Origin: an uncultured Clostridia bacterium
Lineage (GTDB): Bacteria > Bacillota > Clostridia > Christensenellales > UBA1242
NCBI GenBank assembly: GCA_947629505.1
Contig: CANRDW010000009.1
Coordinates: forward strand, 1 to 36,435
Length of the DNA stretch: 36,435 nucleotides
Direction: 5' to 3'
A program made the position numbers and the translations under genes. This document shows, piece after piece, positions 1 through 36,435 of the stretch (position 1 is its first letter; each line of letters begins with the position of its first letter). The notes beneath the pieces are model-generated. The model was given only the letters and a program-made list of their open reading frames with translations. It made no database searches and had not been told where the DNA came from.

Positions 1-246
1 CACCAAGCCCTGTTCTTGCCAAAAAGTGAAGGCCCTTTCAACAGTTTCCTCGTCCAGATGCAGTTCGCTTGCAAAGTGGGAGAGTGTGTTGTCACTTGCA
101 CTGCTGTCCTGACATTTATAAAGCCCATAGAGATACACTTTCACGAATGTAGCGTCCGCAAAAGGCAAATAATTGTTTATAAAAATGTTGTCAACTGCCG
201 TGGTGTTGTTTGCAATTGAGTCGATTGAAAACTTGCAAAATGCCAT
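1..246 (-). CDS. DnaD-like replication protein, N-terminal part (cut by window edge)
   Basis: The 82 visible codons start at ATG 246 and run off the window at base 1. The residues around 22-46 (INNYLP followed by VKVYLYGL) match the start of the DnaD/DnaB-type primosome winged helix, the domain that oligomerises and helps load the replicative helicase in Firmicutes. A helix-turn-helix-like part follows (LHLDEETVERAF). An AAGGGG Shine-Dalgarno lies 6 bases before the ATG and a good sigma-A promoter lies further upstream, so the start is well supported. The C-terminal DNA-binding part is not visible. The gene could be dnaD itself or a DnaD-domain paralogue. Confidence 0.75.
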   Translation of the reverse strand, partial: MAFCKFSIDSIANNTTAVDNIFINNYLPFADATFVKVYLYGLYKCQDSSASDNTLSHFASELHLDEETVERAFTFWQEQGLV

Positions 247-274
247 AACAAACCCCTTTTTTGTGATATACATA

Positions 275-303
275 AATATAACACAAATTAAAATTTTTGA
301 CAA
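275..303 (-). promoter_or_regulatory. sigma-A promoter of the DnaD-like gene
   Basis: On the minus strand, TTGTCA (298-303) is followed after 17 bases by TATATT (275-280). The expected start near 268 gives a short leader of about 22 bases carrying the AAGGGG ribosome site. Confidence 0.7.
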
Positions 304-349
304 CTTTTTTGATAGAATGTTTTTCGCCAGGTGCGAATAATTATATTTT

Positions 350-1783
350 ATGAAAAAATTGAGTTTGTTTTTGATTTTAATGTTGATTGTGCCGATATTT
401 ATGGTTGGATGCGCACAGAAAGACGAAAAACTTTCAAAATATTATATAGATGCGACATATGAGCCTGAAAGTCAAACGCTTGTGTGCGAGCAGTCCGTTT
501 TATACACAAACAACACGGGCGATGCGCTAGGCGAAATTTGTTTTTTCTTGTATGCAAACAGTTTCAGCGAGGTGGCATCAACAAAGGCATATTTCAACAA
601 AACATATCCAAATGGCGAAGATTTTGGCAAGATTGAGTTTGAAAGCATTTATGTGAATGGACAGCCCACAAATTATGCGATAAGTGACGGCAAGAATATC
701 CTCACGCTCACACTTGACAACACTCTTTTTCCACAAGAATGTGTGAAAATTGACCTAAAATATACTGTTTTTTTGGCAAATGTGCGCCACAGACTTGGAT
801 ACTACGACGACACGGCAAATTTTGGCAATTTTTTTCCGATTGTGTGTGTCCATGAAAATGGAGGCTTTGTCAAAAACGAATATGCACTTAATGGCGACCC
901 TTTTTACAGCGATGTGGCGGATTTTGATGTGAGAATATCATTTCCAAGTGAGTTTGTTTGTGCTTCAAGTGGAAACAAGATTGAAACAACAGAAAACGGC
1001 GTGACTGTTGCAAGATGCGAAGCGAAAAAGGTGAGAGATTTTGCCTTTGTGCTTTCCAAGAAGTTTAAAGTTTTGACAGCATATTGTGGGGAAACTGAGA
1101 TTTCATATTATTATTACAATGACGAAAACGCTGAAAACAGCCTTGAAATAGCAAAAGAGTCACTTGAAACTTTTGGCGAGTTGTTTGGGGACTATCCATA
1201 TTCCACGCTTTCTGTTGTGCAGACAAATTTTTGTTTTGGCGGCATGGAATATCCAAATTTGGTGATGATTGCGGACGACATAACGGGCAATGGCTATGTG
1301 ATTGTGCATGAAATTGCGCATCAATGGTGGTATGGTGTTGTTGGCAACAATGAATTCACTTCGCCTTGGGTTGACGAGGGTTTGACGGAGTTTTCAACTG
1401 CACTTTTCTATGAAAAACATCCAGAATATGGGCTTTCATATGATGAAATTATGAAAAATGCGGACGAAACTTACAAAAAATTTGTTGAGGTTTACACAAA
1501 AATCAACGGGCAGGTTGATGAGAGCATGGACAGAAATTTGAACGAATTTGCCACCGAGCCGGAGTATGTGAACATCACCTACACAAAAGGCATGCTTATG
1601 TTTGACAACATCAGGCGACTTTTGGGCGACAAAAAGTTTTTTAAGTGTTTGAAAAATTATTATAAAACTTTTATGTTCAAAAATTCTTCGGCTGACCTTT
1701 TGATTGAAAGTTTCACAAAGTCGGCGGGCATGAAAATTCAAAAACTTTTCTATTCTTGGATTGAGGGGAGTGTGATGTATTAA
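350..1783 (+). CDS. M1 family metallopeptidase, predicted lipoprotein
   Basis: Zinc aminopeptidase of the M1 (gluzincin) type, 477 aa. The N-terminus is a lipoprotein signal ending in a lipobox with Cys21 (MVGC), so it is probably anchored on the outer face of the membrane. A beta-rich N-terminal domain leads to the GxMEN-type exopeptidase loop GGMEYPN (about 297-303). The zinc motif HEIAHQWW has its first His at 320, and the third zinc ligand is Glu343 in WVDEGLTEF, the usual 18 residues after the second His. All key residues are intact. It lacks the large C-terminal helical domain of full M1 aminopeptidases, as in short clostridial homologues. It likely trims extracellular peptides. No Shine-Dalgarno lies close to the ATG and I could not place its promoter with confidence. 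Confidence 0.88.
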   Translation: MKKLSLFLILMLIVPIFMVGCAQKDEKLSKYYIDATYEPESQTLVCEQSVLYTNNTGDALGEICFFLYANSFSEVASTKAYFNKTYPNGEDFGKIEFESIYVNGQPTNYAISDGKNILTLTLDNTLFPQECVKIDLKYTVFLANVRHRLGYYDDTANFGNFFPIVCVHENGGFVKNEYALNGDPFYSDVADFDVRISFPSEFVCASSGNKIETTENGVTVARCEAKKVRDFAFVLSKKFKVLTAYCGETEISYYYYNDENAENSLEIAKESLETFGELFGDYPYSTLSVVQTNFCFGGMEYPNLVMIADDITGNGYVIVHEIAHQWWYGVVGNNEFTSPWVDEGLTEFSTALFYEKHPEYGLSYDEIMKNADETYKKFVEVYTKINGQVDESMDRNLNEFATEPEYVNITYTKGMLMFDNIRRLLGDKKFFKCLKNYYKTFMFKNSSADLLIESFTKSAGMKIQKLFYSWIEGSVMY

Positions 1784-1809
1784 AAAAAGTGAGTTGAGCT
1801 CACTTTTTT
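1783..1809. terminator. bidirectional terminator between convergent genes
   Basis: Arms 1783-1793 (AAAAAAGTGAG) and 1799-1809 (CTCACTTTTTT) pair perfectly over 11 bp around a 5-base loop. The A-run and T-run make it work on both strands. It overlaps the stop codons of both the M1 peptidase gene and the glycosyltransferase gene. Confidence 0.85.
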
Positions 1810-2996
1810 GCATAATAATTGACAATTGTTGGCTCTAATGCCTTTTCTTTGTCATTGGATTTATATTCGCTGTCCCAATCCTTGATGGCTTGTTCGAACA
1901 TGTCTATATAATAATCCATGCTCTTCTCAAAAGAGAATTTCTGTGCATGGCGGGCGATTGCAACGCGATGTTTTTGAAGTTCTTGTGGATGTGAAAGCCA
2001 CCAATCAATCTGCTGAGCGAGTGATTTATAGTCGCCATTTTCAAAAACGCTGTGTTTTGAAAGTGTAAACTGTGAACTTGCCGATTTTGGACTGTCTGAC
2101 ACAATTGGAACGCAACCGCAGGTGATTGCTTCCAAACAACTCAATCCCTCAACTTCCGTGTCGGCAGGGTGAATATACAAATCTGCAAAATTGAAAAGTG
2201 AAATAAGTTGATCATGATTGAAGAAACTGAAAATAGGATAGTTTGGCAAAATTTTTGCCATGTTCATGATTTGATTTCTAACCGGGCCCTTTCCGCCAAA
2301 GATAAGTTGAATTTTGTCTTTAAATTTGCTTTCGGCAACCGCTTTTATGATGAGGTCATAGCGTTTTTCGCGAGAAAATCTCCCGGCAAAGCAGATTATG
2401 AATTTGTCGTTAAAGATTGACGGCTTTGGCTCTGGGCGAACTTTAAATTTGCAGGAGCAACCGTTTGAAATGACGTGCATATAAGAGTTGAACTTGTGAA
2501 GTTCAAGTTGTTTTGCCACCATAAGGGATGGGCAGTGAATGTGTTTGACATATTTGTAGGTTGAATTGTAAAACTTTGACCAAAGCGAAGAATTGAGAGC
2601 AAAAAACTTGTTCATATAAAGCGTGGAAGTGATGTTTTCTGGAACTATATGAAAGGCGGCGGTGCATGGCACATTAAGTTCTCGGCAAATTTCAATGGTT
2701 GTGTAGCCAAGTTTGAATGGAAGATAAATATGCACCAAATCTGATTGTGCAACAATTTCGCGAATTTTTTTCTTGTTTGGCTTTGCAAGTTGCATCCCTT
2801 GTGAGTGAATAAGGTCATTTATTGGCTTTCCAAATTGCCTTTCTTTCATGCCACAAGCATTGTCCTCGTCTTTGTCGATGGCGATGACATTCACTTCATG
2901 TCCACGGGCAACAAGCCCATCATATATTCTTTGTGCGGAAATAGATGTTCCGTGATTGTTTTCGTAGAATTGGTCAGTTACGAGAGTTATTTTCAT
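1800..2996 (-). CDS. Glycosyltransferase family 4 (GT-B fold)
   Basis: 398 aa. The N-terminal half opens with MKITLVTDQFYENNHGTS, the typical acceptor-domain start of diacylglycerol glucosyltransferases and other GT4 enzymes. The C-terminal donor domain has GRFSREKRYDLIIKA, then FGGKGP, then the E-x7-E nucleotide-sugar motif in EVEGLSCLEAITCGCVP. It should transfer a sugar from a nucleotide donor at the inner face of the membrane; a glycolipid product is possible but not shown. AAAGGA precedes the ATG by 8 bases. A glycerophosphodiesterase gene lies just upstream on the same strand, but it has its own terminator and this gene its own promoter. Confidence 0.88.
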   Translation of the reverse strand: MKITLVTDQFYENNHGTSISAQRIYDGLVARGHEVNVIAIDKDEDNACGMKERQFGKPINDLIHSQGMQLAKPNKKKIREIVAQSDLVHIYLPFKLGYTTIEICRELNVPCTAAFHIVPENITSTLYMNKFFALNSSLWSKFYNSTYKYVKHIHCPSLMVAKQLELHKFNSYMHVISNGCSCKFKVRPEPKPSIFNDKFIICFAGRFSREKRYDLIIKAVAESKFKDKIQLIFGGKGPVRNQIMNMAKILPNYPIFSFFNHDQLISLFNFADLYIHPADTEVEGLSCLEAITCGCVPIVSDSPKSASSQFTLSKHSVFENGDYKSLAQQIDWWLSHPQELQKHRVAIARHAQKFSFEKSMDYYIDMFEQAIKDWDSEYKSNDKEKALEPTIVNYYAKK

Positions 2997-3034
2997 ATAT
3001 TATCCTTTGATAAGTTAAATTCAATTTCTCTCTT

Positions 3035-3063
3035 ATCATATCATAAACTTTTTAACTTGTCAA
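3035..3063 (-). promoter_or_regulatory. sigma-A promoter of the GT4 gene
   Basis: Minus strand: TTGACA (3058-3063), 17-base spacer, TATGAT (3035-3040), with an extended TGA just before the -10. The leader is about 32 bases and carries AAAGGA. Confidence 0.78.
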
Positions 3064-3100
3064 AATAAATTTAAAAAATTTTAACTATTTTTGCAGAGAA

Positions 3101-3125
3101 AAGAAAAAACGCCAACTTGGCGTTT
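3101..3125 (-). terminator. intrinsic terminator of the glycerophosphodiesterase gene
   Basis: Arms 3107-3115 and 3117-3125 (AAACGCCAA / TTGGCGTTT) form a 9 bp inverted repeat. On the minus strand it is followed by six T. It overlaps the stop codon of the gene upstream. Confidence 0.8.
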
Positions 3126-3852
3126 AAATTTCAGGCTCAAAATCTTCGAAGATGATGTTGTCGCAAAATTTGACAACGTTCATGTATTCTTCTTTGCTTT
3201 TCACTGCCCATGCAAGAAGTGGCAGATTTTTGTATTTCTTGACAGTTCGATTTGGCAGGGCGGCGGCTTCATATGAAATGAAATGTGGCTCACTTGTCTT
3301 TTTGTTGAAATGCATATGTTTTAAAAGTTGTTTTTTAACCCAAGCGAGTTTTTCGCCTTTAAAACTTCCAGAAAGTTGTCCGCGCAAGATGTTTGGAGCA
3401 TGTTTTTTGAAATATGCAAGTGAAAATGGGTTGAAAGACTGCACTGCAAATTCACCTTTATAGTTTTTCATAAGGTCAATCACGCACTGTTCAAGTTTTC
3501 CCACCTTGTATTTGTTTTTGATTTCAATCAAAAGTGGGACTTTGCCATCCACAAGAGTCAAAACTTCTTGCAAAGTTGGAATGGAATATTTGCTGTCTTT
3601 AAGTTTAAGAGATTTCAAATCACTGCCGTTTAAATATTTCAAATAGCCGTCATTTCCCGTCATGCGCGCAAGGCTTTCGTCATGAAAAACCACAACTGTG
3701 TCATCCGCAAGCAGTTGCACATCAAGTTCAATTCCATAGCCCTTTTCGATTGCATTTGAAAATGCACCCAAAGAGTTTTCGGGAGTGGTTTTATTATGAT
3801 AGCCCCTGTGGGCGATTGGAGTTTCAACAAGCCATGATTTGAATAGATCCAT
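3124..3852 (-). CDS. Glycerophosphodiester phosphodiesterase
   Basis: GDPD-fold enzyme of 242 aa that hydrolyses deacylated phospholipids to glycerol-3-phosphate and an alcohol. With ATG 3852 as residue 1, the catalytic HRG is at 15-17, PEN at 24-26, the metal ligands Glu42 and Asp44 sit in ELDV, and the second catalytic His57 is in VVFHD. There is no signal peptide, so it is probably cytoplasmic. An in-frame GTG at 3861 would add three residues, but it overlaps the AAGG ribosome site that sits 8 bases before ATG 3852, so I prefer the ATG. Strong promoter upstream and terminator at the stop: a single-gene unit. Confidence 0.9.
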   Translation of the reverse strand: MDLFKSWLVETPIAHRGYHNKTTPENSLGAFSNAIEKGYGIELDVQLLADDTVVVFHDESLARMTGNDGYLKYLNGSDLKSLKLKDSKYSIPTLQEVLTLVDGKVPLLIEIKNKYKVGKLEQCVIDLMKNYKGEFAVQSFNPFSLAYFKKHAPNILRGQLSGSFKGEKLAWVKKQLLKHMHFNKKTSEPHFISYEAAALPNRTVKKYKNLPLLAWAVKSKEEYMNVVKFCDNIIFEDFEPEI

Positions 3853-3878
3853 ATGTTTCACCTTTTTATTATTTAGTT

Positions 3879-3907
3879 ATTTTAATATATTTTATTTTAG
3901 TTGTCAA
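3879..3907 (-). promoter_or_regulatory. sigma-A promoter of the glycerophosphodiesterase gene
   Basis: Minus strand: perfect TTGACA (3902-3907), 17-base spacer, TAAAAT (3879-3884). Confidence 0.82.
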
Positions 3908-3913
3908 ACAATT

Positions 3914-6900
3914 TTACTCTTTTTGTGAAGCAAGATGTCGAATTGTGTCAAGGCGCGCTTGTGCATCGCTTTTAGATTCACTTAAAAGTTTTTCCGCTTC
4001 TTTTGGACGGAGTTCTTTAATCGCACTGAAACGACTTTCGCCATTTAAATATTCTTCATATTTGTCAAAATCCGAAACGCTGTCGATTGAAAGATTGTTT
4101 TCTTTTGGATTGAAACGCAAAAGTTGCCAATAGCCACACTCAACTGCCTTTCGCATCTCAGTTGTCGTCTGTGACATGTCAAAACCGTGATTTACACAAG
4201 GGCAGTAGGCGACAATCAAACTTGGCCCGTCAAATGCCTCTGCTTCTTTGAATGCCTTTATGCACTGAGCATAGTTTGCACCAAGGCTGACCTGTGCAAC
4301 ATAGCAATTTTTCTGTGCAATAGCGATTGAAACAAGGTCTTTTTTCTTTGTCTGTTTGCCGGCATTTGCAAATTTGACCATTGCACCACGTGGCGTTGAT
4401 TTAGATGCTTGGCCGCCGGTGTTGGAATAAACTTCGGTGTCCAAAACCAAGACATTCACATTTTCGCCGCTGTTTAAAACGTGGTCAAGCCCGCCATAGC
4501 CGATGTCATATGCCCAACCATCTCCGCCGATTATCCAAACACTTGAATTGTCTTTGTTGTATCTTCCGGCAAGTTTCATTCCAAGCCCAAATTCAGCGTT
4601 GTCTTCAAACAGCGAGTTTGCCCAAGCAGGGCCGCGACCTTTTTCGTCTTTGAGATATGGGCAACTTGGATAAGAGCCACCATAGATGCTGGAGCAACCG
4701 GTTGCGTTTGCAATAATCATCTTGTCGCCAAAAAGGGTTGTTGCAAGTTTGATGTAAGGCGTTTCACCACAGCCACCACAAGCGCCAGAGAATCCAAACA
4801 AACACTCTTTAAACTGCAAGCCCTTTGGAATATCCGTTGAAAATGGCGTGTCATGTTCACTTTTAAGTTTTTGGCAAATTTCAAAGTTTTTCTTTTCTGT
4901 TTCAAGGTTGTTTTCTGCCATTTGCATGACAAGAGCCTTTTCTTTTGCAGGGCATACATTTGCGCAGACGCCACAGCCGGTGCAATCCTCTGGGCTGACT
5001 TGCAGGCGATAATAATATCCATTCATGCCAAACGCAGCGGCAAATTCGAGTTCCTCTGGAGTTTCACCTTTTACAAGCACAGGGCGAATGGCGTTGTGTG
5101 GGCAAGAGATCACGCATTGACCACACTGAATGCAATTTTTTGGCAGCCACATTGGAAGATGGGCGGCAAAGCCACGCTTTTCATATGCGGCAGTGCCTTG
5201 TGGGATTTTGCCAGATTTTTCAAAGGCAGAAACGGGCAGGCGGTCACCCTCGAGTTTTTCGATTGGCTTCATAATCTTTTGATAGAATTCGTCATTCAAG
5301 TTTCTGTCGCGTAGGCCGATATTTTTGAAAGTGAACTTTTTGATATCCACACTTTCAATGCGATTTTGCCCAATCTCCATGGCTTTAAGATTTTTTTCAA
5401 CAACCTTTTTGCCTTTTTTAGCAAAGGTTTTTTGAATGTAATTTGCGATTTGTTTCTTTGCTTCTTCAAAATCAATGATGTCTGCAACTTTAAATAATGC
5501 TGTTTGCATCACCATGTTGATTTTGTTGCCAAGCCCAACTTCTTCAGCCACTTTTTGAGCGTTTATAACATAGAGTTTGGCGTGTTTTTCTTGCAGAGTT
5601 TTCTTGTAGATGTCTGGCAAAACTTTGTCAACTTCTTCCGCGGAAAAAATCGTGTTTACAAGCACTTTGCCGCCGTTTTTAAGCCCTTCAAGACAGTTGT
5701 ATCTGTGCACAAACGAGAAATTGTTGATTGTGATTATGTCCGCATTTTCAACAAGATAGGTGCTTTTGATTGGCTTTTCGCTGACACGAACATGGCTGCG
5801 GGTGAGGCTGCCACTTTTTTTGCTGTCATATTCAAAATAGCCCTGAACAAATTTGTCGAGTTCTTCTCCCAAAATTTTAATTGTGCTTTTGCTTGCAGAA
5901 ACTGTCCCGTCACTGCCAAGACCCCAAAACTTCATTTCAAAGTCGTGAATATGCGATTTGTAAGGCAAAATTTCAAGTGAAGAATGAGAAAGGTCATCTT
6001 CAATTCCAACAGTGAAATTGTCTTTTTTGCCGTCAAAATTTGAGATGATTGCTGCAACTTGTGATGGCGTGAATTCCTTTCCGCCAAGCCCATATCTACC
6101 GCCTAAAACGCAGATGTTTCTGCCTTTCAAAGCACTGAGCACATCCAAATGCAGTGGCTCAAGCGCGCCACATTCTTTAGTCCTATCTAAAACAACCACA
6201 CTTTCAACGCTTTCTGGGATTGCTTTTGAAAATTTTTCATAGTCAAACGGGCGATAAAGGTGGGCATTTACAAGTGCAACATCACTGAAATTTTTGTCAG
6301 TTGTGATCACTTCTTCAATCGTCTCACAAGCTGAGCCCATTGCGACAATCACTTTCTTTGGATGTTTGCTGCCAATAAGTTGGAAAGGATGATAAACTCT
6401 GCCCGTCAAACGAGAAAATTCCTTTAAAATTTTGTCCAAAATTTCATACACATTTGTGTAGGCGGGAGAAGATGCCTCTCTGTTTTGGAAAAAGACATCT
6501 GGATTTTGCGCTGTGCCTTTTTGATAAGGCTTGTTTGGATTCATTCTGCTTTCATGAAACTTTTTAATTTCATCCATAGGCAGCAGTTTTTTTATTGTTT
6601 CATCGTCGATTATTTCAATCTTTTGCACTTCATGAGATGTCCTAAAGCCATCAAAGAAGTGAACAACAGGCAGAGATGTTTTGTAAGCCAAAATATGTGC
6701 GATAAGGGCAAAATCATGCGCCTGTTGAACGGACGAAGATGAAAGCAAAATGCAGCCCGTTTGCCTTATTGCCATGACATCACTGTGGTCGCCAAAAATT
6801 GAAAGGGCGTGGGTGGCAAGGGTGCGCGCGGCAACATGCAAAACTGCTGGCAAGTGTTCGCCCGCAAGTTTATATAAATTTGGAATCATGAGTAGTAGCC

Positions 6901-7156
6901 CTTGAGAAGAAGTGAAAGTTGTGGAAAGCGCGCCTGCACACAAACTTCCATGAAGCGCACCAGATGCACCACCTTCGGATTGCATTTCAATCAGCGTTGG
7001 AATATCACCAAAAATGTTTTTCTTGTTGTTTGCCACTTCGCCATCGCAGTATTCTGCCATAGGAGAAGATGGGGTGATTGGATAGATTGGAATGACCTGT
7101 GAAAGTTTGTATGCCACCATTGCGGCGGCGGTGTTGCCATCAACAACTTTTTTCAT
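3914..7156 (-). CDS. nifJ: Pyruvate:ferredoxin (flavodoxin) oxidoreductase, single chain
   Basis: Converts pyruvate and CoA to acetyl-CoA, CO2 and reduced ferredoxin, the central anaerobic energy reaction, in the cytoplasm. 1080 aa, a little under the usual 1,170 or so. In order: the N-terminal pyruvate-binding domain (YPITPSSPMAEY), the CoA-binding and gamma domains, two 4Fe-4S ferredoxin motifs near residues 677 (CIQCGQC) and 724 (CTGCGVC), then the thiamine-diphosphate domain with the proximal cluster cysteines (GACGGCGET) and GGDGWAYDIG plus SNTGGQ. An in-frame ATG at 7240 would add 28 basic residues. I chose ATG 7156 because GAGG lies 6 bases upstream of it and a sigma-A promoter sits between the two ATGs. 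Confidence 0.95.
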   Translation of the reverse strand: MKKVVDGNTAAAMVAYKLSQVIPIYPITPSSPMAEYCDGEVANNKKNIFGDIPTLIEMQSEGGASGALHGSLCAGALSTTFTSSQGLLLMIPNLYKLAGEHLPAVLHVAARTLATHALSIFGDHSDVMAIRQTGCILLSSSSVQQAHDFALIAHILAYKTSLPVVHFFDGFRTSHEVQKIEIIDDETIKKLLPMDEIKKFHESRMNPNKPYQKGTAQNPDVFFQNREASSPAYTNVYEILDKILKEFSRLTGRVYHPFQLIGSKHPKKVIVAMGSACETIEEVITTDKNFSDVALVNAHLYRPFDYEKFSKAIPESVESVVVLDRTKECGALEPLHLDVLSALKGRNICVLGGRYGLGGKEFTPSQVAAIISNFDGKKDNFTVGIEDDLSHSSLEILPYKSHIHDFEMKFWGLGSDGTVSASKSTIKILGEELDKFVQGYFEYDSKKSGSLTRSHVRVSEKPIKSTYLVENADIITINNFSFVHRYNCLEGLKNGGKVLVNTIFSAEEVDKVLPDIYKKTLQEKHAKLYVINAQKVAEEVGLGNKINMVMQTALFKVADIIDFEEAKKQIANYIQKTFAKKGKKVVEKNLKAMEIGQNRIESVDIKKFTFKNIGLRDRNLNDEFYQKIMKPIEKLEGDRLPVSAFEKSGKIPQGTAAYEKRGFAAHLPMWLPKNCIQCGQCVISCPHNAIRPVLVKGETPEELEFAAAFGMNGYYYRLQVSPEDCTGCGVCANVCPAKEKALVMQMAENNLETEKKNFEICQKLKSEHDTPFSTDIPKGLQFKECLFGFSGACGGCGETPYIKLATTLFGDKMIIANATGCSSIYGGSYPSCPYLKDEKGRGPAWANSLFEDNAEFGLGMKLAGRYNKDNSSVWIIGGDGWAYDIGYGGLDHVLNSGENVNVLVLDTEVYSNTGGQASKSTPRGAMVKFANAGKQTKKKDLVSIAIAQKNCYVAQVSLGANYAQCIKAFKEAEAFDGPSLIVAYCPCVNHGFDMSQTTTEMRKAVECGYWQLLRFNPKENNLSIDSVSDFDKYEEYLNGESRFSAIKELRPKEAEKLLSESKSDAQARLDTIRHLASQKE

Positions 7157-7176
7157 AAAGACCTCACTTTTAATCA

Positions 7177-7206
7177 AGTTTAAAACTTTTTTTATGATTT
7201 TGTCAA
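7177..7206 (-). promoter_or_regulatory. sigma-A promoter of nifJ
   Basis: Minus strand: TTGACA (7201-7206), 18-base spacer, TAAACT (7177-7182). The predicted start near 7170 leaves a very short leader containing GAGG. This placement rules against the longer reading frame start at 7240. Confidence 0.7.
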
Positions 7207-7244
7207 ATTTTTTGCTGTTTTTCTTAGGATTTTTGATCAATTTT

Positions 7245-7253
7245 TGCTAAAAT
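7245..7253 (+). promoter_or_regulatory. extended -10 promoter of truA, leaderless
   Basis: TG-C-TAAAAT at 7245-7253 is an extended -10; no good -35 is visible. The -10 ends 6 bases before ATG 7260, so transcription is expected to begin on the A of the start codon. There is no Shine-Dalgarno. Confidence 0.6.
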
Positions 7254-7259
7254 AATTCC

Positions 7260-7997
7260 ATGAGAAATTTAAAGGTTGTTTTGCGCTATAACGGCGCTCA
7301 TTTTTATGGCTGGCAAAAGCAGAAAAATCTCCGCACTGTGCAGGGAGATTTGGAGGATGCCATTTTTGCCATCACGGGCGAAAAAGTGGAGGTTTTTGGA
7401 AGCGGTCGCACTGACAAGGGTGTGCACGCACTTGGGCAGGTTGCGTCCTTCAATTTAAACACAAATATTCCGCTTAAAAATCTTAAAATTGCGCTGAATG
7501 ACAGGCTGGAAAAAGATGTGCGCGTGATGAATATTTTGCTTGCCAAAGAGGACTTTCATGCCCGCTTTTCAGCCAAAGTCAAAACTTATGAATATGTTGT
7601 GCAAGTGGGCGGAATCAGCGATGCGATAAAAAGTGAACTTATGGCATATTTCCCATATGATGTTGACCTTGACAAAATGCAAAAAGCGGCGAAAATGCTT
7701 GTTGGAAAGCACAAATTTAAAGGCTTTTGTGCTGCAGACACACAAGTGACGAGTTTTGAAAGAGAAATTTTTGATATTTCAATCAAAAAATCTGGCAGAA
7801 TTTACAAATTTTCTGTCACGGGCAATGGATTTTTATACAACATGGTGAGAATTATTGTTGGCACACTTTTGGATGTGGGGCGAGGCGCACTTTCTTTTGA
7901 CGATGTCAAAAAAGCACTCTCTGGCGAAAGAAAACACGCCGGACAAACTATGCCGGCGTGTGGATTGTATTTAAAATCTGTCAAATATTCTGCTTAA
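7260..7997 (+). CDS. truA: tRNA pseudouridine(38-40) synthase
   Basis: Makes pseudouridine at positions 38-40 of the tRNA anticodon arm. 245 aa, the normal size. The catalytic Asp52 lies in GRTDKGVHA, at the same number as in the well-studied enzyme. The N-terminal strand LRYNGAHFYGWQ and the later GNGFLYNMVRIIVGTL are also family signatures. The gene has no Shine-Dalgarno and seems to be leaderless. Its last 17 bases overlap the end of the opposing lipoprotein gene, and its 3' coding region holds that gene's terminator. Confidence 0.95.
   Translation: MRNLKVVLRYNGAHFYGWQKQKNLRTVQGDLEDAIFAITGEKVEVFGSGRTDKGVHALGQVASFNLNTNIPLKNLKIALNDRLEKDVRVMNILLAKEDFHARFSAKVKTYEYVVQVGGISDAIKSELMAYFPYDVDLDKMQKAAKMLVGKHKFKGFCAADTQVTSFEREIFDISIKKSGRIYKFSVTGNGFLYNMVRIIVGTLLDVGRGALSFDDVKKALSGERKHAGQTMPACGLYLKSVKYSA
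7927..7961 (-). terminator. terminator of the lipoprotein gene, inside truA coding sequence
   Basis: Arms 7934-7942 and 7953-7961 (ACACGCCGG / CCGGCGTGT) pair over 9 bp with a 10-base loop. On the minus strand the stem is followed by TTTTCTTT, but there is no T-run on the plus strand, so it acts for the minus-strand gene. It lies wholly within the last codons of truA. Confidence 0.72.
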
Positions 7998-8799
7998 AAT
8001 TGTCAAAGAAGAATGTCAAATAATATTCTTGTTCAGATTTTGTGAAACGAAAGACAATGTGATATTCTTTGTCAACATAATCGACTTTATATGACACACC
8101 ATTTTGTTCAGCTGACCATGTTGAACTTTGTTTATAAGAGAAATTTGCACGGAATGTAAAATTTGAATTGTCAAATCTCATAGTTGCATAAAGTTGCTGT
8201 GGGCGAGTAAGCCAAACAGCATTTTTTGTTTCATTTGTTGAAATTTTTAAAGCACTTGTTGTGTCGCCATCTGTCTGTTGTTTAAAAAGCAAATTTTCTT
8301 GGCTGAAAATCAAATCTGAGCCTTGATATATATCCAAGTTTGTGTTTGGCAAAGATTCTGCATCTTGTGGAAGTTCACCGACAGGGGTTGTGTTTTCTTG
8401 TTTTGAAAGCATAACTCCAGAAAAACGCGTGTAATTTAAATCCGCTTCATCAAAAAGTGCAGTGTAATTGCCCTGTGTGGCAGCCGAACATGTGAAAGAA
8501 AGTGTGCTTTTGACAACTTTTCCGTTTTCAACAGTGTTTGAGATGTTGTAAGTGCCATTGTTTGAAAGAATGAGTGAATTTTGATATATCCAGCCAAGAA
8601 CACTGCTGTTTGTGGTGGAAGCGGTGAGTGTGACATAAGAGCCCTCTGTGTAAGAAGCCGAGCCCATTGTTGAGCCGTGAGAATAAGAACTTGAATATGC
8701 AAGAATGCTGTAGGTGGCAGGAGACTCACTGCACCCAATCAGTGCAAAAGCAGGAAACATTATTAAAAACAAAAACATAAAAACAAGTTTTCTTTTCAT
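7981..8799 (-). CDS. Predicted lipoprotein of unknown function
   Basis: 272 aa, not recognised as a known enzyme. A lipoprotein signal peptide ends at Cys23 (ALIGC), so it is probably tethered to the outer face of the membrane. Residues about 45-70 (SYTEGSYVTLTAST, then SSVLGW) resemble the small beta repeat found in many surface proteins of Gram-positive anaerobes (InlB B-repeat-like). The rest is rich in Ser, Thr, Asn and Tyr, beta-prone, with no catalytic motif I can see. AAAAGGA lies 12 bases before the ATG, a rather long spacing. It has its own sigma-A promoter and a terminator inside the convergent truA. Confidence 0.72.
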   Translation of the reverse strand: MKRKLVFMFLFLIMFPAFALIGCSESPATYSILAYSSSYSHGSTMGSASYTEGSYVTLTASTTNSSVLGWIYQNSLILSNNGTYNISNTVENGKVVKSTLSFTCSAATQGNYTALFDEADLNYTRFSGVMLSKQENTTPVGELPQDAESLPNTNLDIYQGSDLIFSQENLLFKQQTDGDTTSALKISTNETKNAVWLTRPQQLYATMRFDNSNFTFRANFSYKQSSTWSAEQNGVSYKVDYVDKEYHIVFRFTKSEQEYYLTFFFDNFKQNI

Positions 8800-8848
8800 A
8801 TAATATATTATTCCTTTTTAAATCCCTCATGCATATCTAGATAATTAT

Positions 8849-8877
8849 ATTATCTTCATTTTTGCCACGAATGTCAA
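8849..8877 (-). promoter_or_regulatory. sigma-A promoter of the lipoprotein gene
   Basis: Minus strand: TTGACA (8872-8877), 17-base spacer, GATAAT (8849-8854). The leader is about 40 bases. Confidence 0.75.
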
Positions 8878-8894
8878 ATAAAATAAAAAATTTT

Positions 8895-8924
8895 TGAGTA
8901 TTTTTTCTTGGAACGCATATGATA
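8895..8924 (+). promoter_or_regulatory. probable promoter of ytxC
   Basis: TTGAGT (8895-8900), 18-base spacer, TATGAT (8919-8924). The -10 also reads CATATGAT, compatible with the sigma-E form CATANNNT, but I could not fit a matching sigma-E -35 at the right distance. Confidence 0.5.
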
Positions 8925-8943
8925 TTTTTTGTAAGGAGTTTTT

Positions 8944-9702
8944 ATGTGGGAACTTTCCATATGTGTCACATCTAATAATATTGACATTGCGAAATTTATT
9001 TATCAGACACTTAAATTGCATTGTGAAGACTATTGTGCAGTTGTGACATGCTATGAACAGTTTGACAGTTTTTTTATTCTTTGGGCTTGTCCGGTTGAGT
9101 TTAGGCAAAGTGCAAATGTTGTGATTGAAAGTTGTGTAATTAAGGCCGTTTGCAATTTTTATAAAGACAGATTTTTGACGGAAAATTTGCACCTTCCAAT
9201 CCATGAGAACATCTCCATGACGGCATTCAAAAAAGCGCTTATAAATTTTGATAAAGAAACGGATATTTTCCTTATTTCAAAATATTTGAAATTGGAAAAG
9301 AATTTGCATCTCGACAGTTTTTACAATTTCAAACTAAAACCTCTTCGAGATAAGTGGGGCGAACTTGTCATGCTTGCAAATGAAAACGGGGAATATTTGA
9401 CAAGTCAGGAGGCTTTTTTTGACCTTTTGAGATTTTTGATTGACAATTTGGAAGTGGTGGAAGATGAGATAAACGTGTTTGAAGAAGAGGACGGCTATCA
9501 CATCAAAACAAAGTCCGCTCCAACGCTCACAAAAGAGGGGTTAGTGTCAAGTTTGATTGAACTTTGTCCAAAGAAAATAAATTTGTTTTGTCAAAGTGAT
9601 GACAACACGGCAAAGTTTCTTTCAAAGATATTTGAAGAGCGTGTTAATGTTTGTTACAACAAAAACTTGGAAAAATTGGATAAATTTTCAGTTTTGAAGT
9701 GA
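8944..9702 (+). CDS. ytxC: YtxC-like sporulation-associated protein
   Basis: 252 aa, soluble, no signal peptide. The call rests on size, overall character and position: in Bacillus ytxC lies directly upstream of thrS, as here. The central part (HENISMTAFKKALINFD, then EYLTSQEAFFDLLRFLIDNLEVV) fits the family, whose biochemical role is not known. A clear TAAGGAG lies 5 bases before the ATG. The 3' end is followed at once by the separate promoter and T-box leader of thrS. Confidence 0.68.
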   Translation: MWELSICVTSNNIDIAKFIYQTLKLHCEDYCAVVTCYEQFDSFFILWACPVEFRQSANVVIESCVIKAVCNFYKDRFLTENLHLPIHENISMTAFKKALINFDKETDIFLISKYLKLEKNLHLDSFYNFKLKPLRDKWGELVMLANENGEYLTSQEAFFDLLRFLIDNLEVVEDEINVFEEEDGYHIKTKSAPTLTKEGLVSSLIELCPKKINLFCQSDDNTAKFLSKIFEERVNVCYNKNLEKLDKFSVLK

Positions 9703-9719
9703 AATTTTGATAAAAAATC

Positions 9720-9748
9720 TTGACTTTTCTCATCTTTTAGTTTAAAAT
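9720..9748 (+). promoter_or_regulatory. sigma-A promoter of thrS
   Basis: TTGACT (9720-9725), 17-base spacer, TAAAAT (9743-9748). Start expected near 9755, ahead of the T-box leader. Confidence 0.8.
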
Positions 9749-9754
9749 GTATGT

Positions 9755-9956
9755 GTATTTCAGTAAAAGACAAGTAGCATTCAACAAGGCGCACAGAGAA
9801 GAGTTGGTTGGTGAAAAACTTTGGCGGCGTTGAAAGGTGAAACCACTTTTGCGTTTAAAAATACACAAATTAAGTGGCACTAGATTAGTGCAATTAAGGT
9901 GGAACCGCGGTTTTCTAATCGTCCTTAAATTCATTTGAATTTTGGGCGATTTTTTT
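9755..9956 (+). promoter_or_regulatory. Threonine T-box riboswitch leader
   Basis: Tandem structure typical of a tRNA-sensing leader. Stem I has an AGTA-type base (near 9773), the distal GAGAAGAGTTGG / GGTTGGTG region, and a specifier loop reading GTGAA-ACC-A with the Thr codon ACC at 9842-9844. The T-box itself, AAGGTGGAACCGCGG, is at 9896-9910 and contains the bases that pair with the uncharged tRNA end. A terminator hairpin follows. Uncharged tRNA-Thr should stabilise the antiterminator and switch thrS on. Confidence 0.95.
9917..9956 (+). terminator. T-box regulated terminator
   Basis: The 5' arm from 9917 (AATCGTCC) pairs with GGGCGATT ending at 9951; an inner AAATTC / GAATTT pairing lies between. 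A T-run to 9956 follows. It is mutually exclusive with the antiterminator formed by the T-box. Confidence 0.88.
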
Positions 9957-9976
9957 GTCCAATTAAGGAGGAAAGT

Positions 9977-11740
9977 ATGAACGAAAAAAATGAAAAATTG
10001 CATATGGCAAGACACAGCCTTGCACACATTTTGGCAAAGGCACTTATGGAACTTTATCCACAGACAAAACTCACAATTGGCCCAGCCATTGATGACGGCT
10101 TTTATTATGATGTTGACCTAGACAAAAATTTGACACCAGACGACTATGAAGCCATTGAAAAGAAGATGAAAGAAATCTTAAACAGAGGCGAGGCGTTTAC
10201 AAGAAAAGTTGTTTCAAAGGCTGAGGCGCTTAAACTTTTCAAAGACAATCCATATAAATGCGAAATCATAAATGAAATTGAAGATGGACAAGAAATTTCT
10301 GTCTATTACACAGGCGATGACTTTTTCGACCTTTGCAGCGGCCCACACGTTGAAAGTGCAAAAAATTTGCAAAATTATGCGTTTAAAATCTATGCAGTCA
10401 ACGGCGCTTATTGGCGTGGGAGCGAGAAAAACAAGATGCTTCAAAGAATCTATGTTTATGCTTTCTCAGATAAGAAGCAGTTAAATGAGCATATCACCAT
10501 GCTTGAAGAGGCAAGAAAGCGTGACCACAACAAACTTGGCAGAGAACTTGAACTTTTCACAACTGTGGACTACATCGGACAGGGCCTGCCTATTTTGCTT
10601 CCAAAGGGCGCTAAAATCATTCAGATTATGCAGCGTTTTGTTGAAGATGAAGAAGAAAAACGCGGCTGGAAACTGACAAAAACTCCATTTATGGCAAAGA
10701 GTGATTTGTATAAAATCTCTGGGCATTGGGATCACTACAAAGATGGCATGTTTGTGCTTGGCGATGAAAGCAAAGATAAAGAAGTTTTGGCTCTTCGCCC
10801 TATGACTTGCCCATTCCAATATCAAGCATATCTCAACAAAGCGCGCTCTTACAAAGATTTGCCACTTCGCTATGATGAAACATCCACATTGTTTAGAAAT
10901 GAAGCAAGCGGCGAGATGCACGGGCTTATTCGCGTGCGACAATTCACAATCTCAGAGGGGCATTTGATGTGCACACCAGAGCAGTTGGAACAGGAATTCA
11001 AGTCTTGCCTTGAACTTGCTATTTTCATGCTGAAAACTTTGGGGCTTTATGAAGATGCATCATATCGTTTCTCTCAGTGGGACCCTAACGACCGCGCAAA
11101 ATACATCGGCACTAAAGAGCAGTGGGATGAGGCACAGGGCACAATGGAGAAAATCCTTAAACACCTTGAAATCCCTTATGAAATCGGCGTTGGAGAAGCC
11201 GCTTTCTATGGGCCTAAACTTGACATTCAAATCAAAAACGTGTTTGGCAAAGAGGACACTCTCATCACCATTCAAATCGACCAAATGCTTGCTGAAAAAT
11301 TTGGCATGGAATACACAGATAAAGACGGCTCTAAAAAACGCCCTTACATCATCCATCGCACAAGCATCGGCTGTTATGAACGCACTCTTGCATATCTCAT
11401 TGAAAAATATGCGGGGGCTTTTCCACTTTGGCTTGCACCTGTTCAAGTTAAGGTTTTGACGCTGACTGAAAGAAACAACGATTACGCAGCACTTGTCAAC
11501 AAAACTCTTTTAGATGCGGGCATCAGAACAGAACTTGACGACCGCAACGAAAAAGTTGGCTATAAAATCCGCGAGGCAATGTCCATGAAAATCCCATATC
11601 TTATTATTGTGGGGGATGAAGAAGAAAAAACACAAACAATTTCCATTCGTGGACGCGGCTTTGAAAACAAGAGCGGGCTTAAACTTGACGACTTTCTTGC
11701 AAGGCTTCAAGATGAAATTAAAACAAAAAAATTAAACTAA
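9977..11740 (+). CDS. thrS: Threonyl-tRNA synthetase lacking the N-terminal TGS domain
   Basis: Charges tRNA-Thr. 587 aa against about 640 for the full form: the protein starts at once with the editing domain, whose HxxxH (His13, His17) and Cys120/His124 (DLCSGPH) are intact. The class II core follows, with the zinc Cys in MTCPFQYQAY and HGLIRVRQF. In motif 3, SIGCYERT has Cys where the E. coli enzyme has the zinc ligand His, a known variant. The C-terminal anticodon domain begins at LAPVQVKV. The start is ATG 9977, 6 bases after AAGGAGG; the only earlier in-frame start lies inside the T-box terminator, so the missing TGS domain is real. Controlled by the T-box. Confidence 0.95.
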   Translation: MNEKNEKLHMARHSLAHILAKALMELYPQTKLTIGPAIDDGFYYDVDLDKNLTPDDYEAIEKKMKEILNRGEAFTRKVVSKAEALKLFKDNPYKCEIINEIEDGQEISVYYTGDDFFDLCSGPHVESAKNLQNYAFKIYAVNGAYWRGSEKNKMLQRIYVYAFSDKKQLNEHITMLEEARKRDHNKLGRELELFTTVDYIGQGLPILLPKGAKIIQIMQRFVEDEEEKRGWKLTKTPFMAKSDLYKISGHWDHYKDGMFVLGDESKDKEVLALRPMTCPFQYQAYLNKARSYKDLPLRYDETSTLFRNEASGEMHGLIRVRQFTISEGHLMCTPEQLEQEFKSCLELAIFMLKTLGLYEDASYRFSQWDPNDRAKYIGTKEQWDEAQGTMEKILKHLEIPYEIGVGEAAFYGPKLDIQIKNVFGKEDTLITIQIDQMLAEKFGMEYTDKDGSKKRPYIIHRTSIGCYERTLAYLIEKYAGAFPLWLAPVQVKVLTLTERNNDYAALVNKTLLDAGIRTELDDRNEKVGYKIREAMSMKIPYLIIVGDEEEKTQTISIRGRGFENKSGLKLDDFLARLQDEIKTKKLN

Positions 11741-11829
11741 TCGACAAAATATGACAAAATTCTTGGATTATTTTGAAAAATTGTTTGGAAAGTTGTTGGT
11801 TTTATGATAATATAAAAGGAGTAACACAT

Positions 11830-11901
11830 ATGGGATTTAACGAAATTATGCTGCCACTGTTGATTGTTGGGCTTATTCTCATATGCTGGAATTTTCTATA
11901 A
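11830..11901 (+). CDS. 23-codon single-span membrane microprotein candidate upstream of yajC
   Basis: MGFNEIMLPLLIVGLILICWNF and a final Leu form a nearly pure transmembrane segment. AAAAGGAG lies 8 bases before the ATG, as good a ribosome site as any in the window. The stop is followed directly by the AAGGAG of yajC, so the two are probably co-translated. It may be a real membrane microprotein or a short leader peptide for yajC. I do not recognise a family. Confidence 0.5.
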   Translation: MGFNEIMLPLLIVGLILICWNFL

Positions 11902-11913
11902 AGGAGTGTTTTT

Positions 11914-12354
11914 ATGAGTATGTTGCTTGCTGCCAACGATGTTTGGAATTATGTGCTTATCGGGGTTGTGATTTTGCTTTTGATTGCTATGCCAATCTTG
12001 ATGAATGCCAGAAACAAAAGAGAAACTCAAAAAATTCAAGAACAAACAAATTCTTTGAAGGTTGGGGACAAAATTCTCACCACAAGTGGAGTGTATGGAA
12101 CAATAACTGAACTGCGTTTTGATGATTCAAAGAAACAGGTTGTTATTGAAACGGGCGGAAAAACAAAAAGTTATCTCACAGTTGATGCCTATGCAATTTA
12201 CACTGTTTTCAAAAGTGACGAAGAAATTGCCCGCGAAGCAGAAGAAAAACAAGAGGCTGAAAAACAAAAACTTGCTGAAAAAGAAGAAAAAAAGCATAAG
12301 AAAACAGATATCGAAAAAGAAGCAGAACAAGTTTCAAAAAAAGAGAGCAAATAA
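11914..12354 (+). CDS. yajC: Preprotein translocase subunit YajC
   Basis: Small accessory partner of the SecDF/SecYEG export complex. 146 aa: one N-terminal membrane span (about 10-30, VLIGVVILLLIAMPILMN), then the conserved cytosolic part (LKVGDKILTTSGVYGTI). An unusually long tail rich in Glu and Lys (about 105-146) probably forms a charged helix. AAAGGAG lies 7 bases before the ATG. The stop codon lies in the loop of the gene's own terminator. Confidence 0.93.
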   Translation: MSMLLAANDVWNYVLIGVVILLLIAMPILMNARNKRETQKIQEQTNSLKVGDKILTTSGVYGTITELRFDDSKKQVVIETGGKTKSYLTVDAYAIYTVFKSDEEIAREAEEKQEAEKQKLAEKEEKKHKKTDIEKEAEQVSKKESK

Positions 12355-12367
12355 AACTCTCTTTTTT
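12337..12367 (+). terminator. intrinsic terminator of yajC
   Basis: Arms 12337-12347 (AAAAAAGAGAG) and 12357-12367 (CTCTCTTTTTT), 11 bp, 9-base loop. The hairpin includes the last codons and stop of yajC. Confidence 0.85.
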
Positions 12368-12376
12368 AAATTTTGC

Positions 12377-12405
12377 TTGACTTTTTTGTTTTGACATGCT
12401 AAAAT
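12377..12405 (+). promoter_or_regulatory. sigma-A promoter of rpsU
   Basis: TTGACT (12377-12382), 17-base spacer, TAAAAT (12400-12405) with an extended TGC before the -10: a strong promoter, as expected for a ribosomal protein. Confidence 0.82.
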
Positions 12406-12441
12406 ATCAAAGAATTTTAACTGAAAAGGTGGTGAAAACTA

Positions 12442-12624
12442 GTGACAACTATCAAGGTTGGCGAAAACGAAAGTCTTGAAAATGCTCTTAAACGCTTTAA
12501 AAGAAAATGCCAAAAAGATGGAATTATTGGCGATATCAGAAAGAAAGAAGCATATGACAAGCCAAGCGTTGCAAGAAAGAAGAAAAGTGAGCAGGCAAGA
12601 AAACGTGCAAGAAAAAGAGGTTAA
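12442..12624 (+). CDS. rpsU: Ribosomal protein S21
   Basis: 60 aa, highly basic, the normal size for bS21 of the small ribosomal subunit. Residues 1-35 ([21 protein letters not shown]) are diagnostic and the C-terminal tail is Arg/Lys rich. The start codon is GTG, preceded by AAAGGTGG. The gene stands alone, with its own promoter and terminator. Confidence 0.95.
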
Positions 12625-12625
12625 G

Positions 12626-12651
12626 AAAGTGAGATTTTTCTCACTTTTTTT
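12626..12651 (+). terminator. intrinsic terminator of rpsU
   Basis: Arms 12626-12634 (AAAGTGAGA) and 12639-12647 (TCTCACTTT), followed by a T-run to 12651. Confidence 0.85.
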
Positions 12652-12654
12652 ATT

Positions 12655-12680
12655 AAAAAACCTTTGCAGTGTTGCAAAGG
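12655..12680 (-). terminator. intrinsic terminator of the MBL-fold gene
   Basis: Arms 12661-12668 (CCTTTGCA) and 12673-12680 (TGCAAAGG) around GTGT; on the minus strand six T follow. It is adjacent to, but separate from, the rpsU terminator. Confidence 0.8.
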
Positions 12681-12686
12681 CAAAAA

Positions 12687-13466
12687 TTACAGAGTTATCG
12701 TCTTTTTGTATTTTGGAGTGATTATTTTCATGTTTTTGCACTCTTTTTTCATCATTTTTGTGAATTTTGTTGTTTTTATTGTGTTTGTAATCGGCGGAAA
12801 GGCGTTGTCAAAGTGATCCAAAATGACAACCTTTGGATTGAGTGACATCACAATTTTTTTGGAGTATTTTTCCATATTGCTTCTGCCTTGGAAAGGCCAA
12901 ACAAGATAATCCACTTCTCTTGGAAGTTTTGCACGTTCATCAAAACCTGCCGAGCCAAAGATGAGGATTGTTTTGCCCTCAGTTTTTATTTCAAAGGCAA
13001 CAATATCTCCACCCATTAAAAATTGTTTGTGAGTTTTTAAAATTTTCAAAGCCTTTTTAAATTGGAATTTGAAAAGAATTCTAAATGCAGTGCGCAAAAC
13101 AAGCCAAACATCGTTTTTGACATGTTTTGTGCGATGGACAAAAATCTCTGCATTTTTTGTTTTTATGTAATCATGTGGGCATAAAATTTCCACGCGTTTT
13201 TCAACGTCAACACCTTGCGTTTCAAGCCTTAAATATGCTGTTGGCGTGCCATAAAACTGCGCTTTGGAAATCTTTAAAATTTCTGGGATGTCACACAAGT
13301 GGTCAAAATGAGGGTGCGTGTTGAAAATACAGTCCACTTCGCTGAACTCTTTTATATCTGGCTTTTTCAGTTTGTCATTCATCCTAAAAAACGGGTCAAA
13401 CAACAATTTTTCACCATTTATTTCCAAAAGCACTGTTGCCGTGCCAAACCATGTGAAATTGATCAT
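12687..13466 (-). CDS. Metallo-beta-lactamase fold hydrolase (UlaG-like group)
   Basis: 259 aa. The metal motif is THPHFDH with His51, His53, Asp55 and His56, after the usual N-terminal strands (WFGTATVLLEINGEKLLFDPFF). Later HRTKHVKND and GSAGFDE supply the further metal-site region. This group includes lactonases and other small hydrolases; the substrate cannot be told from sequence. No signal peptide. There is no Shine-Dalgarno; the promoter predicts a transcript starting exactly at the ATG. Confidence 0.82.
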   Translation of the reverse strand: MINFTWFGTATVLLEINGEKLLFDPFFRMNDKLKKPDIKEFSEVDCIFNTHPHFDHLCDIPEILKISKAQFYGTPTAYLRLETQGVDVEKRVEILCPHDYIKTKNAEIFVHRTKHVKNDVWLVLRTAFRILFKFQFKKALKILKTHKQFLMGGDIVAFEIKTEGKTILIFGSAGFDERAKLPREVDYLVWPFQGRSNMEKYSKKIVMSLNPKVVILDHFDNAFPPITNTIKTTKFTKMMKKECKNMKIITPKYKKTITL

Positions 13467-13472
13467 AAGGGT

Positions 13473-13500
13473 ATTATAGCAGATAGAATTTATTTTTCAA
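13473..13500 (-). promoter_or_regulatory. promoter of the MBL-fold gene, leaderless
   Basis: Minus strand: TTGAAA (13495-13500), 16-base spacer, perfect TATAAT (13473-13478) with extended TGC. The -10 ends 6 bases before the ATG at 13466. Confidence 0.78.
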
Positions 13501-13516
13501 AACAATTTTAATAATT

Positions 13517-13593
13517 TGGTGTTCCAGAGAGGATTCGAACCTCCGATCTTCGGTTTAGGAAACCGCTGCTCTATCCTGCTGAGCTACTGGAAC
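13517..13593 (-). tRNA. tRNA-Arg (anticodon CCT)
   Basis: Full cloverleaf on the minus strand: acceptor GTTCCAG/CTGGAAC, D-arm GCTC/GAGC, anticodon loop TTCCTAA, T-arm GGAGG-TTCGAAT-CCTCT with one wobble pair, discriminator A and an encoded CCA. The first anticodon-stem pair (27-43) is a G-A mismatch. It reads AGG codons. Confidence 0.95.
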
Positions 13594-13601
13594 ATGCAAT
13601 A

Positions 13602-13630
13602 AGTATAGCACATGAGAAAAAAATTTGCAA
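13602..13630 (-). promoter_or_regulatory. promoter of tRNA-Arg
   Basis: Minus strand: TTGCAA (13625-13630), 17-base spacer, TATACT (13602-13607) with extended TGC. Start is predicted within a few bases of the mature tRNA 5' end. Confidence 0.75.
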
Positions 13631-13664
13631 ACAGAAAAGCAAATAGTTTTTTTATTCTATTCAA

Positions 13665-13698
13665 CGAGATGTTTCGCTACGCTCAACATAACAACTCG
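13665..13698. repeat. REP-like palindromic element (single copy here)
   Basis: Nested inverted repeat: outer CGAG (13665-13668) / CTCG (13695-13698), inner ATGTT (13669-13673) / AACAT (13685-13689), around a core TCGCTACGCTC. The core resembles a dispersed hairpin motif often seen between genes in uncultured bacterial genomes. I see only one copy in this window. Confidence 0.45.
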
Positions 13699-13717
13699 GC
13701 AAAATCTGCATTTTGCC
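13698..13717. other. perfect inverted repeat at the 3' end of the PBP gene
   Basis: GGCAAAAT (13698-13705) and ATTTTGCC (13710-13717), 8 bp with a CTGC loop, starting at the PBP stop codon. No T-run follows on either strand, so it may be a stabilising 3' stem or a weak terminator working with the REP-like element next to it. Confidence 0.5.
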
Positions 13718-15936
13718 TAAATATACCACTTTTCCTTTGGCTTTTGTTGTTGGCGCTTTAACTGAAAGGTTTTTGTGGCGGATTGATTTGAATTTATTAA
13801 ATATGATGCGACAATTTTCAGGTCACATTCCTTTTCTTTAAACGCAAATCTCAATGTAAGGGGTTGGCTTTTTTCTGTGATTGTTTGAGTTTTGACATCA
13901 TCTTTGAAAATTTCATATTTTAAGTGTCTGTGTGGATTCAAATTCACAACAATTTGATTGTTTTCGACAACTGCGCTTGCGTCAACAGTTGGGCTTTCTG
14001 TGAAGTTTGTTGAAATATCTTGTGGCAGATTGAATCGCGAAAAAAGTGCGCTTTTCTTGTAGCGGTCGGGTGCATATGGATTTGCAAGCACAAGCCTGTG
14101 ATTTTCCTCCAACTCCAAAGTGTCAATGTCCACATTTGTGACAGATGACGGCACGGAAAAAGTTATGCTATCATAACTTTGTTTTTGAACATATGAGCGC
14201 ACAGCCTCAGTTGGCTGATTTCCGCCGGCAATTGAAAGAGGTGTGTTTTTCAAATTTCCAAGCCACACTCCAATCGTTTCTTGCGGGGTGTATGAGATGT
14301 TGTAGGCGTCTGTGTTGCCGTTTGAATTTTTCTTTCCAACAGTGCCTGTTTTTGAGGCAATTTCTGTGTTTTTTATATCAGCAAGTTTTCGTGCCGTGCC
14401 ACTTTTTGCAGTTTCCTCCAGGATGTTTGTCATAAGATAGGCGGCATCCTCTCGCAAAACCATCTTGTTTTGTGGCTTGTGAACATACACAAGTTTGTTG
14501 TTGCCGTCAACTATGTATTGAATGAAAGTTGACGGGGCAAACTGTCCACCTTTGGCAAAAGTTGTGTAGGCGGTGGCGAGGTCTTTCAAATTTGTGCCAT
14601 AACTCATGCCACCAAGCGCAATCGCATAACTATCGTCTGTTTCGTCAAAATTTATGCCCATTTTTTCGGCATAGGCCTTGCCGGTGTCAATCCCGATGTA
14701 TGAAAGCACCTTAATTGCAGGAATATTTATGGAATTTTTCACTGCGTCTGTCACGGAAACATAGCCGCTGTATTTTTTATTGACGTTGTTTGGACTGTAG
14801 CCACCAATCGTCACCTTTTCGTCTAAAATTTGCGTGTCGGGGCTGATTGCACACTCGTTTAGGGCGGGTGCATACACCAAAATTGGCTTTATGCATGATG
14901 CGGGCTGGCGTTTAATGTCCATAAGTTTAAAGTTGCTTTTGCCGTGATATGCCAAAACTCCGCCCGTTTGATTGTCAATCACAATCCCAGCATTGTCGGC
15001 ATTTTCGACATCTATTTTAAACAAACTTTCTTTCAAATCGGCTTGTTTTTCTTCGTCAAGATAGGTGTGAAGTTTATAGCCGCCAACCGCAAGTTGTTTT
15101 GCCGGGATATTCAAAATTTTTGCCGCTTCGTCAAGGGCTGCTTCGGCGTAGGTGTTGAGTTTTTCGCTGTGAGAATTTATGTCAAGATTGATTGGCTGTT
15201 TTTCGATTTCAAGTTTCTCTTCAATTGAAATATAGCCGTCCTTTTGCATCTCGCTTAAAACAAGATTTCGCCTTTTAAGACAATTATCATAATTTGTGAT
15301 TGGACTGTAGCGCGTGGGAGATTTGATAAGCCCGGCAAGTGTGCAACTTTCATTCAAATTCAAATCCTTTGCGTCCTTGTTGAAATAATAGTGGCTGGCG
15401 TTTTCAATGCCATAACAGTTGTTGCCAAAAAAGATTATGTTTAAATAACTTTCTAATATCTCGTCCTTAGAAAAAGCCTTTTCAAGTTTCTTTGTGAGTG
15501 CAACTTCTTTCAACTTTCTTTCAAGCGTTTTTTCGCCGCTTAGGTGGGTGTTTTTGATGAGCTGTTGGCTTATTGTGGATGCGCCTTCTTTGAGTTTTCC
15601 CGCCTTGATGTTGTTTATCATTGCGCCAATCATGCGCTTTTTGTTTATGCCATTGTGATTATAGAATTCTTTGTCCTCAATGCTTATAAAAGCGTTTTTT
15701 GTATGTGGCTGCAATTCTTCGATTTTGCACGACTCAAAAAGCGTTTCTTCGTTTATTGGTTTGTTTTCTCTGTCGAAAATGTCAATGCTTAAATTTGCAC
15801 TTGCAAGCGCCTCTGCATTCAGCGGCAGCGACTGAAACTTCAAATAATTTATTGTCAAAAAACTTGCGCACAAGCAAAAGGCGAAAGTTGTCAGCAAGAA
15901 TATTGAAATTAGACTTATTTTGACAAATTTCTTCAT
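13717..15936 (-). CDS. Class A penicillin-binding protein (PBP1A type)
   Basis: Bifunctional peptidoglycan glycosyltransferase/transpeptidase, 739 aa, anchored by one N-terminal span (about 6-30). GT51 domain: SIEDKEFYNHNG, then GASTISQQLIKN, then LNIIFFGNNCYGIENA. Transpeptidase: the active-site SxxK in PASCIKP, SxN in KNSIN, and KTG in SKTGTVG. The C-terminal 100 or so residues are beta-rich and extracytoplasmic. The frame is open for another 115 codons upstream, but those overlap the divergent miaB gene and look non-coding. ATG 15936 directly precedes the membrane anchor (MKKFVKISL). No Shine-Dalgarno; a -10-like CATAAT sits at the leaderless distance. Confidence 0.93.
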   Translation of the reverse strand: MKKFVKISLISIFLLTTFAFCLCASFLTINYLKFQSLPLNAEALASANLSIDIFDRENKPINEETLFESCKIEELQPHTKNAFISIEDKEFYNHNGINKKRMIGAMINNIKAGKLKEGASTISQQLIKNTHLSGEKTLERKLKEVALTKKLEKAFSKDEILESYLNIIFFGNNCYGIENASHYYFNKDAKDLNLNESCTLAGLIKSPTRYSPITNYDNCLKRRNLVLSEMQKDGYISIEEKLEIEKQPINLDINSHSEKLNTYAEAALDEAAKILNIPAKQLAVGGYKLHTYLDEEKQADLKESLFKIDVENADNAGIVIDNQTGGVLAYHGKSNFKLMDIKRQPASCIKPILVYAPALNECAISPDTQILDEKVTIGGYSPNNVNKKYSGYVSVTDAVKNSINIPAIKVLSYIGIDTGKAYAEKMGINFDETDDSYAIALGGMSYGTNLKDLATAYTTFAKGGQFAPSTFIQYIVDGNNKLVYVHKPQNKMVLREDAAYLMTNILEETAKSGTARKLADIKNTEIASKTGTVGKKNSNGNTDAYNISYTPQETIGVWLGNLKNTPLSIAGGNQPTEAVRSYVQKQSYDSITFSVPSSVTNVDIDTLELEENHRLVLANPYAPDRYKKSALFSRFNLPQDISTNFTESPTVDASAVVENNQIVVNLNPHRHLKYEIFKDDVKTQTITEKSQPLTLRFAFKEKECDLKIVASYLINSNQSATKTFQLKRQQQKPKEKWYI

Positions 15937-15942
15937 TTTTCT

Positions 15943-15948
15943 ATTATG
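15943..15948 (-). promoter_or_regulatory. -10 element of the PBP gene, leaderless spacing
   Basis: CATAAT on the minus strand, 5 of 6 to consensus, ending 6 bases before ATG 15936. No convincing -35 at 16-18 bases. Confidence 0.45.
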
Positions 15949-15979
15949 TGACAAATTTCGCTTAAAATTCGCAAATTTC

Positions 15980-16008
15980 TTGCCAAATTTAGATATTTTT
16001 TGTATAAT
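15980..16008 (+). promoter_or_regulatory. sigma-A promoter of miaB-mutS-mutL operon, leaderless
   Basis: TTGCCA (15980-15985), 17-base spacer, perfect TATAAT (16003-16008). Counting 7 bases from the -10 puts +1 on the A of ATG 16015. No Shine-Dalgarno is present. Confidence 0.82.
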
Positions 16009-16014
16009 ATGCGT

Positions 16015-17136
16015 ATGAAATATTTTATCGTGACCTATGGATGTCAAATGAATGTGCATGAAAGCGAGAAAATCGCTGCGATTTGCGAAAAGATGGGCTA
16101 CACTCTTGCGGACAAGCGAGAAGATGCCGACCTTATTATTTTCAACACCTGTGCAGTGCGTGAGGGCGCAGAGGACAGAGTCTTTGGAAATGTTGGGGCT
16201 CTCAAAAAACTGAAAAAGCAAAAGCCAGGCACAATAATCGCTGTTTGTGGGTGCAGCACGCAAAAAGAAGAAACAGCACAAAAAATTTACAAGACTTTTC
16301 CGTTTGTGGACATTGTGATTGGAACTTTCAATGTGTCAAATTTTGAACATTACATAAACGCAGTCAAATATGGCAGACAAATGGAAATTTTGAAAGAGGG
16401 CGAGATTGACGAAGTTCATCCTTACAAGCGCACAAGCGGAGAAAATGCGTGGGTGAATATAATGTATGGCTGCAACAATTTTTGCACCTACTGCATTGTG
16501 CCATATGTGCGCGGAAGAGAGAAAAGCCGCAGCGAAGAAAACATCTTAAATGAAATTAAGGGCATTTTGAGTGAGAAAAAATACAAAAAAATCACTCTTT
16601 TGGGGCAGAATGTAAATTCTTATGGCAAAGACCTGACTCCGCCCGTTTCTTTCTCAAAACTTTTGAAAGATATCTGTGCGCTTGAGGGGGATTTTAAACT
16701 CACATTTATGACTTCTCATCCAAAAGATTTGACGGACGATGTGATTGACACAATAGCAAGTGAGGACAAAATTTTAAAAGAAATTCATCTGCCGGCGCAA
16801 AGCGGGAACAATCGCATTTTGAAACTTATGAACAGGCGTTACACACGTGAACACTATCTTTCAATAATAAACAAAATTCGCGCCAAAATTCCGGATGCGA
16901 AGATTACAACCGACCTTATTGTGGGCTTTCCAACCGAAACAGAAGAAGAATTTCAAGACACTCTTTCGCTTGTCAAAGAGGTGAGATACAATGGCATCTT
17001 TGCCTTTATGTTTTCGCCGCGAGAAGGAACGGTTGCAAGCAAAATGGACGGGCAGATTGACGAAGAAGTGAAACGCAGGCGCGTGAATGAACTTTTAAAT
17101 CTTGAAAAACAAATTCAAAAGGAGGACAAAAAATGA
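16015..17136 (+). CDS. miaB: tRNA-2-methylthio-N6-dimethylallyladenosine synthase, TRAM domain missing
   Basis: Radical-SAM methylthiotransferase that adds a methylthio group to i6A37 of tRNA. 373 aa against about 440 for typical MiaB. N-terminal domain cysteines Cys10 (YGCQMN), Cys46 (FNTCAVRE) and Cys80 (CGCS) hold one cluster; the radical-SAM CxxxCxxC is Cys153, Cys157, Cys160. The protein ends just after the radical-SAM domain (NELLNLEKQIQKEDKK), so the RNA-binding TRAM domain is absent. An upstream in-frame TTG at 16000 overlaps the promoter and is rejected. The stop overlaps mutS (ATGA). miaA, which makes the substrate, lies three genes downstream. Confidence 0.93.
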   Translation: MKYFIVTYGCQMNVHESEKIAAICEKMGYTLADKREDADLIIFNTCAVREGAEDRVFGNVGALKKLKKQKPGTIIAVCGCSTQKEETAQKIYKTFPFVDIVIGTFNVSNFEHYINAVKYGRQMEILKEGEIDEVHPYKRTSGENAWVNIMYGCNNFCTYCIVPYVRGREKSRSEENILNEIKGILSEKKYKKITLLGQNVNSYGKDLTPPVSFSKLLKDICALEGDFKLTFMTSHPKDLTDDVIDTIASEDKILKEIHLPAQSGNNRILKLMNRRYTREHYLSIINKIRAKIPDAKITTDLIVGFPTETEEEFQDTLSLVKEVRYNGIFAFMFSPREGTVASKMDGQIDEEVKRRRVNELLNLEKQIQKEDKK

Positions 17137-19748
17137 GTGAAGAACAAACGATAGTTGATATCAACAAAGTTTCTCCTATGATGCAGGAATATATCAAAAC
17201 AAAAGAAAAATACAAAGACTGCATTTTGTTTTATCGTCTGGGCGACTTTTATGAACTTTTCTATGACGATGCGATTAAAATTTCGCAGGTTTTGGATTTG
17301 ACGCTGACGGGGAAAAACTGCGGGGATGGACAGCGCGCACCGATGTGCGGAGTGCCTTATCATGCTGCGGACGGCTATATTTCAAAACTTGTTGCACAGG
17401 GGTATAAGGTGGCAATCTGCGAACAGTTATCCGACCCAAAACCCGGCAAAATTGTTGAAAGAGATGTCATAAAGGTTGTCACGCCGGGCACTGTCACAGA
17501 GGACAGCATGCTTGACGAGAAGAAAAACAACTTTTTGATGTGCCTTGCAAAAAAGAACGAACTTTTGTCAATTTGTTATTGCGACATCACAACGGGCGAC
17601 CTTACGAGCCTTGTTTTCAAGGAAAGTTTGGAAGAAAATTTCACAGACCTGTTAAATCGCATAAATCCATCACAGATTATTGGAAATGGACAGGCAAAGG
17701 ATTTTTACAACGCGCTTAACATTCACAGGCTGGGGAATTATCCAAAATTTGAGCAATATTTTGACTACGCCTTTGAAATTGGCAGATGCGAGGACAACAT
17801 AACGCGTCAATTTGGCGAAAATGCAGACGGCGTTTTTGAACTAAAAAAGGAAGATAAATATTCTCTTGGCGCACTTTTGGAATATCTGCAAGACACACAA
17901 AAAAGGTCGCTGAAAAACATCTGCAAAGTTACAAAGATTAAAAATGTTGAATACATGACAATTGACAGCAACACAAGGCGCAATCTCGAACTTGTGGAAA
18001 CTATTCGCGACCACAAAAAATATGGCTCACTTTTGTGGCTACTCGACAAGACAAAAACTTCGATGGGCGCAAGATTTTTCCGCCTTATGTTTGACCAGCC
18101 GCTTCAAAACAGCACACTTATCAATGAAAGATTGGATGCGGTTGAAGAACTCACGAAAAATCTTATTATGCGTGACAGGCTTTCTGATGCGCTGTCAAAA
18201 GTGAGAGATGTTGAAAGAATTTGCGGCAAAATCGCCTATGGAAGCGTGACGCCGGTGGAACTTTTCAACTTTAAACTCTCTCTTTCCGCAATCCCTGAGA
18301 TTAAGGATTCAATCAAGTCTGTGCGCTGCAAAAAACTTGTTTCTTTGTATGAAAAACTTGACACTTTTGACGAAATTGTTGAGCTTTTAGAAAAGGCAAT
18401 TCCAGACAGAACTTTGCGCACTGACTCGGAAGAGTTTATTAAACACGGCTTCAATGAAGAACTTGACTCACTTAGAGATGCAAAACAGACTGCAAAAATG
18501 CAGTGTGACAAACTGCAAGAACTCGAACGCGAACAGACGGGGATTAAAAATCTGAAAATTGGCTACAACAGTGTCTTTGGCTTTTATATTGAAGTGACAA
18601 AAAGTTTCTTGGAGCAAGTGCCACTGAGATACAAAAGAAAACAGACGCTTGCCGGCTGCGAGAGATTTATTACTGAAGATTTGAAAAAGATTGAAGAGCG
18701 CTTCCTTTCTTCCAAAGAGGACAGCGAAAAACTTGAAAAAGAACTTTTTGCAAAGATTGTCGAATATCTCTGCGGCTTTTTGGAAAGATTTTCAACTGTG
18801 GCAAAAGTTGTTGCAGAAATTGATGCAATTTTGTCGCTTGCTCAGACGGCAATCAAACAAAATTTCACGCGTCCGACAATCAATCGAAACACAAATCGAA
18901 TTTGCATAACAGAGGGGCGTCATCCGATTGTCGAACGCTTTGCAAAAGACGGCTCTTTCATTGCAAATGACACGCTTTTGGACAGTGAAGAGAACAAGAT
19001 GATGATAATCACGGGGCCAAACATGGCGGGCAAAAGCACATACATGAGGCAGGTTGCACTTATCACTTATCTTGCGCATATTGGTAGTTTTGTGCCTGCA
19101 AAAAGCGCTGAAATTGCCATAACTGACCGCATTTTCACACGTGTGGGCGCAAGTGATGACCTTGCATTTGGGCAGTCAACCTTTATGGTTGAAATGAGCG
19201 AAGTTGCAAACATTTTGGCGAATGCAACTGACAAAAGTTTGGTTATTTTGGATGAAATTGGGCGCGGAACTTCCACCTTTGACGGGCTTTCAATCGCATG
19301 GGCTGTTGTGGAATATCTTGCAAAGAATTTCAAATGCAAAACCCTTTTTGCAACACACTATCACGAACTTAGTGAACTTGAGGGGCTTATTTCTGGCGTG
19401 AAAAACTATCAAATTGCCGTCAAAGAACTTGGCGACAGCATTGTTTTCTTGCGCAAAATCACTCGTGGACATGCAAACAAGAGTTTTGGCGTGGAAGTTG
19501 CAAAACTTGCTGGCGTTCCGCAGAAAGTTATCTCACGCGCAAAAGAGATAAGTGTCAGCCTTGAAAAAGCCAACGAAAAACTTGATGCATCCATTTTTGG
19601 CGAGAATGAAGAGCGAACTAAAAAAATTGAAAACAACAAACTTGGGCAGCAAATTCTTTCTATTTTGCGTGATTTGGACATCAACAGAATGTCGCCTATG
19701 GAAAGTTTTGAAATTTTAAACGACCTTATTGAAAAAGTTAAGGATTAA
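17133..19748 (+). CDS. mutS: DNA mismatch repair protein MutS
   Basis: Recognises mismatches and starts repair. 871 aa, full length. The mismatch-wedge motif DFYELF is near residue 38-43. The ABC-type ATPase has the Walker A TGPNMAGKST (about 627) and Walker B VILDEIGRGTSTFDG, then a helix-turn-helix dimer region. AAGGAGG inside the end of miaB lies 7 bases before the ATG, and the ATGA overlap suggests translational coupling. Confidence 0.97.
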   Translation: MSEEQTIVDINKVSPMMQEYIKTKEKYKDCILFYRLGDFYELFYDDAIKISQVLDLTLTGKNCGDGQRAPMCGVPYHAADGYISKLVAQGYKVAICEQLSDPKPGKIVERDVIKVVTPGTVTEDSMLDEKKNNFLMCLAKKNELLSICYCDITTGDLTSLVFKESLEENFTDLLNRINPSQIIGNGQAKDFYNALNIHRLGNYPKFEQYFDYAFEIGRCEDNITRQFGENADGVFELKKEDKYSLGALLEYLQDTQKRSLKNICKVTKIKNVEYMTIDSNTRRNLELVETIRDHKKYGSLLWLLDKTKTSMGARFFRLMFDQPLQNSTLINERLDAVEELTKNLIMRDRLSDALSKVRDVERICGKIAYGSVTPVELFNFKLSLSAIPEIKDSIKSVRCKKLVSLYEKLDTFDEIVELLEKAIPDRTLRTDSEEFIKHGFNEELDSLRDAKQTAKMQCDKLQELEREQTGIKNLKIGYNSVFGFYIEVTKSFLEQVPLRYKRKQTLAGCERFITEDLKKIEERFLSSKEDSEKLEKELFAKIVEYLCGFLERFSTVAKVVAEIDAILSLAQTAIKQNFTRPTINRNTNRICITEGRHPIVERFAKDGSFIANDTLLDSEENKMMIITGPNMAGKSTYMRQVALITYLAHIGSFVPAKSAEIAITDRIFTRVGASDDLAFGQSTFMVEMSEVANILANATDKSLVILDEIGRGTSTFDGLSIAWAVVEYLAKNFKCKTLFATHYHELSELEGLISGVKNYQIAVKELGDSIVFLRKITRGHANKSFGVEVAKLAGVPQKVISRAKEISVSLEKANEKLDASIFGENEERTKKIENNKLGQQILSILRDLDINRMSPMESFEILNDLIEKVKD

Positions 19749-19759
19749 AAGGAGTTTTT

Positions 19760-21715
19760 ATGGCAATAAAAGTTCTTTCGCCACTTGTTGCAAACAGAAT
19801 TGCTGCGGGTGAAGTTGTGGAAAAGCCTGCATCTGTTGTCAAAGAACTTGTTGAAAACAGCATTGACAGTGGTGCAAGCAAAATCAAAGTTGAAATAGAA
19901 GGTGGCGGCATCAAAAAGATTGTCGTCAGTGACAACGGCTGCGGCATTGAAAAAGAAGATTTGCCACTTGCTTTTTTGCCGCACGCAACAAGCAAAATAA
20001 ACAGCGTGGATGATTTGGACGCAATTTCAACACTTGGATTTCGCGGCGAGGCACTTGCAAGTATTGCGGCAGTTTGTCGCGTCAGCCTTTCCACAAAAAC
20101 TAAAACTTCCGAAACAGGCTTTAAAATTGACGCAAGCGGGGGCGAGATTTCAAAGATAAGCGAAGTTGCAAGGCTTGACGGCACAACGCTTGTTGTGGAG
20201 GATTTGTTTTTCAACACTCCTGTGCGCGCAAAGTTTTTGAAAAAGCCAAAAAGTGAAGAAACTGAAATCACACACATTTTTGAAAAGTTTATGATGTCAC
20301 ATCCAGAGATTGATTTTACATATGTTGTTGACGGCAAAGAAATTTACAATCACACATCGGGGACTTTGGATGAAGTTGTCTATCTTTTGTATGGCAGAGA
20401 GGTGCATGACAACCTTTTGAAACTTTCTCTTGAAGAGGACGGCATAAAGGTTGGCGGCTTTGTTGTTTCACCAAAAATTTCAAGGCCAAATCGCACCTAT
20501 CAATCCCTTTTTGTGAATGATAGATATGTTGAAAATTACATGATTTCTGCGTGTGTTCAAGGCGCTTTCGAATCTGTTTTGATGAAAGGGCGCTATCCAA
20601 TTTACATCATAAAACTTGACATCCCGTTTGACCGTGTGGATGTTAATATTCATCCAAACAAAAGAGAAGTTAAGTTTGACAACACCTCAAAAGTGTTTGG
20701 AGTTGTTCGCCGCGCTGTTGAAAAGGCACTTGTTGGCGCAAATTTGATTGCAGAATTTGAATATCGCAGTGAAGATGTCAAAGAATGGCAAAAATATGAC
20801 ATTCAAAATGAAGAACATCCAGCAAGAACAGGCTTCAACAGTTTTCAAAAGACAGATGTTGAGAAATACAGCGAGGGCGAAGGGGCAAGTTACAAGGTGA
20901 GTGTGGATGACAACTCTCTTGAAAAGCCATTGACAACAGCAAAAGACTATAAAGACAAGGGAATTGACATAATCAATCAACTTTCAAACTACAAACCAGA
21001 AAACAAGAAAAATCGCCCGGGCGGATTTATCTATTTCGACCAATCTGGCGACAGCTTTTTAAGAGAAGTTGAAATTTCTGTTGAAAAAGAAAAGGCGCAA
21101 AAGAAAGAAATTGAAAAGGCTGAGGAAGAAAACTTTTTAAAAGCACAGCCAAAGGAAATAAACATTTTAGGCGTGGCTTTTAAGACATATATTTTTGCGG
21201 AGTTTGACGACTGTATTTATGTTGTTGACCAACACGCCATGCACGAGCGTCAACTTTATGACAAACTGAAAAAACAAATCGAACAAAACAATGTTTCAAA
21301 ACAGGATTTGCTTTTTGCATATGATGTGCCTTTATCTGGCAAAGATGCGGAAATTTTTGAAAATTGCCTTGAAAATTTGAAAAAAATTGGCTTTGAAATT
21401 GAAAAAAATGGCAACAAATTTCAAATTAAGGCTGTTCCATTTGTTTTAAGTGGCATAAATCTTGAAAAATTTGTTGAAGAAGTTTTAAGAGAAGACGTTT
21501 TGGCGGAAAGGACTGCAAGTGCATATATCAATGAAAAACTTTGCCAAACCGCTTGCAAACACGCAATTCGTGCGGGTGACAGCGTCTCAAAAGACGAGAT
21601 TTTGTATTTGATTGACAAGATTAAAGACGGCGTGCCACTTTGTCCACATGGCAGACCGATTATCGTGAAAATTTCGCGCAAAGAACTTGAAAAAATGTTT
21701 AAGAGAGTGCTATGA
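19760..21715 (+). CDS. mutL: DNA mismatch repair endonuclease MutL
   Basis: Partner of MutS; nicks DNA in organisms without MutH. 651 aa. GHKL ATPase at the N-terminus: KELVENSIDSGA, DNGCGI, STLGFRGEALASI. After a charged linker (about 335-455) comes the nuclease domain with the metal motif DQHAMHERQLYD, where the last acid is Asp instead of the usual Glu, then ACKHAIRAGD and CPHGRP. The downstream metal motifs are intact. AAAGGAG lies 6 bases before the ATG. Confidence 0.97.
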   Translation: MAIKVLSPLVANRIAAGEVVEKPASVVKELVENSIDSGASKIKVEIEGGGIKKIVVSDNGCGIEKEDLPLAFLPHATSKINSVDDLDAISTLGFRGEALASIAAVCRVSLSTKTKTSETGFKIDASGGEISKISEVARLDGTTLVVEDLFFNTPVRAKFLKKPKSEETEITHIFEKFMMSHPEIDFTYVVDGKEIYNHTSGTLDEVVYLLYGREVHDNLLKLSLEEDGIKVGGFVVSPKISRPNRTYQSLFVNDRYVENYMISACVQGAFESVLMKGRYPIYIIKLDIPFDRVDVNIHPNKREVKFDNTSKVFGVVRRAVEKALVGANLIAEFEYRSEDVKEWQKYDIQNEEHPARTGFNSFQKTDVEKYSEGEGASYKVSVDDNSLEKPLTTAKDYKDKGIDIINQLSNYKPENKKNRPGGFIYFDQSGDSFLREVEISVEKEKAQKKEIEKAEEENFLKAQPKEINILGVAFKTYIFAEFDDCIYVVDQHAMHERQLYDKLKKQIEQNNVSKQDLLFAYDVPLSGKDAEIFENCLENLKKIGFEIEKNGNKFQIKAVPFVLSGINLEKFVEEVLREDVLAERTASAYINEKLCQTACKHAIRAGDSVSKDEILYLIDKIKDGVPLCPHGRPIIVKISRKELEKMFKRVL

Positions 21716-22623
21716 AAAAGGTTGTGTTTATTTTAGGCCCAACGGCAGTTGGCAAATCATATTTTGGCATTCTGCTTGCAAAAAAGTTTGGTGGCGAGAT
21801 TATCTCCGCAGACAGCGTGCAAGTTTACAAGGGGCTTGACGTAGGCTCGGCAAAGCAACTCGACACTCACGGCGTCACGCACCATTGCATTGACATTTTA
21901 AGCCCGTTTGACGAGTTTTCTGCATATGATTTTGTGGAACTTACAAAAAAGAAAATTGACGAGATTTCAAATAGAGGACATTTGCCAATAGTTGTTGGCG
22001 GCACGGGGCTTTATATAAAAGCGTTGACACTTGGCTACAATTTTGGCGGAGCGAAAAAAGACGAAAATCTCAGAAAAAATTTGGAAGAGATTTTAAACAG
22101 TGATGGCCTTGATAAACTTGTGAAGATGCTTGAAGAGAAGGACAAAGATGTTGCTGACAAGATTGACAAAAAAAATCCTGTTCGCGTTTTAAGGGCGCTT
22201 GAAATTGCGCTTTCAAATGGGCAAAAATCACAGTCTGAGAGTGATATTCAGCCACTTGTGATTGCGCTTTTTAAAGACAGAGCAAAACTTTATGTGGACA
22301 TAAATAGGCGTGTGGATGAAATGGTCGCTGATGGGCTTTTTCAAGAAGTTGAAAATCTCAAAAAAATGGGGCTGACAAAAGAAAACCAATCCATGCGTGC
22401 GATAGGCTATAAAGAAACTTTGGATTATCTTGACGGGCTGACGGACAGAGAAAGATGCATTGAACTTATCAAACAGCACACACGAAATTACGCCAAAAGG
22501 CAGATAACATTTTTAAAGGGCATGGACTGTGAATTTATTGACGCAGAAAATCGCGAAATCGCACTTGAAAAAATAGAAAAAATGGTGGGAGAATTTTTGA
22601 ATGGAAGAGTTGAAAATAATTGA
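21712..22623 (+). CDS. miaA: tRNA dimethylallyltransferase
   Basis: Adds dimethylallyl to A37 of tRNAs reading U-starting codons, giving the substrate for MiaB. 303 aa. P-loop GPTAVGKS (9-16), then EIISADSVQVYKGLDVGSAK and the GGTGLYIKAL motif; the C-terminus has NYAKRQITFLKG. Start ATG overlaps the mutL stop by four bases (ATGA). Confidence 0.96.
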   Translation: MKKVVFILGPTAVGKSYFGILLAKKFGGEIISADSVQVYKGLDVGSAKQLDTHGVTHHCIDILSPFDEFSAYDFVELTKKKIDEISNRGHLPIVVGGTGLYIKALTLGYNFGGAKKDENLRKNLEEILNSDGLDKLVKMLEEKDKDVADKIDKKNPVRVLRALEIALSNGQKSQSESDIQPLVIALFKDRAKLYVDINRRVDEMVADGLFQEVENLKKMGLTKENQSMRAIGYKETLDYLDGLTDRERCIELIKQHTRNYAKRQITFLKGMDCEFIDAENREIALEKIEKMVGEFLNGRVENN

Positions 22624-23818
22624 AGAGATTGAAGAAAAACTTGCGGGGCGTTTTAAAGAGATTGAACGCATTGCTTTTTTAAATCAAAAGAAAGTTTTGG
22701 ACGCATTCAGAGAAGTTGGCGTGACAACTTCACATTTTCACGGCACAACGGGTTATGGCTACACGGACAAAGGCAGGGATGATTTTCAAAGGATTTTGGC
22801 TAAGATTTTTCGCTGCGAAGATGCACTTTTTAGCCCACATCTCACTTGCGGCACACACACGATTGCCACGGCGCTTTATGGACTTTTAAGGCCAAAAGAC
22901 ACCTTTCTTTCAATCACGGGCGAGCCATATGACACCCTTCACAACACCTTTTTTGGCAAAGATAATGCAAGTTTAGAAAGTCTTGGCGTGGAGATTAAGT
23001 TTATAGACCTTGTGGACAGCAAATTTGACACTGCCGCCATCTTAAAATTTGTAAAAAAACACAAACCGCGCGTTGTGTTTGTGCAAAAATCACGCGGCTA
23101 CTGTAAGAGAAAAGCCCTTTCTTGTGAAGATATGAGAGAGATTTTCGCTGAGATTAAAAAACTTTCGCCAAACACTTTTATTGTTGTTGACAACTGCTAT
23201 GGCGAGTTTGTTGAAGAGATTGAGCCAACCGAAGTTGGCGCAGATGTCTGCATGGGGTCACTTATCAAAAACTTGGGCGGCTCACTTGCACCAACAGGAG
23301 GATATATTGTCGGCACAAAAAAGGCGATTGAGTGCATTGAAAAGCGTTTCACTTGCCCATCACTTGGCAGAGAAACAGGAAGTTATGAAGCAGGCTACAG
23401 GCTTTTCTATCAGGGCTTGTTCTTAGCGCCACACATGGTCAGTCAAGCCATGAAAGGCGGACTTTTAATCGGCGAAGTTATGAAAAACAAGGGCTATGAA
23501 GTCATCCCACAGACCGATGAAAAGTGTTTTGACATCATAAAATCTGTTGTGTTTGACACTGAGGAAGAACTTATCAAATTTGTGCAACTCATTCAAAAAC
23601 TTTCGCCGGTGGACAGCAGTTTTGTGCCGATGCCTTATGCGATGGCGGGCTACACCTGTGATGTGATTATGGCGGCGGGGACTTTTGTTGAGGGCGCATC
23701 GCTGGAACTTTCGTGCGACAGCCCAATCAGAAAACCATATATTGCCTATTTTCAGGGCGGGATAACCTATGAGCAACTGAAGAACTTGGCGGTAGAGCTG
23801 CTTGCTTTTGGCAAATAA
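22601..23818 (+). CDS. PLP-dependent protein of the YnbB / methionine gamma-lyase-like family
   Basis: 405 aa. Often annotated as aluminium resistance protein or methionine gamma-lyase-like; the true substrate is unclear. Fold type I PLP features: a Gly/Thr-rich phosphate loop (HLTCGTHTIATALYG), an aspartate in VVDNCYGEFVE, and the Schiff-base lysine in GSLIKNLGG. In Bacillus ynbB lies near the miaA region, which supports the call. It overlaps the end of miaA by 23 bases; GGGAG lies about 10 bases before the ATG. Confidence 0.85.
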   Translation: MEELKIIEEIEEKLAGRFKEIERIAFLNQKKVLDAFREVGVTTSHFHGTTGYGYTDKGRDDFQRILAKIFRCEDALFSPHLTCGTHTIATALYGLLRPKDTFLSITGEPYDTLHNTFFGKDNASLESLGVEIKFIDLVDSKFDTAAILKFVKKHKPRVVFVQKSRGYCKRKALSCEDMREIFAEIKKLSPNTFIVVDNCYGEFVEEIEPTEVGADVCMGSLIKNLGGSLAPTGGYIVGTKKAIECIEKRFTCPSLGRETGSYEAGYRLFYQGLFLAPHMVSQAMKGGLLIGEVMKNKGYEVIPQTDEKCFDIIKSVVFDTEEELIKFVQLIQKLSPVDSSFVPMPYAMAGYTCDVIMAAGTFVEGASLELSCDSPIRKPYIAYFQGGITYEQLKNLAVELLAFGK

Positions 23819-23829
23819 TGTTCTTTTTT

Positions 23830-23887
23830 AAGAGTGAATTTAATAAGATATGATATGTCAAAATCAAATTTTATTCACTCTTTTTTT
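23830..23887 (+). terminator. terminator-like hairpin spanning the start of the SpoIIM-like gene
   Basis: Arms 23830-23839 (AAGAGTGAAT) and 23873-23882 (ATTCACTCTT), 10 bp, followed by TTTTT. The 33-base loop is long and contains the start codon at 23855. It may end the miaA-ynbB transcript or attenuate the next gene. Confidence 0.42.
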
Positions 23888-24478
23888 AATGGCTGCAAAA
23901 GGTTGCTTGCAGACGCAATTAGGGCAAACAAAATCAAACTTATCGTCACATTTATGCTTGTTTTGATTTCCATTTCAACGGGTGTTTTTATCGCGATAAA
24001 ATGTCACTACAATTTCAGCCTTGGACGACTGCAAGAGATAAATTTGGACAACTTCTACACGGGCGTTGCGGCATCAAGTTCGGCATTTTTTCAACGCTGC
24101 ATTTCGCTTGTTGTCAATTTTGCACTTCTCACGGGACTTGCCTTTTCGCCGATGTTATATCCACTTGCGTGCGCGCTTTTCATTTACAGAGGCTATCTTT
24201 TTGGGCTCAACTTCACACTCATTTTCATCTTCTATGGCTTTGGCTCTTTTTTCAGCGCAATTCTCATCATTTTGCCGTGCCAACTCATCACACTTTTTGC
24301 CATGATTATGTATTTCATTGTGCTGCAAAAAATCAACTGTAATCTTGTCCGCTTTGGGCGATGTGAATGCAACAGACTTATGTTTATCATCTTTGGACTT
24401 GTGCTGTTTATTCTTTTGAATTTGGCGGAAACGATTTTGCTTTGTGCACTCAGTGGCAAAGTGATTTTGGTGATTTAG
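23855..24478 (+). CDS. SpoIIM-like integral membrane protein
   Basis: 207 aa with about five hydrophobic spans and a basic N-terminus. Segment ALLTGLAFSPMLYPLACALFIYRGYLFGLNF resembles the SpoIIM (DUF95) core, and position directly ahead of a dacF-type gene and scpAB fits clostridial gene order. SpoIIM works with SpoIID and SpoIIP in engulfment. The C-terminal half is Cys-rich (RFGRCECNR), which is not typical, so the assignment is tentative. A GTG at 23834 would add 7 residues; ATG 23855 is preferred, though neither has a Shine-Dalgarno. Confidence 0.58.
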   Translation: MSKSNFIHSFFNGCKRLLADAIRANKIKLIVTFMLVLISISTGVFIAIKCHYNFSLGRLQEINLDNFYTGVAASSSAFFQRCISLVVNFALLTGLAFSPMLYPLACALFIYRGYLFGLNFTLIFIFYGFGSFFSAILIILPCQLITLFAMIMYFIVLQKINCNLVRFGRCECNRLMFIIFGLVLFILLNLAETILLCALSGKVILVI

Positions 24479-24481
24479 AAT

Positions 24482-24525
24482 AAAACTTCCTTTTTTGAAA
24501 AAACTATCTAAAAAGGAGTTTTTTT
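24482..24525 (+). terminator. terminator-like hairpin that also hides the dacF ribosome site
   Basis: The 5' arm (24482-24495) pairs with the 3' arm (24510-24522) with a single T bulge, and T's run to 24525. The 3' arm contains AAGGAG (24513-24518), the Shine-Dalgarno of the next gene. The same hairpin could end the SpoIIM-like transcript and, on read-through RNA, block dacF translation. Confidence 0.6.
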
Positions 24526-24528
24526 GAT

Positions 24529-25692
24529 ATGAAGAAGTTTTCAATATCTGGTGTATTATGCATATTAGCACTCGCTATATGTTGTGGTGGTATGCAATGC
24601 TTTGGCAATGTTGCACTTGCCGCAAACACGAGTGATTTGTATGAAAGCAAAAGCGCATATTTGATGGATTATGCAAGTGGCGAAACGCTTTTTGCCAAAG
24701 ACGAAACAAAACATTTGCCGGTGGCAAGCATGGTGAAAATGATGACAATTTTGATTGCGCTTGAAGAATATGACCTTGAAAATATCACTCTTGACACACT
24801 TATCACAACAACAGAAAATGCATCGTCAATGGGCGGAAGTCAGGTGTTTTTGGACCCATATGTTGATTACACTTTTGAGGACCTTTTAAAGAGTGTGATT
24901 GTGGCATCTGCAAATGATTCATCTGTGGCTTTGGCGGAGTATTTCAACGGCAACGAAAACGCATTTACAAATCGCATGAACAGACGCGCAAAAGAACTTG
25001 GCATGGCGGACACTCACTATTCAAACTGCACGGGGCTGCCATCTGCCGAGCAATATTCTTCAGCAAAGGACAGCGCAATTTTGTTGAAAGAGATTTTGAA
25101 ACATGATTTATATCACAACTATTCCACAATTTGGATGGACGAACTTGTGCATCCATCTGGCCGCACAACTGAACTTGTCAACACCAACAGGCTTATCCGC
25201 TATTTTGATGGGTGTGACGGCGGAAAGACGGGATCCACGAATGAAGCGGGCTGCTGCCTTTGTGCTTCTGCAAAAAGGGACGACATGAGACTTATTTCAG
25301 TTGTCGTTGGCGCACCAAACAGCAAAACTCGTTTCAATGAAAGTGCCACACTGTTAAACTATGGCTTTACAAACTTTGTGAGTGAAAAATTGGTGGATTC
25401 GGGCGTTGCAATTAAAACACTTCCTGTATTTAAGGGCAAAACAGACAGTGTGGACGCCTATGCGAGCGAAGATTTTGCGCGTGTTGTGAAAAAGGGCAGT
25501 CAAAGTGGCTATGATGTCAGCGTTGAAACGGACGAGCGTGTCAAAGCGCCAACAAAGGCGGGGGATGTTGTTGGACATGCGGTGATTACAAAAAATGGCG
25601 AAGTGATTAAAACAATCCCGATTGTTGTGAAAGAAGACATCAGACATTTGTCCTTATTTGAAACTGCAAAAGAGATTGCAAAGAAATGGTGA
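24529..25692 (+). CDS. dacF: D-alanyl-D-alanine carboxypeptidase (DacF/PBP5 type)
   Basis: Low-molecular-weight PBP that trims the terminal D-Ala of peptidoglycan stem peptides. 387 aa with a signal peptide (cleavage near ALA-AN, residue 31). Catalytic SxxK is Ser67-Lys70, SxN is Ser127-Asn129, KTG is at 233-235, all intact. A beta-rich C-terminal domain and a basic end (IAKKW) may contact the membrane. Position between a SpoIIM-like gene and scpA matches the sporulation-linked dacF locus of Bacillus and clostridia. Ribosome site AAGGAG is 10 bases upstream and is part of a hairpin. Confidence 0.9.
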   Translation: MKKFSISGVLCILALAICCGGMQCFGNVALAANTSDLYESKSAYLMDYASGETLFAKDETKHLPVASMVKMMTILIALEEYDLENITLDTLITTTENASSMGGSQVFLDPYVDYTFEDLLKSVIVASANDSSVALAEYFNGNENAFTNRMNRRAKELGMADTHYSNCTGLPSAEQYSSAKDSAILLKEILKHDLYHNYSTIWMDELVHPSGRTTELVNTNRLIRYFDGCDGGKTGSTNEAGCCLCASAKRDDMRLISVVVGAPNSKTRFNESATLLNYGFTNFVSEKLVDSGVAIKTLPVFKGKTDSVDAYASEDFARVVKKGSQSGYDVSVETDERVKAPTKAGDVVGHAVITKNGEVIKTIPIVVKEDIRHLSLFETAKEIAKKW

Positions 25693-25694
25693 TA

Positions 25695-25723
25695 AAAAAG
25701 AGTTGACATGTTCAACTCTTTTT
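25695..25723 (+). terminator. intrinsic terminator of dacF
   Basis: Arms 25695-25706 and 25712-25723, 12 bp (AAAAAGAGTTGA / TCAACTCTTTTT), loop of 5. Confidence 0.88.
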
Positions 25724-25734
25724 CTTTATTTTGC

Positions 25735-25764
25735 TTGCGTTTAGGCACTTTGTTTTGATATAAT
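25735..25764 (+). promoter_or_regulatory. sigma-A promoter of scpAB, leaderless
   Basis: TTGCGT (25735-25740), 18-base spacer ending in extended TGA, perfect TATAAT (25759-25764). The -10 ends 6 bases before ATG 25771; no Shine-Dalgarno. Confidence 0.78.
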
Positions 25765-25770
25765 AGCAAT

Positions 25771-26529
25771 ATGGACGAGCAAGAAAAACAAGAGGACATG
25801 CTTTTGTCAAGTGATAGTTATCGTTTTAAGTTGGACAATTTTGAGGGCCCACTTGATTTATTGTTGCACCTTATTAAAGATGCAAAACTTGACATTGCAA
25901 CCGTCAAACTTGCCGACATCACCGAGCAATATCTTGAATATATGCAAGACATCAAAAATGTGGACATGGACAAGGCGAGCGAGTTTATCACCGTTGCGGC
26001 AACCCTTATTGAAATCAAATCCAAGAGCGTTCTGCCGGTTGAACAAGAAGAAGAGCCTGAAGAGGACGATGATGAGGCGCTGCTACTCCGACGACTGAAG
26101 GAATATGAACTCTTCAAAGAGGCGGGCAAGGACTTGAAAGAGATTGAAGATGTAAACAAACTTTATCGCGCTCCGGGGAAAGAAACTGAAAAAGTTAAAA
26201 TCGTGATGAAAGACATGGTTTTAGACCAACTTCTTGACGCCTTTGCAAAACTTATGACGCGTGAAGAACTTAAAAAAGCGGTTGAAAATGAACAGCCAAA
26301 AAAGATTATGAAAGACCGCTTCACTGTTGCAGAAAAGATTATTTCAATTCGAAATTTTGCCAAAGAGAGAAAGCGTTTTGACTTTGAAGAACTTTTTGAT
26401 GACGACATGACAAAAAGCGAACTTATAAACACTTTCTTGGCGCTTTTGGAACTTTTGAAATTGCAGACAATCAAGGTTATTCAAAGCGAAACATTTTCAA
26501 ATATTGTCATCACGGCAAACGAGGTGTAA
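25771..26529 (+). CDS. scpA: Segregation and condensation protein A (kleisin)
   Basis: Kleisin of the SMC condensin complex that compacts and separates chromosomes. 252 aa, normal size. The N-terminus holds the hallmark FEGPLDLLLHLIKDAKLDI, then YLEYMQ and EFITVAATLIEIKSKSVLP. The acidic linker (about 90-105) and the C-terminal winged helix follow. It ends one base before scpB; the gene is predicted to be leaderless. Confidence 0.95.
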   Translation: MDEQEKQEDMLLSSDSYRFKLDNFEGPLDLLLHLIKDAKLDIATVKLADITEQYLEYMQDIKNVDMDKASEFITVAATLIEIKSKSVLPVEQEEEPEEDDDEALLLRRLKEYELFKEAGKDLKEIEDVNKLYRAPGKETEKVKIVMKDMVLDQLLDAFAKLMTREELKKAVENEQPKKIMKDRFTVAEKIISIRNFAKERKRFDFEELFDDDMTKSELINTFLALLELLKLQTIKVIQSETFSNIVITANEV

Positions 26530-26530
26530 T

Positions 26531-27190
26531 ATGGATTTACAAGACAAGAAAAATTTAAAAGACATAGTGCTTTCAATTCTGTTTGTTGCGGGCGAAGGGA
26601 TTGAAAAAGACTTTATCATTCAAAAATTGGGCGTTTCTGAAAAAGAACTCGACAAGGCAATTGAAGAACTGAAAAAAGACTGTGATGGCGACTGCGGCAT
26701 TCACTTGATCACCTATAAAAACAAGGTGCAACTTGCATCAAATCCGGCTTATGCGGACTACATCAGCGAAGTTTTAAATCCAATTCGTGAAAAATCACTC
26801 ACGCGTGCGGCACTTGAAACACTTGCCATAATTGCTTATAAACAGCCAATCACAAAACTTGAAATTGAGGATATTAGGCGTGTGAACTGTGACTATGCCG
26901 TGCAAATTCTTGTTGACCAAAATATGATTGAAGTTGTGGGCAGAAAAGACGCTGTCGGCAAGCCACTTCTCTTTGGCACAACAGACAACTTTTTAAAGCG
27001 CTTTAATCTTTCTGATTTGGCAGAACTTCCGGACTATGAGGGCCTTTTGGAGAGAATTAAAGTGATTGAAAATGACGAAGAAACAAGCGACAGCCTTTAC
27101 AATGAATTTGCTTTGCCAGATGAGGAAATTCCTGACTTTTTAAAAGAAGAAGCAAATGTCCAGAAGATTGATGCTGACGAAATTTCATAA
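26531..27190 (+). CDS. scpB: Segregation and condensation protein B
   Basis: Binds ScpA in the SMC complex. 219 aa. Two winged helices: N-terminal LFVAGEGIEKDFIIQKLGV and the second with SLTRAALETLAIIAYKQPITKLEIEDIRRVNCDYAVQ, a strong family signature. ATG 26531 is chosen because GAGGTG at the end of scpA lies just before it. The acidic C-terminal tail is usual. A terminator starts at the stop codon. Confidence 0.95.
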   Translation: MDLQDKKNLKDIVLSILFVAGEGIEKDFIIQKLGVSEKELDKAIEELKKDCDGDCGIHLITYKNKVQLASNPAYADYISEVLNPIREKSLTRAALETLAIIAYKQPITKLEIEDIRRVNCDYAVQILVDQNMIEVVGRKDAVGKPLLFGTTDNFLKRFNLSDLAELPDYEGLLERIKVIENDEETSDSLYNEFALPDEEIPDFLKEEANVQKIDADEIS

Positions 27191-27211
27191 AGCCTTTTAA
27201 AAGGCTTTTTT
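27189..27211 (+). terminator. intrinsic terminator of scpAB
   Basis: AAAGCC (27189-27194) / GGCTTT (27203-27208) extended by the self-complementary TTTTAAAA between them, then T's. Confidence 0.85.
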
Positions 27212-27233
27212 GTTTTATCACACAAAAAATCAA

Positions 27234-27241
27234 CATATATT
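27234..27241 (+). promoter_or_regulatory. -10 element before the small membrane ORF / SpoIVFB-like pair
   Basis: CATATATT reads both as sigma-A TATATT (27236-27241) and as the sigma-E form CATANNNT. No convincing -35 for either. It ends 5 bases before ATG 27247, near the leaderless distance. Bacillus spoIVF is sigma-E dependent, so the sigma-E reading is attractive but unproven. Confidence 0.35.
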
Positions 27242-27246
27242 GTTGT

Positions 27247-27387
27247 ATGGACAAGCAAAAATCATATGCAAAAAACTATGACAATTTGAAAATTAAACAT
27301 AAATTTTCAATCAAATTTTTGATTGGAACATTTTTTTGTTGCATGGTGGCGGTGACTGTGGTGGTGTGCATTTTTGGGGTGCTATGA
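27247..27387 (+). CDS. 46-aa single-span membrane protein overlapping the SpoIVFB-like gene
   Basis: A basic N-terminus of about 22 residues (MDKQKSYAKNYDNLKIKHKF) followed by one membrane span that fills the rest (KFLIGTFFCCMVAVTVVVCI) and ends at once. Its TGA overlaps the ATG of the protease gene (ATGA), so translation is probably coupled. It sits where SpoIVFA, the membrane regulator of SpoIVFB, lies in Bacillus and has the same inside-to-span order, but without the large outer domain. No sequence similarity to SpoIVFA can be claimed. There is no Shine-Dalgarno. Confidence 0.55.
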   Translation: MDKQKSYAKNYDNLKIKHKFSIKFLIGTFFCCMVAVTVVVCIFGVL

Positions 27388-28211
27388 AAAGAAAGTTTGT
27401 CATTCATCCGTCAAGTTTGATTATTTTGCTTTGGCTTTTCATTTTTATTGAGCCGATTATGGCACTTTCATATGTTGTATGTGTGATTGTGCATGAGGCG
27501 GGGCATTTTTTTGTGGCAAAGGCTTTGGGCTACAAGTTGTCAAATTTTTCACTCTGTCCTTATGGGGTGGCGCTTAATCTAAATGGCCAGACGATTGACA
27601 ATGCTGATGAATATAAAATCGCACTTGCGGGGCCGCTTGCAAATTTAGTGTTTGCCTTTTTGGTGTTTGGGCTTTGGTGGTGTTTTCCAAATTTGTATGG
27701 GCTGACTTATCCGCTTGTGGAAATTTCTGTTGTTCTTGCGCTTGTAAATTTGCTGCCGGCATATCCGCTTGACGGCGGGCGAGTTTTCATGACTTTTTCT
27801 AAAACTTTTTTAAGTGGCAAAATTGCAGGGCGAATAACAAAAATCTTCAATCTTGTTTTAAGTTTATTGTTTTTCGTCTTGTTTTTTGTGATGTGTTTTA
27901 TAAACTTCAATCCCACCTTTTTAATGTTTGGCGTTTTTCTTGTGCTTGGTTTTTTAGATTTGAGTTTTGTGACAAAGTATGAAAAGATAAACATATTTTG
28001 CAAAAAAAACAAAAATTTTTCAAAGCCAACAATCTATGTTGTGGATTTAAACACAAAACTTTGCGAACTTTTGTCAAAAATAAAAACTACAAAGGTTGTC
28101 ATGTTTTGCCTTGTGCTTGAAAATGGCAGAATAATAAATTTAAGCGAAAAGATGATTGTAAACCTTTCGCTTAAATTTGATTTGAACACTCCTCTTTTTG
28201 AAATTTTTTAG
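27384..28211 (+). CDS. M50 site-2 protease, SpoIVFB-like
   Basis: Intramembrane zinc protease of 275 aa. HEAGH is at 37-41 in the first spans and the third ligand Asp130 is in NLLPAYPLDGG; spacing and topology match the SpoIVFB group. Residues about 205-270 look like the C-terminal CBS-type domain that SpoIVFB carries (TKLCELLSKI, then VLENGRIINLSE). In spore formers this enzyme cuts pro-sigma-K in the mother cell. Substrate here is inferred, as sigK is not in the window. ATG 27384 follows GGGGTG; a longer frame from 27336 overlaps the small ORF and is rejected. It ends in a 4-base convergent overlap. Confidence 0.8.
   Translation: MKRKFVIHPSSLIILLWLFIFIEPIMALSYVVCVIVHEAGHFFVAKALGYKLSNFSLCPYGVALNLNGQTIDNADEYKIALAGPLANLVFAFLVFGLWWCFPNLYGLTYPLVEISVVLALVNLLPAYPLDGGRVFMTFSKTFLSGKIAGRITKIFNLVLSLLFFVLFFVMCFINFNPTFLMFGVFLVLGFLDLSFVTKYEKINIFCKKNKNFSKPTIYVVDLNTKLCELLSKIKTTKVVMFCLVLENGRIINLSEKMIVNLSLKFDLNTPLFEIF
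28136..28178. other. 14-bp perfect inverted repeat inside the 3' end of the SpoIVFB-like gene
   Basis: AAATTTAAGCGAAA (28136-28149) and TTTCGCTTAAATTT (28165-28178) with a 15-base loop, all within coding sequence, 30 bases before the stop. There is no T-run beyond the stem. It lies between two convergent genes with overlapping stops and no other terminator. Confidence 0.6.
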
Positions 28212-28651
28212 GCAAGATATGGCAAAAGTCTGTCAATGTTTTTGCGCTCAAATTCATAGAGTTTGTCAATGATTTCGTCAAGTTCGCTTGACACACCTTT
28301 GTGGTCGGCCTTGTCTTTTAGGCAGGTGATGATGCCCATAAAAGTGCCCATAAGCATCATTTCGGCGATGTTGCGATTTGTCTTGTCAAGCATTGTGCCC
28401 ATGTTGATTGCACTCCAAAGTTTTGTCTTTTCAAACCAATTGTTGTCCTTGATTCCTTCAATCTTTTCCGCCTTTGCAAAGTTTTCACACTCCTTGCACA
28501 AAACACAATATTCGTCCTCTTCTTTGCAGAGTTCACTTTTCAAACTTTCATCTTCCACTTTTGTGATAATGTCCTCAATTGACTGAATTGCCGTCTTTGT
28601 GTTTTGATAGATTGCATTCAAATATTTTGTGATTTTTTCTTTGTCGTCCAT
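28208..28651 (-). CDS. Helical ferritin-like protein of unknown function
   Basis: 147 aa, all-helical, no signal. It resembles small clostridial ferritin-like proteins of unknown role: IYQNTKTAIQSIEDI, then INMGTMLDKTNRNIAEMMLMGTFMGI. The metal-binding Glu/His pattern of true ferritins is not obvious; several Cys occur near 42-53. ATG 28651 is 6 bases after AAGGAG; an in-frame TTG two codons earlier is part of that spacing and is rejected. Its stop overlaps the stop of the SpoIVFB-like gene by 3 bases. Confidence 0.6.
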   Translation of the reverse strand: MDDKEKITKYLNAIYQNTKTAIQSIEDIITKVEDESLKSELCKEEDEYCVLCKECENFAKAEKIEGIKDNNWFEKTKLWSAINMGTMLDKTNRNIAEMMLMGTFMGIITCLKDKADHKGVSSELDEIIDKLYEFERKNIDRLLPYLA

Positions 28652-28717
28652 TTTCAACTCCTTGTCTTAGTGATAGGCAAAAACAGACAAAATATGCAAA
28701 AAATCGTCAAAAAACAG

Positions 28718-28737
28718 CAAAAAAACATGTTTTTTTG
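28718..28737. promoter_or_regulatory. perfect 20-bp palindrome between divergent genes
   Basis: A C, seven A, CATG, seven T and a G form an exact palindrome in the 142-base space between the ferritin-like gene (-) and the cyclase gene (+). It could be a repressor operator, but the A/T runs also make a chance origin possible. Confidence 0.35.
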
Positions 28738-28793
28738 TGTATTTTTTGATATTTTTAAAGAATAGAAGCGTTTTTTATTCTCAAAATAATCGC

Positions 28794-30206
28794 ATGAGAA
28801 CATCCACAAAAATCTTTTTAATAATCTCAGTTGCACTTTTCATCGCAAACATTTTTCTCACAAAATATTTGCTTGCGGGCATTGTTGCAACAGGCACGGG
28901 ATTTCAAATTGTGCCAACGCCATTGTTTTGGGTTGCACTTTCTGGGCAGGTTTTATTCAATATATTTTTTGGGATTGTCTTTTTTAGATTTCTTCGCACA
29001 CAAAGGCTTGTGAATGTGATTTTCTTCTCGTCACTGCCGCTTACACTTGCGTATGGTGGGTTTTTGGTGTATATCGGCAGCGTCAAAAACATGACGGGCG
29101 TGACGGCAGAATCTATGCGCGCAACACTCAACATTGCGCAAGAGTCATCAAACAACAATCTTTTGTGGGCGGGGCTTGCAACGATTGTGTATCTCGTGCT
29201 TTTGTTTGTGACAATCTTGTTTGCGTGCCGGCCACTTTCAAGAGTTGAAAAGTTTACAAACACTCTTTCTGACGGACGAATGAAGATGGACGATTTTAAG
29301 GTTGGCGGAACAAAGCAATTTTTGGAGATTGAAAATTCACTCAACAAAATCAACTACAACATCAAGGCAAAGGAAAACAAAATTAAACAGACAAATCTTG
29401 AAGCGCAAAAGTTTATTCCAAAACAGTTTTTTAAGTTTCTTGGCAAGTCGAGTGTGGAAGAACTTGAAATTGGCAATCAAGTTAAAAAGATTGCGACAAC
29501 ACTTTTTTGTGACCTTAAAAGTGCAGCGAAAAATTCGAAAAGTTTAAGTTTGGAAGAGAATTTCAACTATATAAATTCCTATCTCAAAACGGTTGCACCA
29601 CTCATTCGGCGCTTTGATGGATTTATTGACAAATATCTTGGAGATGGGGTGCTTGCAGTGTTTTCAAAGCCACAAAATGCCATTGAGTGCGCTCATGCAA
29701 TCTTGCGCGCAATTGAAGTGAAAAACAAAAGTCAAAGGGAACTTCCAAGCATTGATGCACGCCTTTGTGTGCATACGGGTGAAGTTGTGTTTGGAATTAT
29801 CGGGGACGAAGAGAGAAAATCTCCGACAATCATAAGCGATGCGATTTCACTTTGCAACAAAATGGAAGAGATAAACTTGTATATCGACAGCAAATTTTTG
29901 ATTGCAAAATCCACCTTGAATGAACTTCCGCCAAACTTTGAATTTGATTATCGCTTCACAGGAGTGTTGACTGTTGATGACACGCAAATTCCGTTGTTTG
30001 AAAGTTTGTGTTATTATCCAAAAAATAAGAAAGAAAAACTTAAAAAACTTAAAAACAAGTTTGAAAGTGGGGTGCGCGCTTACAATGACAAGAAATATAA
30101 GGATGCACGCGAGATTTTTGAATATGTTTTAAAATATGTGCCAGATGACAAACCTTCATATGTCTATTTCAACAAGGCAACTGAAAAAATGAAAGACGCT
30201 GCTTAA
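28794..30206 (+). CDS. Membrane-bound class III adenylate/guanylate cyclase homologue with altered catalytic residues
   Basis: 470 aa. Four membrane spans (about 7-31, 43-66, 73-96, 122-146), a short HAMP-like linker, then a class III cyclase domain (about 230-405), and a lysine-rich TPR-like tail (about 415-470). Metal aspartates are present (Asp240 in LFCDLK, Asp284 in YLGDG), as is Lys280, which contacts the base. The usual NxxxR of the transition-state site is SLCNK here: Asn to Ser352 and Arg to Lys356. It may be weakly active, make another product, or act as a sensor. ATG 28794 just precedes the first span; there is no Shine-Dalgarno. An in-frame GTG at 28737 is rejected. Confidence 0.78.
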   Translation: MRTSTKIFLIISVALFIANIFLTKYLLAGIVATGTGFQIVPTPLFWVALSGQVLFNIFFGIVFFRFLRTQRLVNVIFFSSLPLTLAYGGFLVYIGSVKNMTGVTAESMRATLNIAQESSNNNLLWAGLATIVYLVLLFVTILFACRPLSRVEKFTNTLSDGRMKMDDFKVGGTKQFLEIENSLNKINYNIKAKENKIKQTNLEAQKFIPKQFFKFLGKSSVEELEIGNQVKKIATTLFCDLKSAAKNSKSLSLEENFNYINSYLKTVAPLIRRFDGFIDKYLGDGVLAVFSKPQNAIECAHAILRAIEVKNKSQRELPSIDARLCVHTGEVVFGIIGDEERKSPTIISDAISLCNKMEEINLYIDSKFLIAKSTLNELPPNFEFDYRFTGVLTVDDTQIPLFESLCYYPKNKKEKLKKLKNKFESGVRAYNDKKYKDAREIFEYVLKYVPDDKPSYVYFNKATEKMKDAA

Positions 30207-30210
30207 TCAC

Positions 30211-30239
30211 TTGACAAAAGCGGCTCTTTTTTTTAAAAT
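30211..30239 (+). promoter_or_regulatory. sigma-A promoter of the TM2 gene (and mnmA), leaderless
   Basis: Perfect TTGACA (30211-30216), 17-base spacer, TAAAAT (30234-30239). +1 falls on the A of ATG 30246. Confidence 0.85.
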
Positions 30240-30245
30240 ATAAGC

Positions 30246-30890
30246 ATGAAAAACAAACAAAAGCCGAAGTTAAGAGACAGAATAAGAAAATTTGCAAACA
30301 CAAAAAAATGTCCTAGATGTGGTACAAGGTGTATGCAAAGTCAAACGCGTTGCCCAGAATGCGACCTTATTTTTTCACGCCTTGAGTTTGCTTCAAATAA
30401 AGCGGCAAAAAAACAACTTAGAAAATTTAATCGTGACTATGTTGTTTACACAAAGGATTTGCCAAAAGATGTAAGTTTCATCAAACTTTTATTATTGACA
30501 ATTTTTTGCGGGCTTTTTGGGGCACAATATTATTATGTTGGCAAATATGAAAAGGGCATTTTGATGACTGTGTCTTTTGTTTATCTTGTGCTTTGCACAA
30601 TCTTCAATGCTTATATTGTTGAATATATGCAATTTTTATATTTCCCGATTGGGCTTGCTGGAATAGCGTGGATGGTGAGCATTGTGTATGTTGGGAGCAG
30701 AAAATTTAAAGTGCCAATTTTGATTGATATGCCAACTGCTGAAAGTGTTGAAAGCGAAACAAAAAAAGAGAAAAATAATAAAAAAACAACACAAAACAGT
30801 GAAAAAAATGTTAAAAAAGTTGAAAAAACGGAAAAAGTCGAAGAAATTATAGAAAAAATTGAAAAAGCACAACAAAAAGAGGACAAATAA
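30246..30890 (+). CDS. Zinc-ribbon and TM2-domain membrane protein
   Basis: 214 aa. Cys22/Cys25 and Cys36/Cys39 (CPRCG ... CPECD) form a zinc ribbon. A TM2-type domain follows (about 78-150), with LLLLTIFCGLFGAQYYYVGK and two more hydrophobic stretches. The last 45 residues are almost all Lys, Glu, Asn and Thr, a flexible charged tail. Function is unknown. Its stop is immediately followed by the ATG of mnmA, so the two are one transcript, with the ribosome site of mnmA (GAGG) in its tail. No Shine-Dalgarno of its own. Confidence 0.75.
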   Translation: MKNKQKPKLRDRIRKFANTKKCPRCGTRCMQSQTRCPECDLIFSRLEFASNKAAKKQLRKFNRDYVVYTKDLPKDVSFIKLLLLTIFCGLFGAQYYYVGKYEKGILMTVSFVYLVLCTIFNAYIVEYMQFLYFPIGLAGIAWMVSIVYVGSRKFKVPILIDMPTAESVESETKKEKNNKKTTQNSEKNVKKVEKTEKVEEIIEKIEKAQQKEDK

Positions 30891-31967
<1,077 letters not shown>

Positions 31968-31977
31968 GCGACAAAAT

Positions 31978-32010
31978 AAATGCAAAAAACACCAATTTTT
32001 GCATTTTTTT
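31978..32010 (+). terminator. intrinsic terminator of mnmA
   Basis: Arms 31978-31988 and 31996-32006 (AAATGCAAAAA / TTTTTGCATTT), 11 bp, 7-base loop, T's to 32010. Confidence 0.85.
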
Positions 32011-32036
32011 ATGCCGAAAATCTGCATTCAACAAAA

Positions 32037-32042
32037 TAAAAT
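32037..32042 (+). promoter_or_regulatory. -10 element of spoIIGA-sigE, leaderless spacing
   Basis: TAAAAT ends 6 bases before ATG 32049. No -35 match at 16-18 bases, as might be expected for a promoter needing an activator; spoIIG is Spo0A-activated in Bacillus. Partial Spo0A-box matches (TGTCG core on the minus strand near 31968, GGTCGAA at 32051) are weak. Confidence 0.5.
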
Positions 32043-32048
32043 ATTTGT

Positions 32049-32831
32049 ATGGTCGAATTTGTGCTGATTGAAAACTTTTTCATAAATTTGATTGTGCTTA
32101 AAACCAGCGCTTTGCTTTTAAAAGAAAAGGGCAAGTTTTATCTTTTGTCTGCCTTTTTCTGCGGGTGTCTTGCCGTTGCAATCAACACTTTAAAACCCTC
32201 CAATCTTGGGCAGTTTGTTTCAAATGTTGGCATGGCAGTGATTGCAATTTGCATCACTTTCAAGTTTAAAACTTTGAAGAAATTTTGTGTGATTTGCGGC
32301 TGTTATATTCTTTCAAATTTGCTTTATGGGGGAGTCTGCTTTTTTCTCAACGGCTTTTTTGGAATTGGAAATACTCTTGTTGTGCTTTTGTGTGTTGTTG
32401 CGATTTATTTTGTTGTCAAAATTGTGTTTAAAAGGTTTTCAAAAAAGCGCGCTATCGACAACTTCTGTTTTGATGTTGAGATAACAAGTGGCAGCCACAG
32501 TGGCAAGTGGCGGGCATTTTTGGACAGCGGCAATTTTTTAAACGACCCCGTCACGGACACGCCCGTGCATTTGGTGAACTTTAAAGTGTTTTCTAAACTG
32601 TTTGAAATCGACGAAAAGAAACTTCTTGACGGGCGGCATCTGCAAAATTTGAAGTGTGCGCATTATATCAATATCAACACACTTTCAGGGCGAGATAAGA
32701 TTTTAGTGTTTCAGGTTGACAAGATTGTGGCAAAGGGGCAGACTTTTGAAAATGCCACACTTGGATTATGTTTGAAGCATTTTGATTATGCTTTCAACGC
32801 AGATGTCATTTTAAACAACAGTTTCGCATAA
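32049..32831 (+). CDS. spoIIGA: Sigma-E processing peptidase SpoIIGA
   Basis: Membrane aspartic protease that removes the pro-peptide of sigma-E in the mother cell. 260 aa: five or so N-terminal spans (to about residue 125), then the protease domain with Asp159 in FLDSGNFLNDP, the catalytic DSGN. Eleven bases separate it from sigE, the normal gene pair. No Shine-Dalgarno; the -10 position predicts a leaderless start. Confidence 0.93.
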   Translation: MVEFVLIENFFINLIVLKTSALLLKEKGKFYLLSAFFCGCLAVAINTLKPSNLGQFVSNVGMAVIAICITFKFKTLKKFCVICGCYILSNLLYGGVCFFLNGFFGIGNTLVVLLCVVAIYFVVKIVFKRFSKKRAIDNFCFDVEITSGSHSGKWRAFLDSGNFLNDPVTDTPVHLVNFKVFSKLFEIDEKKLLDGRHLQNLKCAHYININTLSGRDKILVFQVDKIVAKGQTFENATLGLCLKHFDYAFNADVILNNSFA

Positions 32832-32841
32832 GGGAGGGATT

Positions 32842-33564
32842 ATGAAACTTTTATTTAAGATAAGGCTTTTGGTCTATAAATTTTTACACAGAAATGATTT
32901 TTCAGAGGGGCTGATGTGCTACATTTGTGGCAACAAGGCTCTGCCGCAGCCACTTGGCACTGACGAGGAACTTTCGCTTTTGTCACAACTTCAAAACGGA
33001 AATGAGGCGGCAAAGGACAAACTCATTGAACACAACCTTAGGCTTGTGGTGTATATCGCCAAAAAGTTTGAAACATCTGGGATTGAACTTGAAGATTTGA
33101 TTTCAATCGGCTCGATTGGGCTGATTAAGGCGGTGAAAACCTACAGCGTTGACAAAAACATCAAACTTGCAACCTATGCAAGCCGCTGCATTGAAAACGA
33201 GATTTTGATGCAACTTAGAAAAAACACGCGCATGAAAATTGAAGTTTCTTTGGACGAGCCACTTTCCTCTGACGGCGAAGGCAACGAACTTTTGCTTGCA
33301 GACATAATTCCTGTGGATGAGGACAGCGTTTCAAGAAATATTGAGATGAGCGCAGAGAAACAAATTTTGATGGATGTGATTGAAAACCTTGACGAGAGGG
33401 AACAAGTTATCATGAAACTTCGCTTTGGGCTTGTGGGCTGCGGGGAGAAAACTCAAAAAGAAGTTGCCGATATGATGGGCATAAGCCAAAGTTATATTTC
33501 ACGCATTGAAAAGAAAATTTTATCAAAAATGCGTAAAAAACTTGAAAAAAGTGAAGATTTTTGA
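32842..33564 (+). CDS. sigE: RNA polymerase sporulation sigma factor sigma-E
   Basis: Mother-cell early sigma factor. 240 aa. Residues 1 to about 28 are the basic pro-sequence (KIRLLVYKFLHRNDFSEG), with the cleavage region near LMCYICG before ALPQPL. Region 2 reads LRLVVYIAKKFETSGIELEDLISIGSIGLIKAVKTY; region 4 reads EKTQKEVADMMGISQSYISRIEKKI. GGGAGGG lies 4 bases before the ATG. Co-transcribed with spoIIGA. Confidence 0.97.
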   Translation: MKLLFKIRLLVYKFLHRNDFSEGLMCYICGNKALPQPLGTDEELSLLSQLQNGNEAAKDKLIEHNLRLVVYIAKKFETSGIELEDLISIGSIGLIKAVKTYSVDKNIKLATYASRCIENEILMQLRKNTRMKIEVSLDEPLSSDGEGNELLLADIIPVDEDSVSRNIEMSAEKQILMDVIENLDEREQVIMKLRFGLVGCGEKTQKEVADMMGISQSYISRIEKKILSKMRKKLEKSEDF

Positions 33565-33586
33565 TGTTTTTTGATGATTTTTTGCT

Positions 33587-33622
33587 AAAAAAGTGTAAAT
33601 TTTTGGATTTTACACTTTTTTT
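33587..33622 (+). terminator. terminator between sigE and sigG
   Basis: Arms 33587-33599 and 33609-33621 (AAAAAAGTGTAAA / TTTACACTTTTTT), 13 bp, loop of 9. It separates sigE transcription from sigG. Confidence 0.88.
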
Positions 33623-33641
33623 GTCAAATTAAACTTTTGTG

Positions 33642-33671
33642 GCATACTTTTCAAAGTTGTTTGGCAAAATA
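33642..33671 (+). promoter_or_regulatory. sigma-F/sigma-G type promoter of sigG
   Basis: GCATA (33642-33646), 15-base spacer, TGGCAAAATA (33662-33671). The -35 is a perfect GYATA and the -10 fits GGNNANANTN except for the first G. In Bacillus sigG is switched on by sigma-F in the forespore. Confidence 0.75.
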
Positions 33672-33691
33672 CCTTTAAAAAGGAGTTTTTT

Positions 33692-34465
33692 ATGTCAAAC
33701 AAAGTTGTCATTTCAGGGGTGAACACATCCACCTTGCCAAAACTTAAAAATGATGAAATTATGGAACTTTTGAAACAGGTTAAGGCGGGGGATGAGTTTG
33801 CAAGAGATAAGTTTGTTGTTGCAAATTTAAGGCTTGTGCTTTCAGTTGTGCAGCGCTTTTCTGGGCATTGCGACAAGGCTGACGATATGTTTCAAGTTGG
33901 CTGTGTTGGACTTTTAAAAGCGATTGACAATTTTGATGAAACGCTGAATGTCAGATTTTCAACCTATGCCGTGCCAATGATTGTTGGCGAAATTCGAAGA
34001 TATATTCGCGACAACAACTGCCTTAGGGTGAGCCGCTCTATTCGAGATGTTGCCTACAAGGCACTGCAGGCGAAAGAGCAATATATCAAGAAAAACAACT
34101 GTGAACCAACTTTGGAAGAAATTGCTAAAATGATTGAACTGCCTGTCAGCGAAGTGACTTTTGCGCTTGATGCGATAAGCGAAACGCTTTCTTTAAACGA
34201 GCCAATTTACAATGACGGCAACGAAACAATCAGGCTTATGGACCAAATTGCCGATGAGAAAAATTGTGATGAAATGTTTGTTGAAAAACTTTCGCTTTCA
34301 GATGCAATCAAAAACCTTTCACCACGTGAAAAAGAAATTCTTTTGATGCGCTATTATGTTGGCAAAACGCAAATGGAAGTGAGCGAAGAGGTTGGCATTT
34401 CTCAAGCGCAAGTTTCAAGGCTTGAAAAGAATGCACTGAAAACAATCAAAAATTTTATTGAATAA
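33692..34465 (+). CDS. sigG: RNA polymerase sporulation sigma factor sigma-G
   Basis: Late forespore sigma factor. 257 aa. N-terminus NKVVISGVNTSTLPKLKN is specific to sigma-G. Region 2: NLRLVLSVVQRFSGHCDKADDMFQVGCVGLLKAIDNFD, then FSTYAVPMIVGEIRRYIRDNN; region 4: KTQMEVSEEVGISQAQVSRLEK. AAAAAGGAG lies 6 bases before the ATG. It has its own promoter and an upstream terminator, so it is uncoupled from sigE. Confidence 0.97.
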   Translation: MSNKVVISGVNTSTLPKLKNDEIMELLKQVKAGDEFARDKFVVANLRLVLSVVQRFSGHCDKADDMFQVGCVGLLKAIDNFDETLNVRFSTYAVPMIVGEIRRYIRDNNCLRVSRSIRDVAYKALQAKEQYIKKNNCEPTLEEIAKMIELPVSEVTFALDAISETLSLNEPIYNDGNETIRLMDQIADEKNCDEMFVEKLSLSDAIKNLSPREKEILLMRYYVGKTQMEVSEEVGISQAQVSRLEKNALKTIKNFIE

Positions 34466-34538
34466 AAAAAGACTTAAAAGGTCAAAAAATAAGCGCCCAA
34501 CGAACTTTTGTCAAAACAAACAAATTAAACGATTGCGC

Positions 34539-34565
34539 AAAACCGCCAAGCACTGCTGCGGTTTT
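34539..34565. terminator. probable terminator after sigG
   Basis: AAAACCGC (34539-34546) and GCGGTTTT (34558-34565), 8 bp perfect, loop of 11. It could serve sigG, 73 bases upstream. Apart from this and the next hairpin I see nothing coding between sigG and the tRNA. Confidence 0.6.
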
Positions 34566-34617
34566 CATTCGGCGCAACAAAGAGAAAAAACAAGCGAAAA
34601 GCGAGGGTTTTTTGTGC

Positions 34618-34648
34618 AAAAAAAACCGCACCAAAAGCGCAGTTTTTT
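34618..34648 (-). terminator. terminator of tRNA-Leu
   Basis: On the minus strand ACTGCGC pairs with GTGCGGT using two G-U pairs, flanked by A's and followed by eight T. In plus-strand RNA the two wobble positions become C-A mismatches, so the hairpin is directional. Confidence 0.7.
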
Positions 34649-34652
34649 CTCG

Positions 34653-34734
34653 TGGTGCGGATGGGGAGGGTCGAACTCCCACGGTTTCCCACTTGCCCCT
34701 TAAACAAGCGCGTCTGCCATTCCGCCACATCCGC
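34653..34734 (-). tRNA. tRNA-Leu (anticodon AAG)
   Basis: Class II tRNA on the minus strand: acceptor GCGGATG/CATCCGC, D-arm GCG-GAATGGCAGA-CGC, anticodon stem CTTGT/GCAAG with loop TTAAGGG, 11-base variable region, T-arm GGGAG-TTCGACC-CTCCC, discriminator A and encoded CCA. The loop puts AAG at 34-36, unusual for bacteria because A34 normally needs deamination to inosine. Confidence 0.93.
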
Positions 34735-34744
34735 ATGTGATTAC

Positions 34745-34773
34745 ATTTTATACTATTCTTGCGACAAAGTCAA
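34745..34773 (-). promoter_or_regulatory. sigma-A promoter of tRNA-Leu
   Basis: Minus strand: TTGACT (34768-34773), 17-base spacer, TAAAAT (34745-34750). Start expected about 4 bases upstream of the tRNA. Confidence 0.82.
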
Positions 34774-34811
34774 CAATTTTTGCGAAAAAAACAAAATTTC
34801 TTCTTTTTGAA

Positions 34812-34817
34812 TATACT
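34812..34817 (+). promoter_or_regulatory. -10 element of the GNAT gene
   Basis: TATACT ends 5 bases before ATG 34823. No clear -35 and no Shine-Dalgarno; probably leaderless. Confidence 0.45.
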
Positions 34818-34822
34818 TTAAC

Positions 34823-35266
34823 ATGAAAAACGAAGAGATTATCATAAAACGCGCAAAGCAAGAAGATTTGGACTTTATCTTGCACGCCAACAAAGAAATT
34901 GACAAGGCATCTTATATTAAAAGCAGTGCGCTGGTTTACAACATACAATGTGACCTATTTGATAAAAAATGTACGGTTTGTTTAATTGCAAAAAAGGCGG
35001 GCGAATATGCAGGCATGATTTTGTTTTCAAAAGTCTATTGGGCGGACAGAGGCGAGGGGATTTATGTTTCGCAGGTTTTTGTTGAAGAAAAGTTCCGTGG
35101 GCAGAAAGTTATGAAAAAACTTTTCAAAAAAGCGCTTTATCATTTCAAAGACACAAAATTTGCAACTTGTCTTGTCAGCGACAAAAATTCTCGCATGCTT
35201 GAGTGCGTAAAGAAATTTGAAAGAGAAGATATGCTTTCCTTTGTGATAAACAGAATTGATTTTTAA
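34823..35266 (+). CDS. GNAT family N-acetyltransferase
   Basis: 147 aa, a single GNAT domain. The acetyl-CoA site is motif A at about 82-105 (VSQVFVEEKFRGQKVMKKLF), with the RGQKVM turn in place of the classical RxxGxG/A. The central strand AGMILFSKVY and the C-terminal part fit the fold. The substrate cannot be inferred. There is no Shine-Dalgarno, and the -10 box is 5 bases from the ATG. Confidence 0.8.
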   Translation: MKNEEIIIKRAKQEDLDFILHANKEIDKASYIKSSALVYNIQCDLFDKKCTVCLIAKKAGEYAGMILFSKVYWADRGEGIYVSQVFVEEKFRGQKVMKKLFKKALYHFKDTKFATCLVSDKNSRMLECVKKFEREDMLSFVINRIDF

Positions 35267-35295
35267 TATTATATTATTTATCAATGAAAAAATTG

Positions 35296-35325
35296 TTGAT
35301 TTTTTTGTGCCGAGCGTGATATAAT
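35296..35325 (+). promoter_or_regulatory. sigma-A promoter of the subtilase gene, leaderless
   Basis: TTGATT (35296-35301), 18-base spacer ending in extended TGA, perfect TATAAT (35320-35325), ending 6 bases before ATG 35332. Confidence 0.78.
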
Positions 35326-35331
35326 ATCTAT

Positions 35332-36435
35332 ATGAAAACAGCAACAAAAATTTCTTCAATAATTGCAGTTTGCATCTTGTCGGTGCTTGTTTTGTTTGCT
35401 GGTTTTTGCATGCCAACAAAGTCTGCTTTTGCAAGTGGCGATGTTGACGAATATGCGACATTTGCTGCGCAAAGAGAAAAGATGCTTGAATATGACAATC
35501 CAAACGAGGATGTCACTTTAAATAAACAAGACTATTTTGTCGAGGATGGAAAGATATTTTTAAGCCAAAAAGCGATTGGCTTGTATGGGCTTTCAAAAGG
35601 CAAATTTAAAGACGAATTTTATGAATGTGAAGATGAAAATGTTGTTGTTGAAAAAGATTGTGTGAAAATTAAAAACACATCACAAATAAATCGACTTATC
35701 GTTGTTTCAGACAACAAAATTGACAGCCATGGTGCTGTGTTGCAAGCTGATATCAACAACTTCCACTTTTTCCAATATGGCAATGAAAAACAGGCCGCGG
35801 ATGCTTTTGAATTTTACAAAAACAGCGGGCTGAGTGTTTCTTATGATTATGTTATTTCCACATCGTCAAATGATGACACAGAAGAGGCAGCTTTGTTTAC
35901 ATACAAAACCCCTTGGGCAGACAGAGCGATTGGATTTTCGCAATACACTGAAAACATGCTTAAAATTCATCCAAAAGACACTTTGAAAGACGTTGTTGTT
36001 GCCGTTTTGGACACGGGAATTTATGCAGAGCATTATCAGTTTGTCAACAGAATATATTCTGGCGGCAGAAACTTCAGTGGTGAGGGAGCATTAAGCGATG
36101 TTTCAGACGGCGGCAGTGGGCATGGAACTCACGTTTCTGGAATTATTGCAAATTCCGCACCTTTTGAAAATATAAAAATTCTTCCACTCAAGGTTTTAAG
36201 GTCATCTGACGGCAAGGGCAATGTTGGAATGATTATTGACGCCATTGAATATCTTGTTGAAAATTTGAATGATCCAAAAGTTAGGCTTTTAAACCTCAGT
36301 GTTGGAATAACAATGACCGATCCAAATGTTTCAGTGCAAAATGAATATCTTATGAATGCCATAAGACTTGCATATAATCACAACATCATTCCTGTTGTTG
36401 CAGCAGGAAATGAACGAGTGAACACAAAATACGCA
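35332..36435 (+). CDS. Secreted subtilisin-like serine protease (S8), 3' end beyond the window
   Basis: 368 codons visible. A signal peptide (about 1-35, cleavage near AFA-SG) shows export. A pro-region of about 180 residues follows, with no named motif but possibly an inhibitor-type propeptide. The catalytic domain has Asp227 in AVLDTGI, His264 in GHGTHVSG and the oxyanion Asn360 in AAGNE. The catalytic Ser lies past base 36435. Leaderless promoter; no Shine-Dalgarno. Possible roles include nutrition or spore and cell-surface protein processing. Confidence 0.9.
   Translation, partial: MKTATKISSIIAVCILSVLVLFAGFCMPTKSAFASGDVDEYATFAAQREKMLEYDNPNEDVTLNKQDYFVEDGKIFLSQKAIGLYGLSKGKFKDEFYECEDENVVVEKDCVKIKNTSQINRLIVVSDNKIDSHGAVLQADINNFHFFQYGNEKQAADAFEFYKNSGLSVSYDYVISTSSNDDTEEAALFTYKTPWADRAIGFSQYTENMLKIHPKDTLKDVVVAVLDTGIYAEHYQFVNRIYSGGRNFSGEGALSDVSDGGSGHGTHVSGIIANSAPFENIKILPLKVLRSSDGKGNVGMIIDAIEYLVENLNDPKVRLLNLSVGITMTDPNVSVQNEYLMNAIRLAYNHNIIPVVAAGNERVNTKYA

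Follow-up and report, generated by a model that had tools for sequence, protein, structure and literature searches.

Do some genes at this clostridial locus lack a 5' leader, so that their mRNA begins with the start codon itself? A sequence-only reading of the window (the whole 36,435-nucleotide stretch of DNA analyzed here, contig CANRDW010000009.1 from an uncultured Clostridia bacterium whose genome appears to fall in a family of small-genome, ~0.7-1.4 Mb, gut Clostridia) had claimed that a -10 box ends exactly 6 bases before the ATG of eight genes that lack a Shine-Dalgarno (SD) sequence. Leaderless initiation is a known mechanism; our searches of the open-licence literature turned up no description of it for this lineage. 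From the analyses below we give a probability of roughly 0.92 to the reading that the lineage runs SD-led and leaderless initiation side by side, with the mRNA of about one gene in ten starting at its AUG.

Re-reading the letters of the window confirmed the arrangement at all eight sites with exact coordinates: a -10-like hexamer, exactly 6 bases and an ATG. The hexamer was TATAAT at the genes for an MBL-fold (metallo-beta-lactamase superfamily) hydrolase (TG-extended box 13473..13478, ATG at 13466, gene 12687..13466, all on the minus strand), miaB (box 16003..16008, ATG at 16015, gene 16015..17136, plus strand), scpA (segregation and condensation protein A; TG-extended box 25759..25764, ATG at 25771, gene 25771..26529, plus strand) and a subtilase-family peptidase (TG-extended box 35320..35325, ATG at 35332, gene 35332..36435, plus strand, continuing past the window end). 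TAAAAT was found at truA (tRNA pseudouridine(38-40) synthase; TG-extended box 7248..7253, ATG at 7260, gene 7260..7997, plus strand), the TM2 gene (box 30234..30239, ATG at 30246, gene 30246..30890, plus strand) and spoIIGA (sigma-E processing peptidase; box 32037..32042, ATG at 32049, gene 32049..32831, plus strand), and CATAAT at a penicillin-binding protein (PBP) gene considered below. These genes are predicted to be leaderless here, spoIIGA probably so. The names miaB and TM2 are those of the sequence-only reading, miaB with no family search behind it; the TM2 gene product had no Pfam or NCBIfam match. Inspection by eye bore out the near-perfect -35 boxes described for the TM2 gene (TTGACA, 30211..30216, plus strand, 17 bases upstream of the -10), miaB (TTGCCA, 15980..15985, plus strand, 17 bases) and the MBL-fold gene (TTGAAA, 16 bases), but not those of scpA (TTGCGT) and the subtilase gene (TTGATT), which are weak and stand with a TG-extended -10; no recognizable sigma-A -35 was seen by eye at spoIIGA. 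Two further genes proposed on 5-base spacings were weak cases: a GNAT acetyltransferase gene (34823..35266, plus strand; TATACT 5 bases upstream of the ATG) is a doubtful member whose homologue in L190 is SD-led, and a 46-aa ORF had no homologue among the loci searched. At the family background rate, ~0.33 6-base sites would be expected in a window of ~30 genes (the gene finder lists 30), compared with seven observed when the PBP gene was left out (Poisson P = 6e-8, a rough value in that each gene was counted as one SD-less ATG).

The sequence-only reading had proposed a histogram of the distance from the -10 box to the start codon, split by the presence of an SD. Run on samples, this revealed a 6-base peak at SD-less ATG starts only. 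In the family sample (1.39 Mb drawn from eight genomes, the window's and seven others of its family), a near-consensus -10 lay 6 bases upstream of 88/853 SD-less ATGs, compared with a mean of 9.4 matches per 853 at other spacings (0-59 without 5-7; P ~1.7e-53, Poisson). The peak was about one base wide, with 5 matches at 5 bases and 21/853 at 7. SD-led ATGs had a box at 6 bases in 2/609 cases, and GTG and TTG starts without an SD gave a flat distribution with no 6-base peak (9/1319). Boxes with 5-6 matches to the consensus exceeded background at 6 bases (102 vs 16.3); those with 3-4 matches did not. The gene finder and the leaderless and SD scores were simple scripts with hand-set weights, and genes covered 69-88% of the family samples; the leaderless gene fraction is therefore approximate. 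The initial gene finder, based on codon usage, recovered few genes in certain genomes, and its replacement misses some window genes, such as spoIIGA; in the window's genome both showed the peak, with 28/317 and 26/383 in-frame ATG candidates at 6 bases, respectively. The stretches of that genome were chosen knowing their TATAAT-N6-ATG matches, so its rate is inflated; those of the seven relatives were not picked by promoter matches, and leaving the window's genome out gave 63/640 at 6 bases and a mean of 7.3 at other spacings. Across the whole 991-kb genome of the window, TATAAT-N6-ATG occurred 37 times and the backward-read pattern 4 times. This control is imperfect, since reversing ATG yields another word, and the 10-base spacer served as a second one (15 occurrences); all spacers of 0-25 bases together gave 362, or ~13 per spacer without spacer 6.

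The 6-base sites carried other promoter features for which they had not been selected. A -35 sat at 17 bases (T in 75, T in 64 and G in 42 of 88 at positions -35 to -33), the TG extension was present at -15/-14 in 64 and 51 of 88, and the base at -1 was a pyrimidine in 85/88, compared with 60% of 609 SD starts and 52% of 733 other SD-less starts. At SD-led promoters of the same genomes (181 start-and-box pairs), a pyrimidine-purine step fell most often on bases 6/7 after the -10 (41%, vs 7-27% for the other steps examined); at the 6-base sites, the A of the ATG occupies base 7. The peak and the initiator step would thus put +1 on the start codon, and the absence of an SD and the strong preference for AUG are likewise what marks leaderless genes. 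Sequence statistics and conservation show where the promoters lie, that an SD is absent, that the arrangement is restricted to AUG, what its initiator context is and that it is conserved; where precisely the 5' ends fall, how ribosomes load and what regulatory meaning there may be are what we infer. We propose that some 10% of genes are directly abutted by a strong vegetative promoter of the form TTGNNN-N17-TATAAT, in many cases with a TG extension, and that +1 would fall seven bases after the -10, on the A of the AUG, which with the pyrimidine before it would form the transcription initiator. The transcript would begin 5'-AUG and, by analogy with leaderless mRNAs elsewhere, ribosomes (probably 70S) would load at its 5' end with no SD pairing (70S loading at a 5' AUG is described in a portion of the review PMC9031893). 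Most other genes, operon-internal ones included, have SD-led starts, their predicted leaders often very short (~9-17 bases).

An improbable alternative accepts the adjacent promoters as real but places the transcription start 1-4 bases off the A of the ATG, so that leaders would be ultra-short or 5' ends slightly truncated. A modest surplus at 7 bases (21/853) and spacings of 7-9 bases in orthologues of miaB, mnmE and the PBP gene would fit such an offset, against which stand the essentially one-base width of the peak, the 97% pyrimidine at -1 and an initiator step at the identical offset in SD-led promoters. The 7-9-base sites in some orthologues imply leaders of 1-3 bases, and 'exactly zero' is therefore not strict.

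Initiation at the AUG is also consistent with conservation. Orthologues 36-82% identical kept the 6-base arrangement, and 352 reciprocal-best pairs included 24 leaderless in both members, 15 leaderless in one and SD-led in the other, and 165 SD-led in both. By eye, the 6-base spacing of miaB recurred in L001, L008, L009, L100, L020 and L051; it was 8 bases in L003 and 9 in L002. The TM2 homologue in L100 (36% identical) had the identical spacing, and the subtilase homologue in L190 (34% identical) had TATACT-N6-ATG. The spoIIGA homologue in L107 was SD-led, the scpA relatives varied in start and leader, and the MBL-fold gene had no homologue in the loci searched and hence no conservation evidence. 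The named family loci L001-L012 gave 5/120 at 6 bases vs 0-6 at other spacings. With the criteria relaxed to 4 of 6 matches at 5-8 bases, truA was leaderless in 16/30 family loci, the window's included, and mnmE in 16/30, compared with 0/17 for metK by the same rule (17/20 metK loci classified), an imperfect SD control in that metK may be riboswitch-led. NCBIfam searches covered 30 leaderless-side genes (27 of 31 listed plus the PBP gene, spoIIGA and the GNAT gene) and 10/30 drawn SD-led first genes; the leaderless side included the RNA modification genes truA, mnmE, a TadA-like gene and tlyA. tRNA modification enzymes are usually filed under COG J.

These comparisons make it very unlikely that the start codons are wrong and that the true start is a downstream SD-led codon, with the promoter-side ATG inside an ordinary leader. 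Predicted starts are often wrong in draft genomes, and the gene finder favoured a downstream codon for the TM2 gene; yet the peak exists for in-frame ATGs and not for out-of-frame ATGs (6/549 at 6 bases) or GTG/TTG, SD-led orthologues begin at the aligned codon (the reciprocal-best pairs included 9 with aligned starts), and leaderless genes (8/106) had an in-frame SD start in the 30 codons downstream no more often than SD genes (54/634).

The PBP gene (class A, PBP1A family; 13717..15936, minus strand; predicted leaderless) differs in its promoter. Its box, CATAAT(A) at 15943..15948 on the minus strand, lies 6 bases upstream of the ATG at 15936 and was dropped as a sigma-A -10 since it is of forespore type. 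The consensus for forespore sigma factors (sigma-G/F type) is a GNATA-like -35, ~17 bases and a CATNNTA -10. By sequence the PBP promoter, GAATT-N17-CATAATA with its -35 at 15966..15970 (minus strand), is of this type, and judged by this promoter the gene is probably forespore-expressed. A similar promoter (match or near-match) stood 6-9 bases upstream of the start in 18/26 PBP homologues. A strict scan (R-N-A-T-D, 16-18 bases, CATAMTA) found no wider leaderless forespore class: the family sample had 6 matches upstream of ATGs, only that of the window's PBP gene within 10 bases, the order sample 1, at 18 bases, and the outgroup none. With the PBP gene among its cases, the leaderless arrangement would not be strictly limited to the vegetative sigma factor.

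Strong enrichment (15 or more TATAAT-N6-ATG, and no fewer than twice the N10 count) was found in 27/121 genomes of the order vs 0/248 other genomes of the phylum, a 90% minimum of genome completeness being applied to the phylum sample but not to the order sample; 15/248 of the others had slightly more matches at 6 than at 10 bases. No 6-base peak was seen in five sampled genomes elsewhere in the phylum (2/261), in named Clostridium-type loci (0/108) or in Ruminococcaceae/Oscillospiraceae-type loci (0/232), locus sets in which 67 of 80 loci were sorted by record title and the look of the MiaB start and 13 were left out. The enriched genomes of the order include G064, G118 and G080, with 58-61% GC in the sampled stretches; A+T richness is therefore not the cause. 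Raw pattern counts are noisy in lower-GC genomes, for which we turned to gene-level histograms. Genome-wide, 6- and 10-base spacers had about equal raw counts in the lower-GC members G052, G073, G110 and G092, with no gene-level peak in G110 (1/34) or G092 (1/26), and G016 of the order sample gave 0/28 at gene level yet raw counts of 37 vs 13.

A TATAAT-like element at a fixed distance from the start codon might also be an A+T-rich translation signal as in Bacteroidetes and no promoter, but its -35 at 17 bases, its TG extension, the forespore-type box at the PBP gene and the enrichment at 58-61% GC make this hard to credit. Eye-picked chance matches, TATAAT-like words being common at 37-39% GC, are extremely unlikely given the Poisson values for family sample and window, the 2/261 of the five outgroup genomes and a histogram that does peak at 6 bases.

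Promoter-set AUG initiation would thus coexist with SD use. The suggestion that two modes set separate expression classes is supported in its first half, an SD and a 6-base box being near-exclusive. For its second half, a crude codon-usage proxy (fraction of C-ending codons) gave no consistent difference: it was lower in the leaderless genes of G028 (P = 0.002), but in G073, G374 and the window's genome the two groups did not differ significantly. SD use is available, most genes being SD-led and the anti-SD being intact in G007, the sole full-length 16S match among 31 genomes and outside the window's own family. Nothing in the 31 genomes pointed to a special translation apparatus: all 31/31 had IF3 as well as S1-family matches, none of the latter above the curated cut-off.

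The arrangement resembles known leaderless systems in part. According to passages of the survey of Zheng et al. 2011 (PMC3160421), leaderless genes have TAtAAT, joined by a TG in low-GC genomes, ~12 bases upstream of the start and, as here, lack an SD and form a minority in genomes that otherwise use it; the Firmicutes cases cited there are mainly Lactobacillales and Mycoplasma, whereas the carriers here belong to a Clostridia order. The same passages report COG A (RNA processing and modification) as over-represented and COG J (translation) as under-represented, and the RNA modification genes found here are therefore no clear parallel. In Deinococcus-Thermus a -10 adjoining the start codon drives leaderless mRNA, shown by experiment there and predicted from sequence here, in ~30% of ORFs compared with about a tenth of genes here; the words Firmicutes, Bacillota and Clostridi never appear in the main text of that paper, and its figure S7 covers common phyla (PMC12340547). 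Mycobacterium likewise has two initiation modes within one genome, as excerpts of PMC3898074 and PMC4633059 describe; in Mycobacterium smegmatis GUG works efficiently as a leaderless start (PMC9031893, in part), whereas the signal here is seen only at ATG. Portions of the Clostridia TSS maps (PMC9045289, PMC5171806) put leaderless mRNAs at 2-3% of transcripts in three strains and, in C. phytofermentans, at 4% of intergenic sense TSS, generally with an RBS and another upstream TSS. The mapped strains belong to the same class by NCBI taxonomy, and C. phytofermentans likewise has TATAAT with TG and TTGACA. The 5' UTR peak is 32 bases in PMC9045289, compared with a predicted ~9-17 for SD leaders here.

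A broader reading, which we consider improbable, is that in this Clostridia order leaderlessness is inherited gene by gene and toggles when roughly a dozen bases are gained or lost between the start codon and a conserved -10 box. On this reading it would occur at vegetative and forespore promoters alike and mark a functional class (RNA modification, DNA repair, segregation and a spore PBP). We lowered our estimate for it because the strict scan found no second adjacent forespore-type promoter in the family sample. If it were true, this class would stay translatable when 30S/SD initiation is limited, as in sporulation or antibiotic stress. For annotation, SD-tuned gene finders can misplace such starts, and the transcriptional start would be legible from the genome. 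Clostridia are usually treated as SD-led, with leaderless fractions of 2-4% in the four strains of two TSS studies (PMC9045289, PMC5171806). One family with about a tenth of its genes apparently leaderless, and with orthologues that switch mode, would offer a natural experiment on the origin and purpose of leaderless initiation.

Direct inspection of the window sequence bore out the sequence-only reading at all eight sites (the truA, MBL, class A PBP, miaB, scpA, TM2, spoIIGA and subtilase genes), each of which consists of a -10-like hexamer, six bases and an ATG. Analysis of the whole genome (991 kb, 43 contigs, 85.8% complete) revealed 37 occurrences of TATAAT-N6-ATG compared with 4 in the backward control and 15 with a 10-base spacer (N10); the background over other spacers of 0-25 bases was approximately 13 per spacer. 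The nearest MiaB relatives in the named collection belonged to uncultured Clostridia genomes and to Candidatus Caccovivens faecavium, whose genus is placed by NCBI in Clostridia, Eubacteriales incertae sedis; we take the order of the window's genome to be the Christensenellales of GTDB. Upstream of the spoIIGA ATG (32049), the -10 at six bases was not accompanied by a -35, and a TGCCGAA word read by eye resembles a Spo0A box.

The spacing was also analyzed at gene level in a family sample comprising the window, 15 stretches of its own genome and stretches of seven genomes of the same family (1.39 Mb; 1060 genes called with a simple gene-finding script). A near-consensus -10 required at least 5/6 matches with T1, A2 and T6 fixed, and starts were scored as SD-less when they had no Shine-Dalgarno (SD) of 5 or more bases. 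The distance histogram split by SD, which the sequence-only reading had named as a check, revealed a peak at six bases, and the finding of that reading is correct: a box was present at this distance for 88 of 853 SD-less candidate ATG starts, compared with 2/609 SD-led ATG starts, which formed a broad hump at 15-23 bases. Other spacings of SD-less ATG starts averaged 9.4, the largest being 21 at seven bases, and removal of the window's genome left 63/640 at six bases compared with 7.3. No peak at six bases was detected for GTG/TTG starts in the family sample (flat, 9/1319) or for out-of-frame ATGs in the window's genome (flat, 6/549). Individual genomes gave 17/174 (G028), 9/60 (G052), 14/144 (G073), 11/116 (G374) and 10/86 (G376) SD-less ATG starts with a box at six bases, and the window's own genome gave 25/213, its share being inflated because of how its stretches were chosen; the peak was absent from the SD-less ATG starts of G110 (1/34) and G092 (1/26). 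The excess at six and seven bases amounted to about 100 of the 1060 genes. Score-based classification assigned 106 genes as leaderless, 634 as SD-led, 153 as ambiguous and 167 as neither; 78 of 686 transcription-unit first genes were leaderless, with 28 more inside operons. The -10 of SD-led family genes lay mostly 15-23 bases before the ATG, equivalent to leaders of approximately 9-17 bases, shorter than in an outgroup of five genomes where boxes lay mostly 24-38 bases away (small numbers).

The aligned six-base sites, selected solely by the hexamer and the absence of an SD, displayed further promoter features. A -35 was evident 17 bases upstream (T75, T64, G42; n = 88), TG occurred at -15/-14 (64 and 51 of 88), and the -1 base was a pyrimidine in 85/88. 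The excess at six bases was confined to boxes with 5-6 matches (58 + 44 compared with 14.4 + 1.9), and thus strong -10s define the class. Among 181 SD-led start-and-box pairs from the same genomes, with the ATG 15-25 bases away from the box, bases 6/7 downstream of the -10 were the most frequent position of the pyrimidine-purine step (41%, compared with 7-27% for the other steps examined), and therefore the polymerase of these bacteria seems to prefer base 7. At six-base sites, this apparently preferred position is the A of the ATG.

The PBP gene carries GAATT-N17-CATAATA six bases before its ATG, which we assign to the forespore type from the consensus of such promoters. A similar promoter was found 6-9 bases before the start in 18 of the 26 PBP homologues whose locus included the start, distant relatives having forms such as GAATA-N17-CATACTA. 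The divergent genes PBP and miaB are separated by 78 bases (15936-16015), with their own adjoining promoters back to back, one of the forespore type and one of the sigma-A type. When the family sample was scanned under strict criteria, no further promoter of the forespore type was identified within 10 bases of an ATG, so this represents one conserved gene rather than a demonstrated regulon. One PBP homologue with an adjoining forespore-type box (locus L006) appears to start with GTG, in contrast to the AUG-only vegetative class.

Comparison of 352 reciprocal-best orthologue pairs among the sampled family genomes, classed using hand-set scores, revealed 24 pairs leaderless in both members, 15 leaderless in one and SD-led in the other, and 165 SD-led in both; the remaining 148 involved ambiguous or no-signal calls, with one leaderless member in 20. 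In leaderless pairs (proteins 36-82% identical) the box was kept 5-7 bases before the ATG while flanking bases diverged. We also surveyed truA and mnmE in 39 family genomes (38 genera; 30 loci per gene including the window's own) using a looser rule of 4/6 matches 5-8 bases before the start. truA was leaderless in 16/30 loci (SD 8, other 6), with exactly six bases in 15 of the 16, and mnmE was leaderless in 16/30 (SD 7, other 7), with spacings of 5-8 bases and six in 8 of them; since both genes were picked for being leaderless in the window's genome, the two fractions reflect persistence and not a genome-wide rate. The same rule identified no leaderless start among 17 loci of metK, which is SD-led in the window's genome (SD 16). 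Six-base spacing recurred in relatives of miaB, the TM2 gene and the subtilase; by eye, miaB was SD-led at six homologous loci (L004-L007, L010 and L011). Relatives of spoIIGA and of GNAT, a five-base case, were SD-led, and the scpA start arrangement varied. A metK (SAM synthetase) match was present in only 19/39 family genomes (15 above the cut-off) and in 13/32 of good quality, a pattern suggesting that some members of this small-genome family have lost or replaced SAM synthesis.

Strong enrichment, defined as 15 or more occurrences of TATAAT-N6-ATG that also amount to no less than double the N10 count, was detected in 27/121 genomes of the order compared with 0/248 from the rest of the phylum, or 37/121 compared with 1/248 at a 1.5-fold threshold. 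Among genomes with enough counts, the median log2 ratio was +0.21 in the order (107 genomes) and -0.54 elsewhere (202 genomes; P ~ 2e-27, ignoring kinship among genomes). Families differed strongly: f15, f6, f3 and f17 were high, the window's family f1 was intermediate (1.21), and pattern counts in the order sample revealed no signal in f4, f13 and f27. Three genomes (G064, G118 and G080) had 58-61% GC in their sampled stretches. At gene level, a box at six bases was found in 10/211 cases in five order genomes (0/28 in G016) and 2/261 in five other phylum genomes. When 67 of 80 MiaB-relative loci were sorted by hand into sets, boxes at six bases numbered 0/108 at Clostridium-type, 0/232 at Ruminococcaceae/Oscillospiraceae-type, 12/311 at nearer-Clostridia (-1 pyrimidine in 12/12) and 5/120 at named family loci. 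Within the window's genus, most genomes carried an S1-type protein (G000:C5:38899-39879 and relatives) in a frame of ~340-410 aa, compared with ~560-815 aa in the other sampled order families; an IspH-S1 fusion may be involved.

Zheng 2011 reports leaderless genes in 56/209 Firmicutes genomes (mean 4.2% of genes), concentrated in Lactobacillales and Mycoplasma (PMC3160421); Clostridia transcription start maps give 2-3% (PMC9045289) and 4% with the RBS generally kept (PMC5171806), a review describes 70S loading at a 5' AUG (PMC9031893), and -10 motifs have been surveyed by phylum (PMC12340547). Our search, confined to open-licence PMC papers, identified no report of leaderless genes for this lineage among the papers listed. 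Taken together, these sequence patterns make the leaderless interpretation well supported. The mechanism is already known elsewhere; what we did not find described in the open-licence literature are its occurrence in this lineage, the restriction to AUG, the conserved forespore-type case and the switching of initiation mode between orthologues.
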